Shown: positions 1 through 54,708 of the stretch, piece after piece | How positions within the stretch are numbered: position 1 is the first letter of the stretch | How the letters are laid out: every line of letters begins with the position of its first letter | NCBI RefSeq assembly: GCF_003574395.1 | Contig: NZ_QMJY01000073.1 | Span: 1 to 54,708, forward strand | Source of the DNA: Tabrizicola thermarum | Lineage (GTDB): Bacteria > Pseudomonadota > Alphaproteobacteria > Rhodobacterales > Rhodobacteraceae | DNA: 54,708 nt | Direction: 5' to 3' | Program-made: the position numbers and the translations under genes | The notes under the pieces: generated by a model | Database searches by the model: none | Told to the model about the DNA's origin: nothing | What the model saw: the letters and a program-made list of their open reading frames with translations, nothing else

Positions 1-124
1 CACCATCCAGATGCAACCCCCGCCGATCCATCCCAAACCCCATCCCAACCTCAGCTGTTGCGCTCCATTCTAGAGGTGAAGGGGTGTTAAGGGTCGGGTG
101 GCTATGGCTAAGTACGAGAACGTT

Positions 125-553
125 ATGAACAGGAAGGATTCTCCCGTGCGGAATTTTGTCGTTATGTGTTCCCTGGTGGTTCTGGCCGGTTGTGTCGAAA
201 CGAGTGTCCAGCCGCTGACGCAGTCGTCGTTCAAGATTTCAACGCAAGCCGAGGACATGTGCGGTGCCAAGGGTACGCGGGAGATTGCCTTCCGTGAGGC
301 AGCTATCCAAGTCATCAAGCGTGGCGCTGACCGCTTCATCGTCGTGGGGGATCAGTCCAGGGCGGAGATTACTGGCGGGATGTTCACCACGTACGGTGGC
401 TTCCAGACCTACGGGACGAACACTCAGGACATGGTTATCCAAATCATACAGAAGGGCGATCCGCGGATGAAGGATGCCCTGTCGGCGCGCCAGGTCCTTG
501 GCCCGGATTGGCAGGCGATTGTGGCGAAAGGGTCGGCGGGCAGCTGCCTTTGA
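125..553 (+). CDS. Small predicted outer-membrane lipoprotein, unknown function
   Basis: The 142-residue product starts with a basic n-region and a hydrophobic stretch ending in the lipobox LAGC (Cys23), so export and lipidation are expected. ATG 125 was chosen because it gives a normal lipoprotein signal; GTG 98, ATG 104 and GTG 146 are in frame alternatives. The mature part has a conserved-looking segment (AAIQVIKRGADRFIVVGDQ) and a Gly/Thr/Tyr-rich patch (MFTTYGGFQTYGTNTQ), and ends in Cys. I recognise no named family, although short alphaproteobacterial envelope lipoproteins often look like this. Codon use is more A/T-tolerant at third positions than in the neighbours, which may hint at later acquisition. 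Confidence 0.7.
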   Translation: MNRKDSPVRNFVVMCSLVVLAGCVETSVQPLTQSSFKISTQAEDMCGAKGTREIAFREAAIQVIKRGADRFIVVGDQSRAEITGGMFTTYGGFQTYGTNTQDMVIQIIQKGDPRMKDALSARQVLGPDWQAIVAKGSAGSCL

Positions 554-777
554 GGCCGCGCGGTTCGTAACCGAAAGCGGTGGTGAAAGCAGCGTTTCCG
601 GACGTTGGCGCCGTGGGTCCCGGGGACGTCCAATGTTGGGTCGTGTGCAGCTTTGGCCAGACCTGTCCGGGTGCTCTGCAGCCAATTGCCACCTGACGGG
701 CGCGCAGAGTTGCGCGCCCCTCTGACGTTCAGAACGCTTCACTGGAGCTTTCCGAGCCCGGCAAGCCGGGGTCGCGG
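554..777. other. Convergent intergenic stretch with two GC hairpins
   Basis: This space separates the lipoprotein (plus) from the end of carB (minus). It has a perfect 8-bp stem, GGGCGCGC/GCGCGCCC, at 698-719 and a shorter CCCGG/CCGGG stem at 757-770 close to the carB stop. Neither has a clear T-tract, so both are weak terminator candidates. No credible gene is seen here. Confidence 0.35.
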
Positions 778-4149
<3,372 letters not shown>

Positions 4150-4182
4150 GACAGCCCCCATCCATAGCGCAAAATTGTGCGG

Positions 4183-4210
4183 GTTATAGACAGAAGCAAC
4201 TGGGGCGCAA
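4183..4210 (-). promoter_or_regulatory. Candidate sigma-70 promoter of carB
   Basis: On the minus strand TTGCGC (4205-4210) is followed after 16 nt by TATAAC (4183-4188), leaving a leader of about 27 nt before the carB start. The -10 box matches consensus at 5 of 6 bases. The call is inferred from sequence alone. Confidence 0.45.
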
Positions 4211-4236
4211 GGGGCAAACGGCGCAGTCGGGCGGGA

Positions 4237-4280
4237 CAAAATCCTTCGAAGGATTTTGCAAATCTTTTCGAAAAGATTTG
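4237..4280. repeat. Paired 22-bp TTCGAA palindromes, copy 1 (orphan position)
   Basis: Two perfect 22-bp palindromes abut with no spacer: 4237-4258 (left arm CAAAATCCTTC) and 4259-4280 (left arm CAAATCTTTTC), both centred on TTCGAA. Unlike the other copies, this pair does not follow a stop codon; it lies between the divergent starts of carB and pabB. Confidence 0.9.
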
Positions 4281-4391
4281 CCGCGCGCCGCAGGGACCGG
4301 GGGTCGCAAAGTCGGCTGGTTGCGTCGGGAAAGCCACTGGCGCGAGGCGCGCGATCGGCCTATCCCGGACACCGGAAGACGGGGGGCGCGG

Positions 4392-5528
4392 GTGATCCTA
4401 CTTGAACACGGGCCAGGCGGGACACCGGCGTTGTTCGATGCGCCGCGCGAGGTCATTGCCGCGATGCGCCCGGCCGAGGTTGCGCCCGCGCTGGCCCGGG
4501 CCGAGGCGCTGCGGCGGGCAGGAGCCTGGCTTGCGGGCTATGTCGCCTATGAGGCGGGCTATGCCTTCGAGCCGCGCCTGCGGCACCTGATGCCCCGCAG
4601 GCGGCCCGGCCCCCTGGTCGCCCTCGGGGTCCATGACGCCCCCCGACCGGCCGAGGCGGCCTTGGCCGAAGCCGCCGCTGCGGGGGCCGGAACGCGGATG
4701 ACGGCGCCGGAGCCGCTGGTCGGTCGCCGGGCCTATGGCACTGCGGCGCGCAAGGTGTTCGACTATATCGCGGCAGGCGACTGCTATCAGGTCAACCTGA
4801 CCTTTCCGATGCGGGCGCGGCTGGTTTCGGGCTCTGCGCTGGGGTTGTACGGCGCGTTCCGCCGCACCGGGGCGGTGGGGCATGGCGCCTATGTCGATCT
4901 GGGGGTGGGGCCGGTTGTGGTGTCACGCTCGCCCGAGCTGTTCTTCCGGGTCGAGGGCGGGAAGATCGTCACCCGCCCGATGAAGGGCACGCGGCCAAGG
5001 GGCAGGGACGCGACCGAGGATGCGGCGATTGTCGCCGAGTTGCAGGGGGCCGAAAAGGACCGGGCCGAGAACCTGATGATCGTGGACCTTCTGCGCAACG
5101 ACATCTCGCGGCTGTCGCGGGTGGGGACGGTGAAGGTGCCGGCGCTGTTTGCGATCGAGAGCTATTCCACGGTGCATCAGATGACCTCGACGGTCGAGGG
5201 CGTGCTGGACGGCGCGCCGAGCCTGCCTGGGCTGATGGCGGCGCTGTTTCCCTGCGGATCGGTGACGGGGGCGCCGAAGATCCGCGCGATGGAGATCATC
5301 CGCGAGGTGGAGCCTCTTGCGCGCGGCGTCTATTGCGGCGCGGTGGGGTGGATGTCGCCCGAGGGGGATGCCGATTTCAGTGTGGCGATCCGGACGCTGT
5401 CGGTTTCCGGGCAGGACATCGTCATGAACGTGGGCGGCGGGCTGACGCATGGGTCCACCGTCGAGGGCGAATGGGAGGAGGCGCTGTGGAAGGCGCGCTT
5501 CGTGAAGGCGGCGGTGAGCCGGGACTGA
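4392..5528 (+). CDS. pabB: Aminodeoxychorismate synthase component I
   Basis: PabB converts chorismate plus ammonia to 4-amino-4-deoxychorismate for p-aminobenzoate and folate. GTG 4392 was chosen because the family N-terminus starts there and a G-rich stretch precedes it; the longer frame begins at a TTG inside the palindrome repeat. The 378 residues carry the chorismate-enzyme signatures [16 protein letters not shown], the block [19 protein letters not shown] and GSVTGAPK, whose lysine is typical of PabB. The short N-terminal part is reduced compared with enterobacterial PabB (about 450 residues). The gene overlaps pabC by 43 nt, so the two are translationally linked. PabA is not in the window. 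Confidence 0.92.
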
Positions 5529-6094
5529 GGCTGATCGAGACCGTGCTGTGGGATGGCCGGGCCGCCCCGCGCTGGCCGCTGCATCAGGCGCGGCTGCGGC
5601 GGTCGGCGGAGCTTCTGGGCTGGTCCTGTCCCGACCTGGTGCCTGCCGGGCCGGATCATCCGGCGCGTGTGCGGCTGACGCTGGACCGCAACGGCGCGGT
5701 GGACTGGACGGTTGCCCCGCTGCCCCCGGCCAGGGCCGAGTGGCGCGTTGGACTGGCGAAAGAGCGTCTCGCCTCGGGCGATCCCTGGCTGCGGGTCAAA
5801 TCGACGCGGCGCGAGGTTTACGACCGGGCGCGGGCGGCCTTGCCCGAAGGGTTGGACGAAGTCCTGTTCCTGAACGAACGCGGCGAGGTCTGCGAGGGGA
5901 CGATCACGACGGTGTTCTTCGACAGGGGGCAGGGGTTGCGGACACCCCCCCTGTCGAGCGGGGTGTTGCCGGGGGTCCTGCGGGCGGAGCTGGGGTGCCC
6001 GGAGGAGGTGCTTCTGGCCGCGGACCTGCCGAAGGTGCGTCTCTGGGTCGGGAACGCGTTGCGGGGACTGTTCCCAGCCGTCTGGGTTGGCTGA
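5486..6094 (+). CDS. pabC: Class IV aminotransferase, probable aminodeoxychorismate lyase
   Basis: This 202-residue protein has the fold-type IV PLP enzyme features: a lysine in [13 protein letters not shown] (the Schiff-base region) and the segment [17 protein letters not shown]. Overlap with pabB makes the lyase that releases pyruvate and p-aminobenzoate the likeliest role. GTG 5486 is preferred because GGGAGGAG (5473-5480) stands just upstream; ATG 5471 is in frame but would lie inside that site. It is shorter than enterobacterial PabC (about 270). Branched-chain or D-amino-acid transaminase activity cannot be excluded from sequence. Confidence 0.82.
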
Positions 6095-6099
6095 ACCCG

Positions 6100-6151
6100 C
6101 CGGGGGTTTCACACCCCCGGACCCCCGTGGAGTATTTCCGAAAAGAGCAAG
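6100..6151 (+). repeat. CCGGGGG-stem dispersed element, copy A
   Basis: Starting 5 nt after the pabC stop, CCGGGGG (6100-6106) and CCCCCGG (6114-6120) enclose the loop TTTCACA. The constant tail ACCCCCGTGGAGTATTT and then GAAAAGAGCAAG follow. The element lies about 90 nt before aspS. The loop differs from the CCAG of copies B and C while the stem is identical. Confidence 0.85.
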
Positions 6152-6240
6152 CACAGGCGGGTGCCGCGGGGTTGACTCGGGGGCCGGGGCAAGGTGTATC
6201 GGCGCGATGGAATTCAAGGCCCTCCGAAAGGGGAATGACG

Positions 6241-8037
6241 ATGCACGCCTATCGCAGCCATACCTGTGCCGCGCTGAACAAGGATCATGTGGGGCAGACG
6301 GTCCGCCTGTCGGGCTGGGTCCATCGGGTGCGGGACCATGGCGGGGTGCTGTTCATCGACCTGCGCGACCATTACGGGATCACCCAGATCCTGTGCGACG
6401 GCGACAGCCCGGCCTTTGCCGCGCTGGAGAAGGTGCGCGCCGAATGGGTGATCCGGGTCGATGGCCGGGTGAAGGCGCGGGATGCCGCACTGGTCAATCC
6501 GAAGATCCCCACGGGCGAGATCGAGGTTTACGCGACAGAGGTCGAGGTGCTGGGCGCGGCGGAGGAGCTGCCGCTGCCGGTCTTCGGTGACACCGAATAC
6601 CCCGAGGAGACGCGGCTGACCTACCGTTTCCTCGACCTGCGCCGCGAGACGATGCACCAGAACATGATGCTGCGTTCGAACGTGGTGCGCTGGCTGCGCA
6701 ACGCGATGTGGGATCAGGGGTTCACCGAGTTCCAGACGCCGATCATCACGGCGTCCAGCCCCGAAGGCGCGCGGGACTTCCTGGTGCCGTCGCGCCTGCA
6801 TCCGGGCAAGTTCTACGCCCTGCCGCAGGCGCCGCAGCAGTTCAAGCAGCTGATCCAGGTCGCGGGCTTCGACCGCTATTTCCAGATCGCCCCCTGTTTC
6901 CGCGACGAGGACCCGCGCGCGGACCGTTCCCCGACCGACTTCTACCAGCTGGACATCGAGATGTCCTTTGTCACGCAGGAGGACGTGTTCGCCGCCGTCC
7001 AGCCGGTGTTGCAGGGGCTGTTCGAAACCTTCGGCAAGGGGCGGAAGGTCCATGCCGACTGGCCGCGCATCGCCTACCGGGACGCGCTGAAATGGTATGG
7101 CAGCGACAAGCCCGACCTGCGCAACCCGATCAGGATGCAGGACGTGAGCGAGCATTTCCGCGGCTCGGGCTTCGCAATCTTCGCGAAGCTTCTGGAGCAG
7201 GAGGGCAACGAGGTCCGCGCCATTCCGGCGCCCAAGGGGCCGTCGGGCGAACCCGTTGGCCGCAAGTTCTGCGACCGTATGAATGCCTTCGCCCAACAGC
7301 AGGGGCTGCCGGGGATGGGCTACATCTTCTGGCGCGAGGCCGAGGACGGCTCGGGGATGGAGGCCGCGGGGCCCCTGGCCAAGAACATCGGGCCGGAGCG
7401 GACCGAGGCGATCCGGCTGCAACTGGGCCTGGAAAAGGGCGACGCCGCCTTCTTCCTGGGCGGCAGGCCGGAGGCCTTCGAGGGCATCGCCGGCAAGGCG
7501 CGGAACGTGATCGGCGAGGAACTGGGGCTGACCGAGAAGGACTGCTTCCGCTTTGCCTGGATCGTCGATTTCCCGATGTACGAAAGGACCGACGAGGGGA
7601 AGATCGACTTTTCCCACAACCCGTTCTCGATGCCGCAGGGGGGGCTTGAGGCGCTGAACGGCGACCCGCTGAAGGTGCTGGCCTATCAGTATGACCTTGC
7701 CTGCAACGGCTATGAGGTGATCTCGGGCGGCATCCGCAACCACAAGCCGGAGATCATGTACAAGGCCTTCGAACTGGCGGGCTATCCGGCGTCGGAGGTG
7801 GACAAGCGGTTCGGCGGCATGGTCAAGGCGTTCAAATACGGCGCGCCGCCGCACGGCGGTTGCGCGGCGGGGATCGACCGGCTGGTGATGCTTCTGGCCG
7901 ATACCCAGAACATCCGCGAGGTCATCATGTTCCCGATGAACCAGCGCGCCGAGGATCTTCTGATGGGCGCGCCCAGCGAGCCGACCTTGCAGCAGTTGCG
8001 CGAATTGCACCTGCGCGTGGTGCCGAAGGACAGCTGA
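6241..8037 (+). CDS. aspS: Aspartate-tRNA ligase, probably non-discriminating
   Basis: This bacterial-type class II synthetase (598 residues) charges tRNA with aspartate. It has the N-terminal OB-fold, motif 2 ([20 protein letters not shown]), an inserted GAD region and motif 3 (GIDRLVMLL). ATG 6241 is used because AAAGGGGA lies about 6 nt before it; ATG 6235 is also possible. The anticodon-binding stretch reads RDHGG with His33. In characterised enzymes, His at this position instead of Leu marks relaxed specificity towards tRNA-Asn, which would imply Asn-tRNA formation by GatCAB. That last point is inference from the family rule. The next gene starts at the stop codon (TGATG). Confidence 0.96.
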
Positions 8038-8504
8038 TGTATCAGGCCTCCGTCCCCGTCTTCCGCCACTACCTGTCGCGCGTCAGCGACATCGTGGCGG
8101 TCGCGGGGCCGGATGCGCTGGACGCCCGGATCGCCGATGCCTTCCCCGCCCGCCAGCAGTTCGCCACGGCTGCCGGCTTTGCCTTGCGTATCGCCTGCCC
8201 GCTGGCCGGGCGCGAGGTGCCGGACCTGCCACAGGGCCTCGGGCCGCGCCTGGCGGTGGCTCGCGCGCTTCTGGGGTCGATGACGCCCGCCGATTTCGAA
8301 GGGGCGGAGACACGGGTGATCCGCCACCGCGCGGGCTTTGCCGATCTGGAGCAGAGCGGCAGCGAGTTCCTCTATCTCTTCGGCCTGCCGAATTTCTTCT
8401 TTCACCTGACGATGGGATACGCTGCCCTGCGCGCTGCCGGGGTGCCGCTGGGCAAGGCGGACTTCGACGGCTTGCATGCCTATCCGGCCGATTTCCGGTT
8501 CTGA
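8037..8504 (+). CDS. DUF1993 family protein
   Basis: The 155-residue protein begins [20 protein letters not shown], the typical DUF1993 opening, and has the Phe/Tyr-rich LYLFGLPNFFFHLTMGYAAL segment near the C-terminus followed by a short Gly-containing tail. DUF1993 proteins are predicted four-helix bundles related to the DinB/DUF664 group; no activity is established. The ATG shares a base with the aspS stop (TGATG), so it is probably co-translated with aspS. No signal peptide or clear membrane segment is seen. Confidence 0.82.
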   Translation: MYQASVPVFRHYLSRVSDIVAVAGPDALDARIADAFPARQQFATAAGFALRIACPLAGREVPDLPQGLGPRLAVARALLGSMTPADFEGAETRVIRHRAGFADLEQSGSEFLYLFGLPNFFFHLTMGYAALRAAGVPLGKADFDGLHAYPADFRF

Positions 8505-8565
8505 CGGACGCCTTGCGCCCGCAGGACCGGGGGCCTAGCCTGACATCAGGGCTGGGGAGGTCAGG

Positions 8566-9282
8566 ATGGCGGAGGCAAGGCTGGGAGAGGTGGTTGCCGA
8601 CTGGACCCCGCCACCGCGCCCGGACCGCGCGGCGATGACGGGGCGCTTCGTCCGGCTGGAGCCGCTGGAGGCCGACCGGCATGCCTTTGAATTGCACGAC
8701 GCCTTTCAGGGGCACGACGCGCTTTGGGACTACATGCCCTATGGCCCCTTCGCCTCGGGCTCGGCCTATCACCGCTGGGCGCGCGAACGCGAGGGCGGCG
8801 AGGACCCCCGGTTCTTCATGATGCGCGACCTGGGCAGCGGGACATGCGGCGGCATCGCCAGCTACCTGCGCATCGCGCCCGAAGTCGGGTCGATCGAGGT
8901 CGGGCATATCTGCATCTCACCGTCGATGCAGCGCGGGGCGGCGGCGACCGAGGCGATGTTCCTGATGATGGACTGGGCCTTTCGCGCGGGTTATCGGCGC
9001 TATGAGTGGAAATGCAATGCGCTGAACCTCGCCTCGCGCCGGGCGGCGCAGCGGCTGGGGTTCAGTTTCGAGGGCGTCTTCCGCAACCATCTGATCGTCA
9101 AGGGGCGCAACCGGGACACGGCCTGGTTTTCCGTCATCGACAGCGAATGGCCGGCCCTGGCCGAGGCTTACGCCCTGTGGCTGTCGCCGGCGAATTTCGA
9201 CGCCCTGGGCCGGCAGCGCGAACGCCTGTCGGACCTGACCCGGCTGGTGCGGGCCGGGAGCGACCCTGCGCTGGAAGGCTGA
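8566..9282 (+). CDS. GNAT-family N-acetyltransferase (RimJ/RimL type)
   Basis: The 238 residues fit the RimJ/RimL group of GNAT acetyltransferases: RFVRLEPLEADRHAFELHDA at the N-terminus, then beta-4/alpha-3 around VGHICISPSMQRGAAATEAM (acetyl-CoA binding) and NLASRRAAQRLGFSFEGVFR near the C-terminus. GAGGTCAGG precedes the ATG. The substrate may be a protein N-terminus or a small amine and cannot be told. A short stem, GCGCC/GGCGC, at 9286-9298 lies between this gene and the convergent response regulator. Confidence 0.85.
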   Translation: MAEARLGEVVADWTPPPRPDRAAMTGRFVRLEPLEADRHAFELHDAFQGHDALWDYMPYGPFASGSAYHRWAREREGGEDPRFFMMRDLGSGTCGGIASYLRIAPEVGSIEVGHICISPSMQRGAAATEAMFLMMDWAFRAGYRRYEWKCNALNLASRRAAQRLGFSFEGVFRNHLIVKGRNRDTAWFSVIDSEWPALAEAYALWLSPANFDALGRQRERLSDLTRLVRAGSDPALEG

Positions 9283-9306
9283 GCTGCGCCCCGGGCGCGG
9301 CGCGGC

Positions 9307-9984
9307 TCAGGCCATGGAGCGCAGGGCGGCGATCCGATCCTCGATCATGCGGGACAGGAGCGCCCGGTCGAACGGAGTGCGGCTGCTGCGCGCGGCCTCT
9401 TCCAGCGCGCGGTCGCCCGAGGCGCGGGCCAGGCTTTGCAGGAAGGCCCGCGCATAGCTCGGGTCGCCCGGAGCGGCAATCAGGGTCGCGGCGCGGGCCA
9501 GATCGTCGCGCAGCGCCATCGGATCGCCGAAGGGGGTGGGCGTGTCCTCTCCCTTGTCGATCGGGCCGACGCCGGTGGTCAGCTGCCGAATCAGCCGCAC
9601 GAATCCGGCCACCGATGCGATCGGCTTGTCCAGAAACCCCGCCGCCCCGGCATCCAGCGCCGCATCGCGCCCGTTCGGATCGCCCGAAAGGCCGAGGACC
9701 GGGAAGCCTTGCGCCGACAGTTCGGCAATCAGGTCCTCCCCCCGTCCGTCGGGCAGGCCGAGATCGACGATGGCCAGATCGGGGCGGTAGCAGTTCAGGT
9801 GAAGTCGTGCGATTTCAAGGCTTTCCGCCCGACGCAGCCGCGCCCCCGCCCGCTGGAGGATCAGCCGCAGCGCATCGCAGGTGAAGCGGCTGTCATCGAC
9901 GATCATCAGCGTCAGCCCCTGCAGGGGCAGATCGCCTGCCCCCGGCGGAATATCGGGCAGGCTGGGATAGGCGCTATAGGGCAT
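9307..9984 (-). CDS. Response regulator, receiver domain with helical C-terminus
   Basis: Residues about 23-140 form a CheY-like receiver: acidic pair Asp30-Asp31 (MIVDDSRFT), phospho-acceptor Asp74 (IVDLGLPDG) and conserved Lys120 (FLDKPIAS). The remaining roughly 85 residues look helical (ARAFLQSLARASGDRALEEA) and match no DNA-binding output domain I recognise, so this may act through protein contacts, as in phosphorelays or stress regulation. No histidine kinase is adjacent. A CtrA-like site lies upstream at 10027-10041. The gene is convergent with the acetyltransferase. Confidence 0.85.
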   Translation of the reverse strand: MPYSAYPSLPDIPPGAGDLPLQGLTLMIVDDSRFTCDALRLILQRAGARLRRAESLEIARLHLNCYRPDLAIVDLGLPDGRGEDLIAELSAQGFPVLGLSGDPNGRDAALDAGAAGFLDKPIASVAGFVRLIRQLTTGVGPIDKGEDTPTPFGDPMALRDDLARAATLIAAPGDPSYARAFLQSLARASGDRALEEAARSSRTPFDRALLSRMIEDRIAALRSMA

Positions 9985-10026
9985 GACGGACCTCTTTCGT
10001 GACGCGCAGAGTGTCGTCCCGGCCCG

Positions 10027-10041
10027 TTAACCGGCGGTAAA
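10027..10041. promoter_or_regulatory. CtrA-like box
   Basis: The sequence reads TTAA, seven bases (CCGGCGG), then TAAA, one mismatch from the alphaproteobacterial CtrA site TTAA-N7-TTAA. It lies 43 nt upstream of the response-regulator start and 81 nt upstream of mce. A site of this size can occur by chance. Confidence 0.25.
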
Positions 10042-10121
10042 TGGAACTGCGACCATCGCGCCGCTTGCAGCCCGAAGGCCCGGGTCGCATAACCGCGGGG
10101 CAGACGCCATGCGAGGAGCCC

Positions 10122-10526
10122 ATGATCGGACGCCTGAACCATGTTGCCATCGCCGTGCCCGACCTCGAGGCCGCCGCCGCGCAGTATCGCGTGACGCTGG
10201 GGGCCAAGGTGGGCGCGCCTCAGGCCGAGCCGGACCATGGCGTGACGGTGGTCTTCATCGACCTGCCGAACACCAAGATCGAGCTTCTGCATCCGCTGGG
10301 CGAGGCATCCCCCATCGCGGGGTTCCTGGAGAAGAACCCCTCGGGCGGCATCCACCACATCTGTTACGAGGTCGACGATATTCTTGCGGCGCGGGATCAC
10401 CTGAAGGCTCAGGGCGCGCGGGTGCTGGGATCGGGCGAGCCGAAGATCGGCGCGCATGGCAAGCCGGTGCTGTTCCTGCATCCCAAGGATTTCAACGGCT
10501 GTCTGGTGGAGCTGGAACAGGCATGA
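10122..10526 (+). CDS. mce: Methylmalonyl-CoA epimerase
   Basis: This VOC-fold metalloenzyme (134 residues) interconverts the (R) and (S) forms of methylmalonyl-CoA in propionyl-CoA or ethylmalonyl-CoA metabolism. Two glyoxalase-like repeats are visible: MIGRLNHVAIAVPDLEAAAA with the first His ligand, then the segment ending IELLHPLG, GGIHHICYEVDD with the third ligand, and a terminal CLVELEQ. Length and motifs match bacterial Mce. ATG 10122 follows a GAGGAG site; longer in-frame starts lack family sequence. The stop overlaps the next start (ATGA). Confidence 0.93.
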   Translation: MIGRLNHVAIAVPDLEAAAAQYRVTLGAKVGAPQAEPDHGVTVVFIDLPNTKIELLHPLGEASPIAGFLEKNPSGGIHHICYEVDDILAARDHLKAQGARVLGSGEPKIGAHGKPVLFLHPKDFNGCLVELEQA

Positions 10527-10792
10527 GCATCACGGGCGCCATCGTCCTTTACGCCGTCACCTGGTTCATGACGCTGTTCTGCGTGCTGCCCTACCGCACC
10601 CAGTCGCAGGACGAGGCCAACCACATCGTGCCCGGAACGCCTCCCGGGGCGCCGGCGGGAGAGGTGATGCAGCGCAAGGCCTGGGTGACGACGCTGATCG
10701 CAACGCCGATCTGGGCGGTGATCTGCGGGATCATCCTGTCGGGCTGGATCACGGTCGAGGACCTGGACTGGTTCGGCCGGATGAAGCCGTAA
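10523..10792 (+). CDS. DUF1467 family small membrane protein
   Basis: This 89-residue protein has two predicted membrane helices (about residues 4-24 and 57-77) flanking a polar loop, PYRTQSQDEANHIVPGTPPG. That pattern is the DUF1467 family, common next to mce in Rhodobacterales. Function is unknown. The ATGA overlap with mce means coupled translation. A palindrome pair begins 14 nt after the stop and probably terminates the operon. Confidence 0.85.
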   Translation: MSITGAIVLYAVTWFMTLFCVLPYRTQSQDEANHIVPGTPPGAPAGEVMQRKAWVTTLIATPIWAVICGIILSGWITVEDLDWFGRMKP

Positions 10793-10806
10793 GGGCGCGG
10801 CTGGGG

Positions 10807-10850
10807 CAAAATCCTTCGAAGGATTTTGCAAGACTTTTCGAAAAGTCTTG
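10807..10850. repeat. Paired 22-bp TTCGAA palindromes, copy 2
   Basis: The two abutting perfect palindromes are 10807-10828 (left arm CAAAATCCTTC, identical to copy 1) and 10829-10850 (left arm CAAGACTTTTC). The pair lies between the convergent ends of the DUF1467 gene and the EI24 gene, 14 and 9 nt from the stops, so a bidirectional terminator role is plausible. Confidence 0.9.
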
Positions 10851-10859
10851 CGCCCGGTC

Positions 10860-11555
10860 CTAGCGGCCCGCGCTGGCCAGCCGGTGGTAGAGATGGGTGA
10901 AGGTCGCTACGCCCAGCACCGGGATCACGAGGTTCAGAAGCGGGATGGACAGGGGCGCGGCCATCAGCGTTCCGGCGGCCCAGAGCGTCCAGCGGTTGCG
11001 GCGGCGCATGGCCTTGACCTCTCCCGGCGGCAGTCGGCGCAGCGCGACGAGGCTGAAATATTCGCGCCCGAGGAGGAAGCCGTTGATCGCCCAGAAGACC
11101 AGCGGGATGCCCGGTCCGACGAAGGGATAAAGCAACAGCGCGCCGACGTTCACCGCGAGGACGAGGCCCAGGAAGTTGACCGACTGGCGCAGGCCCTCGG
11201 CCAGCGTAAGCGGCGTGGCGGGGGGCAGGCCGGGGTAGTGCCGGTCCTCGACCGCGTCGGCCACATCTTCCAGGAAGAACCCGGTGAAAGCCGAGGCGAC
11301 GGGGATCATCAGGAAGACTGAGAGCCCCAGCATCAGGAACAGCGAAGCCCAGCCGAGGAAGGTCTCGATCCCCGAGATGGGGCCGATCACCGGCAGGTCG
11401 ACTGTATCGGGTGACAGCCACCAGATCAGTTGCAGGAACAGGATGTAGGCGGCGAACAGCAGCGCCAGGGCCAGCAGCACCCCCAGACCCACCACGCGGC
11501 GGAAGCGGCGGTCGCCCAGCTGGCCGAGGGCGGCGAAGAAGGCGGTGAAGATCAC
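10860..11555 (-). CDS. EI24-domain (CysZ-like) integral membrane protein
   Basis: The 231 residues have at least four strongly hydrophobic segments (about 22-45, 66-90, 131-165 and 192-220). The pattern around GLSVFLMIPVASAFTGFFLE and INGFLLGREYFSLVALR is characteristic of EI24/CysZ-like proteins. Enterobacterial CysZ supports sulfate uptake, but nothing here links this protein to sulfur, so the role stays open. It follows the nitroreductase with a 4-nt ATGA overlap, so the pair is one transcription unit ending at the palindrome pair. Confidence 0.82.
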   Translation of the reverse strand: MIFTAFFAALGQLGDRRFRRVVGLGVLLALALLFAAYILFLQLIWWLSPDTVDLPVIGPISGIETFLGWASLFLMLGLSVFLMIPVASAFTGFFLEDVADAVEDRHYPGLPPATPLTLAEGLRQSVNFLGLVLAVNVGALLLYPFVGPGIPLVFWAINGFLLGREYFSLVALRRLPPGEVKAMRRRNRWTLWAAGTLMAAPLSIPLLNLVIPVLGVATFTHLYHRLASAGR

Positions 11556-12130
11556 GCCTCGACCCAGGTCACGATGCGGGCGAGATCGGGGCGGGGGCGG
11601 TCGGGGCCGTCCTCGGGCGGGGTGGCGATGTGGACGATCCCGGCCACCGTTTCCTCAGCAGAGCAGCCGAAGGCGCGGGCGGCGAAGGTGGCGTCATGCG
11701 CGGGCCAGCCGGTCAGCCAGCAGGCGCCCCAGCCTGCGGCCTCGGCGGCGTTCACGATGCCGAAGCAGAGCGCCGCCGCCGAGGCCTGCTGCTCGGCCAG
11801 CGGGATCTTGGGCGAGGGTCTGGGCGAGGCGATCACCACCACGGCGAGCTTGCCCAGATCGTACTGCCCGCGCCCCTTGGCGATCATCTCGGCGTCGCCG
11901 CCCAGTTCCCGCGCCCGCGCCTCGGCCAGATCGGCCAGCCGGGCGAAGGCCGCGCCCTGCACCACGATCAGCCGCCAGGGCTCCAGCTTGCCGTGATCCG
12001 GCACGCGGGTTGCGGCGGTAAGGATTTCCTCCAGTTCCGGCCGGGTGGGGACGGGAAAGGTGAAGAGCTTGGCCGGGCGCGAGCGGCGGGCTTTCAGGAA
12101 GGCGAGGGCGGCATCGTTGCGGGCGGGCAT
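11552..12130 (-). CDS. Nitroreductase-family flavoprotein (YdjA-like)
   Basis: This short nitroreductase (192 residues) carries the FMN-binding pattern RRSRPAKLF near residues 15-23, the segment AATRVPDHGKLEPWRLIVVQ and the C-terminal EAAGWGACWLTGWPAHD. Compact members of this size resemble E. coli YdjA, an NAD(P)H-dependent oxidoreductase of unclear substrate. It is co-translated with the downstream EI24 gene (ATGA). Confidence 0.85.
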   Translation of the reverse strand: MPARNDAALAFLKARRSRPAKLFTFPVPTRPELEEILTAATRVPDHGKLEPWRLIVVQGAAFARLADLAEARARELGGDAEMIAKGRGQYDLGKLAVVVIASPRPSPKIPLAEQQASAAALCFGIVNAAEAAGWGACWLTGWPAHDATFAARAFGCSAEETVAGIVHIATPPEDGPDRPRPDLARIVTWVEA

Positions 12131-12222
12131 GGGGGTCCTTCGGGTCGTGGTCGGTGGGCAGTCTAGGGCCGCTGCCGGTCAACCGCCAGAGCGGGCGCCA
12201 GTGCGAGCAGGCGGGCCGGGTG

Positions 12223-12267
12223 CCGGAGTTCTCGAAACCTCCGGACCGATTTCTTCGAAGAAATCGG
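12223..12267. repeat. Paired 22-nt palindromes, divergent copy 5
   Basis: A perfect 22-bp palindrome centred on TTCGAA (12246-12267, left arm CCGATTTCTTC) stands 5 nt past the HDAC-like stop. Next to it, separated by one base, is a 22-nt imperfect hairpin (12223-12244; CCGGAG/CTCCGG stem with CTCGAA inside). Arms differ from the other copies but size, pairing and orientation are the same. It is a probable terminator for the minus-strand gene. Confidence 0.75.
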
Positions 12268-12272
12268 GGCGA

Positions 12273-13376
12273 TCACAGGCCGAGGCCCTGTGCCATCTCC
12301 TCGATCCAGCCGGCCGCGAAGGCGTCGAACCGGGCGTCGGGCTGGCGGCGGGCAAGCGTCGCGGCCAGAGGGTCGGGGGCCGAGACCGGGGCGGCGGACA
12401 GCTCCTCCAGCACGGCATGGCCGCAGAAGGGGACATAGACCTCGGAATAGCCGCCTTCATGGACCAGCGTCAGGCGGCCGTCGCACAAGGCATCGGCGGC
12501 CTGCATCATCTGGCGGGTCATCGCGCGGAAGGTTTCGGCGGTGCAGAGCATCCTGCCCAGGGGATCGACGGCGGCGGCGTCGAAGCCGCAGGCGACGATG
12601 ATCGCCTCGGGGCGGAAACGGTTGAGTGCGGGCAGGACCACCCTTTCCATCGCGTGCAGATAGGTCGCATGGCCGCAGCCGGGGGGTAGCGGCAGGTTGA
12701 TGTTCGATCCCGGAGCCTCCGGCCCGCCCGTCGCCTCGACCCCGCCGGTGTCCAGCGGATAGTTGCGGTCCTGATGCAGGCTGATCGTCAGCACATCGGG
12801 ATCGTTCCAGAAGATCGCCTCGGTCCCGTTGCCGTGGTGCACGTCCCAGTCCACCACCGCCACGCGGCGCAGCAGACCCTCGGCCCGGGCGGCGCGGATC
12901 GCCACGGCGATGTTGTTCAAGAGGCAGAAGCCGTTCGGGAAATCGGCGGTGCAATGGTGCCCCGGCGGGCGCGACAGTGCGTAGGCGTTGCGGACCGCAC
13001 CCGTCAGCACCGCCCGCAGGGCCGCCTTGGCCAGACCGGCGGACAGCGCCGCGATCTCGTAGCCGCCCGCGCCGAAGGGGGTGCGCAGGCCCAACTCGCC
13101 CCCGCCCGCGTCCGAGGCGGATTTGAAGGCGGCAAGGTAGCTGTCGGGGTGAACGCGCAGGAGGTCCTCGCGGCTGGCGGGCTCGGCGCCCCGCATCGAG
13201 AGGTGACGGGTCAGTCCCGTCACCTCGATCAGGTTGCGCAGGCGCCGCTTGGTTTCCGGGTTTTCGGGCAGCCCCCCCGACGTGGGTTGCACAAGACCAG
13301 CCACCGGCAGGGTGAAGGCGTAATTGCCGCCGCCGTGCCAGAAACACAGTTCGTCGGAAAAGAAGGCGGTGGTCAT
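12273..13376 (-). CDS. Class II histone-deacetylase-like amidohydrolase
   Basis: This zinc-dependent deacetylase homologue (367 residues) shows all core motifs: RPPGHH (His140-His141), DWDVHHGNGTE (Asp176, Asp178, His180), GFDAAAVDP (Asp266) and HEGGYSE near the C-terminus. Bacterial relatives deacetylate acetylpolyamines or other small amides, and some act on proteins; the substrate is not shown by context. It is a single-gene unit, with a palindrome pair just after its stop and the divergent MoxR operon upstream. Confidence 0.9.
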   Translation of the reverse strand: MTTAFFSDELCFWHGGGNYAFTLPVAGLVQPTSGGLPENPETKRRLRNLIEVTGLTRHLSMRGAEPASREDLLRVHPDSYLAAFKSASDAGGGELGLRTPFGAGGYEIAALSAGLAKAALRAVLTGAVRNAYALSRPPGHHCTADFPNGFCLLNNIAVAIRAARAEGLLRRVAVVDWDVHHGNGTEAIFWNDPDVLTISLHQDRNYPLDTGGVEATGGPEAPGSNINLPLPPGCGHATYLHAMERVVLPALNRFRPEAIIVACGFDAAAVDPLGRMLCTAETFRAMTRQMMQAADALCDGRLTLVHEGGYSEVYVPFCGHAVLEELSAAPVSAPDPLAATLARRQPDARFDAFAAGWIEEMAQGLGL

Positions 13377-13555
13377 GGCGGGTCTCCGTTTCGGGGAAGC
13401 CTACTCAGCCGGTGCAGGATTGGCCAGCGGCGGGCGACAGTGCCGGGCCGGGCGCGCCTCTCACGATCATTTGTGTCAAGTCGCCTTTTGCCATTTGTGC
13501 CCGGCGGGATAGTTCGCTTTACTGACAGGGACAGACCCCGAAGGGAGCATGAGGC

Positions 13556-14556
<1,001 letters not shown>

Positions 14557-14560
<4 letters not shown>

Positions 14561-15429
14561 CCATAGCCCCCGACCTGCGGTCCCGCGCCGAGGCGCTGGG
14601 GCAGACCCTGCCGCCCTTGCTGGCCGAGGCCGAGATGCTGGCCTCGACGGTGATGATGGGCGAGCATGGCCGCCGCCGGGCGGGGCTGGGGGATGAGTTC
14701 TGGCAGTACCGGCCCGCGCATCAGGGCGATTCGGCGCGGATGATCGACTGGCGGCGGTCGGCCCGGTCGGATGCGCATTTCGTGCGCGAACGGGAATGGC
14801 AGGCGGCGCAATCGGTGACGATCTGGGTCGATCCGGCGAAGTCGATGAGCTTCTCCGGCGACAGGTCCCGCGCGCCGAAGGCGGACCGGGCGAGGCTTCT
14901 GGGGCTGGCGCTGGCGGTCCTGCTGCTGCGCGGCGGGGAACGGGTGGGGCTGGCGGGCCTGGCCTCCCCTCGCGCGGGGCGGGCGCAGCTTCTGCGGCTG
15001 GCGGCGCGGTTGGCCGACGACGCGGCGGATCAGGATTACGGCGCGCCGGAAACCGAAGGCATGGTCAGCCATGGCCGGGCGGTGTTCCTGTCGGATTTCC
15101 TGGGCGATCTTGGCGGCATCGAGGCGGGGCTCGCGCGGGCCGCCGACCGGGGGGTGAAGGGCGTGCTGATCCAGGTGTTGGACCCGGCCGAGGAGGAGTT
15201 TCCCTTCGACGGCCGCACGATCTTTGAATCCATGGGCGGCACGATGCGGCATGAAACCCAGCAGGCGGGCGAGTTGCGCGCGCGCTATCTGGCGCGGCTG
15301 GCCGAGCGCAAGGACCGGCTGGCGCAGTTGGCCCGCGCGGTGGGCTGGCATTTCACCACGCATCACACCGGGTCCCCGGCGCAATCGGCGCTGCTCTGGG
15401 CCTATCTCGCGCTGGAGGGCGGGCGCTAG
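14557..15429 (+). CDS. DUF58 domain protein (von Willebrand-like partner of MoxR)
   Basis: The 290 residues show the DUF58 signature GDEFWQYRPAHQGDSARMIDW followed by a von Willebrand-like fold in which VTIWVDPAKSMSF replaces a full DxSxS metal site with DPAKS. No signal peptide or membrane helix is obvious, so it is likely cytosolic, working with MoxR. GTG 14557 is the start because it overlaps the moxR stop (GTGA). The next gene begins directly after its TAG. Confidence 0.9.
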
Positions 15430-18213
15430 ATGTTCACCCTTGGCCCCCTTGGCTTTGCCGCCCCCTGGCTTCTGGTCGCGCTGGTGGCGCTGCCGATCCT
15501 CTGGCTGCTTCTCCGCGCCGTGCCGCCCGCGCCGATCCGGCGGCGGTTTCCCGGCGTGGCGCTGCTTCTGGGCCTGAAGGACGAAGAGGCCGAGACCGAC
15601 AAGACGCCCTGGTGGCTTCTGCTGCTGCGCACCATTGCCGTGGGCGCGCTGATCCTGGGCTTTGCCGGGCCGGTCCTGAACCCCGAGGAGCGCACGGCGG
15701 GCTCTGGTCCCTTGCTGATCGCGGTCGATGGCGGCTGGGCGGATGCGCGGGACTGGCCCGAGCGGCAGGCCAAGGTCGAGGCGCTGATCGCCGAGGCGGG
15801 GGTGCGGGGGCGGACGGTGGCTCTGATCCGGCTGAGCGATCCGCCCGACCGGGTCGCGTTCCAGACTGCCGAGGCCTGGGCCGGCCGGGCCGCCGGGTTG
15901 CAACCGCAGGCCTGGGCACCGGGCGATTTCGCCGGTTGGGCCGATGCCCTGCCCGATGGCGCGTTCGAGACGGTCTGGCTGTCGGACGGTCTGGCCCATG
16001 ACGGGCGCGATCAGCTTTTGTCGGCACTCCGGTCGCGGGGCGAAGTGCGGGTGGTGGAGAATGTCCGCCCGGTGCTGGCCCTGCATCCGGCTGGCTATGC
16101 CGAGGGCAAGGTCACCGTCGCCGCCAGCCGGGTGCCTGCGGGGGCCGCCGTTTCGGTGGACGTGATCGCCCAGGGCCCCGACCCCTCGGGCGTCGAGCGC
16201 GACCTCGGCCGGGTGACGCTGACCTTCGATGCGGGCGCCGAGCGGGCCGAGGCCGCCATCGACCTGCCGCCGGAACTGCGCAACCGGATCACCCGCTTCG
16301 TGCTGGAAGGCGCGCGGACGGCGGGGGCGGTCAGCCTTGCCGACGACAGCCTGAAACGCCGCAAGATCGCGCTGATCCGCATGGGTGCGGATCAGGAGAC
16401 GCTGCAACTTCTTTCGCCCTTGCACTACCTGCGGCAGGCGCTGGCGCCGACGGCGGACCTGATCGAGGGCAACCTGACCGATACGCTCATGGCCAATCCC
16501 GACGTGGTGATCCTGGCCGATGTCGCCGATGTCTCGGCCTCGGAACGGGCCGCGCTGACCGAATGGCTGGAGAAGGGCGGGCTGCTCTTGCGCTTTGCCG
16601 GGCCGGTGCTGGCGGCCAGCGATGTCAGCCGTCTGGAAGAGGACCCGCTCTTGCCGGTGCGCCTGCGCGAAGGCGGCCGGACAGTGGGCGGCGCGATGAG
16701 CTGGGGGGAACCGAAGGCGCTGGCGCCGTTCCCGGAGGGCTCGCCGTTCTTCGGCCTGGTGCCGCCCGCCGATGTGGTGGTGCGCCAGCAGGTGCTGGCC
16801 CAGCCCGACCCGGACCTGGCCGAACGCACCATTGCCGCGCTGGACGACGGGACGCCCCTGATGACCCGCAAGGCGGTGGGCGCGGGGCAGGTGGTGCTGG
16901 TCCATGTGACGGCGAACGCCGAATGGTCCTCGCTGCCCCTGTCGGGGCTGTTCGTGCAGATGCTGGAGCGGCTGGCGGTCTCGACCAGGCCTGCCACGCC
17001 CGGGGCGACGGACCTTGCGGGCCAGACCTGGGTGCCCGAGGTGGTGCTGGATGCCTATGGCCAGACCTCGGACGCGGGCGAGTTGCCGGGGGTCGATGGC
17101 GAGACCCTGGCCAGAACCATCGCCCAAGGCCCCACGGCCAGCATCCCGCCCGGGCTTTATGCCGGGGCCGACCGGCGCGTGGCGCTGAACGTGATCGGGG
17201 CCGGGACGGAGCTGAAGCCTGCGGTCTGGCCCTCGGGCGTGCCGGTGGACCGGCTGGAGACCAATGCCGCGCGACCGCTGAAGGGCGAATTCCTGACGCT
17301 GGCGACCGGGCTTCTGCTTCTGGACGTGCTGGCGGCGCTGTGGCTGGCGGGTCGTCTGCGCGGGCTGCTGCGCGGGGCGGCAACCGGGGTCGTCCTGGTG
17401 CTCATGGCCGCGACGCCGCGCGGGGCCGAGGCGCAGGACGCGACCGGGGCTGACGACTTCGCGATCCGGGCGACCAGCTCGGTCGTGCTGGCCCATGTGC
17501 TGACCGGCGATCCGAAGGTGGACGACATGGCGCAGGCCGGGCTTCTGGGCCTGTCGGACAAGTTGTGGCAGCGCACCTCGATCGAGCCGGCGATGCCGAT
17601 GGGTGTCGATATCGAAAAGGACGAACTGGCCTTCTTCCCCTTCCTCTACTGGCCCGTCGTGGCCGGGGCCGCTCAGCCCTCGGACGCGGCCTATGCCAAG
17701 CTGAACCAGTATCTGCGCACCGGGGGCATGATCCTGTTCGATACCCGCGATGCCGATGTCGCGGGCTTCGGCGGCGGGACCACGCCGGAAGGTCAGGCCT
17801 TGCAGGTCATCGCCTCGGGTCTTGACATCCCGCCCCTGGAGCCGATGCCGCCCGACCATGTGCTGACCCGGACCTTCTATCTGCTGCAGGACTTTCCGGG
17901 CCGCCATCAGGGCGGTCAGGTCTGGGTCGAGGCCTCGCCCGATGCCGAGGCGCAGGCGGCGGAGGGGATGCCGTTCCGCAACCTGAACGACGGTGTGACG
18001 CCGGTGGTGATCGGCGGCAATGACTGGGCCTCGGCCTGGGCCACCGATGACATCGGCGTGCCGCTGGTGCAGGTCGGACGCGGCTATGCCGGGGAACAGC
18101 AGCGCGAGATCGCCTATCGCTTCGGCATCAACCTCATCATGCATGTGCTGACCGGCAACTACAAATCCGACCAGGTCCATGTGCCCGCACTTCTGGAAAG
18201 GCTGGGGCAATGA
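15430..18213 (+). CDS. BatA-like / DUF4159 domain membrane protein
   Basis: The protein is large (927 residues) with an N-terminal BatA-type pair of membrane helices (about 10-30 and 58-80), a periplasmic or cytosolic middle with a glutamine-amidotransferase-like portion (PDVVILADVADVSASERAAL), further hydrophobic segments near 620-660 and a C-terminal DUF4159 domain (LRTGGMILFDTRDADVAGFG). The second hydrophobic block ends PRGAEAQD, like a signal-peptidase site, so the DUF4159 part is probably outside the inner membrane. It lies between DUF58 and a partner membrane gene with an ATGA overlap. Biochemical function is unknown. Confidence 0.88.
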   Translation: MFTLGPLGFAAPWLLVALVALPILWLLLRAVPPAPIRRRFPGVALLLGLKDEEAETDKTPWWLLLLRTIAVGALILGFAGPVLNPEERTAGSGPLLIAVDGGWADARDWPERQAKVEALIAEAGVRGRTVALIRLSDPPDRVAFQTAEAWAGRAAGLQPQAWAPGDFAGWADALPDGAFETVWLSDGLAHDGRDQLLSALRSRGEVRVVENVRPVLALHPAGYAEGKVTVAASRVPAGAAVSVDVIAQGPDPSGVERDLGRVTLTFDAGAERAEAAIDLPPELRNRITRFVLEGARTAGAVSLADDSLKRRKIALIRMGADQETLQLLSPLHYLRQALAPTADLIEGNLTDTLMANPDVVILADVADVSASERAALTEWLEKGGLLLRFAGPVLAASDVSRLEEDPLLPVRLREGGRTVGGAMSWGEPKALAPFPEGSPFFGLVPPADVVVRQQVLAQPDPDLAERTIAALDDGTPLMTRKAVGAGQVVLVHVTANAEWSSLPLSGLFVQMLERLAVSTRPATPGATDLAGQTWVPEVVLDAYGQTSDAGELPGVDGETLARTIAQGPTASIPPGLYAGADRRVALNVIGAGTELKPAVWPSGVPVDRLETNAARPLKGEFLTLATGLLLLDVLAALWLAGRLRGLLRGAATGVVLVLMAATPRGAEAQDATGADDFAIRATSSVVLAHVLTGDPKVDDMAQAGLLGLSDKLWQRTSIEPAMPMGVDIEKDELAFFPFLYWPVVAGAAQPSDAAYAKLNQYLRTGGMILFDTRDADVAGFGGGTTPEGQALQVIASGLDIPPLEPMPPDHVLTRTFYLLQDFPGRHQGGQVWVEASPDAEAQAAEGMPFRNLNDGVTPVVIGGNDWASAWATDDIGVPLVQVGRGYAGEQQREIAYRFGINLIMHVLTGNYKSDQVHVPALLERLGQ

Positions 18214-20279
18214 GCGCATCCGTCGTCTTTGCCCCGCTGGTGGCCTGGGTCCTGATCTATGTCCTTGCCGGGCTGGCGGCGGTGCTGGTGGCCTTCGCGC
18301 TGTGGCGGGGCCTGTCGGGCTGGTGGCTGCGCGGGCTGGCGCTGGGCGCGCTGGTGCTGGCGCTGGCCAACCCGGCCCTGCAAGAGGAGGAACGCCAGAA
18401 CCTGTCCGACATCGTGATCCTTGTCGTCGATGACAGCGCCAGCCAGGGCCTGGGCGACCGCCGCGCCCAGACCGAGGCCGCGGTGGCCGCCGTTCAGGCC
18501 GAGGTGGCGGCAATGCCCGACACCGAGCTGCGCATCCACCGGGTCGGCGACGGGGCCGAGGACTCGGGCAGCCTGGTGATGACCGCGCTGGCCGAGGCCC
18601 TGGCCGAGGAACCCCGCGCGCGGGTCGCGGGCGCGATCCTGATCACCGATGGCCGGGTGCATGACGCGGGCCTGGTGCCGAACCTGCCCGCGCCCTTGCA
18701 GGTGCTTCTGACCGGGCGGCAGGCGGACTGGGACCGGCGGATCGTGGTGAAGAACGCCCCCGCCTTCGCCATCATCGGCGAGGAGTTCAAGCTGGAGCTG
18801 CGGGTCGAGGACATCGGCGCCCCGCCGAACCTTGGCGCCACGGTCGATCTGACCATCGCCATCGACACCGAGGACCCCGTCACCTACAGCGTGCCCCTGA
18901 ACGAGGACCTGGAACTGCCCGTCACCCTGCCGCATGGCGGGGCGAACGTGCTGCAATTCTCCGTTGCCCCCGTCGCGGGCGAGATCACCGACCGCAACAA
19001 TGCCTCGGCCGTGCAGATCAACGGGGTCCGCGACCGGCTGCGGGTGCTGCTCATCTCGGGCGAGCCGCATGCGGGCGAAAGGGTCTGGCGCAACCTCTTG
19101 AAATCCGACGCGGCGGTGGACCTGGTCCACTTCACCATCCTGCGCCCGCCGGAAAAGCAGGACGGGGTGCCGGTGGACGAGCTGAGCCTGATCGCCTTCC
19201 CCACGCGCGAGCTGTTCGTCGAGAAGATCGAGGAATTCGACCTCATCATCTTCGACCGCTACCGGATGCGGGGCATCCTGCCGATGTCCTATATCGACAA
19301 CATCGTCAGCTATGTCCGCAAGGGCGGCACGGTGCTGGTCGCCGCCGGGCCGGAATTCGGGGCGGTGGACAGCCTCTACCGCTCTCCCCTGGCGGAAATC
19401 CTGCCGGTCGCACCCACGGCGCAGGTGATCGAACAGGGCTATCGGCCCAGGCTGACCGATCTGGGCCGCCGCCACCCGGTCACCGAAGGGCTGGAAGCCG
19501 AGGCGCCCGAAGGCGGCTGGGGCCGCTGGTTCCGGCTGATCGAAGTGCGCCAGACCGCCGGTCAGGTGCTGATGTCGGGTCCGAACGACCTGCCGCTTCT
19601 GGTCTTGAACCGGGTCGATCAGGGCCGGGTCGCGGTGCTGGCCTCGGATCAGGCCTGGCTCTGGGGCCGGGGCTATGAGGGCGGCGGGCCGCAGCTGGAA
19701 CTGTTGCGCAGGCTGGCGCACTGGATGCTGAAAGAGCCGGAACTGGAGGAAGAGACCCTGACGGCCGAAGTGCGGGGCGAGGCGATGACCATCACCCGCC
19801 GCTCGCTGGCCGAGGCAGAGCCGGGGCCGGTCACCGTCACCGGGCCGGATGGCGCGACGGTCGAACTGGCGATGCCCATGGTCGCGCCGGGCCGGTACGA
19901 GACCGTCTGGCAGGCGCCCGCGCTGGGGCTTTACCGGCTGGAACAGGGGGATCTGACCCGCGTGATCGCCGTCGGCCCCGCCACCCCGCGCGAATTCGCC
20001 GAGACCATCGCCTCGGGCGAGGCGCTGCGGCCGGTGGCCGAGGCGACGCGGGGCGGCGTGACCCGGCTGGAGCCGGGGACCCCCGATATCCGCACTGTCG
20101 CCGAAGGCCGCGTGGCCCTGGGGCGCGGCTGGATCGGCATCACTCCGCGCGAGGCCTATCTGACGACTGCGGTCAATGTCGTGCCGGTCCTGCCCGCCTG
20201 GGCCTGGCTTCTGATCGCGGCAGGGCTGGCGGTCGTCGCCTGGCTGATCGAGGGCCGCAAGGGCGCGAAGGCGGCCTGA
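18210..20279 (+). CDS. Membrane protein with class-I glutamine-amidotransferase-like domain
   Basis: The 689 residues have two N-terminal membrane helices (about 8-30 and 36-53), a von Willebrand-like region beginning DIVILVVDDSASQGLGD, a GATase1-like region (LRVLLISGEPHAGERVWRN, then VRKGGTVLVAAGPEFGA) without the catalytic Cys-His pair, and a C-terminal helix at about 664-682 followed by a basic tail. The DDSAS sequence retains a metal-site-like pattern. It closes the MoxR operon (ATGA overlap). I infer it forms a membrane complex with the preceding DUF4159 protein, energised or assembled by MoxR. Confidence 0.86.
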   Translation: MSASVVFAPLVAWVLIYVLAGLAAVLVAFALWRGLSGWWLRGLALGALVLALANPALQEEERQNLSDIVILVVDDSASQGLGDRRAQTEAAVAAVQAEVAAMPDTELRIHRVGDGAEDSGSLVMTALAEALAEEPRARVAGAILITDGRVHDAGLVPNLPAPLQVLLTGRQADWDRRIVVKNAPAFAIIGEEFKLELRVEDIGAPPNLGATVDLTIAIDTEDPVTYSVPLNEDLELPVTLPHGGANVLQFSVAPVAGEITDRNNASAVQINGVRDRLRVLLISGEPHAGERVWRNLLKSDAAVDLVHFTILRPPEKQDGVPVDELSLIAFPTRELFVEKIEEFDLIIFDRYRMRGILPMSYIDNIVSYVRKGGTVLVAAGPEFGAVDSLYRSPLAEILPVAPTAQVIEQGYRPRLTDLGRRHPVTEGLEAEAPEGGWGRWFRLIEVRQTAGQVLMSGPNDLPLLVLNRVDQGRVAVLASDQAWLWGRGYEGGGPQLELLRRLAHWMLKEPELEEETLTAEVRGEAMTITRRSLAEAEPGPVTVTGPDGATVELAMPMVAPGRYETVWQAPALGLYRLEQGDLTRVIAVGPATPREFAETIASGEALRPVAEATRGGVTRLEPGTPDIRTVAEGRVALGRGWIGITPREAYLTTAVNVVPVLPAWAWLLIAAGLAVVAWLIEGRKGAKAA

Positions 20280-20295
20280 GGCTTCTGCCGTCGGA

Positions 20296-20343
20296 CCGGG
20301 GGCCAGCCCCCGGACCCCCGGAGTATTTCACGAAAAGAGCAAG
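20296..20343 (+). repeat. CCGGGGG-stem dispersed element, copy B
   Basis: CCGGGGG (20296-20302), loop CCAG and CCCCCGG (20307-20313) are followed by ACCCCCGGAGTATTT and CGAAAAGAGCAAG. It starts 16 nt after the last MoxR-operon stop, in the same strand orientation relative to that gene as copies A and C. Confidence 0.85.
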
Positions 20344-20464
20344 ACCAGCGGACAGGGCCGGCCCCTGCATCCGTGCCGGGTGTTCCGGCATCCGTTCCGC
20401 ATGTCGAAGCGGGGGGCTTTCGGGTTGCGCGATGTCGTTCGGGTGATCGCCGGGGCAGGCGGCC

Positions 20465-21151
20465 CTACGGTTCGCGTCTCTGGATGATCCGGCGCGAGGC
20501 AGAGGCGAACTCGCGCCGCAGCAGCACGCCGGTCGCCAGCACGGTGCCCGCCAGCAGACCCCAGGGCCCGAGGAGCCAGCCGAGCGCTGCCAGCGCGAAA
20601 TAGATCGCCCGCAGACCCCGGTTGAAGCTGCGGGCGGCGGTGATGTTGATCTCGGCCGCCTGGCCCGCGCGGTGGAAGGCGAGGGGGTCCTGAGGGTCGT
20701 TGGGGACGGCGGCCATCAGGATCGAGCAATAGCCGAACAGCCGATGCGCCCAGACGAACTTGAGCAGACCGTTGGCCAGGAAGCCGATCACCGGCAGCAT
20801 CTTCAGCGCCACATCCGGGCCTGCGCCGATGGGCAGATCCTCGGTCAGCCGTTGCACCGTCGCCGCATTGCCGATCACCGCCACCCCGCCGCCGATGGCG
20901 ATCATGCAGGCGCTGGCAAAGAAGGCCGTCCCCTGGCGCAGGGAGTCGATCAGCGTCGCATCGAAGATGCGCGGCTGGCGGGTGACGAAGGTGCGCATCC
21001 AGTCGCGCCGGTAGTCCTCCATCAGCCAGGAGACCGAGGGCAGCGCCCCGGGCGGATGCTCGCTGATCCAACCCGAGGCCAACCACGCCAGGACCAGCCA
21101 TGCCAGCAGCACAAGGTCAAGCGTCGGAAGGGTGCCCATGTCAATTGTCAT
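20465..21151 (-). CDS. DUF599 family membrane protein
   Basis: The 228-residue product has four or so hydrophobic segments and the DUF599 hallmark AARSFNRGLRAIYFALAALG plus the upstream SWLMEDYRRDWM segment. No function is established for the family. ATG 21151 is the longest start; ATG 21139 is equally possible since neither has a well-placed ribosome-binding site. It is divergent from glcD with 81 nt between starts, and convergent with the MoxR operon. Confidence 0.82.
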   Translation of the reverse strand: MTIDMGTLPTLDLVLLAWLVLAWLASGWISEHPPGALPSVSWLMEDYRRDWMRTFVTRQPRIFDATLIDSLRQGTAFFASACMIAIGGGVAVIGNAATVQRLTEDLPIGAGPDVALKMLPVIGFLANGLLKFVWAHRLFGYCSILMAAVPNDPQDPLAFHRAGQAAEINITAARSFNRGLRAIYFALAALGWLLGPWGLLAGTVLATGVLLRREFASASRRIIQRREP

Positions 21152-21232
21152 CCCCGAAGACTAGGGGCGGGGTTTTTCCTTGTCAGCAGGTGAAATTGGT
21201 TATATTTCCTTACCAGTCAGCGGAGGATTGCC

Positions 21233-22666
21233 ATGGACATGCCAGCGCCCGACCTTGGTGTGATTGCCCGCAAGGCCCGCATTCTGGCCCGGCTGCGCGG
21301 CATTCTGCCCGCCGATGCGGTGATCGACGCGCCTGAAGAGCTGCGCGTCTACGAATGCGACGCGCTGACCGCCTACCGCTGCCCGCCTTTGGCTGCCGTG
21401 CTGCCACGCACGACCGATGAGGTCAGCCGTGTCCTGCGGCTGTGCCGGGAGGAAGGCGTCCCCGTGGTGCCGCGCGGGTCGGGGACCAGCCTTGCCGGGG
21501 GGGCGATGCCGACGGCGGACAGCGTGATCCTTGGGGTCGCGCGGATGAATGCCGTGCTGGAGACGGATTACGAGAACCGCTTCATCCGGGTGCAGGCGGG
21601 GCGGACGAACCTGAGCGTCTCGGGCGCGGTCGAGGCGGAAGGGTTCTTCTACGCCCCCGACCCCTCGAGCCAGCTGGCCTGCGCCATTGCCGGGAACATC
21701 GCGATGAACTCCGGGGGCGCGCATTGCCTGAAATACGGGGTGACGACGAACAACCTGCTGGGCGTGACGCTGGTGCAGATGGATGGCACTGTCGTCACGC
21801 TGGGCGGTCCCTGGGGAGAGCCGGCGGGGCTGGACCTTCTGGGCGTGGTCTGCGGGTCGGAAGGCCAGCTGGGCGTGGTGACCGAGGCCTGGTTGCGCAT
21901 CCTGCCGAAGCCCGAGGGCGCGCGGCCGGTGCTGGTGGGGTTCGACAGCAACGAAGTCGCGGGGGCCTGCGTCAGCGACATCATCAAGGCGGGCATCCTG
22001 CCGGTCGCCATCGAGTTCATGGATCGCCCCTGCATCCGCGCGACCGAGGCCTTCGCCAGGGCGGGCTACCCGGACTGCGAGGCGCTGCTGATCATCGAGG
22101 TCGAAGGGTCCGAGGCCGAGATCAGCGAGCAGCTTGCCCGTATCCGCCAGATCGCGCTGGCGCATGACCCGGTGGAGTTCCGCGAGGCGGCGGACGAGGA
22201 TCAGGCGAAACGCATCTGGCTGGGGCGGAAGTCGGCCTTCGGGGCGATGGGGCAGATCAACGACTACATGTGTCTGGACGGGACGATCCCGGTGTCCAGC
22301 CTGCCGCATGTGCTGAAGCGGATCGGCGAGATGAGCCGGGAGTTCGGCCTCGACGTCGGCAACGTCTTTCACGCGGGCGACGGCAACATGCATCCCCTGA
22401 TCCTGTTCAACGCCAACAAGCCCGGCGATCTGGAGAAGTGCGAGGCCTTCGGGGCGGAGATCCTGAAGCTCTGCGTCGAGGTGGGCGGCTGCCTGACGGG
22501 CGAACATGGCGTGGGGATCGAGAAGCGCGACCTGATGGGGGTGCAGTTCTCGGCTGCTGACATGGAGGCGCAGATGTGGGTGAAGGATGTGTTCGATCCG
22601 AAGTGGCTGTTGAACCCGGCGAAGGTGTTTCCGCTGGGCGTGAGTGCCGGGCGGCGCGCGGGGTGA
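21233..22666 (+). CDS. glcD: Glycolate oxidase subunit GlcD (FAD-linked)
   Basis: GlcD is the FAD subunit that oxidises glycolate to glyoxylate. The 477 residues show the PCMH-type FAD domain (VVPRGSGTSLAGGAM, then CAIAGNIAMNSGGAHCLKYG) and the C-terminal VFHAGDGNMHPLILFN and GEHGVGIEKRDLM motifs with flavin and metal contacts. GGAGG precedes the ATG. glcE and glcF follow, so the three-subunit complex is encoded. The 81-nt upstream gap has an A/T-rich tract (GGTTATATTTCC) likely to hold the promoter. Confidence 0.95.
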   Translation: MDMPAPDLGVIARKARILARLRGILPADAVIDAPEELRVYECDALTAYRCPPLAAVLPRTTDEVSRVLRLCREEGVPVVPRGSGTSLAGGAMPTADSVILGVARMNAVLETDYENRFIRVQAGRTNLSVSGAVEAEGFFYAPDPSSQLACAIAGNIAMNSGGAHCLKYGVTTNNLLGVTLVQMDGTVVTLGGPWGEPAGLDLLGVVCGSEGQLGVVTEAWLRILPKPEGARPVLVGFDSNEVAGACVSDIIKAGILPVAIEFMDRPCIRATEAFARAGYPDCEALLIIEVEGSEAEISEQLARIRQIALAHDPVEFREAADEDQAKRIWLGRKSAFGAMGQINDYMCLDGTIPVSSLPHVLKRIGEMSREFGLDVGNVFHAGDGNMHPLILFNANKPGDLEKCEAFGAEILKLCVEVGGCLTGEHGVGIEKRDLMGVQFSAADMEAQMWVKDVFDPKWLLNPAKVFPLGVSAGRRAG

Positions 22667-22672
22667 CGCACC

Positions 22673-22719
22673 CCGGGGGCCAGCCCCCGGACCCCCGGAG
22701 TATTTTGGAAAAGAGCAAG
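22673..22719 (+). repeat. CCGGGGG-stem dispersed element, copy C (inside glc operon)
   Basis: CCGGGGG (22673-22679), loop CCAG and CCCCCGG (22684-22690) are followed by ACCCCCGGAGTATTTT and GGAAAAGAGCAAG. It fills nearly all of the 55-nt gap between glcD and glcE. Its purine-rich tail ends 2 nt before the glcE ATG and is the only candidate ribosome-binding region there. Confidence 0.85.
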
Positions 22720-22721
22720 TC

Positions 22722-23804
22722 ATGCGACCTTCGAGTGAAGCGGAACTGGCGGAGGCTGTTGCGGGGGCCAGGGGGCCCTTGCTGGTGCGGGGCGGCGGCA
22801 CGCGGACGCTGGGTCATGCGGTGGGCGAGGTGCTGGAGACCGGCGGTCTGTCCGGGGTGGAACTGTATGAACCCGGTGCGCTGACGCTGGTGGTCCGGGC
22901 GGGAACGCCGCTGGCCGAGGTCGAGGCGGTGCTGGCGGGCGAACGGCAGCGGCTGGCCTTCGAGGTGCCGGACCTGCGCGGGCTTCTGGGGCGCGAGGGG
23001 GTATCGACCATCGGTGGCGTGGTGGCCGCCAATGCCAGCGGCCCGCGCCGGGTGCAGGTGGGCGCGGCCCGTGACGCCTGTCTGGGGGCGCGGTTCGTCG
23101 ATGGGGCCGGGATGGTGGTCAAGAACGGCGGGCGGGTGATGAAGAACGTCACCGGCTATGACCTGGTGAAGCTCATGGCCGGAAGTCGGGGCACGCTGGG
23201 CGTTCTGACCGAGGTCAGCTTCAAGGTGCAGGCGATCCCCGAGGCCGAGGCGACGCTGGTCATCGAGGGGTTGGGGGATGCGGCGGGGCTGGCGGCCTTG
23301 CGCGCGGCGCTGGGGTCGCCCTTCGACGTCTCGGGCGCGGCGCGGCATTCGGGGCGGTCGCTGGTGCGGGTCGAGGGGATGGCGGGCTCGGTCGCCTATC
23401 GCGTGACGCAGCTGCGCGCGCGCCTGGGCGGCGATGTGACGGTGGCCGAAGGCGAGGAAAGTGCTGCGCTCTGGCGCGAGGTGCGGGACGTGGTGCCCGT
23501 GCGAGACAAGCCGGGCGAGATCTGGCGGATCGTGACCCTGCCGACCGCGGCGGCCGAGATCGTCGCGCAGCTGGAGGGCGAGGCGCTGTGGGACTGGGGC
23601 GGCGGTCTCATCTGGCTGGTTCTGCCGCATGGCAAGGGCGCCGACCTGGCGGCGGCCGTCGCGGGGCGGGGCCATGCGACGCGGATCACGGGGCAGGGCG
23701 GGCCGGTCTTTCCGCCCGAGGCGCCCGAGGTGGCGGCACTGGTCGCGGGGCTGAAGGCGAAATTCGATCCCCGGGGTATTCTCAATCGGGGGATGATGGG
23801 CTGA
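22722..23804 (+). CDS. glcE: Glycolate oxidase subunit GlcE (FAD-binding)
   Basis: GlcE is the second FAD-binding subunit of glycolate oxidase. The 360 residues carry a PCMH domain with LLVRGGGTRTLGHAVG, VSTIGGVVAANASGPRRVQV and the block VVKNGGRVMKNVTGYDLVKL, all typical of GlcE. ATG 22722 starts right after the repeat element; the longer frame would translate through the repeat. The glcF start overlaps the glcE stop (TGATG). Confidence 0.94.
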   Translation: MRPSSEAELAEAVAGARGPLLVRGGGTRTLGHAVGEVLETGGLSGVELYEPGALTLVVRAGTPLAEVEAVLAGERQRLAFEVPDLRGLLGREGVSTIGGVVAANASGPRRVQVGAARDACLGARFVDGAGMVVKNGGRVMKNVTGYDLVKLMAGSRGTLGVLTEVSFKVQAIPEAEATLVIEGLGDAAGLAALRAALGSPFDVSGAARHSGRSLVRVEGMAGSVAYRVTQLRARLGGDVTVAEGEESAALWREVRDVVPVRDKPGEIWRIVTLPTAAAEIVAQLEGEALWDWGGGLIWLVLPHGKGADLAAAVAGRGHATRITGQGGPVFPPEAPEVAALVAGLKAKFDPRGILNRGMMG

Positions 23805-25093
23805 TGCAGACGAATTTCTCACCCGAACAGCTGAAAGACCCCGGCATCGCCCGTGCCAACCAGATCCTGCGCTCCTGCGTGCATTGCGGGTTCTGCACCG
23901 CGACCTGCCCGACCTATCAGGTGCTGGGCGACGAACTGGATTCTCCGCGCGGGCGCATCTACCTCATCAAGGACATGCTGGAGAAGGGCCGCCCGGCGGA
24001 TGAGAAGACCGTCAAGCATATCGACCGCTGCCTCTCGTGCCTTGCCTGCATGACGACCTGCCCCTCGGGCGTGCATTACATGCATCTGGTCGATCACGCC
24101 CGCGCGCATATCGAGAAGACCTACAAGCGGCCCTTCATGGACCGGGTCATCCGCGCGGTGCTGGCGCGGGTGATCCCCTATCCGGGGCGGTTCCGGCTGG
24201 CGCTGCTGGCGGCGAAGATCGGAAAGCCCTTCGCCTGGGCGATCCCCGACGCGCGGCTGCGCGCGATGCTGGCGATGGCGCCGAAGACCATCCCCCCCGT
24301 CAGCCGCAACGACGATCCGCAGGTCTTTCCGGCGCAGGGCGAGCGGCGGATGCGGGTCGCGCTGATGACCGGCTGCGCGCAGAAGGCGCTGAACACCGAC
24401 ATCAACGATGCGACGATCCGGCTTCTCCGCCGTCTGGGCTGCGAGGTCGTGGTGGCAAGGGGTCAGGGCTGCTGCGGGGCGCTGACGCATCACATGGGCA
24501 AGGAGGACCTGGCCCATGCCAGCGCCGCCGCCAATATCCGCGCCTGGATGGCCGAGCATCGCGCGGGGGGGCTGGATGCCATCGTCATCAACACTTCCGG
24601 CTGCGGGACGACGGTAAAGGACTACGGCCACATGTTCCGCACCGATCCCGCCCTGGCCGAGGATGCGGCCACGGTGGCCGGCCTCGCCCGGGACATCAGC
24701 GAAGTGCTGGTGAAGATCGGCCTGCCGCAGGGCGCGCCGAAGGGTCTGCGGGTGGCCTATCATGCCGCGTGCAGCCTGCAGCACGGCCAGCAGATCAAGG
24801 CCGCTCCGAAGGACCTTCTGAAGCGCGCGGGCTTCGAGGTGGTGGAGCCCGCCGACAGCCATCTCTGCTGCGGCAGTGCCGGGACCTACAACCTGCTCCA
24901 GCCCGAAATCAGCGCCGAACTCAAGCGCCGCAAGGTCGCGACGCTGGAGGCGAAGGCCCCTCAGGTCATCGCGGCGGGCAACATCGGCTGCATGATGCAG
25001 ATCGGGTCCGGCACCGCAATTCCGGTCGTCCACACGGTCGAGCTTCTGGACTGGGCGACCGGCGGGCCACAGCCGCGCGCCCTGATCGGGTGA
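23804..25093 (+). CDS. glcF: Glycolate oxidase iron-sulfur subunit GlcF
   Basis: GlcF transfers electrons from the flavin subunits to the respiratory chain. The 429 residues have two 4Fe-4S clusters (Cys25, 28, 31, 35 in CVHCGFCTATCP and Cys76, 79, 82, 86 in CLSCLACMTTCP) and two CCG domains (GCCGALTHH, HLCCGSAGTYNLLQPE). It completes glcDEF. No strong terminator hairpin is seen in the 83 nt before the protease gene. Confidence 0.95.
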   Translation: MQTNFSPEQLKDPGIARANQILRSCVHCGFCTATCPTYQVLGDELDSPRGRIYLIKDMLEKGRPADEKTVKHIDRCLSCLACMTTCPSGVHYMHLVDHARAHIEKTYKRPFMDRVIRAVLARVIPYPGRFRLALLAAKIGKPFAWAIPDARLRAMLAMAPKTIPPVSRNDDPQVFPAQGERRMRVALMTGCAQKALNTDINDATIRLLRRLGCEVVVARGQGCCGALTHHMGKEDLAHASAAANIRAWMAEHRAGGLDAIVINTSGCGTTVKDYGHMFRTDPALAEDAATVAGLARDISEVLVKIGLPQGAPKGLRVAYHAACSLQHGQQIKAAPKDLLKRAGFEVVEPADSHLCCGSAGTYNLLQPEISAELKRRKVATLEAKAPQVIAAGNIGCMMQIGSGTAIPVVHTVELLDWATGGPQPRALIG

Positions 25094-25176
25094 CCGCAAC
25101 GCCGCCCTTGCGCGACCGGCCCCAATTCCGCCAGACTGCGGGCCTATACGGATGGCCGCGCGGATGGGAGGGTTCC

Positions 25177-26016
25177 ATGCGTCACCTGTTCGCCCGCCTT
25201 GCAAGCCTGGGGGCGATCCTTCTGGCCCCGGCCCTCGGGCCTGCCCCGGCAGCGGCGCAGGACGCCGCCATGGTCCGGCTGGAGACGGCCGACGATTCGC
25301 GCGGCTGGGATGCGGTGGGCAAGCTGGTGATTGGCAAGCGCGGCTTCTGCACCGGGTCGCTGATCGGGCCGCAACTGGTGCTGACCGCGGCGCATTGCCT
25401 TTACGACAAGAAGACCGGAGTGCAGCTGCGCCCCGAAGAGATGGAGTTCATGGCCGGGTTCCGCAATGGCCGCGCGGTGGCCTATCGCCGGGTCAGCCGG
25501 GCGATTGCCCATCCCGGCTACCGCTATTCCGCCGCCGACAAGCTGGACCGCGTCACCGATGACCTGGCCCTTCTGGAGCTGAGCCAGCCGATCCGCCTGC
25601 CCTCGCTGGTGCCGTTCGAAACCGGGGCCGCCCCGGTCCAGGGCGATGCCGTCGATGTGGTCTCCTACGCGCAGTACCGCGAGGAGGCGCCCTCGATCCA
25701 GGAGGCCTGCCAGGTGCTGGCCGACAGCCGCGATGCGCTGATCCTGACCTGCAACGTCGATTTCGGCTCTTCGGGGGCGCCGGTGTTTTCGGTCCGCGAC
25801 GGCGTGGCGCGTGTGGTGTCGGTGATCTCGGCCAAGGCCGAAGTGGACGGGAGGAAGGTCGCCCTGGCGGTTCCGCTGGCCGAACCATTGGCTGCGCTGA
25901 TGGAGGCGCTCGACTCCAGCCGGGCCGGGTCGGGTGCCAGGTCCGGTGCCAGTTCGGGCGGGGTCAGGCTCTTGTCCGGGGGCAATGGCAACGGGGCGAA
26001 GTTCGTCAAACCATGA
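25177..26016 (+). CDS. Secreted trypsin-like serine protease, paralogue 1
   Basis: The 279-residue protein has a Sec signal (cleavage near APAAAQD) and a chymotrypsin fold with His73 (LTAAHC), Asp129 (DDLALLEL) and Ser199 (FGSSGAPVF). The Gly-x-Ser-Gly loop is GSSG rather than GDSG. The last roughly 35 residues are Gly/Ser-rich and end GAKFVKP. GGGAGGG stands upstream of ATG 25177. The stop overlaps the start of a second protease with the same architecture. It is probably periplasmic or secreted; the substrate is unknown. Confidence 0.88.
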   Translation: MRHLFARLASLGAILLAPALGPAPAAAQDAAMVRLETADDSRGWDAVGKLVIGKRGFCTGSLIGPQLVLTAAHCLYDKKTGVQLRPEEMEFMAGFRNGRAVAYRRVSRAIAHPGYRYSAADKLDRVTDDLALLELSQPIRLPSLVPFETGAAPVQGDAVDVVSYAQYREEAPSIQEACQVLADSRDALILTCNVDFGSSGAPVFSVRDGVARVVSVISAKAEVDGRKVALAVPLAEPLAALMEALDSSRAGSGARSGASSGGVRLLSGGNGNGAKFVKP

Positions 26017-26855
26017 AGGCGCTGGCGGCGGTCCTGGTCCTGATGGCACATGGGGCCCTGGCGCAAGAGAACTCGGGCCTGGCCGAACTGACCACGCGCG
26101 AGGCGCTGCGCGGCTGGGAAGCGGTCGGTCGTCTGGATGTCAGGGACGGCGGCTTCTGCACCGGCGCCCTGATCGCCGCCGATCTTGTGCTGACCGCAGC
26201 GCATTGCGTCATCAACCCGGACGGGACCCCGGTCGCTGCGGGCGACATCACCTTTCGGGCCGGGTTCTCCCATGGCACGTCCATCGCGGACTCCGCGGTG
26301 CTGCGCACGGTGGTCGACCCCGCGTTCCGCTTCGTCCAGCCGTCCCCGCACGAGATGATCCGCATCGACGTGGCGCTGTTGCAACTGGCGACGCCGATCC
26401 CAAGCTCGGTGATCTCCCCCTTTTCGATCGGCGTTCCGGGCACGGGCGACAAGGTGAGCGTGGTCTCTTACGCCGCAGGGCGCGAAGAGGCGCCGTCCTG
26501 GCAGCGCGTCTGCGGGATCGTGGCCCGGCAGGATGTGCTGATCGGCGTGGATTGCGATGTGTCCTTCGGCTCCTCGGGCGCGCCGGTGCTGGATCGGTCG
26601 GGCTATCGCGCAAGGATCGTGTCGATCATCTCGGCCGGCTACGAAGAAGAGGGCAAGTGGATCTCGATCGGGATGCAGCTGCCGAAACTGGTGGATCGGC
26701 TGAAGGCCGCGCTGCGGCGCGGGGACGCCACCAGCGTGGCCCGGGTCGAGGCCGTGCCGACCGGGCCGGGCAGCGGCCTGCCGGGCAAGCCGGGCAAGCG
26801 GATCACGCTGGGCGGTGGGTCGGGTGACAGCGGCGCGCGGTTCCTGAAGCCCTGA
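26013..26855 (+). CDS. Secreted trypsin-like serine protease, paralogue 2
   Basis: This tandem paralogue has 280 residues: a signal peptide (MKALAAVLVLMAHGALAQ), His64 (LTAAHC), Asp119 (IDVALLQL) and Ser188 (FGSSGAPVL). Both paralogues share the N-terminal motif RGW(D/E)AVG and a closing GA(K/R)F(V/L)KP after a Gly-rich linker. The ATGA overlap implies co-translation, so the two may act as a pair. The catalytic triad looks intact in both. Confidence 0.88.
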   Translation: MKALAAVLVLMAHGALAQENSGLAELTTREALRGWEAVGRLDVRDGGFCTGALIAADLVLTAAHCVINPDGTPVAAGDITFRAGFSHGTSIADSAVLRTVVDPAFRFVQPSPHEMIRIDVALLQLATPIPSSVISPFSIGVPGTGDKVSVVSYAAGREEAPSWQRVCGIVARQDVLIGVDCDVSFGSSGAPVLDRSGYRARIVSIISAGYEEEGKWISIGMQLPKLVDRLKAALRRGDATSVARVEAVPTGPGSGLPGKPGKRITLGGGSGDSGARFLKP

Positions 26856-26870
26856 GGTCCGAAGCCCGGA

Positions 26871-26894
26871 TCGGCCTCTTGAAAGCCGATTTCC
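26871..26894 (+). terminator. Candidate terminator after the protease pair
   Basis: A 6-bp stem, ATCGGC/GCCGAT (26871-26876 and 26886-26891), has a 9-nt loop and a TTT end, 15 nt after the protease stop. The loop contains the CTTGAAA -35 box of the next promoter. Confidence 0.4.
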
Positions 26895-26907
26895 CGCTTC
26901 CTACCTC
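26879..26907 (+). promoter_or_regulatory. RpoH (sigma-32) type promoter of hsp20
   Basis: CTTGAAA (26879-26885) and CCTACCT (26901-26907) are separated by 15 nt. Alphaproteobacterial RpoH promoters have CTTGA/A at -35 and C(C/T)TATNT-like -10 boxes at this distance; the -10 here has one mismatch. Placement before a small heat-shock gene supports the call. Confidence 0.6.
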
Positions 26908-26934
26908 TGGCGCATCCGGGTGCCATGACGGGCC

Positions 26935-26993
26935 CGGGGTTCCCTACCTTGCCCCGGAGGGGGAAGGCCCCTGACATCGCTTCCAGGAGGATG
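26935..26993 (+). promoter_or_regulatory. ROSE-like RNA thermometer in the hsp20 leader
   Basis: The leader of about 83 nt can form three stems: CCGGGG/CCCCGG (26935-26940 with 26952-26957), AGGGG/CCCCT (26958-26962 with 26968-26972) and a start-proximal hairpin at 26975-26993. In the last, UCGCU (26977-26981) pairs with AGGA (26988-26991) leaving the G bulged. That is the conserved core of ROSE thermometers known from alphaproteobacterial small heat-shock genes. The AGGAGG site would be sequestered at low temperature. Confidence 0.55.
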
Positions 26994-26996
26994 ACA

Positions 26997-27467
26997 ATGC
27001 GCAACCTTGATTTCGCGCCCCTTTACCGCGCCACCGTCGGCTTTGACCGGATCGCCGATCTGATGGACCGGGTGCTGTCCACCGACGTCGCCCAGCCGAC
27101 CTATCCGCCCTACAACATCGAAAAGACCGCCGAGGATGCCTATCGCATCTCGATCGCCGTTGCCGGGTTCACGCCCGATGAACTCAGCGTCGAGGTGAAG
27201 GACGGCTCGCTGTTCGTCACCGCCCGCAAGGCGCCCGAGGAAACCGAGCGCACCTATCTGCACCGCGGCATCGCGACCCGCGCCTTCGAGCGCCGCTTTG
27301 CCTTGGCCGACCATGTCCGCGTCGTCGGCGCCGTGCATGAACACGGGATGCTGCACATCGACCTCGTCCGCGAAGTGCCCGAAGCGATGAAGCCCCGCCG
27401 GATCGAGATCCGGCGCGCCGATGCCGCCAGCCCGGCAATCGAGGCCAGGCCCGAAACGGTCAACTGA
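26997..27467 (+). CDS. Small heat-shock protein Hsp20 (IbpA type)
   Basis: This ATP-independent holdase (156 residues) binds unfolding proteins under heat stress. The N-terminus MRNLDFAPLYRATVGFDRIA is class-A IbpA-like; the alpha-crystallin domain covers about residues 37-130 (YRISIAVAGFTPDELSVEVK, then VRVVGAVHEHGMLHIDLVRE). The short tail has Pro-Arg-Arg-Ile-Glu-Ile, near the usual IxI. ATG 26997 lies 6 nt after AGGAGG; ATG 26991 is too close to the site. Regulation is predicted by RpoH and a thermometer leader. Confidence 0.93.
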   Translation: MRNLDFAPLYRATVGFDRIADLMDRVLSTDVAQPTYPPYNIEKTAEDAYRISIAVAGFTPDELSVEVKDGSLFVTARKAPEETERTYLHRGIATRAFERRFALADHVRVVGAVHEHGMLHIDLVREVPEAMKPRRIEIRRADAASPAIEARPETVN

Positions 27468-27487
27468 GTCCCGTCCAGCCGGACCAG

Positions 27488-27519
27488 AGGGCGCGACGGG
27501 GATCCGGCGCGCCCTTTTT
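27488..27519. terminator. Rho-independent terminator, hsp20 / anti-sigma gene
   Basis: An 8-bp stem, AGGGCGCG/CGCGCCCT (27488-27495 and 27508-27515), is followed by a T-run (27515-27519). It is 20 nt past the hsp20 stop and abuts the convergent minus-strand stop, so it may serve both strands. Confidence 0.75.
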
Positions 27520-28283
27520 CATGCCTCGGTCAGCCCGTGGTAGGCGGCAATCGCCAGCCTGCGCAGGGTCTCGCGCGGCAGGTCGCCCGCCAGCGCGCAG
27601 CCCAGCCCGTCCTCGACCCACCAGAAGGCCTGGCTGCCCGGGGCCTCGGCAAAGGCCAGGTCGCGCTGCCCGGTCTCGCTGCGGGTGATGTAAAGCGCAA
27701 GCCTGCGGCCAAGGTCGTCCTCGTACATCAGCAGGGCCGCCGGAGAAGTCTCGCCGGGCAAGAGCCTGCCGCCGATCAGCGTGAAGCCCTCGGCCCCGAG
27801 ATCGGGGGGCCGGATCGGCGTGCCCAGCCGCTTTGACAGCCATTGCACCAGATGCGCTTCCTCCTCGGCCGCGACTTCCACCGGGTGCTTCGCTTCGACC
27901 GCATAGGTCGCATAGCTGGCCATCGCCGCCTGGGCGAGCATCGGCCGGGACGCGCCGGGCATGAGCCGAGCCCCGCCCCAGCCTGCCGCGAAGCCCAGGG
28001 CGACCAGTGCCGCGGCCGCCGCGATGCGCCACAGCCCGGACGGCGGCGTCGGGCGCAGGCGCGCGGCCCGGACCGGGTCCAGAAGACGGTCAGGCAGGGG
28101 CTCTTCGGCCACCGGCGCGTAAAGCGCCCGCAAGGCGGCATCCTGCCGGTCCCAGTCCGCCAGATCGGCCGCCAGCGCCGGATCGGCCGCCGCCAGCGCC
28201 GCCAGCCGCGACCGTTCCTCGGGCGAGCCGTGACGCAGGCGCATCGCCTCGTCGGTGGTGATCTTCGGGCCCTCCGGCATCAT
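27519..28283 (-). CDS. Membrane anti-sigma factor
   Basis: The 254-residue product has a cytosolic N-terminal part (TTDEAMRLRHGSPEERSRLA...DWDRQDAALRALYAPV) of the kind that binds ECF sigma factors, one membrane helix at about 85-103 (LWRIAAAAALVALGFAAGW) and a periplasmic sensor part. No zinc-binding HxxxCxxC motif is seen, so it is not a ZAS-type factor. It overlaps the sigma gene by 4 nt (ATGA) and is the last gene of the COG4315-sigma-anti-sigma unit. The input signal is unknown. Confidence 0.82.
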   Translation of the reverse strand: MMPEGPKITTDEAMRLRHGSPEERSRLAALAAADPALAADLADWDRQDAALRALYAPVAEEPLPDRLLDPVRAARLRPTPPSGLWRIAAAAALVALGFAAGWGGARLMPGASRPMLAQAAMASYATYAVEAKHPVEVAAEEEAHLVQWLSKRLGTPIRPPDLGAEGFTLIGGRLLPGETSPAALLMYEDDLGRRLALYITRSETGQRDLAFAEAPGSQAFWWVEDGLGCALAGDLPRETLRRLAIAAYHGLTEA

Positions 28284-28789
28284 TCTCCTGCCTTTCCGGG
28301 ACGCTGCCCCAGCGTCTCGCGTCCCGTCAACTGTCTCAGCGTGACCCGCGCCCGCGCCAGGCGTGACGCGAGCGTGCCCTCGGCGCAGCCCAACGCGCGG
28401 GCGGCTTCGGCCAGGCTCATCCCCTCCAGCGCCACCAGCAGAAGCGCGGCGCGCTGGTCCTCGGGCAGTCGGCCCATCGCGGCATGGACCTCGGTCAGCG
28501 CCAGCCGATCCTCGGCCCGGCGTTCCGCAGGCGGGTCAGAGGGGTCCGGCACCAGCGCCAGCACCGCCGCAGGTCGGCGGCGGCGCAGATCATCGCGGAA
28601 CCGGTTCAACAGGATCCGGCACAGCCAGCCGCGCAGCGCCCCTTCGCCCCGCCACTGGCCCTGCCGTGCGATCGCCGTCTCAAGCGTGTCCTGGACAAGG
28701 TCATCCGCCGCCTCCCGGTCGCGCAACAGCGCGCGGGCATAGGCCCGCAGGCCCGGGATGGCGGCTTCGATCTCGTCCAGGAAGGGCAT
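28280..28789 (-). CDS. ECF-type RNA polymerase sigma factor (unit 1)
   Basis: This short sigma-70 protein (169 residues) contains region 2 (ALLRDREAADDLVQDTLETA, then WLCRILLNRFRDDLRR) and region 4 (LPEDQRAALLLVALEGMSLA followed by a helix-turn-helix, ALGCAEGTLASRLARARVTL). Region 3 is absent, as in ECF factors. It is co-translated with the membrane anti-sigma factor and lies 9 nt downstream of a COG4315 gene that may be a regulon member. No convincing autoregulatory -35/-10 pair was found upstream. Confidence 0.92.
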   Translation of the reverse strand: MPFLDEIEAAIPGLRAYARALLRDREAADDLVQDTLETAIARQGQWRGEGALRGWLCRILLNRFRDDLRRRRPAAVLALVPDPSDPPAERRAEDRLALTEVHAAMGRLPEDQRAALLLVALEGMSLAEAARALGCAEGTLASRLARARVTLRQLTGRETLGQRPGKAGE

Positions 28790-28798
28790 GGGCTGCCT

Positions 28799-29161
28799 TC
28801 AGTACTTGGCGACGTGCCAGACGCCCTTGATGCCGTCGCCGGTCATGTCGCCGGGCTTCTGGTCCTTGACCCAGAGGTACAGCGGCATGTTCTTGTAGGT
28901 CCACTGTTTCGTGCCATCGGTGCGGTCGGTCAGGCCATATTCGCCATCCGCCTTCGCGCCCGCCTCGGCCAGAAGCGGCGGCCAGTTCGCGGCACAGGCG
29001 TCATAGCAGGTGGACTTGCCGTCCTTGTCCTGGTCGAAGACATACAGCGTCATGCCCTTGGCGTCGGTCAGGATGCCATTCTTTTCCACGATCGACATGG
29101 TGTCGGCGAAGGCCGGGGCCGCCAGCAGAGCAAAGACCAGCGGCAGGGTGTAACGGGTCAT
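28799..29161 (-). CDS. Secreted COG4315-type repeat protein
   Basis: A 19-residue signal peptide (MTRYTLPLVFALLAAPAFA) precedes about 100 residues with two Yx(F/L/W)xxD-type repeats: LYVFDQDKDG, a disulfide-like pair CYDAC, WPPLL and LYLWVKDQKPGD. COG4315 proteins are secreted or lipid-anchored and of unknown role. ATG 29161 follows a GGGAGG site; the longer frame to 29221 has no signal-like start. It is first in the ECF unit 1 operon. Confidence 0.85.
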   Translation of the reverse strand: MTRYTLPLVFALLAAPAFADTMSIVEKNGILTDAKGMTLYVFDQDKDGKSTCYDACAANWPPLLAEAGAKADGEYGLTDRTDGTKQWTYKNMPLYLWVKDQKPGDMTGDGIKGVWHVAKY

Positions 29162-29294
29162 CGGGAACCTCCCATTCGGCTTCACGGGCCGGAAGCCATG
29201 GCGGGCGGCCATCAGGGCCACTTGCAGGGAATGACGCAGCCGGGACAGGTTTCATCCCGCCCCGGCTGCCGGATCACGCGCATGTGATCGAAAC

Positions 29295-29337
29295 CGTCGC
29301 TCATCCCCGCGACGAGAAGGCGAAGCCGCACGAGGAG
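29295..29337 (-). repeat. Two-hairpin post-stop element, copy 1
   Basis: The plus-strand sequence holds CGTCGC/GCGACG (29295-29300 with 29309-29314) and GGC-GAA-GCC (29319-29327). It ends 3 nt before the complement of the VWA stop codon, i.e. right after the stop in transcript sense. The 27-nt core 29311-29337 matches 50594-50620 at 24 positions. Confidence 0.65.
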
Positions 29338-29340
29338 CCG

Positions 29341-31353
29341 TCAGTTTGACAGGCTTTTCGCCAGCCGCATCAGGTTCACCGCCTCGATCCGGTAACCGAA
29401 CGGGTCCTCGCCCCGGTTCGCCAGCGCCAGGTCGATGGCCTGATCCCAGCCCCAGTCGCCCAGATAGACCGAGCCCCTGAGCAGCTGCCCGAAGCCCGCG
29501 ATGGCGGCGGCAAAGCGGGTCTCGGTCGTGGCCGGTTCCCGCCCGGTGATCGGCGTCTCGACCAGGGTCGAGGCCGTGGCTCCCGGCGCCTTCCAGCGCA
29601 GGCGCAGATAGCCGAGCTCGCCCTCCGCCGCTTCGGTCGCCGGGGCCGCACCATAGCGCAAGGGATCGTTCAGCAGGGCCTCCGACCCCGGCGCCGTGAC
29701 CTCGTAGATCGCCGTGACCTGGGTCCCCGCGCCGATTTCACCAGCGTCCACCCGGTCGTTGTTGAAATCCTCACGCCGCAGCGCGCGGGTCTCATAGCCG
29801 ATCAGCCGGTATTCCGCGACCGTGGCCGGGTTCCATTCGACCTGGATCTTCACATCGTCCGCGATGGGGAACAGCGCGCCCGTCAACTGGTCCACCAGCA
29901 CCTTCCGCGCCTCGCTCAGCGTGTCGATATAGGCGGCCTGGCCGTTCCCGTTCTGCGCCAGCGCCTGCATCACCGCATCGTCCAGATTGCCGCGCCCGAA
30001 GCCCAGCACCGACAGATAGGTCCCCGTCTCGCGCTTCTTCGCGACATAGGCCTCCAGCCCCTCCGGATCGCTGACCCCGACATTGAAGTCCCCATCCGTC
30101 GCCAGAAGAATGCGCGTGACCTCGCCCTCGGCTTTCATCCCTTCGGCCACCTGATAGGCCAGTTCCAGCCCCTCGGCCCCGGCGGTCGCGCCCCCGGCGG
30201 AAAGGATGTCCAGCGCGCTCACGATGGCGGCGCGGTCGGCGGCCTGCGTCGGCGGCAGGACAAGCCCCGCCGATCCGGCATAGGTGACGATGGCCACCTG
30301 ATCCTCGGGCCGCAGTTCCGGCAGCATCAGCATCAGCGACTGCTTCAGCAGCGGCAGGCGGTTCGGTTCGTCCATCGACCCCGAGGTGTCGATCAGGAAC
30401 ACCAGGTTCAGCGGCGGGCGGTCGGCCACCGCGGGGAGGGCTCCCTGGATGCCGATGGTGACAAGCCGCGTGCCGGGGTTCCAGGGGGTGGGCATCACGG
30501 CGATGGTCGAGGCGAAGGCCGCGCCGTTTTCGGGCGCGGGATAGGCATAGGGGAAGTAGTTCACCATCTCCTCCACCCGCACCTGTTCGGGCGCGGGAAG
30601 GATGCCCGAGGTCAGCGAGGACCGCACCACGGCGTAAGAGGCCGTATCCACGTCGATCGAGAAGGTCGAGACGGGCTCTTCTGCCGTCACCTTCACCGGG
30701 TTCGGGGCGGCATTGGCGAAGGCTTCGGTATTCTCTGCCGGGGCGGACCCGGCCTCGGGCGCAAGGCCGGACGGGGCCGCGACATAGCCCATCGCGCCGT
30801 CCGGCATCGGGGCTTCGCTGCGCAGGCGCATCTCGGTCTCGGCCATCCCGACGACGGGCGCGGCGGGCGGGGCCGCGTCCAGTTCGGCCATCGGCTCGGG
30901 CACAGGCTCGGCCAGCGCGACCGAGGCGGAGGCATCGCCTTCCGCCGTCAGTGCCAGATCGTCGGTCGCGGTCGGTTCGGGGACCGCCTCGTCCCGCGGC
31001 GCGACGGGCCCGGCCTTGCGGGCGACGGGGGCGTCCTTCGGCGCCACGACAGCGGTGGGCTTGCCGATCCGCAGATCGGCGACCGGCAGGATCACGGCCA
31101 CCCCGATCAGCAGGGCGGCGGCCGAAGTGGTCAGTGCAAGGGCGGGGCGCGAGGTCAGATAGTGGAACATGCGACGTACTCCGTTCGGGGGGGCCGCCTG
31201 GTGGCGGTCCTCACTGGAACGCGACGCCTGCGCGGTTCCTTGGAGCCGGTCGAAATTTTCCATCGCAAGCGCCATCGCCCGCGCCTTCGCCTGCCCATCC
31301 GGGGCCGGGGCCGCCTGCAACGCAGACCGGAGGTCGTCGAGATCGTCGCTCAT
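29341..31353 (-). CDS. YfbK-like von Willebrand factor A protein
   Basis: The 670 residues comprise a short cytosolic N-terminus (about 1-65), a membrane helix (71-92), an Ala/Pro-rich linker (about 95-215), a von Willebrand-associated region (STFSIDVDTASYAVVRSSL), the VWA domain with an intact metal site DTSGS (about 322-326) and a C-terminal DUF3520-like region. E. coli YfbK is the known relative; its function is unclear. It overlaps the ECF sigma gene by ATGA, and the cytosolic N-terminus (MSDDLDDLRSALQAAPAPDG) could bind that sigma factor, which is inference. ATG 31353 was chosen over a 5' extension with no family similarity. Confidence 0.9.
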   Translation of the reverse strand: MSDDLDDLRSALQAAPAPDGQAKARAMALAMENFDRLQGTAQASRSSEDRHQAAPPNGVRRMFHYLTSRPALALTTSAAALLIGVAVILPVADLRIGKPTAVVAPKDAPVARKAGPVAPRDEAVPEPTATDDLALTAEGDASASVALAEPVPEPMAELDAAPPAAPVVGMAETEMRLRSEAPMPDGAMGYVAAPSGLAPEAGSAPAENTEAFANAAPNPVKVTAEEPVSTFSIDVDTASYAVVRSSLTSGILPAPEQVRVEEMVNYFPYAYPAPENGAAFASTIAVMPTPWNPGTRLVTIGIQGALPAVADRPPLNLVFLIDTSGSMDEPNRLPLLKQSLMLMLPELRPEDQVAIVTYAGSAGLVLPPTQAADRAAIVSALDILSAGGATAGAEGLELAYQVAEGMKAEGEVTRILLATDGDFNVGVSDPEGLEAYVAKKRETGTYLSVLGFGRGNLDDAVMQALAQNGNGQAAYIDTLSEARKVLVDQLTGALFPIADDVKIQVEWNPATVAEYRLIGYETRALRREDFNNDRVDAGEIGAGTQVTAIYEVTAPGSEALLNDPLRYGAAPATEAAEGELGYLRLRWKAPGATASTLVETPITGREPATTETRFAAAIAGFGQLLRGSVYLGDWGWDQAIDLALANRGEDPFGYRIEAVNLMRLAKSLSN

Positions 31354-31892
31354 TCCGCCTCCTCCCGTGCCATGGCCCGCAGGCGTTTCTTCACTTCGCT
31401 CATCCGCCAGGCGATTGTGCCCTCGCTGACGCCCAGCACAACCCCGGCCTCGGCCTGGGTCATCTCTTCCCCCAGCACCAGCGCCACGGTGTCGCGCAAT
31501 TCCGGCGAAAGCCGCGTCATCGCCTGAGCCAGCCAATCCGCCGCCTCGGCCTGGGCGGCAATCTCGTCCTGCCGCGCGATCTCCCAGTCGCCCCAACCCT
31601 GCGCGGCGCGGGCGCGCGTCGCCTGCCGCCGCCGCAGATCATGCGCCGCGTTCACCACCACGCGGTAAAGCCAGGTGGTGAACTTGGCCTCGCCGCGCCA
31701 GTTGCGCAGCTTGGACGGAAGCGCGGCGCAGATGTCCTGCGCCAGATCCTCCGCCTCGGCCTGCGACCCGGTCAGCCGCCACGCCAGCCCGTGGATGCGG
31801 TCATAGTGCCGCCCGACCAGCGTCGCAAAGGCCGCCCGGTCGCCCTGGGCGGCATGGGTCGCAAGCGTCTCGTCGGGCGTGTCCATCAGCAT
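31350..31892 (-). CDS. ECF-type RNA polymerase sigma factor (unit 2)
   Basis: This ECF factor of about 180 residues has region 2 (RLTGSQAEAEDLAQDICAAL, FTTWLYRVVVNAAHDLRRRQ) and region 4 (LSPELRDTVALVLGEEMTQA and a helix-turn-helix, LGVSEGTIAWRMSEVKKRLR). The start is uncertain: GTG 31895, ATG 31892 and ATG 31886 are all close and none has a good ribosome-binding site. It is translated before the VWA protein gene (ATGA). No classic anti-sigma gene is present, so the VWA protein may fill that role. Confidence 0.9.
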   Translation of the reverse strand: MLMDTPDETLATHAAQGDRAAFATLVGRHYDRIHGLAWRLTGSQAEAEDLAQDICAALPSKLRNWRGEAKFTTWLYRVVVNAAHDLRRRQATRARAAQGWGDWEIARQDEIAAQAEAADWLAQAMTRLSPELRDTVALVLGEEMTQAEAGVVLGVSEGTIAWRMSEVKKRLRAMAREEAE

Positions 31893-31974
31893 CACGTTAG
31901 CTGTGACGCGCGCGGCCCCGCAATCCTTGGTCCCGCCCGGAACAGGCCGCGCCCGGAAATCCTTACCCCGGACG

Positions 31975-32011
31975 AAAAGACCCCCGGCGCGAGGATCGCT
32001 CGCGCCGGGGG
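31975..32011 (-). terminator. Rho-independent terminator of the peptidoglycan-binding gene
   Basis: A perfect 13-bp GC-rich stem (31981-31993 with 31999-32011; arm CCCCCGGCGCGAG, loop GATCG) is followed on the minus strand by TCTTTT. It lies 44 nt past the minus-strand stop. Confidence 0.85.
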
Positions 32012-32054
32012 CTGGATCAGAGGTCGGACCCCGGGTTACGATGGCCGGATCGGA

Positions 32055-32561
32055 TCAGTAGATCATGCCGTCGTACAGGCCATAGGCGCCCGCCGTGCTG
32101 CGCAGGTTGGCCGAGGCGCCCTCGTCGCGGGCATAGGCCACGATCGCATTGTAGGTGCCCGGCCCGAAGGCCCCGTCGATCCCGCCGCGATAATAGCCCC
32201 AGGCGCGCAGGTTGCGCTGGATCGCCTTGCGTTCGGCCAGCGAATAGCTCTGGAAGGCGCGGGCGGCCGGGGTGGCGTAGATCGAGGTCGTGGCGCGCGG
32301 CTCGACATGGCGCGGCTCGACATAGACGGTGCGCGGCGCGACATAGGTCGGACCAGCGGCCGTATAGCCCCGGTCGTAAAGCCGGGCCTTGCGGTGGTTC
32401 TTCAGCAGTTCGTCAACGATGATCGCGGTGGCGGCCCCGGCGACGAAGCCCTGTTCCTTGTCGCCCCAGGCCAGCGCCGGGGTGGCAGGGATGGCGGCGA
32501 CGGAAAGCGCGGTCAGACCGGCGACAAGCGTGGTCCTGGCAGAAGCGAACGAGAGCAGCAT
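32055..32561 (-). CDS. Exported protein with C-terminal peptidoglycan-binding domain
   Basis: The 168 residues include a signal peptide (to about residue 31, ATPALA), a Gly/Ala segment (GFVAGAATAIIVDELL), a Tyr/Pro/Val-rich stretch, and a C-terminal PG_binding_1-like domain (SLAERKAIQRNLRAWGYYRG, then GIDGAFGPGTYNAIVAYARD). It is likely periplasmic and bound to the cell wall. ATG 32561 is favoured because AAAGGA lies 7 nt before it; ATG 32567 is too close to that site. It is monocistronic, with a strong terminator. Confidence 0.82.
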   Translation of the reverse strand: MLLSFASARTTLVAGLTALSVAAIPATPALAWGDKEQGFVAGAATAIIVDELLKNHRKARLYDRGYTAAGPTYVAPRTVYVEPRHVEPRATTSIYATPAARAFQSYSLAERKAIQRNLRAWGYYRGGIDGAFGPGTYNAIVAYARDEGASANLRSTAGAYGLYDGMIY

Positions 32562-32711
32562 GAGCATTTCCTTTCGTGACGGGCCCGAGGCAGCCGGGCC
32601 GATGCCATGGGTTATGGGGACCCGGGCCACGCTAGGCAAAATCAGGCCGGCGTTAGGGGGAAACAGCCCGCTGTTATCGGATAACGCCTGTGATTTCAGA
32701 CGGTTGCCTGC

Positions 32712-33830
32712 TCAGCCGATGGTGCGCAGCGCAGCCGACAACCGCTCTAAACCTTCGTTGATCCGCGCTTCCGGCCCGCCGCCCGCCCCGATGCGGATGT
32801 GATGCGGCAGGCCATAGGCCGATCCGGGCAACAGGAACGTCCGGTAGGGCGGCTTCAGCAGCGCCCGGGCCAGCGATTCGCCGTCGATCCCCGCGACCCG
32901 AGCCAGGCCGATCAGCCCCGCCTCGGGCCGGTGCCAGGACAGGCGCGGTTCTGCCGCGACAAAGCTGTCCAGGAGGTCCAGCGTCTCGGCCCCTTCGGCC
33001 CGCGCCTGCGCCAGCGCCGAGGCCAGCCTTTCGGGCCGCAGCGCGACTTCGGCGATATGCTCGCCCAGCGTGTTCATGATCTCGGACCCGTTCTCGCGCA
33101 GGATCATCGCGTCGCGGATGACCTCCGGCGACTGGCAGATCATCCAGCCGGTGCGCAGCCCCTGCAGCCCCAGGGCTTTCGATACCGACCCCGTGGTGAT
33201 CCCGAAGCGCGTCATCCCGGCGATGGCGGGGGGGCGAGGCCCCGCCCATTCGAGCCCCGCATAGACCTCGTCCACCACCAGCCAGATGCCGCGCCGTTCC
33301 GCCAGATCGGCCAGCGCGCGCAGGTCAGCTTCGGGGATCAGCCGCCCGGTCGGGTTGTTGGGGTTGGTCAGGAAGATCATCCGCGTCCGGGGCGTGACCG
33401 CGCGGGCCACCGCCTGTGGGTCCAGCCACCAGCCCCGTGCCTCGTCCCGCGGCACCTCGACCAGCCGCGCGCCGATGGCCCTGGCCATCACTCCGGCCTG
33501 GGGCCAGCCGGGGGCTTCGGTGATGATCTCGTCGCCTGCGGTCAGAAGCTGCCGGAACAGGAGATAGTTCGCCTCGGCCGCCCCCGCCGTGACAAGGACG
33601 CTGTCCACCGGCAGCGAAAGCCCCGCCTGATCCAGCACCCGCTGCCGCAAGCCCGGCAGGCCGAGGAAGCTCTTGCCGTTCCAGTCCAGCGAGAGGTCAG
33701 GGTCGAGGTCCGGCAGGAAGTCCTTCAGCCTTGGCGAGCGGGCCAGCGAGAATCCGATGAAACACTCCGGCGGGTCCTGGGCCGTCGTCTCCAGCAGGTA
33801 ATCGAACAGCTTGTGAATGGCGACCTTCAT
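32712..33830 (-). CDS. PLP-dependent class I/II aminotransferase
   Basis: The 372 residues have the fold-type I landmarks: LVTAGAAEANYLLFR, TNPNNPTGRL, the Asp-x-x-Tyr pair VVDEVYAGLEW and the Schiff-base lysine in TGSVSKALGLQGLRTGW, with a C-terminal Arg in HHIRIGAGG. An Ile-Glu-rich active-site sequence does not identify the substrate; relatives act on amino acids or as cysteine-lyase-like enzymes. ATG 33830 follows GAGGGGG; the slightly longer frame (33848) starts next to the palindrome repeat. Confidence 0.87.
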   Translation of the reverse strand: MKVAIHKLFDYLLETTAQDPPECFIGFSLARSPRLKDFLPDLDPDLSLDWNGKSFLGLPGLRQRVLDQAGLSLPVDSVLVTAGAAEANYLLFRQLLTAGDEIITEAPGWPQAGVMARAIGARLVEVPRDEARGWWLDPQAVARAVTPRTRMIFLTNPNNPTGRLIPEADLRALADLAERRGIWLVVDEVYAGLEWAGPRPPAIAGMTRFGITTGSVSKALGLQGLRTGWMICQSPEVIRDAMILRENGSEIMNTLGEHIAEVALRPERLASALAQARAEGAETLDLLDSFVAAEPRLSWHRPEAGLIGLARVAGIDGESLARALLKPPYRTFLLPGSAYGLPHHIRIGAGGGPEARINEGLERLSAALRTIG

Positions 33831-33845
33831 CCGCCCCCTCGCGCG

Positions 33846-33889
33846 CAAAAGTTTTCGAAAACTTTTGCAAAATCCTTCGAAGGATTTTG
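33846..33889. repeat. Paired 22-bp TTCGAA palindromes, copy 3
   Basis: The palindromes at 33846-33867 (left arm CAAAAGTTTTC) and 33868-33889 (left arm CAAAATCCTTC) abut exactly. The pair starts 5 nt beyond the minus-strand SDR stop, with the CCTTCGAAGG member nearest the stop, and separates the SDR-yghU operon from the aminotransferase. Confidence 0.9.
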
Positions 33890-33894
33890 TCCCC

Positions 33895-34623
33895 TCACCG
33901 CACGTCGCGCCCCTGGTTCAGGATGATGACGTTCCCCGAAGACACATCCCCTGCGGGCGAGATCAGGAACCCCACCCAGGCCGCGATCTCCTCCGGCTGC
34001 ATCGCCCGCCCATGCGGCATCGCCGAAATCGCCTTCGCCAGCACTTCCTCGGTCAGCACATTGAACAGGGGCGTCTCGGTCATCGCCGGCGCGATGGAGT
34101 TCACCGCGATCCTCTCTCTCGCATAGCGCCGCGCGAGGTCCTTGGTCAGCGTGTCCATCGCCGCCTTCGAGGCCCGGTAATGCGGCGGGTCGAAGACGTC
34201 GAAGTTGTAGGCGCCATTGGATGAGATGTTGACGATCTTGCGCACCCCCGGCCGGCCCGCCATCGCCTTCACCGCGCCCTGACAGCAATGGAAGGCCGAG
34301 GAGAAATTGATCGCCATCTGCCGGTCGAGTTCCGCCGCCGGAATGTCGGGGAAGTCCGACATGAAGCAGGTCCCGGCGTTGTTCACCAGCGCATCCACCC
34401 CGCCGAAGCGGGCGGTCAGCCGGTCGAACAGGTCGGCAATCGCTTCGGCGTCGGTCAGGTCCACCGCCTCGGCCACGAACCCCTCGCGGTCCGCCGCCAT
34501 CGCCACCAGCGCCGCGCCGTCGATGTCCACCCCCACCACCGTCAGACCATCGGCCAGGAGCCGGTCAACGAAGGCACGACCCAGGCCCCCGGCGGCACCG
34601 GTGACGACGGCAACCCGGCTCAT
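33895..34623 (-). CDS. Short-chain dehydrogenase/reductase
   Basis: This classical SDR (242 residues) has the cofactor motif TGAAGGLGRAF near the N-terminus, VDI at the end of beta-2 (suggesting NAD preference), NNAG, the active-site Ser in NISSNGAY and the Tyr-x-x-x-Lys in HYRASKAA. The substrate is not identifiable. The start at 34623 overlaps the yghU stop (ATGA), so the SDR is second in a two-gene operon with a glutathione-dependent enzyme. Confidence 0.9.
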   Translation of the reverse strand: MSRVAVVTGAAGGLGRAFVDRLLADGLTVVGVDIDGAALVAMAADREGFVAEAVDLTDAEAIADLFDRLTARFGGVDALVNNAGTCFMSDFPDIPAAELDRQMAINFSSAFHCCQGAVKAMAGRPGVRKIVNISSNGAYNFDVFDPPHYRASKAAMDTLTKDLARRYARERIAVNSIAPAMTETPLFNVLTEEVLAKAISAMPHGRAMQPEEIAAWVGFLISPAGDVSSGNVIILNQGRDVR

Positions 34624-35468
34624 GCCGGGGCCTTCGGCAGCGCGTCGAAATCGGCCGAGGAATGCCGCTCGGGCAGTTGCTCCCACGGTTCGCCCCAGGA
34701 GCGGTTGACCTTCCGTCCCCGGATCACCGCGGGCCGGGCGTCGATGCGCTTCGCCCAGGCCAGCACATTCCGGTAGCTCTCCACATCCAGGAACTCGGCC
34801 GCATTGTAGGCGCGGCCCAGGACCAGATTGCCATACCAGGCATAGATCGCCATGTCGGCCAGCGAATATTCCCCCGCCATCCACTCATGCATCGCCAGAT
34901 GCCGGTCCAGCACGTCAAGCTGGCGCTTCGTCTCCATGGCGTAACGGTTGATCGCATATTCGATCTTGACCGGCGCATAGGCGTAGAAATGCCCGAAGCC
35001 GCCGCCGACGAAGGGCGCGGAGCCCATCTGCCAGAAGAGCCAGCTGAACATCTCGGTCCGCATCGTGGGGTCCTTCGGGATGAAGGCCCCGCCGAACTTC
35101 TCGGCCAGATACAGCATGATCGAGGCGCTCTCGAACACCCGCTGGCCGTTGGAATGATCCTTCAGCGCCGGGATCTTGGAATTCGGGTTGATCTCGACGA
35201 AGCCCGAGCCGAACTGGTCGCCCTTGCCGATGTCGATCAGCCAGGCGTCGTATTCGGCGTCGTGACCCGCCTCCAGAAGCTCCTCCAGCAGGATCGTCAC
35301 CTTGATCCCGTTCGACGTGGCCAGCGAGTAAAGCTGCAAGGGGTGGCTTCCCACCGGCAGCGCCTTGTCATGTGTCGGCCCGGCGATGGGGCGGTTGATG
35401 TTGGCAAAGGTGCCGCCCGAGGGCTGCTCCCATTTCCAGACCTTCGGCGGGGTGTAGTCGTTCGGCAT
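34620..35468 (-). CDS. yghU: Glutathione-dependent disulfide-bond oxidoreductase YghU
   Basis: This 282-residue glutathione-transferase homologue has the YghU N-terminal extension (VWKWEQPSGGTFANINRPIA, then GPTHDKALPVG) that supplies Thr and Asn contacts to two glutathione molecules, a thioredoxin-like domain (NSKIPALKDHSNGQRVFES) and an all-helical C-terminal domain. E. coli YghU reduces disulfides and organic hydroperoxides with GSH. GSH synthesis (gshA) is encoded elsewhere in the window. It is co-translated with the SDR. Confidence 0.93.
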   Translation of the reverse strand: MPNDYTPPKVWKWEQPSGGTFANINRPIAGPTHDKALPVGSHPLQLYSLATSNGIKVTILLEELLEAGHDAEYDAWLIDIGKGDQFGSGFVEINPNSKIPALKDHSNGQRVFESASIMLYLAEKFGGAFIPKDPTMRTEMFSWLFWQMGSAPFVGGGFGHFYAYAPVKIEYAINRYAMETKRQLDVLDRHLAMHEWMAGEYSLADMAIYAWYGNLVLGRAYNAAEFLDVESYRNVLAWAKRIDARPAVIRGRKVNRSWGEPWEQLPERHSSADFDALPKAPA

Positions 35469-35566
35469 GCGGCATACCCTTCGATTGCGGATCGAGGGAA
35501 AGCTAGTGCGTCAGGCCCGCCTGCACCAGAGGCCCGAAACGGCGGGACCGCCCTGCCGAAATGCAC

Positions 35567-35592
35567 AAGAGGCGGCCCGAAGACCGCCCCTT
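35567..35592 (-). terminator. Candidate terminator of gabD
   Basis: A 9-bp stem with one G-U pair (AAGAGGCGG at 35567-35575, CCGCCCCTT at 35584-35592) lies 18 nt past the gabD stop in transcript direction. The T-tract is poor. Confidence 0.45.
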
Positions 35593-35610
35593 GCCCGGAT
35601 GTCCGCCCCG

Positions 35611-37089
35611 TCAGATCGACAGGCAGACGTATTTCAGCTCCATGTAGTCGTCGATGCCGTGGCGGCTGCCTTCGCGCCCCAGACCCGACTGCTTGACCCC
35701 GCCGAAGGGCGCCATCTCGTTGGAGATGAGGCCGGTGTTCACCCCCACCATCCCGTATTCCAGCGCCTCCTGCACCCGAGTGATGCGGCCGATGTCGCGG
35801 GCATAGAAATAGGAGGCGAGGCCGAAGATGGTGTTGTTCGCCATCGCGATCGCCTCTTCCTCGGTCTCGAACCGGAACAGCGGCGCGAGCGGCCCGAAGG
35901 TTTCTTCCTGCGCCACCTTCATGTCGGGCTTCACGCCGGTGACGACCGTCGGCTCGAAGAAAGTGCCGCCCAGCTCGTGCCGCTTGCCCCCCGTCACGAC
36001 CTTGCCGCCGCCGGCCAGCACGTCCTGGATATGCTCCTCGACCTTCTCGACCGCCGCTTCGTTGATCAGCGGGCCGGTCGTGACGCCGGGCTTCAACCCG
36101 TCGCCGATGGCCAGCTTCTCGACCGCCGCCGCCAGTTTGGCGGCAAAGGCGTCATAGACCCCGGCCTGGACATAGATCCGGTTGGCGCAGACGCAGGTCT
36201 GGCCGTTGTTGCGGAACTTCGAGATCATCGCGCCTTCCACCGCCGCGTCCAGATCGGCGTCGTCGAAGACGATGAAGGGCGCGTTGCCGCCCAGCTCCAT
36301 GCTGCACTTCAGCACCTGGTCGGCGGCCTGACGCAGCAGGATCCGGCCCACTTCGGTGGACCCGGTGAAGGTCAGCTTTCGGATCAGCGGGTTCTCGCAG
36401 AACTCCTTGCCGATGTCCGAGGACCGTTTCGAGGTGATGACCGAGAACAGCCCCTTCGGCACCCCGGCGCGTTCCGCCAGCACCGCCAGCGCCAGCGCCG
36501 ACAGAGGGGTCTCCGCCGCCGGACGCGCGACGAAACCGCAGCCCGCCGCAAGCGCCGGGGCCACCTTGCGCGCGATCATCGCGTTGGGGAAGTTCCACGG
36601 CGTGATCGAGGCGGCCACGCCGATCGGCTGTTTCAGCACCTGGATGCGCTTGTCGCGCTGATGGCCGGGGATGATCTCGCCATAGGTGCGCTTGGCTTCC
36701 TCGCCGTAGAACTCGATGTAGCTGGCGCCATAGGCGATCTCGCCCTTGGCCTCGGCCAGGGGCTTGCCCATTTCGGCGGTCAGGATCGTCGCCAGGTCAT
36801 CCTGGTTCGCCATGCACAGGTCGAACCAGCGGCGCAGCACCTGGGCGCGCTCTTTCGCGGTCCGCCCCGCCCATTCGCGGTGTGCGGTGTGCGCAGCCTT
36901 GATCGCGCGGGCGGTTTCGGCCCGGCCGAGGTTGGGGAGTTCGCAGATCACATCGCCCCGCGCGGGGTTGGTCACGGGGAAGGTTGTGCCATCGTCCGCC
37001 ATGACCCATTCGCCGGCGACGTAGGATTTCGTCACCAGAAGCGAGGGGTCTTTCAGAAGCGACGCGAGGTCGGTCACGGAATCGAGCAT
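35611..37089 (-). CDS. gabD: Succinate-semialdehyde dehydrogenase (NADP-type)
   Basis: GabD oxidises succinate semialdehyde to succinate in GABA degradation. The 492 residues contain the catalytic set Asn166 (PWNFPNAM), Glu265 (SMELGGNAP) and Cys299 (GQTCVCANR), and the family C-terminus [13 protein letters not shown]. The usual NADP-binding Lys in the K-P-A/S motif is Arg189 here ([10 protein letters not shown]), a mild substitution that may alter cofactor binding. ATG 37089 follows AGGAGGG. No GABA transaminase is adjacent. It is a single-gene unit, downstream of palindrome copy 4. Confidence 0.92.
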
Positions 37090-37216
37090 GGGTGGGCCCT
37101 CCTTATGCTGGTGTGACAGGTGCCACGCAGGGCGCGTTCTGTCCAGTTGCAAGGCTGCGTTCAGGCCAAGGTTTGATCAAATCCCCGGCAAGCTGGACCT
37201 GTTCCAGCGGGCAGCG

Positions 37217-37260
37217 CAAATCTTTTCGAAAAGATTTGCAAATTCCTTCGAAGGAATTTG
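37217..37260. repeat. Paired 22-bp TTCGAA palindromes, copy 4
   Basis: The palindromes at 37217-37238 (left arm CAAATCTTTTC) and 37239-37260 (left arm CAAATTCCTTC) abut exactly. The pair begins 22 nt past the stop of the coiled-coil gene on the minus strand. The CCTTCGAAGG member has a T/A exchange in both arms compared with copies 1-3, keeping the palindrome intact. Confidence 0.9.
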
Positions 37261-37282
37261 GCCCCCGCCCGACCATGGCGCA

Positions 37283-37612
37283 TCACCCGTTCGCGTGCAT
37301 CCGTTCGATATAGCTGCGCATTTCCTCGGCCTCGTGCCGGGCGTCGCGCAGGCCTTCCATCGCGGCCTTCAACTCGGCCTCGGTCTGGCTGATCTGGTTC
37401 ATCAGTTCCGCCTCGCGCTGCTCCAGATAGGCCAGAGCCTGGTCGCGCAGCTCCTCGGCCTCGTGCAGCGATTGCGCCAGCTTGTCCAGCTCGGCCATGT
37501 CGCCGCCCTGGACGCGCGTGAAGCGGTGCAGAAGCCAGTGCGCGAACCAGCCCATCGCGAAGGCGATCATGAGGATGATGGCGGTGGCGACGACGAATTC
37601 GGTGCGGTTCAT
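37283..37612 (-). CDS. Membrane-anchored coiled-coil protein
   Basis: The 109 residues form one N-terminal membrane helix (about 5-28, FVVATAIILMIAFAMGWFAH) followed by a long Glu/Ala/Leu-rich coiled coil (AELDKLAQSLHEAEELRDQA onward). No named family is recognised. The ATGA overlap with the upstream OmpA-family gene suggests the pair works together at the envelope. Confidence 0.82.
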   Translation of the reverse strand: MNRTEFVVATAIILMIAFAMGWFAHWLLHRFTRVQGGDMAELDKLAQSLHEAEELRDQALAYLEQREAELMNQISQTEAELKAAMEGLRDARHEAEEMRSYIERMHANG

Positions 37613-39687
37613 GGGCTTTCCTTGGCCGTCAGGCCCTCGGGGCGGGGCTTCGGGGCGATGGTCTTTTCGGTCGGCGCGACCGAGGGGCTGGTGTCGGACG
37701 AAAAGTCCGGGCCCGTCGCGGCGGCCACGGCTGGGCTGTCCGCTGGCGGGGCATCGGCCCTTGCCGCAGGAGCCGTCGCAACCCCGCTGTCGCCGGGCGG
37801 CGTCCTGTCCCCCGCAGCCTCGACCGGCGCATCGCCCGGCCCAGCCGCCTCTTGCGCCCCTTTCAGCACGAATTCGATCCGTCGGTTCGCCTCGCGGCCT
37901 GCCTCGCTGCCGTTGTCGGCAATGGGTTGCGCCTCGCCATAGCCCACCGCCGTCATGCCCGAGACATCGACCCGCCGCCCCTGCAAGGCCAGCAGCACCG
38001 CCTCGGCCCGCGCCTGGGACAGGGCCAGGTTGCCGCCTTCCGAGCCCTGGCTGTCGGTATGCCCGGCGATTTCCATCTGCATGGCCGGACAATTGGTCAG
38101 GATCTTCGCCAGCTCGTCCAGCACCGGCCGCGCGGTCGCGGCGATCTCGGCCGAGGACGGGGTGAAGGTGATCTTGGTCCGTGCGATCACCCCGTTCACA
38201 TCCGCCGCGCATTCCTCGGGCGTGGGCAGGGCGGCCAGCGGGTCCAGCGCCTCGTCATAGCGGACGTTGACCTTGAAGGTCTGGCCCTGACCCAGCGCCT
38301 CGGACAGGATCTGCGTGATCCGCCCCCGCGTCTCGGTCGATCCGGTGACACCCGTCACCTCGACCAGGTCCGCGCGCACCAGCAACCGGCCGTTGTTCAC
38401 CTGTGCCAGCGCCTTCAGCCCCGCCAGCACCCGGACCGCCCAGCCGTCCGGCAGGCCCGGATCCACCCGCGTCGCGGTCAGGACCTCGGCCCCGGCAAAG
38501 GCCGACCGCGCAAAGGCATCCACCGCCTGGCGTTGCATCTCGTCGGTCAGCCGCCCGCGCAGCTCGACCCGCCCCGCGTCGGAAAAGACCGCGGTGAACT
38601 CTGCCGGACCCTGGGCCGACGTCTCCTTCTTCTCCAGCGTCGAGGTCAGCGAAAAGACGTCCGGCAACCCGGTCTCCAGATCGCCCACCACCTTGTCGAA
38701 GGTCGCCTGCGGCACATCGCTGCCCGCCAGCAGCGTCACGTCGGCATCCGAAAAGGTGATCGACCCCGAACCCAGCTCGGCCACCGCGCGGATCCCCAGG
38801 CTTACCGCCTCGGCCCAGCGCGGCGTCGGCGTGCCCAGACCCACCTGGCAGACCGTGGAGCCCGTCACCCCGACCGAGGTCGCCACCCGCAGGATCTGGC
38901 TCCGCGCGCGGTCGGTATCGGCCGAGCAGCTGTCGAACCGCGGCCCTTCGGCATCGACCACGAAGCGCAGCGTGAAGGGCGTGATGACCGGACGCGGGGC
39001 CGAGATGTCCAGCACCAGCTGCACCCCCTCGGGCGCCATCCGGCGCAGGTCCGCCTCGGCCCGGCGCTTTGCCTCGGCGCTGTCGGTGATCGCCTTGACC
39101 TCGACCCGCTCGGCGGTGACCGAGACCTTGGACAGGTCCAGCCGCTCCAGCGCCTTCAGCCCGAAGGCCAGCGCGGCGTCCCAGCCCTCGGGCGCGGGGT
39201 AATCCGCCGTCTCCAGCATGTCGGGCAGTTCCGTGCCCTGCGCCAGCGCGGCCGCCGCTGCGGCAAGGGTCGCCTCGTCCATTCCGCCCTCGCCGGGCTT
39301 TTCCGGGATCAGACCGCTCAGCTGCACCTCGTCCTCGGTCCGCAGCATCTCGACCGAGAATTTCGGCGCCTCGATGGCCGAGGTCGGGGTCACGTCCAGC
39401 CCGTCGCGGATGCGGCTGGCGTCGATCAGCGTGCCAACCCTGTTCACGACGCGAAACCGCGCGGCCTCGTTCGGCGCGGTGCCGGTCAGCCGCACCTGCA
39501 AGCCGTCGGTCGTGACCGTTACCCAGTCGATACCGGCCTCGGCCAGGTTCGCGCTGACCACCTTCAGCGTGCGCGCCTCGATGATCTTCGCGGCCCCGAA
39601 GGCCACCGAAACCATCAGCGCAGCCGCAAGGATGAACGCCAGCAGCGCAAGGGTGGTCGAGGACAGCTTGGCAATTCGGGGCAGCAA
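37609..39687 (-). CDS. OmpA-family protein with tandem BON-like domains
   Basis: The 692 residues have an N-terminal anchor helix (about 10-32), a long periplasmic part with repeated BON-like units (each with a V.L.G.(V/L)..E. pattern), an OmpA C-terminal peptidoglycan-binding domain at about 470-585 (MEIAGHTDSQGSEGGNLALS, NRRIEFVLK with conserved Asp and Arg) and an Ala/Pro-rich tail of about 100 residues. It probably links the inner membrane to the cell wall. It is translated just before the coiled-coil membrane protein. Confidence 0.88.
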   Translation of the reverse strand: MLPRIAKLSSTTLALLAFILAAALMVSVAFGAAKIIEARTLKVVSANLAEAGIDWVTVTTDGLQVRLTGTAPNEAARFRVVNRVGTLIDASRIRDGLDVTPTSAIEAPKFSVEMLRTEDEVQLSGLIPEKPGEGGMDEATLAAAAAALAQGTELPDMLETADYPAPEGWDAALAFGLKALERLDLSKVSVTAERVEVKAITDSAEAKRRAEADLRRMAPEGVQLVLDISAPRPVITPFTLRFVVDAEGPRFDSCSADTDRARSQILRVATSVGVTGSTVCQVGLGTPTPRWAEAVSLGIRAVAELGSGSITFSDADVTLLAGSDVPQATFDKVVGDLETGLPDVFSLTSTLEKKETSAQGPAEFTAVFSDAGRVELRGRLTDEMQRQAVDAFARSAFAGAEVLTATRVDPGLPDGWAVRVLAGLKALAQVNNGRLLVRADLVEVTGVTGSTETRGRITQILSEALGQGQTFKVNVRYDEALDPLAALPTPEECAADVNGVIARTKITFTPSSAEIAATARPVLDELAKILTNCPAMQMEIAGHTDSQGSEGGNLALSQARAEAVLLALQGRRVDVSGMTAVGYGEAQPIADNGSEAGREANRRIEFVLKGAQEAAGPGDAPVEAAGDRTPPGDSGVATAPAARADAPPADSPAVAAATGPDFSSDTSPSVAPTEKTIAPKPRPEGLTAKESP

Positions 39688-39756
39688 CGGGGGACTTCCG
39701 CAAGACTCAGGGCGCGCGTCGCGCCTGACGCTTCCTAGGGGTTCGGGGCCGAAGGT

Positions 39757-40728
39757 TCAACCAAGCCATGCGGCGGCGGCAAGAAACGGCACGGGGATCA
39801 GCCCGGCATCCCGGTTGGCGCGGAAGATCCTCAGGCACGAGGCCGGATCGTCCAGGTCCAGATGCCGCATCTGCCAGCCCAGATGCAGCCCCATCGCCCA
39901 GACCCCGACAAGCGCCACCACGAACCCCAGGGGACGCCCCGCGCCCGCATGGGCCAGCAAAACCGCCAGCGCGAACAGCACCAGCGTCGCCGCGAAGAAC
40001 CCCCACAGCCAGGCCCGGCTTTGCGCGCCGAACAGCCGGGCGGTGGACTTCACCCCGATCAGAGCATCATCCTCGCGGTCCTGATGGGCATAGATCGTGT
40101 CGTAATACAGCGTCCAGGCGATCCCCGCCGCATACAGCGCAACCGCCGCCGGGGACACCTCGCCCGCATGGGCGGCCCAGGCCAGCAGGGCTCCCCAGTT
40201 GAAGGCCAGACCAAGGAAGACCTGCGGCCACCAGGTGAACCGCTTGGCGAAGGGATAGATCGCCACCAGCGCCAGCGACGCGACCCCCAGACCCACCGCC
40301 AGCCAGTTGTAGGTGAACAGGATGCAGGCCGCGAGAGCCGCCTGGACCACCATCCACACCAGCGCAGCCTTCACTGTCACCTGACCGCTGGGCAGGGGCC
40401 GCGACCGCGTCCGCGTCACCTGCGCGTCGATGTCGCGGTCGGTGATGTCGTTCCAGGTGCAGCCCGCGCCCCGCATCAGGAACGCGCCCACGCCGCAAGA
40501 GACCACCAGCCACAGGTCCCACCCCCGGAACCCGCCCGCGCCCCCCGCCAGCGCGATCGCCCAGAGGCAGGGGATCAGCAAGAGCCAGGTCCCGATCGGC
40601 CGGTCGGCGCGGGACAGCCGCAGGTAGGGCCGCGTCGCGGGCGGGGCATAGAGGTCCACCCAGTTCGCCTTCGGCGCATCCGCGACCCGTCCGGGGACAG
40701 CCTCTGGCAATTCGGGCGCCTGGGTCAT
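39757..40728 (-). CDS. ubiA: 4-hydroxybenzoate polyprenyltransferase
   Basis: UbiA attaches the isoprenoid tail to 4-hydroxybenzoate in ubiquinone synthesis. The 323 residues are mostly membrane helices with the two Asp-rich Mg/diphosphate motifs NDITDRDIDAQV and YAHQDREDDALIG. The N-terminal 35 residues are a hydrophilic extension. ATG 40728 has AGGA upstream. The start is only 12 bp from the divergent rsmE start, so each promoter must lie within the other gene. Confidence 0.94.
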   Translation of the reverse strand: MTQAPELPEAVPGRVADAPKANWVDLYAPPATRPYLRLSRADRPIGTWLLLIPCLWAIALAGGAGGFRGWDLWLVVSCGVGAFLMRGAGCTWNDITDRDIDAQVTRTRSRPLPSGQVTVKAALVWMVVQAALAACILFTYNWLAVGLGVASLALVAIYPFAKRFTWWPQVFLGLAFNWGALLAWAAHAGEVSPAAVALYAAGIAWTLYYDTIYAHQDREDDALIGVKSTARLFGAQSRAWLWGFFAATLVLFALAVLLAHAGAGRPLGFVVALVGVWAMGLHLGWQMRHLDLDDPASCLRIFRANRDAGLIPVPFLAAAAWLG

Positions 40729-40740
40729 AGGGTCCTGCTC

Positions 40741-41460
40741 ATGGATGCGAAGATCAGGCTCTTTGTAGATCAGCCGCTCGGGGCGGGGCAAGCCGTGGCC
40801 CTGTCGCAGGATCAGGCGCATTACCTGACCGGCGTCATGCGGCTGGGCGAGGGGGCGGCGATCCTTCTGTTCAACGGCCGCGATGGCGAATGGCGCGCCA
40901 CGCTGGCTCAGGCCGGCAGGCGCAACGCCATTGCGGTCTGCGACGCCCGGACCCGGCCGCTGCGCCTGCCGCCCGACCTCTGGCTTCTCTTCGCGCCGAT
41001 CAAGAAGGCCCGCACCGATTTCATCGTCGAGAAGGCGGTAGAGCTTGGTGCGGCCCGCATCCTGCCCGTCCAGACCCGCCACACCAACTCCGACCGCATC
41101 CGGCAGGACCGCCTGCAAGCCCATGCCGTCGAGGCCGCCGAACAATGCGGCGCGACTCATGTGCCCGAGGTGGCCGACCTTCAGCCGCTCGACAGGCTTC
41201 TGGCGCACTGGCCCGAGGATCGCCGCCTCTACTGGTGCGACGAAAAAGCCCTCGGCCAGCCCGCGACCATCGCGCCCGCCGCAGGCCCCGCCGCGATCCT
41301 CATCGGCCCCGAAGGCGGCTTTTCCGCCGACGAGGCCGCGAAACTCCGCGCCCGGCCCAACGTCACGCCCCTGTCGCTCGGCCCGAGGATCCTGCGCGCC
41401 GACACCGCCGCCGTCGCTGCCCTGACGCTGTGGCAGGCCGCCTGCGGGGACTGGCGATGA
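40741..41460 (+). CDS. rsmE: 16S rRNA (uracil-1498-N3)-methyltransferase
   Basis: RsmE methylates U1498 of 16S rRNA using S-adenosylmethionine. The 239 residues show the N-terminal PUA-like part (IRLFVDQPLGAGQAVALSQD), the SPOUT knot with ILIGPEGGFSADEA and the closing LGPRILRADTAAVAAL. ATG 40741 gives the usual N-terminus but has a weak ribosome-binding site. Its last 20 bases lie in a direct repeat that recurs 146 bp downstream. Confidence 0.94.
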   Translation: MDAKIRLFVDQPLGAGQAVALSQDQAHYLTGVMRLGEGAAILLFNGRDGEWRATLAQAGRRNAIAVCDARTRPLRLPPDLWLLFAPIKKARTDFIVEKAVELGAARILPVQTRHTNSDRIRQDRLQAHAVEAAEQCGATHVPEVADLQPLDRLLAHWPEDRRLYWCDEKALGQPATIAPAAGPAAILIGPEGGFSADEAAKLRARPNVTPLSLGPRILRADTAAVAALTLWQAACGDWR

Positions 41461-41473
41461 TCGTCGCGGCCGG
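41441..41473 (+). repeat. 33-bp direct repeat, copy 1 (rsmE end plus GNAT-like start)
   Basis: The 33 bases are identical to 41587-41619 and include the codons Cys-Gly-Asp-Trp-Arg-stop and ATG-ATC-GTC-GCG-GCC, i.e. a whole ATGA gene junction. Similarity continues imperfectly for about 20 bp more. Confidence 0.93.
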
Positions 41474-41606
41474 CCCCGATGCCCGCGCGCTGGCAGCACG
41501 CGCCAGAGGCAGCGCAGCAGCGCCTCCCTCCCCCCGCCGTGGGGGAGGGATGGGGTGGGGGGGCGACCCGCTTCCGAACGTCGCGACCTGCGGGGACTGG
41601 CGATGA
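41457..41606 (+). other. 49-codon hybrid ORF made by duplication of a gene junction
   Basis: ATG 41457 overlaps the rsmE stop (ATGA) and the ORF ends at a TGA overlapping the next gene's ATG 41603. Its first residues (MIVAAGPDARAL) copy the acetyltransferase start (MIVAAGPDDRAA) and its last five (CGDWR) copy the RsmE end. The middle is Pro/Gly/Arg-rich and crosses a GC hairpin. It could be a coupling peptide with no function of its own. Real expression is unproven. Confidence 0.35.
41525..41550. repeat. GC hairpin within the duplicated insert
   Basis: A perfect 10-bp stem of TCCCTCCCCC with GGGGGAGGGA (41525-41534, 41541-41550) has loop CGCCGT and is followed by ATGGGGTGGGGGGGC. It resembles the C-rich/G-rich dispersed repeats common in alphaproteobacteria and may be part of the element that inserted here. 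Confidence 0.7.
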
Positions 41607-41619
41607 TCGTCGCGGCCGG
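41587..41619 (+). repeat. 33-bp direct repeat, copy 2 (GNAT start)
   Basis: Identical to 41441-41473, with a period of 146 bp. This copy carries the real start of the acetyltransferase. Confidence 0.93.
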
Positions 41620-42454
41620 ACCTGACGACCGCGCGGCGCTCGAGACGCTCCTTTCCGCGCGGATCGACCGGGCGATGTTCCCGCTTGCCAACCTGCGGGC
41701 ACATGGGCTGGGGCAGGGCGGCTTTGCCTCCGACCACCCCAACGCGACACGCTTCTGGCTGGTCGATCGCCACAGCCTCGTCGCGCTGACGCAGGAGGGG
41801 ATGCTGATGGCCCTTCTCGACGGCACGCCCGACCTCACTGCCCTGCGCCCGGCTCTCGACGGCCTTGCCGTGACCGGAGCCGTCGGCCCCGCCGCCGCGA
41901 TCCGCCCGGTGCTGGCCGCGCTGGGCCTGGCCGGCCTGCCCACCACCAGCGACCGCGACGAGCCGGGATTTTCCCTTGACCTCGACCGCCTGCTTGTCCC
42001 CGACCTTCCCGGCACCAGCCTGCGCCCGCTGACCCCGGACGACCTGCCGCGCGTCCTTCAGTGGCGCGAGACCTACATCGGCGAAGTGCTTGGCGTCACC
42101 GGTCCCGATGCCCGCGCCAAGGCAGAGGCCGACCTGAATGCCTGGCTCGCCCGCGACAGCCACCGCCTGCTGGTCCACAGGGGCAAACCCGTCGCCCTGA
42201 CCGGCTTCAACGCCATCCTGCCCGAGATCGTTCAGGTCGGCGCGGTCTACACCCCGGCCCCACTGCGCGGCAAAGGCTACGCCCGCCGCGCGGTCGCCCT
42301 GCACCTTGCCGAGGCCCGCGCCACGGGCACCCGGCGCGCCGTCCTCTTCGCCGCCTCGGATGCCGCCGCCCGGGCCTACCGCGCCCTCGGCTTCCAACCC
42401 ACCGCCGCCTTCACCCTCTTTCTCCTCGCCACCCCCGCCCGGATCGCCGCATGA
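41603..42454 (+). CDS. GNAT-family N-acetyltransferase with N-terminal extension
   Basis: The 283 residues have an N-terminal half of unclear fold (MIVAAGPDDRAALETLLSAR...) and a C-terminal GNAT domain with the acetyl-CoA loop YTPAPLRGKGYARRAVALHL and AARAYRALGFQPTAAFTLF. The substrate is unknown. ATG 41603 is chosen because it keeps the ATGA overlap with the upstream ORF. The stop overlaps the following membrane-protein start (ATGA). Confidence 0.87.
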   Translation: MIVAAGPDDRAALETLLSARIDRAMFPLANLRAHGLGQGGFASDHPNATRFWLVDRHSLVALTQEGMLMALLDGTPDLTALRPALDGLAVTGAVGPAAAIRPVLAALGLAGLPTTSDRDEPGFSLDLDRLLVPDLPGTSLRPLTPDDLPRVLQWRETYIGEVLGVTGPDARAKAEADLNAWLARDSHRLLVHRGKPVALTGFNAILPEIVQVGAVYTPAPLRGKGYARRAVALHLAEARATGTRRAVLFAASDAAARAYRALGFQPTAAFTLFLLATPARIAA

Positions 42455-43002
42455 GCTTCATCCGCCCCGAACTCATCGCCGCCGCCCACCGCTGGCGCGA
42501 GATCATCGCAGCCTTGGCCCTGGCCATCCTCGGCCTGTGGGCCGTTGCAGGGGGCGGCTACCTGCTCACCCCCCTCGGCCTTGCCATCCTTGCCCTCGGC
42601 GCGGGCTGGGCGGTGCTGGCCTTCCGCCGCCTCCGCTTCCGGCAGGACGGCGAGGCCCCCGGCATCGTCCGCGTGACCGAAGCGCAGATCGCCTACTACG
42701 GCCCCCGCATCGGCGGCTTCGTCGGCCTGCCCGACCTTGCGGAACTGCGCCTCCTCACCCTGCGCGGCCGCCGGATCTGGAAGCTGAAACAGGCCGACGG
42801 GCGGCTGCTCCACATCCCGGTCGAGGCGCAGGGGGCCGAGGCCCTGTTCGACGCCTTCGCCGCCCTGCCGGGGATGGACACCGCAGCCCTTGTCGCCGCA
42901 CTCGGCCCGGATGCCCCCGCCTCGGACGCAAGGGTCATCGCGCTGGCCGAGGTCGACCGCCTGATCTGGGTCCGCAAGGGCGCGGGCATCGTCGCGACCT
43001 GA
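42451..43002 (+). CDS. Conserved membrane protein, unknown function
   Basis: The 183 residues have two adjacent N-terminal membrane helices (about 17-34 and 38-57) and a soluble C-terminal part (GIVRVTEAQIAYYGPRIGGF...RRIWKLKQADGRLLHIP) that resembles a PH-like beta domain in spacing but is not confidently assigned. It overlaps the acetyltransferase (ATGA). A 243-bp gap follows before gshA. Confidence 0.75.
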   Translation: MSFIRPELIAAAHRWREIIAALALAILGLWAVAGGGYLLTPLGLAILALGAGWAVLAFRRLRFRQDGEAPGIVRVTEAQIAYYGPRIGGFVGLPDLAELRLLTLRGRRIWKLKQADGRLLHIPVEAQGAEALFDAFAALPGMDTAALVAALGPDAPASDARVIALAEVDRLIWVRKGAGIVAT

Positions 43003-43037
43003 TCCGCGCGGGGCCCCCGCGCCGACCTCTCGGAATC

Positions 43038-43052
43038 CACAGGAATTCTGTG
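43038..43052. promoter_or_regulatory. Short dyad upstream of gshA
   Basis: CACAG and CTGTG flank GAATT about 195 nt before the gshA ATG, in the 243-bp space after the membrane-protein gene. It could be an operator, but dyads this short arise by chance. No clear promoter was found elsewhere in the gap. Confidence 0.2.
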
Positions 43053-43245
43053 CATATCCCAACAGAACTTCAACCCGCCCGGCCAAGCCCTTGATTTCCC
43101 GTCAGGCCTGACTTCGTCCTCACCGGACGGCCCCGCACTGGCCTCCTGACCCCCCCTTGACTTGCCCCCCGCGCCAAGACACCTCTTGGCCTCCCGGCGC
43201 CCCTGTCGGGAAGGCCGAAGCAGCGCAGTCCCGGAGCCCCTCCCC

Positions 43246-44592
43246 ATGTCCATCCCACAATCCGGCGGCGGCCCGATCGAAAGCTTCGACCAGCTTGCCG
43301 CCTACATGGAAGCCGGCTGCAAACCCAAGGCCGACTGGCGCATCGGCGCCGAGCACGAGAAATTCGGCTGGCTCACCGACAGCCGCCTGCCGCTGCCCTA
43401 TGCGGGCGACCGCTCGATCTCGGCCATCTTCGCCCAGCTTCAGGCCCGCTTCGGCTGGACCCCGGTCCACGAGGGCGAAAACGTCATCGGCCTCACCCGC
43501 AACGGGGCCAACATCAGCCTCGAGCCCGGCGGCCAGTTCGAACTGTCCGGCGCGCCCCTGGCCTCGACGCTCGAGGTCGGGGCCGAACTGCAGAACCACC
43601 TCGACGAGGTCCGCGCCATCGCCGACCCGATGGGCGTCCGCTTCCTGGGGATCGGCGCCGCCCCGGAATGGACCCACGAGCAGATGCCGGTGATGCCCAA
43701 GGGCCGCTACCGGCTGATGACCGACTACATGGGCCGCGTGGGCACCCACGGCACACAGATGATGTATCGGACCTGCACCGTGCAGGTGAACCTCGACTAC
43801 GCCTCGGAAGCCGACTTCGTGCAGAAGCTGCGCGTGGCGCTTGCCCTGCAACCGGTCGCCACCGCGCTTTTCGCCTCTTCGCCCTTCTTCGAGGGCAAAC
43901 CCAACGGCCACCGATCGTGGCGCAGCCGGATCTGGCGCGGCCTCGACGACAGCCGAACCGGAATGCTGCCCTTCGCGTTTCAGGACGGGATGGGCTTTCA
44001 GCGATACGTCGACTGGGTGCTCGACGTGCCGATGTATTTCGTCTACCGCGACGGCAAGTATATCGACGCCCTCGGCCAGTCATTCCGCGATTTCCTCAAG
44101 GGCCGGCTTCCCGCGCTGCCCGGCGAAAAGCCCACGCTGTCGGACTGGGCCGATCACCTGACCACCGTCTTCCCCGAGGCCCGCGCCAAGAAGTTCATCG
44201 AGATGCGCGGTGCCGATTGCGGCGATCAGGCGCATATCGCCGCCCTTCCGGCCTTCTGGGTCGGCCTCATGTATGACCAGACCGCGCTTGATGCCGCCTG
44301 GGACCTGGTCAAGGGCCTTGATGCGGAAACCCGCGAAGGCCTGCGCGTTGCGGCCTCGGTCTCGGCCCTGCAGGGCGAAGCGGGGGGCGTCAGGCTGCTC
44401 GACCTCGCCCGCGCGGCGGTGGGCCTGTCCCATGCGGGCCTAGTGGCGCGGGGCCTGGGCGAGGAGGTGCAGCTTCTTCCCCTCGTCGAAAGCGTCAAGA
44501 CCGGCCGCGTTCAGGCCGACAGATGGCTTGACCTCTACAACGGCCCCTGGGGCCATGATCTCGCGCCGCTTTATCCGGCCGCCTCATTGTAA
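43246..44592 (+). CDS. gshA: Glutamate-cysteine ligase, plant/alphaproteobacterial type
   Basis: This ATP-dependent enzyme joins glutamate and cysteine in the first step of glutathione synthesis. The 448 residues belong to the class seen in plants and alphaproteobacteria: RIGAEHEKFGWL, ISLEPGGQFELSGAP, MYRTCTVQVNLDYASEADF and the block WRGLDDSRTGMLPFAFQDGM. ATG 43246 gives the family N-terminus; the longer frame (43162) would translate the leader. pepT follows after 12 nt, so the pair may be one transcript. gshB is not in the window. Confidence 0.95.
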   Translation: MSIPQSGGGPIESFDQLAAYMEAGCKPKADWRIGAEHEKFGWLTDSRLPLPYAGDRSISAIFAQLQARFGWTPVHEGENVIGLTRNGANISLEPGGQFELSGAPLASTLEVGAELQNHLDEVRAIADPMGVRFLGIGAAPEWTHEQMPVMPKGRYRLMTDYMGRVGTHGTQMMYRTCTVQVNLDYASEADFVQKLRVALALQPVATALFASSPFFEGKPNGHRSWRSRIWRGLDDSRTGMLPFAFQDGMGFQRYVDWVLDVPMYFVYRDGKYIDALGQSFRDFLKGRLPALPGEKPTLSDWADHLTTVFPEARAKKFIEMRGADCGDQAHIAALPAFWVGLMYDQTALDAAWDLVKGLDAETREGLRVAASVSALQGEAGGVRLLDLARAAVGLSHAGLVARGLGEEVQLLPLVESVKTGRVQADRWLDLYNGPWGHDLAPLYPAASL

Positions 44593-44604
44593 GGACCTGC
44601 CCCC

Positions 44605-45843
44605 ATGCGCACCCATTTCGATGCCGAGCTGGAAGAGCGTCTGATCCGCTACTGTTCCATCGACAGCCAGAGCGACGAGGACAGCACAAGCCAGCCCAGC
44701 ACGGCGCGGCAGTTCGACATGCTGAACCTTCTGGTCGAGGAGTTGCGCGGGATCGGTGCGCAGGATGTGCATCTCACCGACTACGGCACCGTCCTTGCCA
44801 CCGTCCCCGCCACCGCCGAGGGCCCGACCATCGGCTTTCTCGCCCATGTCGACACCGCCCCCGCCTTCAACGCCACCGGCGTCAAGCCGCGGGTGATCCG
44901 GGGCTACAACGGCGGGCCGATCCGCTTTCCCGACGCGCCGGAACTCGAGCTTTCGCCCGAGGTCTCGCCCTATCTCGGCACGCGCCTCGGCCATGACATC
45001 GTCACCGCCTCGGGCACCACGCTCCTGGGCGCCGACGACAAGTCCGGTGTCGCCGTCATCATGACCGCCGCGCGGCACCTGATCGCGAACCCTCAGATCG
45101 CGCATGGGCCCATCCGCATCGCCTTCACCCCCGACGAGGAAATCGGTCGCGGCGTCGATCCGCGGCTTGCCGGCGACCTCAAGGCCGATTTCGCCTACAC
45201 GCTCGACGGCGGGGCGGCGGGCGAGATCGAATATGAAAGTTTCTCGGCCGACGGGGCGGTGGTGAAGATCGAGGGCATCTCGGTCCACCCCGGCACCGCC
45301 AGGGACAAGCTGGTGAACGCCTTGCACCTCGGCGCGAAGATCATCGCCACCCTGCCGCAGGCCCGCATGACGCCCGAGACGACCGAAGGCCGCGAGGGCT
45401 TTCTCATGATCTACGAAATGCGCGGCACGGCGGCGGAATGCGAGCTGCGCTTCATCCTGCGCGACTTCGAACTGGACGGCCTTGCGGCCAAGGGCGCGCT
45501 GTTGCGTCAGGTCTGCGAGGCCGTGGCCGCGACCGAGCCCCGCGCCAGGATCACCTGCGAGATCCGGCCGCAATATCGCAACATGCGCTATTGGCTGGAA
45601 AAGGACATGGCGCCGGTGGAACTGGCGCAAGGCGCCTGCCGGGACCTCGGGATCGAGCCGGTGTCCGTCCCGATCCGTGGCGGCACCGATGGGTCACGCC
45701 TGACGGAAATGGGCGTGCCCTGTCCGAACCTGTTCACGGGGATGCAGGAACTGCACGGGCCGCGCGAATGGATTTCCGTGCAGGACATGGCGCTGTCGAC
45801 GCGCGTAGTGCTGCGGCTGGTGGAACGCGCCGCGCAGGGCTGA
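44605..45843 (+). CDS. pepT: Peptidase T (tripeptide aminopeptidase)
   Basis: This M20B zinc metallopeptidase (412 residues) releases N-terminal residues from tripeptides. Metal and catalytic motifs are visible: FLAHVDTAPAF (His-x-Asp), LGADDKSGVAVIM (bridging Asp), PDEEIGRGVD (Glu-Glu) and the C-terminal RGGTDGSRLTEMGVPCPNLF. AAGGA stands upstream of the ATG. It follows gshA closely; GSH precursors or peptide turnover could link them, but this is inference. Confidence 0.95.
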   Translation: MRTHFDAELEERLIRYCSIDSQSDEDSTSQPSTARQFDMLNLLVEELRGIGAQDVHLTDYGTVLATVPATAEGPTIGFLAHVDTAPAFNATGVKPRVIRGYNGGPIRFPDAPELELSPEVSPYLGTRLGHDIVTASGTTLLGADDKSGVAVIMTAARHLIANPQIAHGPIRIAFTPDEEIGRGVDPRLAGDLKADFAYTLDGGAAGEIEYESFSADGAVVKIEGISVHPGTARDKLVNALHLGAKIIATLPQARMTPETTEGREGFLMIYEMRGTAAECELRFILRDFELDGLAAKGALLRQVCEAVAATEPRARITCEIRPQYRNMRYWLEKDMAPVELAQGACRDLGIEPVSVPIRGGTDGSRLTEMGVPCPNLFTGMQELHGPREWISVQDMALSTRVVLRLVERAAQG

Positions 45844-45902
45844 GGGCCAAAGGTTGCGAAAGCGTAAACGCCCACAGCCAAGCCATTGATTTCATTAGGT
45901 TC

Positions 45903-45927
45903 GAAAAATGCGCCGCGCGCGGCGCAT
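45903..45927 (-). terminator. Rho-independent terminator of plsY
   Basis: A perfect 20-nt palindrome, ATGCGCCGCG with its complement (45908-45927), overlaps the plsY stop codon by one base and is followed on the minus strand by TTTTT. It can end both plsY and, less well, pepT transcripts. Confidence 0.8.
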
Positions 45928-46541
45928 CAGGCTTTCTTCGCCCCGATCTTCGGCTCGGTCCCCGCCTTCAGCCGTTTCAGGTTCTCCCCGTGCCGGACAT
46001 AGACCAGCACGGTCAGGATCAGGGCCAGGATCAGCAGGCTCCCGTCGGTCAGAAGCAGGATCCACAGCCCCGACGAGGCCGCCGCCACCAACGCCGCGAT
46101 CGACGAGGTCCGGGTCACAAGGGCCGTCAGAAGCCAGGTCAGGCAGACCGCGATCCCGACCGGCCAGCTCAGCGCCAGAAGGACGCCGAGGAAGGTCGCC
46201 ACCCCCTTGCCGCCCCGGAAGCCCAGCCAGACCGGAAAGAGATGCCCCAGAAAGGCTGCCAGCCCCGCGACCTGCGCGGCATCCTCGGCGCCCACCAGCC
46301 ACCGCGCCAGCAGCACCGCCCCCGCCCCCTTGCCGCCGTCCAGAAGCAGGGTTGCCAGCGCGGCCCCCTTGTTCCCGGTCCGCAGGACATTGGTCGCCCC
46401 GATGTTCCCCGACCCGATGGCCCGCAGGTCCCCCAGCCCCATCGCCCGGGTGACCAGGATCCCGAAGGGGATCGCGCCCAGCAGGTAGCCCAGTAGCGCC
46501 GTCAACAGCAGGATCCCCTGCGCAGTCACGAATTCAGGCAT
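45927..46541 (-). CDS. plsY: Acyl-phosphate:glycerol-3-phosphate acyltransferase
   Basis: PlsY makes lysophosphatidic acid from acyl phosphate and glycerol 3-phosphate, starting phospholipid synthesis. The 204 residues are mainly membrane helices with the three family motifs: GSGNIGATNVLR, GHLFPVWLGFRGGKGVATFL and VRHGENLKRL(K). The stop lies within a terminator stem. The gene starts 3 nt after the pyrC' stop. Confidence 0.95.
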   Translation of the reverse strand: MPEFVTAQGILLLTALLGYLLGAIPFGILVTRAMGLGDLRAIGSGNIGATNVLRTGNKGAALATLLLDGGKGAGAVLLARWLVGAEDAAQVAGLAAFLGHLFPVWLGFRGGKGVATFLGVLLALSWPVGIAVCLTWLLTALVTRTSSIAALVAAASSGLWILLLTDGSLLILALILTVLVYVRHGENLKRLKAGTEPKIGAKKA

Positions 46542-46544
46542 CTC

Positions 46545-47819
46545 TCACTCATCCGCCGCAAAGACCTGGCGCCCGCCGACCCAGGTCGCCAGCACCTTAC
46601 CCTCCATCCGGGCCCCGTCAAACGGGGTGTTCTTGGATTTGGACAAGAGCTTGAAGCGGTCCATCAGGAAGGGCGCGTCAGGGTCGAACAGGATCAGGTC
46701 GGCCGGCGCGCCCAGGGACAGGCGGCCCTGCGGCAGCCCCAGCCGGTTGGCCGGGTTCAGAGCCATCGCGCGGAAGAGCGCGGGCAGGTCGATGTGCCCG
46801 GCATGATGCAGCCGCATCGCGGCGGGCAGCAGGGTCTGCAAGGCAACCGCCCCGGCGGCGGCCTCTTCGAAGGGCAGGCGCTTCGATTCCTCGTCTGCCG
46901 GGGTGTGGAACGACGAGATCACGTCGATCGTCCCGTCCGCCACCGCAGCCACGATGGCCAGCCGGTCCTGTTCCGACCGCAGGGGGGGCGTGACCTTGAA
47001 GAAGGTCCGGTAGTCGCCCACGTCGAATTCGTTCAGCGTGAGGTGATGGATCGAGGTCCCTGCCGTCACGTCCAGCCCCGCCGCCTTGGCGCGCTGCAAG
47101 GCGGGCAGGGCCGTGGCCGTGGTGATCTGGTCGGCGTGGTAGCGCACGCCGGTCATCTCGACCAGCGCGAGGTCGCGCTCCAGCCCCATCCGTTCCGCCA
47201 TGGGCGAGACGGCGGGGATGCCGCGCAGCGAGGCGAACTTGCCCGAGGTCGCCGACGCGCCCGAGGACAGACCGGGGTCCTGCGGATGGCCCACGACCAG
47301 CGCGCCCAGCGACCGGGCATAGGTCATCGCCCGGGCCAGGGCCTTGGGCTCGGTCGAGACGCGGAAGACATCGGTGAAGGCAATGGCCCCGGCATCGCGC
47401 AGGAAACCGATCTCGACCATCTCGCGCCCCTCGCGGCCCTTGGTCAGCGCGGCCATGTGGCGGATGCGGACCGGGGCCTCGGCGGCGCGGCGGGTCACGA
47501 ACTCCAGCGTCTCGGGCGTGTCGATGGCGGGATGCGTGTCGGGCCGGGCAATGATCGTCGTCACCCCGCCCGCCGCCGCCGCCGCCCCGGCCGAGCCGAA
47601 GCTTTCGCGGTGCCTCTCGCCCGGCTCGCCGATCTTGACGCCCAGATCGACGATGCCGGGGGCAAGGCACTTGCCGCCGCAGTCGATGACCGCCGCAGCC
47701 TTCGGCGCCTTCTCGTCGCGGGCCAGGATCACGCCGTCCTTGACCGTCAGGCTGCCCGGGGCATCGGTTCCGGCCTCGGGGTCGATCAGGCGGGCATTGG
47801 CGAAATGGATCGTGGTCAT
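46545..47819 (-). CDS. pyrC: Dihydroorotase-like protein PyrC', catalytic residues missing
   Basis: The 424 residues are clearly dihydroorotase homologues (MTTIHFANARLIDPEAGTDA start, HHLTLNEFDVGDYRTFFKV and the closing metal-dependent hydrolase fold). Key residues are lost: the DxHxHxREPG metal site is Asp58-Leu-Gly-Val-Lys-Ile-Gly-Glu-Pro-Gly, so both zinc His and the substrate-binding Arg are gone. The catalytic Asp region (usual TDHAPH) reads SFHTPA at 303-308. Such PyrC' proteins in Pseudomonas are inactive partners needed for ATCase assembly. pyrB is upstream in the same cluster. Another gene must supply dihydroorotase activity. Confidence 0.88.
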   Translation of the reverse strand: MTTIHFANARLIDPEAGTDAPGSLTVKDGVILARDEKAPKAAAVIDCGGKCLAPGIVDLGVKIGEPGERHRESFGSAGAAAAAGGVTTIIARPDTHPAIDTPETLEFVTRRAAEAPVRIRHMAALTKGREGREMVEIGFLRDAGAIAFTDVFRVSTEPKALARAMTYARSLGALVVGHPQDPGLSSGASATSGKFASLRGIPAVSPMAERMGLERDLALVEMTGVRYHADQITTATALPALQRAKAAGLDVTAGTSIHHLTLNEFDVGDYRTFFKVTPPLRSEQDRLAIVAAVADGTIDVISSFHTPADEESKRLPFEEAAAGAVALQTLLPAAMRLHHAGHIDLPALFRAMALNPANRLGLPQGRLSLGAPADLILFDPDAPFLMDRFKLLSKSKNTPFDGARMEGKVLATWVGGRQVFAADE

Positions 47820-47881
47820 GCGAGGTCCGTCCGAGGCTCGGGCAGGGTATGCGACGACGCGGGCGGCTTGTCCACTGGAAC

Positions 47882-48409
47882 TCATCCCAGGGCCAGCCAG
47901 AGCGCCACCACGGCCATCAGGACCAGCGCCAGAGCCATGAGAACGAAGACCGCCGTCGGGCGTTGCGCTGGCGGGGCGGGCTGGGGGGGCGGGGCAAGGA
48001 CGCCCGTCGCGGCGGCGGTCGGCAGGGGCTCGAAATGCACCGGCGGGCGGTCCTCCCGGTAGGTGCCGACCAGCGTCAGGCGCGGATCGAGGCTCAGCGT
48101 CACCTCGCGCCCGTGCAGCGCCCTGGACAGAAGGATCACCACCGGACCCTTCAGCGCGTCCAGCGGGGGCCGGTCCGCCTGAAGCGCGGCCTCGGGTATC
48201 CCCAGCCCCTCGGCCAGATAGCCCGCAAGGCCGAGGTCGGAAAGATCGGCCACATCGAACAGCTCGACATGGGCCGGGTCGATGTCGGGGTCGCCAAACA
48301 GCGCCTGAAGCAGCTGTGCCTTGTCGCGCTGCATCTCGTCCGCGCTCAGCGCCGCCTGAAAGACGCGGACGCCCAGCCGGTCCTGCGCCGGAACGGTCAG
48401 CGTGATCAC
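47882..48409 (-). CDS. C-terminal-anchored membrane protein, unknown function
   Basis: The 175 residues form a soluble N-terminal part (VITLTVPAQDRLGVRVFQAA), a Pro/Ala-rich linker and one C-terminal membrane helix (about 153-174, TAVFVLMALALVLMAVVALW). GTG 48409 overlaps the stop of the preceding gene (GTGA); a longer frame to 48751 lies within that gene. No domain was recognised. It is one of four small membrane genes between pyrB and pyrC'. Confidence 0.75.
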   Translation of the reverse strand: MITLTVPAQDRLGVRVFQAALSADEMQRDKAQLLQALFGDPDIDPAHVELFDVADLSDLGLAGYLAEGLGIPEAALQADRPPLDALKGPVVILLSRALHGREVTLSLDPRLTLVGTYREDRPPVHFEPLPTAAATGVLAPPPQPAPPAQRPTAVFVLMALALVLMAVVALWLALG

Positions 48410-48849
48410 GCCCGCCCCCCCATGATGCGGGCGGCGGTGGCGGCAGGGTCGGCCTGGTACTTGATGAGATGCCGGTCGCCCGAGGCCGTGGTGACCTGCA
48501 CCGCCCCCAGGAAGGCCCGGGCCGAGACGATCTGACCCCGCTGGATCGCCCGGCCGCCGGGGCCCAGCAGGCGGCGGTCGGTCAGCCGCCAGACCTCGGC
48601 CAGCGCCTCGGAGGCGAGGTAGGCGGCCCGCACCCCGATGGCGAGGACGGCGCCAAAGGGACCGGCGACCGGGTAGGGGTTGCCCTGCCACATCAGGAAC
48701 AGCCCCGCCGCGGCACCCAGGACGACGGCCAGGATCAGATGCCCGCGCCAATAGGCGGTGCGGTCGGCGCGGAACTCGGCCAGAACCGTCTCGCCGTCCT
48801 GCAAGGGGGTCACGGTGCCAAGGATCGGGTCGGGCTCGATCCGGGCCAT
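48406..48849 (-). CDS. PH-like membrane protein A
   Basis: The 147 residues have an N-terminal soluble part (PLQDGETVLAEFRADRTAYW), two membrane helices (about 37-53 and 60-80) and a C-terminal beta-rich segment (VWRLTDRRLLGPGGRAIQRG) that fits a bacterial PH-like fold. Similar in outline to protein B at 48965-49525. Function is unknown. Start and stop overlap the neighbours by a few bases. Confidence 0.75.
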   Translation of the reverse strand: MARIEPDPILGTVTPLQDGETVLAEFRADRTAYWRGHLILAVVLGAAAGLFLMWQGNPYPVAGPFGAVLAIGVRAAYLASEALAEVWRLTDRRLLGPGGRAIQRGQIVSARAFLGAVQVTTASGDRHLIKYQADPAATAARIMGGRA

Positions 48850-48968
48850 CAGGCGATCCAGACGATGACGATGGTGAAAATGGCGATGAAGACGAGGACG
48901 GCAGTGGCGACCATGCCGCCCTGGCGCATCTCGGCTTTCGTAGGCTTGCGGTCGGGGTCGGGGGTCAT
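48849..48968 (-). CDS. 39-residue single-helix membrane protein
   Basis: Translating the minus strand gives [18 protein letters not shown] and then a hydrophobic helix VATAVLVFIAIFTIVIVWIA that runs to the C-terminus. The start overlaps the upstream stop (ATGA), and its own stop overlaps the next start (TGATG), so the ORF is tightly embedded in the operon. The gene is short and easily overlooked. Confidence 0.72.
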   Translation of the reverse strand: MTPDPDRKPTKAEMRQGGMVATAVLVFIAIFTIVIVWIA

Positions 48969-49525
48969 CGGCTTTCCTTGGATTGCAGGCCCCGGATCAG
49001 GGCAAACACTTCGCGTCCCTCGGCGATGTTCTCGAAACCCTTCTTCTCGGTCGTCGTTCCGCCATCGCCGTCATCTTCCCGCCGGGTGTGCAGCCAGACG
49101 GTACAGGCCCCGCGGCCCTCCACCAGTTCGACCGCGGTCTGCGGACGGATCGGCAGCGCTTCCAGCGAGCGTCTCCAGTAGTGCCGGGCAATATAGGCCG
49201 CACGATCCGTCAGCGCATAGCGGACCCGGCGATGGGCCTGCATCGCCTCGATCCATTGCAGAACGACCAGATAAAGGCCCACTGCCAGAAAGGGGGTCGC
49301 GAAGATGGCAAGAAAGATGCCCAGACCCAGCAACGCGATCCCGTCAGCCTTGCCCATGAAGGACAGACCGAACCCGAAGCAGGCCACACCGCCGACCAGA
49401 AAGGGTGTGCCGAAAGCGGCCAGGAACAGCCGCTTGGGAAGGTCGAAGATGCCGGGCAACGGGGCGCCCTGCCACAGCAGCCGTTCGCCGGGGGCAAGGT
49501 AATCCTGCCAGGCCTCGCCGGTCAC
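48965..49525 (-). CDS. PH-like membrane protein B
   Basis: The 186 residues have the N-terminal signature [19 protein letters not shown], two membrane-helix segments (about 29-55 and 62-87) and a C-terminal PH-like region ([20 protein letters not shown]). GTG 49525 overlaps the pyrB stop (GTGA), so translation is coupled to pyrB. The 'ERLLWQG' motif is common in bacterial PH-domain membrane proteins of unknown role. Confidence 0.8.
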
Positions 49526-50484
49526 GCCATCATCCCCACGATCTTCCGCCCCCGCTCGGCCCGCAGGTTCCGCGCCAGAAGGTCCATGCAGGCCATCCGC
49601 ACCGCGACGCCCATCTCCACCTGGTCCTGGATCACGCTGCGGTTGATGTCGTCGGCCAGATCGCCGTCGATCTCCACCCCCCGGTTCATGGGCCCGGGGT
49701 GCATCACGATGGCGTCGGGCGCGGCATGGGACAGCTTCTCGGCGTCCAGACCGTAGCGGTGGTAGTATTCGCGTTCCGAGGGGATGAAGCCGCCGTCCAT
49801 CCGTTCCTTCTGGAGCCGCAGCATCATCACCACGTCGGCGCCCTTCAGACCCGCTGCCATGTCGTCGAAAAGCTCGCAGCCGAAGTCCTCCACCCCCGAG
49901 GGCATCAGGGTGGGCGGCGCGATCAGGCGCAGGCGGTTTTCCATTTTCCCCAGCAGGATAAGGTTCGACCGCGCCACGCGGCTGTGGGCGATGTCGCCGC
50001 AAATGGCGATGGTCAGCCGCTGGAGGCGGCCCTTGGCGCGGCGGATGGTGAGGGCGTCCAGCAAAGCCTGCGTCGGATGTTCATGCCGCCCGTCGCCGGC
50101 GTTCAGGACGGCGCAGTCCACCTTCTGCGCCAGCAGGTTCACCGCTCCGCTGGACCCGTGGCGGACCACCAGCAGGTCCGGGTGCATCGCGTTCAGCGTC
50201 ATCGCGGTGTCGATCAGCGTCTCGCCCTTCTTCACGGACGAGTTCGCCACCGACATGTTCATCACGTCGGCCCCAAGCCGTTTTCCGGCCAGTTCGAAGG
50301 ACGACTGCGTGCGGGTCGAGTTCTCGAAGAAGAGGTTGATCTGCGTCATCCCCGCCAGCACGTCGGACTGCTTGACCGTGCGGCGGTTCAGATCGACATA
50401 ACGCTCGGCCAGGTCGAGGACGGTGGTGATCTCCAGCGGCGAAAGGTGCTCGATCCCCAGCAGATGGCGGGCGCGGAAGGCCAT
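49522..50484 (-). CDS. pyrB: Aspartate carbamoyltransferase catalytic subunit
   Basis: PyrB joins carbamoyl phosphate and aspartate to carbamoyl-aspartate, the committed pyrimidine step. The 320 residues contain the carbamoyl-phosphate loop [21 protein letters not shown], the SDR-like [14 protein letters not shown] and the aspartate loop region [13 protein letters not shown] 50484 follows GAGAGGGG. Class B enzymes of this type pair with PyrC', present downstream. Four small membrane genes interrupt the usual pyrB-pyrC' order. CarB, which supplies the substrate, is at the other end of the window. Confidence 0.95.
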
Positions 50485-50572
50485 GGTCGTCCCCTCTCCG
50501 GTCTGATGTCCGGTTTCCCCCTCTATCGCAAAGGCCGGGGGGCGCGGCAAGGGAAAGGCTCGTCGTGGACTT

Positions 50573-50620
50573 CGTCGCTCCTCGCGCCCTCCCGACGAGA
50601 AGCCGAAGGCGAACGAGGAG
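50573..50620 (-). repeat. Two-hairpin post-stop element, copy 2
   Basis: The plus-strand sequence has CGTCG...CGACG (50573-50577 with 50593-50597) and GCC-GAA-GGC (50602-50610). It ends 3 nt before the complement of the moaB stop. The inner stem pair is C-G here and G-C in copy 1, a compensatory change. Confidence 0.65.
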
Positions 50621-50623
50621 GAG

Positions 50624-51166
50624 TTACTTGCGCTTCAGGTGCTCTTCCAGCCGTGGCATGATCTCGACGAAGTTGCAGGGGCGGTGGCGGCTGTCGAGTT
50701 GCAGCTTCAGGATCTCGTCCCAGGCATCGCGGCAGGCGCCGGGCGAACCGGGCAGGGCGAAAAGATAGGTGCCCCCCGCCACGCCCCCCGTCGCGCGGCT
50801 TTGCACGGCGCTGGTGCCGATCTTCTGCATCGAGACGAGGGTGAAGACGGTGCCGAAGGCCTCGATCTCTTTCTCGTAGACCTCGCGGTGGGCTTCCACG
50901 GTGACATCGCGGCCGGTCAACCCGGTGCCGCCGGTGGTCAGGATCACGTCAACCTGCGGGTCGGCGATCCAGTCGCGCAGGCGCTGAACGATGGCCGGGC
51001 GGTCGTCGGGGACGATGCCGCGATCCGCCAGCACATGGCCTGCTTGGGTCAGCCGATCGACCAGCGTGTCCCCGGACTTGTCCGTTCCGGGCGTGCGGGT
51101 GTCGCTGACGGTCAGGACGGCGATCCGTACCGGGTGGAAGGGCAGGGTTTCGTCGATACGGGACAT
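50624..51166 (-). CDS. moaB: Molybdenum cofactor biosynthesis protein B
   Basis: This MogA/MoaB-family protein (180 residues) adenylylates molybdopterin or aids molybdate insertion. The substrate-binding signature [18 protein letters not shown] and [18 protein letters not shown] are clear. ATG 51166 has AGGAG about 9 nt upstream; the longer frame overlaps the LysE gene. The 4-nt gap to lysE suggests a common transcript. Confidence 0.93.
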
Positions 51167-51170
51167 GAGG

Positions 51171-51800
51171 TCAGCTCCTTGGCAAAAGTGCAAGCCGCAG
51201 CGCCAGCGCGCCGAAGATCGTGGCACTGATCCGCGACAGCCATGCCGCCAGACCCGCCGAACGGGCGATGCGCTGGCCGATCGTGCCCGCGAAAAGCCCG
51301 ACGGCGCCGTTCACGATCAGCCCGCCGGCGCAGAACACCAGCCCAAGGGTCAGGAACTGCGGCAGGATCGGCCGGGCCGGGTTCACGAACTGCGGCAGGA
51401 AGGCAAGGATGAACAGGATCACCTTGGGATTCATGAGGTTGACCATCAGCCCCTGCCGGAAGGCGCGCGCGGTCGTGATGGGGGCCACTTGCGATCCGGC
51501 CGCGAAGGGCGAGGACCGCAGCGCCCCTGCGGCCAGCCACAAGAGGTAGCCGACCCCCAGCCAGCGGATCGCCTCGAAGGCGGCCGGATGGGCTGCAAGC
51601 AGCGCCCCCAGACCCAGCGCCGCAAGCGTGGTGTGCACAAGGCCGCCGACCGCAATCCCGACATTCGCCGCCATCGCCGCCCGCCGACCGGATTTCAGGC
51701 CCTGGCCAAGGCAGAACATCATGTCCGCCCCCGGCGTCAGGTTCAGCGCCAGCCCGGCGGGGATGAAGGCGAGAAGCGCAAGAGGCTCGACCGGAAGCAT
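51171..51800 (-). CDS. LysE/RhtB-family amino-acid exporter
   Basis: The 209 residues have about six membrane helices and the family motif PAGLALNLTPGADMMFCLGQ, then NLMNPKVILFILAFLPQFV. RhtB-type members export homoserine, threonine or other amino acids; the substrate is not told by context. The start shares a base with the upstream uracil-DNA glycosylase stop (TGATG). Confidence 0.9.
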   Translation of the reverse strand: MLPVEPLALLAFIPAGLALNLTPGADMMFCLGQGLKSGRRAAMAANVGIAVGGLVHTTLAALGLGALLAAHPAAFEAIRWLGVGYLLWLAAGALRSSPFAAGSQVAPITTARAFRQGLMVNLMNPKVILFILAFLPQFVNPARPILPQFLTLGLVFCAGGLIVNGAVGLFAGTIGQRIARSAGLAAWLSRISATIFGALALRLALLPRS

Positions 51801-52588
51801 CAGCGCAGCCTTGCCTGAAGCGAGAGAAGGTCCGCCCAGGCCTCGCGCTTGGCGGCCGGATTGCGCAGCAGATGGGTCGGATGGGTCATCGGCAGAAGCG
51901 GTTTGCCAAGGGCCCGGGACCAGTTGCCCCGCGCCCGCAGGATGCCCTTCGTCCCGGTCAGCGCGAACAGCGGCGTGTTGCCGACAGCCACGATCACATC
52001 CGGGTTCACCAGCGCGATGTGGCGTTCGACAAAGGGCAGCATCATCGCGATCTCGGCCGGTTCGGGGTCGCGGTTGCCGGGCGGACGCCAGGGCATGACA
52101 TTGGTGATGTAAAGCGCCGTTGCCGCGTCGGGCGAGGTCCGCGACAGGCCTATGGCCGCGAACATCCGGTCCAGCAGCTGCCCGGCACGGCCCACGAAGG
52201 GGCGGCCTTCGCGGTCCTCGTCGGCGTCCGGTGCCTCGCCCAGGATCAGGACGCGGGCCTTCGGATTGCCATCGGCAAAGACCGTGTTGCGCGCGCCCTT
52301 CTTCAACTCGCAGAGGTCAAAGCCGACGAGAGCCGCGCGCAAGGCGTCAAGTGACTGCGCCCGTCCCGCCAGATACCGGGCAATCTCGACCGGGTCGGCG
52401 GCAGGGATTTCCGGCGCGGGTGCGACCGAAGACGCCTTGCCGACCAAGGGTTTGGGGGCCCCGACGGGCAGTTCGTACCGATTGACCGGCGCGTCGCCGA
52501 TCACCTCGTCCGCGCCGGATTCGATCTGCCAGGCCAGAGCCGCCAATGCAGCATCCCAATCCTCAGCGATCTCGGCGGCGATTCCCAT
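51800..52588 (-). CDS. Uracil-DNA glycosylase, family-4-like without iron-sulfur cysteines
   Basis: The enzyme removes uracil from DNA in base-excision repair. The 262 residues have motif A GEAPDADEDREGRPFVGRAG, TNVMPWRPPGNRDP and motif B-like HPTHLLRNP. Only one cysteine is present (Cys93), so the four ligands of the classical family 4 cluster are missing (the third and fourth positions read Trp and Met). A 70-residue N-terminal extension of low complexity precedes the core. Cysteine-less family-4-like enzymes are known in alphaproteobacteria, as I recall. Motif A departs from the usual GEAPG at its fifth residue. Confidence 0.88.
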   Translation of the reverse strand: MGIAAEIAEDWDAALAALAWQIESGADEVIGDAPVNRYELPVGAPKPLVGKASSVAPAPEIPAADPVEIARYLAGRAQSLDALRAALVGFDLCELKKGARNTVFADGNPKARVLILGEAPDADEDREGRPFVGRAGQLLDRMFAAIGLSRTSPDAATALYITNVMPWRPPGNRDPEPAEIAMMLPFVERHIALVNPDVIVAVGNTPLFALTGTKGILRARGNWSRALGKPLLPMTHPTHLLRNPAAKREAWADLLSLQARLR

Positions 52589-52663
52589 GGGCCGAGACTA
52601 GGGCCCGGTCTCCGTGGCGACAACCCGCCTCGGCCGGACGGGGCGCATCGCCGCAGCCACGGT

Positions 52664-53455
52664 TCACGGCGCGGGGCAGCCCTTGACCTCGACCGCTCCG
52701 GTGGGGATGAGGATCGTCATCGTGACCTTGGAGCGATCCAGCGCGAAAGGCGCGCCGTTGGGCGGCACCAGTTCGGTCATGGCCACCAGCTCTCCGCCCT
52801 GCCGTTCGGTGATCGCCTCGGCGACCCAGACCGTGCGGTCGGCGGTCTCGAAGGCGACGACCTCGGGCAGTCCGGGGTCGGGCAGACCCAGCCGCGCGGT
52901 CAGGCGCAGGCCGTCCTTGATCGGGTCGATGCTGCAGGAAACCTTTGTGACACCAGCCTCTTGCGCGGTGGCGGCCCGGTGCGACAGGGCCGCCCGGATG
53001 CCAGCGTCCGGGGCGCCCGGAGCGGCAAGGTCGGTCGAAAGCTCCAGTGTCGCGGGCAGGCAGACGTCGTCGCAGACGCCGAGGTCCATCCGCAGGTTGA
53101 GCCGGATCGGACGACCGGGGGTCTCGGGCGTGACCTCCAGCGGCAGGATGACCCGGTCGTGGTAGCCGATCGACTGCATGCCGTTGGTGTGGAACACGGC
53201 CGGGACCGGCCAGTGGATACGGACCGATTTCACGTTCCGGGACCCCGACCAGTCAAAGCTCGGCGGGATGCCCGCATCGCCGGGACTGCGCCAATAGGTC
53301 TTCCAGCCGGGGGCCAGGTTCAGCTCGATCGCTGCCATGTGTCCGCCATTTTCCATTTGCCATCCGGGCCTTAGCTGACCCGACAGGACATCGTCCTGCG
53401 TGGTCGCGAGGGCGGGAGAGGCGGCGAGAAGCAAGGCGACGACGGTTTTCAACAT
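52664..53455 (-). CDS. Exported protein with DsbD N-terminal-like (DsbD-alpha) domain
   Basis: The 263 residues start with a signal peptide (MLKTVVALLLAASPALA) and contain the immunoglobulin-like DsbD-alpha/ScsB domain: WKTYWRSPGDAGIPPSFDWS, MDLGVCDDVCLPATLEL with the Cys-x-x-x-Cys pair. Membrane and thioredoxin parts of full DsbD are absent. It likely takes part in periplasmic thiol transfer. ATG 53455 was chosen for the signal peptide; the longer frame (53494) adds a non-signal leader. Confidence 0.82.
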   Translation of the reverse strand: MLKTVVALLLAASPALATTQDDVLSGQLRPGWQMENGGHMAAIELNLAPGWKTYWRSPGDAGIPPSFDWSGSRNVKSVRIHWPVPAVFHTNGMQSIGYHDRVILPLEVTPETPGRPIRLNLRMDLGVCDDVCLPATLELSTDLAAPGAPDAGIRAALSHRAATAQEAGVTKVSCSIDPIKDGLRLTARLGLPDPGLPEVVAFETADRTVWVAEAITERQGGELVAMTELVPPNGAPFALDRSKVTMTILIPTGAVEVKGCPAP

Positions 53456-53595
53456 GGGGCGAACATAGGCAAGGCGAGAGCCATGGGAAATCACTTTCGG
53501 GCGAAGCGGCGTGATCGTGGCGGTCTGGCCATGATCCGGGGCTTGTTCGCCGCGGTCTCCGGGGCCATGTTTCGCACAAGGGGAGGGCGGTGCCG

Positions 53596-54153
53596 ATGGA
53601 CCTTGCCGGACAGATCCTGATCGCGATGCCGGGGATGACGGACCCTCGGTTCGAACGCAGCGTGGTGCTGCTTTGTGCCCATTCGGCCGAGGGCGCGATG
53701 GGGTTGATTGTCAACAAGCCCTTGGAAGATCTGAGCTTTTCCGGGCTGCTGGAGCATCTTGGCATCCCCCTTGGCCCCCTGGGCCGCGACATCCGGGTGC
53801 ATTTTGGCGGGCCGGTGGAGCGGGGGCGGGGGTTCGTGCTGCACTCGGCCGACTGGCGGCCTGCGGGCGAGGGCACGATGCAGGTGCCGGGGGGCCTGGA
53901 GATGACCGCGACGATCAATGTGCTGGAGGCTTTGGCTTCCGGGGGCGGGCCGGGTAAGGCCTTGCTTGCGCTGGGGTATTCCGGCTGGGGGCCGGGGCAG
54001 CTGGAGGCCGAGATCGCGCGGAACGACTGGCTGACTTGTGACGCCCCCGAGGGGTTGGTGTTCGCGCCCGACGACGGCGGGAAGTGGTCGGCGGCGCTGC
54101 GGGGGATGGGGATTGATCCCTTGACCCTGAGCGCGGCGGCGGGGCGGGCGTAG
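53596..54153 (+). CDS. yqgE: YqgE/AlgH family protein
   Basis: The 185 residues match the YqgE/AlgH family: LAGQILIAMPGMTDPRFERS, AMGLIVNKPLEDLSFSGLLE, VHFGGPVERGRGFVLHSADW and GYSGWGPGQLEAEI. The family (UPF0301) is conserved but its role is not settled; AlgH was linked to alginate regulation in Pseudomonas. ATG 53596 is preferred over GTG 53590 because GGGGAGGG lies about 8 nt upstream of it. It is divergent from the DsbD-like gene. Confidence 0.93.
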   Translation: MDLAGQILIAMPGMTDPRFERSVVLLCAHSAEGAMGLIVNKPLEDLSFSGLLEHLGIPLGPLGRDIRVHFGGPVERGRGFVLHSADWRPAGEGTMQVPGGLEMTATINVLEALASGGGPGKALLALGYSGWGPGQLEAEIARNDWLTCDAPEGLVFAPDDGGKWSAALRGMGIDPLTLSAAAGRA

Positions 54154-54216
54154 AGGCCGCAAGGCACTCCGGGTAAGGGGTTGGGAACGCTGGGTTAATC
54201 CGGGGGATTTCCGGGA

Positions 54217-54292
54217 GGTTAACGGTATGGCATCCGTCTGGCATGCGTCTGGCATCTGTACGGACGCTCGGCGGGTGGGGTAGGCGTTAACC
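54217..54292. repeat. Inverted GGTTAACG repeat flanking 11-bp tandem repeats
   Basis: GGTTAACG (54217-54224) and its inverse CGTTAACC (54285-54292) flank 60 bp. Inside are three 11-bp near-repeats: GGCATCCGTCT, GGCATGCGTCT and GGCATCTGTAC (54229-54261). No gene lies in the 200 bp between yqgE and the partial gene. TTAAC motifs could be regulator half-sites (CtrA-like), but this is only a resemblance. Confidence 0.5.
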
Positions 54293-54353
54293 TTTGGGGG
54301 CGAATCGGGGGTGGCCGGGGCGGTGCGCTGTAGCGTACCCTTCATTTCTCAGA

Positions 54354-54708
54354 TCAGTTCTTCTCGATCCATCCGAGCAAAAGAAAGGTCAATGAGAGAA
54401 TAATCACAGGCCAAAGACCATACTCATGCCCCGTCGATTTGCGACGCCGCATTGTGACATCCCTGATTGCCTTGGGTTTTGGTGGTCGTTTCGGCTTGGC
54501 AGGTGAAGGGTTTGTCTGCTTCAGTTTTGGAAACTTCGGTGGCTTGTACTTTGGCGTTTTGACCGCCTTAGGTGCGGACTGAAGGGTCTTAACTTGTCTT
54601 GTAATGAATCCGTCGGCCGATTTCTTCGGATGCTGTCCCGTCGAGTGGTGTAGCTGGCGCTGATCGTCACCGTGATGTTCGGCGCGGGCCTGCTTGATCA
54701 GGATGCCA
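54354..54708 (-). CDS. Partial membrane-tailed Lys/Pro-rich protein, unknown function (5' end beyond window)
   Basis: An uninterrupted minus-strand frame enters at the window edge and ends at TGA (complement 54354-54356), giving the last 117 residues. It has a His/Gln-rich N-terminal part, a Lys/Pro-rich linker (KTPKYKPPKFPKLKQ, then PAKPKRPPKPKA), a basic Arg-Arg-Arg patch and one C-terminal membrane helix (LWPVIILSLTFLLLGWIEKN). The G+C content is visibly lower than elsewhere and codon use differs. Signs are those of accessory or transferred DNA; no family is recognised. Confidence 0.6.
   Translation of the reverse strand, partial: GILIKQARAEHHGDDQRQLHHSTGQHPKKSADGFITRQVKTLQSAPKAVKTPKYKPPKFPKLKQTNPSPAKPKRPPKPKAIRDVTMRRRKSTGHEYGLWPVIILSLTFLLLGWIEKN

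What the first reader, a model, noticed from the sequence alone, without database searches (positions are those of the whole stretch)
4237..37260. Family of paired, abutting 22-bp palindromes centred on TTCGAA
Four loci (4237-4280, 10807-10850, 33846-33889, 37217-37260) hold two perfect 22-bp palindromes with no spacer. One member has CCTTCGAAGG at the centre, the other TTTTCGAAAA. Arms differ between copies, yet both sides change together (CAAATC/GATTTG, CAAGAC/GTCTTG, CAAAAG/CTTTTG), so structure is kept. In three of four, the CCTTCGAAGG member is nearest the upstream stop codon. A fifth, divergent pair is at 12223-12267. The fixed size, pairing and orientation are more than an ordinary terminator needs; they might be terminators, mRNA 3' stabilisers or protein sites.
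Basis: seen in the sequence. Interest (0 to 1): 0.75.

Follow-up and report, generated by a model that had tools for sequence, protein, structure and literature searches.

The report
Paired-hairpin repeats at bacterial gene ends
The paired palindromes are real members of a repeated family of two (sometimes three) back-to-back hairpins that mostly sit just after stop codons in some Rhodobacteraceae; the hairpin shape, not the palindrome, is what evolution keeps, most likely to finish or protect the ends of messenger RNAs.

Summary
Observation confirmed: four abutting pairs of perfect 22-bp palindromes and a fifth, divergent pair. Nine palindromes of 22 bp or more are present; 0.06 are expected. 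The genome has 27 strict pairs and 47 looser TTCGAA pairs, with 0 in reversed-pattern controls. Of 50 listed palindromes, 46 have a perfect abutting partner.

The palindrome is incidental. In 45 distinct copies chosen only by their cores, 11 of 18 stem pairs change on both sides. At window site 3 all 7 orthologs examined keep abutting hairpins, 3 of them with non-palindromic loops in both. In a sister subfamily, 48 hairpins have 17 different loops.

Placement: of 79 usable sites, 28 are convergent, 48 codirectional, 3 divergent. A U-tract rarely follows (2 of 176 on either side). RAYT transposase is absent from the 4 genus genomes tested. Rfam has no match in the window.

Best reading: an untagged REP/BIME-like hairpin heterodimer acting as a bidirectional mRNA 3'-end element (exonuclease block, or U-less terminator). 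The function is inferred, not shown. The proposed orientation rule is weak (30 vs 18, p=0.11). Novelty: new variant of a known kind.

The parts
4237..4258 (.). Pair 1, CC-type hairpin (stem CAAAATCCT, loop TCGA)
   Evidence: perfect 22-bp palindrome; lies between divergent carB and a chorismate-binding gene, an exceptional position; identical in G191, absent at the matching place in G335
4259..4280 (.). Pair 1, TT-type hairpin (stem CAAATCTTT, loop TCGA)
   Evidence: perfect palindrome abutting the CC type
10807..10828 (.). Pair 2, CC-type hairpin, 14 nt after the stop of the + gene 10523-10792 (DUF1467)
10829..10850 (.). Pair 2, TT-type hairpin, 9 nt from the stop of the - gene 10860-11555 (CysZ/EI24 family); convergent site
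   Evidence: no pair at the matching place in G335, which is an inversion breakpoint
33846..33867 (.). Pair 3, TT-type hairpin, 15 nt before the start of the - gene 32712-33830 (aminotransferase class I/II)
   Evidence: all 7 orthologous sites examined keep abutting hairpins
33868..33889 (.). Pair 3, CC-type hairpin, 5 nt after the stop of the - gene 33895-34623 (short-chain dehydrogenase)
37217..37238 (.). Pair 4, TT-type hairpin, 127 nt before the start of the - gene 35611-37089 (aldehyde dehydrogenase)
   Evidence: replaced by another double hairpin in G191 and decayed in G440
37239..37260 (.). Pair 4, CC-type hairpin, 22 nt after the stop of the - ORF 37283-37612 (no Pfam match)
12223..12244 (.). 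Fifth pair (subfamily B): imperfect CCGGAG...CTCCGG hairpin
   Evidence: folds as a hairpin with 6 outer pairs
12246..12267 (.). Fifth pair (subfamily B): CCGATTTC-type hairpin, 5 nt from the stop of the - gene 12273-13376 (histone-deacetylase-like)

Best explanation
These are copies of a dispersed REP/BIME-like heterodimer: two (in subfamily B often three) abutting hairpins, each about 9 bp with a 4-nt loop, that act after transcription as a bidirectional mRNA 3'-end element. Shown: repetition, fixed tandem geometry, compensatory change of both stems, free loops in relatives, position just after stop codons, conservation above the flanks between sister genomes, and turnover between genomes. 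Inferred: the transcript of the upstream gene (or of both convergent genes) ends at or beyond the element. Rho or weak intrinsic termination releases the RNA and the hairpins stop 3'-to-5' exonucleases, fixing and protecting the 3' end. Two hairpins may leave one folded while a ribosome at the nearby stop codon disturbs the other. Direct U-less termination by the two hairpins is the nearest alternative.
For: 11 of 18 stem pairs with changes on both sides, 96.3% of 810 cells paired, covariation score 0.401 vs 0.118 for shuffles and at most 0.101 for slid partners. At pair 3, 7 of 7 orthologs keep abutting hairpins, 3 with non-palindromic loops in both hairpins. Subfamily B: inner stem pair Watson-Crick in 45 of 48 (26.9 expected), 17 loops. 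Sites: 28 convergent, 48 codirectional, 3 divergent vs 22, 127 and 59 neighbouring intergenic regions (p 2.8e-6 for the excess of convergent, 8e-7 for the lack of divergent). Within 30 nt of the stop in 23 and 27 of 28 (convergent, either side) and in 24 of 30 and 13 of 18 codirectional sites. Element 7 of 880 positions changed between G000 and G191 vs 42 of 681 in the intergenic flanks. A 10-copy orthologous junction spans loci titled Fuscovulum, Tabrizicola and Rhodobacter. In print: REP dimers lie within 20 bp of both stops at convergent sites (PMC3733652, passages); stable structures are proposed to stop PNPase in R. sphaeroides (PMC7866481, passages).
Against: No transcript data. Pair 1 and 2 other independent sites are divergent (2 of 48 in subfamily B). 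Copy number is patchy: the congener G394 has 3 TTCGAA pairs against 47, so the element is dispensable. Pair 4 is decayed in G440. Three of the four changed G191 orthologs have one-sided, stem-breaking changes. Folding of the A hairpins is modest, -5.5 to -8.3 kcal/mol. Sense-strand wobble is not clearly preferred (GU 10 vs AC 6 at codirectional sites, read), so single-strand RNA selection is not proven against ssDNA or two-strand selection. Gene conversion between copies could give some of the conservation.
Confidence: 0.55

Rival explanations
1. True intrinsic terminator of the 'V-shaped' kind: the two consecutive hairpins stop RNA polymerase themselves, in both directions, without a U-tract.
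For: Position right after stop codons and between convergent genes. Double adjacent hairpins downstream of stops, with or without U-tract, are reported as termination units (PMC8355165, passages). In pair 1 the TT arm puts CTTTT 6-10 nt after the CC hairpin, and a simple terminator scan flags it.
Against: A T-run follows in only 2 of 176 copies on either side. The scan of 1-20000 finds 9 terminator-like sites against 9.3 expected and does not list pair 2 or the fifth pair. Subfamily B stems end in CTCCGG or GAAATCGG, without a U-rich arm. Stems are weak for this job.
Confidence: 0.22
2. Selfish REP-like repeats that settle at gene ends because insertion there is harmless; no benefit to the host.
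For: Dispersed copies with patchy number: 54 and 48 in two genomes and 2 and 1 in two congeners. Absent at the matching places of pairs 1 and 2 in G335. Discrete arm types shared by many copies.
Against: No RAYT transposase (PF01797) in 4 of 4 genus genomes and in 1 of 11 tested in all. Copies change 0.8% against 6.2% in the flanks. One junction is kept across several named genera. Arms and loops at pair 3 are rewritten with the hairpins kept, which neutral decay would not do.
Confidence: 0.15
3. A DNA-level site: a palindrome bound by a dimeric protein (spacing of two helical turns), or a cruciform.
For: Perfect dyads with TTCGAA at the centre; centre spacing 22 or 23 bp in 140 of 143 copies. 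AT-rich arms in a 69% GC window.
Against: Loops are non-palindromic in orthologs and in subfamily B, and outer stem letters vary, so little fixed recognition sequence is left. Placement after stops is unexplained. A structure-specific cruciform role is not excluded.
Confidence: 0.07

Closest known systems
REP dimers / BIMEs, GTAG and CGTC superfamilies (PMC3733652, passages read)
   Same: Small hairpins, often in heterodimers, some with 1-2 bp between partners; uneven spread among species; within 20 bp of both 3' ends at convergent sites and near the upstream 3' end at codirectional ones; stems 8-9 bp and loops 4-5 for CGTC
   Different: No constant GTAG or CGTC tag; no RAYT in the genus genomes tested; partners abut (22-23 bp centre spacing in 140 of 143) instead of the usual 20-100 bp spacer; stem letters change freely with complementarity
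V-shaped (consecutive-hairpin) terminators without U-tract (PMC8355165, passages read)
   Same: Two hairpins without separation right after the stop codon, no U-tract
   Different: Here a repeated, homologous family rather than a shape class; termination not shown
Repeated stem-loop families near gene 3' ends: Bor, Ype, Efa (PMC1590033, passages read)
   Same: Repeats with hairpins near 3' ends, proposed to affect mRNA stability
   Different: Other taxa; an obligatory abutting pair is not mentioned in the passages read
Double-hairpin elements of mitochondrial DNA (search listing only; anatomy recalled)
   Same: Two consecutive hairpins, dispersed, apparently mobile
   Different: Organelle genomes; no relation tested

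Membership tests
REP/BIME (GTAG or CGTC superfamily) | 20-40 bp palindromic units in many copies, mostly intergenic | tested here: met
   73 palindromes matching one general 22-bp pattern in the genome; 79 usable sites placed between genes
REP/BIME (GTAG or CGTC superfamily) | GTAG or CGTC tetranucleotide at one end | tested here: not met
   In the 8 nt beside 176 copies: GTAG 4 vs 3.3 shuffled, CGTC 13 vs 11.3, GACG 9 vs 11.6; CTAC is in excess (9 vs 3.8, 7 of them on the right), but in few copies and possibly from TAG stop codons of the facing gene
REP/BIME (GTAG or CGTC superfamily) | Association with RAYT (Y1) transposase (some GTAG families) | tested here: not met
   PF01797: 0 of 4 genus genomes, 1 of 11 in all (G186); the hit in G186 was not followed
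REP/BIME (GTAG or CGTC superfamily) | 3'-end, convergent-biased placement | tested here: met
   28 convergent, 48 codirectional, 3 divergent
V-shaped intrinsic terminator | Two hairpins without separation downstream of a stop codon | tested here: met
V-shaped intrinsic terminator | Transcription ends there | not testable with these tools
   No RNA data held; needs Term-seq or in vitro transcription
Canonical (L-shaped) intrinsic terminator | GC-rich stem followed directly by a U-tract | tested here: not met
   T-run after 2 of 176 copies on either side
Any Rfam family | Match above the gathering score | tested here: not met
   0 matches in the window

The most novel reading that the evidence does not exclude
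A lineage-specific, domesticated double-hairpin 3'-end signal of Rhodobacteraceae: a U-less, bidirectional element recognised by structure alone, whose sequence can be swapped as a whole unit (A type, loop variants, three-hairpin B type) at one site while its job is kept, and which spreads without a RAYT transposase by a still unknown copying route.
Probability: 0.25. Interest if true: 0.65.

Novelty: new variant of a known kind. Interest (0 to 1): 0.45.

Why it matters
It offers a compact, testable 3'-end module in a GC-rich lineage, at sites that mostly lack a U-tract, with natural mutants at hand: stem swaps, loop swaps, empty sites, and congeners with 47 against 3 copies. If the function holds, it would show how a repeat family becomes a shared gene-end signal and would supply bidirectional parts for work in Rhodobacter.

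Tried and rejected
Outer stem joining the flanks into a three-way junction: flanks look complementary (GGGC before, CGCCC after), but pairing does not exceed permuted flanks in the 107 CAA-type copies (z 0.7 and 1.1); it does in the 36 others (z 2.3 and 3.4). Not adopted, not excluded for the others.

Fixed CC-first orientation: 30 vs 18, p 0.11; subfamily B 11 vs 10. Rejected as a rule.

RAYT-driven REP: no RAYT in 4 of 4 genus genomes. REP tags. Canonical terminator. A tRNA beside pair 1: no tRNA in the window. Strand-specific wobble test: inconclusive. The first codon model miscalled long antisense ORFs and was replaced.

Literature: core strings in full text: 56 papers, 30 listed. One listed title concerns terminators (PMC6723963); its passages show TTTTCGAAAA only beside ordinary terminators and in synthetic ones. 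The other 29 listed titles looked unrelated and were not opened; 26 were not listed. 'Rhodobacteraceae' with palindromic repeats, intergenic, hairpin: 15 of 390 listed, no description of this family seen. Searches (20 of 100; 4 of 4; 12 of 52; 6 of 6; 12 of 125; 2 of 2; 12 of 22) showed none in their listings. This is not proof of absence: only open-licence papers are held.

Limits: gene calls come from my own codon model; Pfam supports 9 of 10 neighbours tested. In one search, 141 elements gave 87 clusters, counted as 88 because locus L137 holds two elements under one name; 4 at locus edges and 5 far from genes were dropped. Hits of the covariance model include secondary matches on the other strand, so the numbers are not element counts. 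One shuffle per sequence was made.
Full report
The observation. From base composition about 0.06 palindromes of 22 bp or more are expected in the window; nine are present. A general scan for two abutting perfect hairpins (stems of 8 bp or more) finds 4 in the window, 6 junctions in 400 kb of the same genome, 3 in 327 kb of the congener G445 and 0 in 399.5 kb of the congener G394, with 0 in one dinucleotide shuffle of each.

Genome and family. The window lies in a 3.65-Mb genome whose relatives are Rhodobacteraceae: three of its junctions have homologous flanks on both sides in loci titled Rhodobacter calidifons (L015/L040, L017/L081, L025/L093). The strict pattern occurs 27 times and TTCGAA-13 to 19-TTCGAA 47 times, both with 0 in the reversed control. 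Of 73 palindromes matching a general 22-bp pattern, 50 were listed; 46 have a perfect partner 22 or 23 bp away, three of the other four have an imperfect TTCGAA partner and one is alone. The strict pattern is in 8 of 198 family genomes, the own one included. Copy number is patchy: 47, 46, 54, 48 and 42 TTCGAA pairs in five genomes, 23 and 3 in two congeners of the window genome, 2 and 1 in two congeners of the 54- and 48-copy genomes, and 0-8 in most of the 292 examined, where controls often give 0-3.

The hairpin, not the palindrome. In 143 copies selected by the cores alone, the palindrome runs 10 or more bases out from the centre in 131 (CC type) and 130 (TT type). In 45 distinct 44-mers so chosen, 96.3% of 810 stem cells pair and 11 of 18 pairs change on both sides; six of the other seven were fixed by the search pattern. 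The covariation score is 0.401 against 0.118 (sd 0.011) for shuffles and at most 0.101 for slid partners; the number of pairs with two-sided change is reached by 7 of 500 shuffles, the score by none. The orthologs of pair 3 are more telling. On the gene's sense strand G443 reads CAAATTCCTT-GAGT-AAGGAATTTG then CAAGAATTTT-ACTT-AAAATTCTTG; G442 has loops CAGT and ACTT, G445 GAGC and a TACTTG loop; G440 and G439 keep TTCGAA with other arms; G444 has three hairpins of subfamily B; G191 is unchanged in the pair (labels are shifted by one for L250-L252). So 7 of 7 keep abutting hairpins. At pair 4 six orthologs were aligned: four keep TTCGAA pairs, G191 has CCGGAAATC-GAAC-GATTTCCGG with a second small hairpin, and G440 is decayed.

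A pattern leaving six bases free inside the CGATTTC hairpin matches 18 times in the own genome, 32 in G191, 25 in G444, 10 in G335, 3 in G445, 0 in G394 and 0 in G186, G371 and G111. In the 48 copies held as loci the first and last free bases form a Watson-Crick pair in 45 (26.9 expected); there are 17 loops and 18 copies with a palindromic one.

Where they sit. With orthologs collapsed, 141 strict elements give 87 clusters (88 counted, one locus having two): 28 convergent, 30 codirectional with the CC member first, 18 with the TT member first, 3 divergent; 4 at locus edges and 5 far from called genes were set aside. Neighbouring intergenic regions of 50 bp or more in the same loci are 22 convergent, 127 codirectional and 59 divergent, so convergent sites are enriched (p 2.8e-6) and divergent ones depleted (p 8e-7). 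Median distance to the stop is 8 and 9 nt at convergent sites, 18 nt (CC first) and 10.5 nt (TT first) at codirectional ones. Subfamily B: 22 convergent, 21 codirectional, 2 divergent, 2 at edges, 1 inside a called gene, of 48. Pair 1 of the window, between carB and a chorismate-binding enzyme, is one of the exceptions.

Evolution. Of 27 strict pairs, 20 have an orthologous strict pair in G191, 16 of them identical. Differences are 7 of 880 element positions against 42 of 681 aligned positions (plus 9 gap columns) in the intergenic flanks (p 1e-9). Of the four changed copies, three carry one-sided changes that break a pair and one (L005/L177) swaps two stem pairs on both sides to another common type, which fits selection on pairing but also gene conversion. 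One junction is held in 10 loci, among them loci titled Fuscovulum blasticum, Tabrizicola aquatica and Rhodobacter sp.. Pairs 1 and 2 are absent at the matching places in G335, pair 2 at an inversion breakpoint, and no TTCGAA pair was found in the four G394 stretches that carry the flanking genes. G335 has a pair upstream of the deacetylase-like gene where the window has none, but the facing gene differs.

Mechanism. Hairpins directly after stop codons, on both strands, with compensating stems and free loops, point to a transcribed 3'-end structure. A downstream T-run is rare (2 of 176 on either side) and B stems have no U-rich arm, so canonical intrinsic termination is unlikely. Double adjacent hairpins are nevertheless reported as termination units, with or without a U-tract (PMC8355165, passages), and in R. 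sphaeroides stable structures are proposed to halt 3'-to-5' decay by PNPase (PMC7866481, passages). I therefore favour a bidirectional 3'-end block that fixes and protects mRNA ends, with U-less termination as the main rival. That one hairpin stays folded while a terminating ribosome disturbs the other is my inference. Against: the A hairpins are only modestly stable (-5.5 to -8.3 kcal/mol), the element is dispensable (G394), and wobble pairs are not clearly preferred on the sense strand.

Comparison. The closest known kind is the REP dimer/BIME: small hairpins, heterodimers, uneven distribution, within 20 bp of both stops at convergent sites (PMC3733652, passages). Its tags are not a constant feature here and RAYT is absent from the genus genomes tested, so I do not file it as a member; it is REP-like in anatomy and placement. 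Rfam has no match in the window. I found no description of this family in the searches named under Tried and rejected; those cover open-licence papers and mostly listings.

Noticed in passing
window about 6098-6150, 20289-20340 and 22666-22717 (GTATTT at 6132, 20323, 22700, + strand): A second repeated 3'-end element: a CCCCCGG hairpin followed by GGAGTATTTnnnnAAAAGAGCAAG, 33-43 nt after a same-strand stop in these three copies; 5 intergenic copies in 454,708 bases of the own genome, 0 in a shuffle, and many hits in G191, G335 and G394.
   Followed up: partly
window 6091-6165 and 10781-10861 against L231 (G335): The segment 6166-10780 is inverted in G335; one breakpoint lies at the second repeat, the other at pair 2.
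   Followed up: partly
window 45908-45927: A 20-bp perfect GC-rich palindrome ATGCGCCGCGCGCGGCGCAT at the end of the - gene 45927-46541, between convergent genes: a single hairpin where other sites have the pair.
   Followed up: no
L237 (G186): The only Y1 transposase (PF01797) hit among 11 genomes lies in G186, which also has 54 TTCGAA pairs; whether pairs flank it was not examined.
   Followed up: no
flanks of the A-type pairs: The bases outside the pair are biased to GGGC before and CGCCC after, without covariation between the sides in the CAA-type copies.
   Followed up: partly
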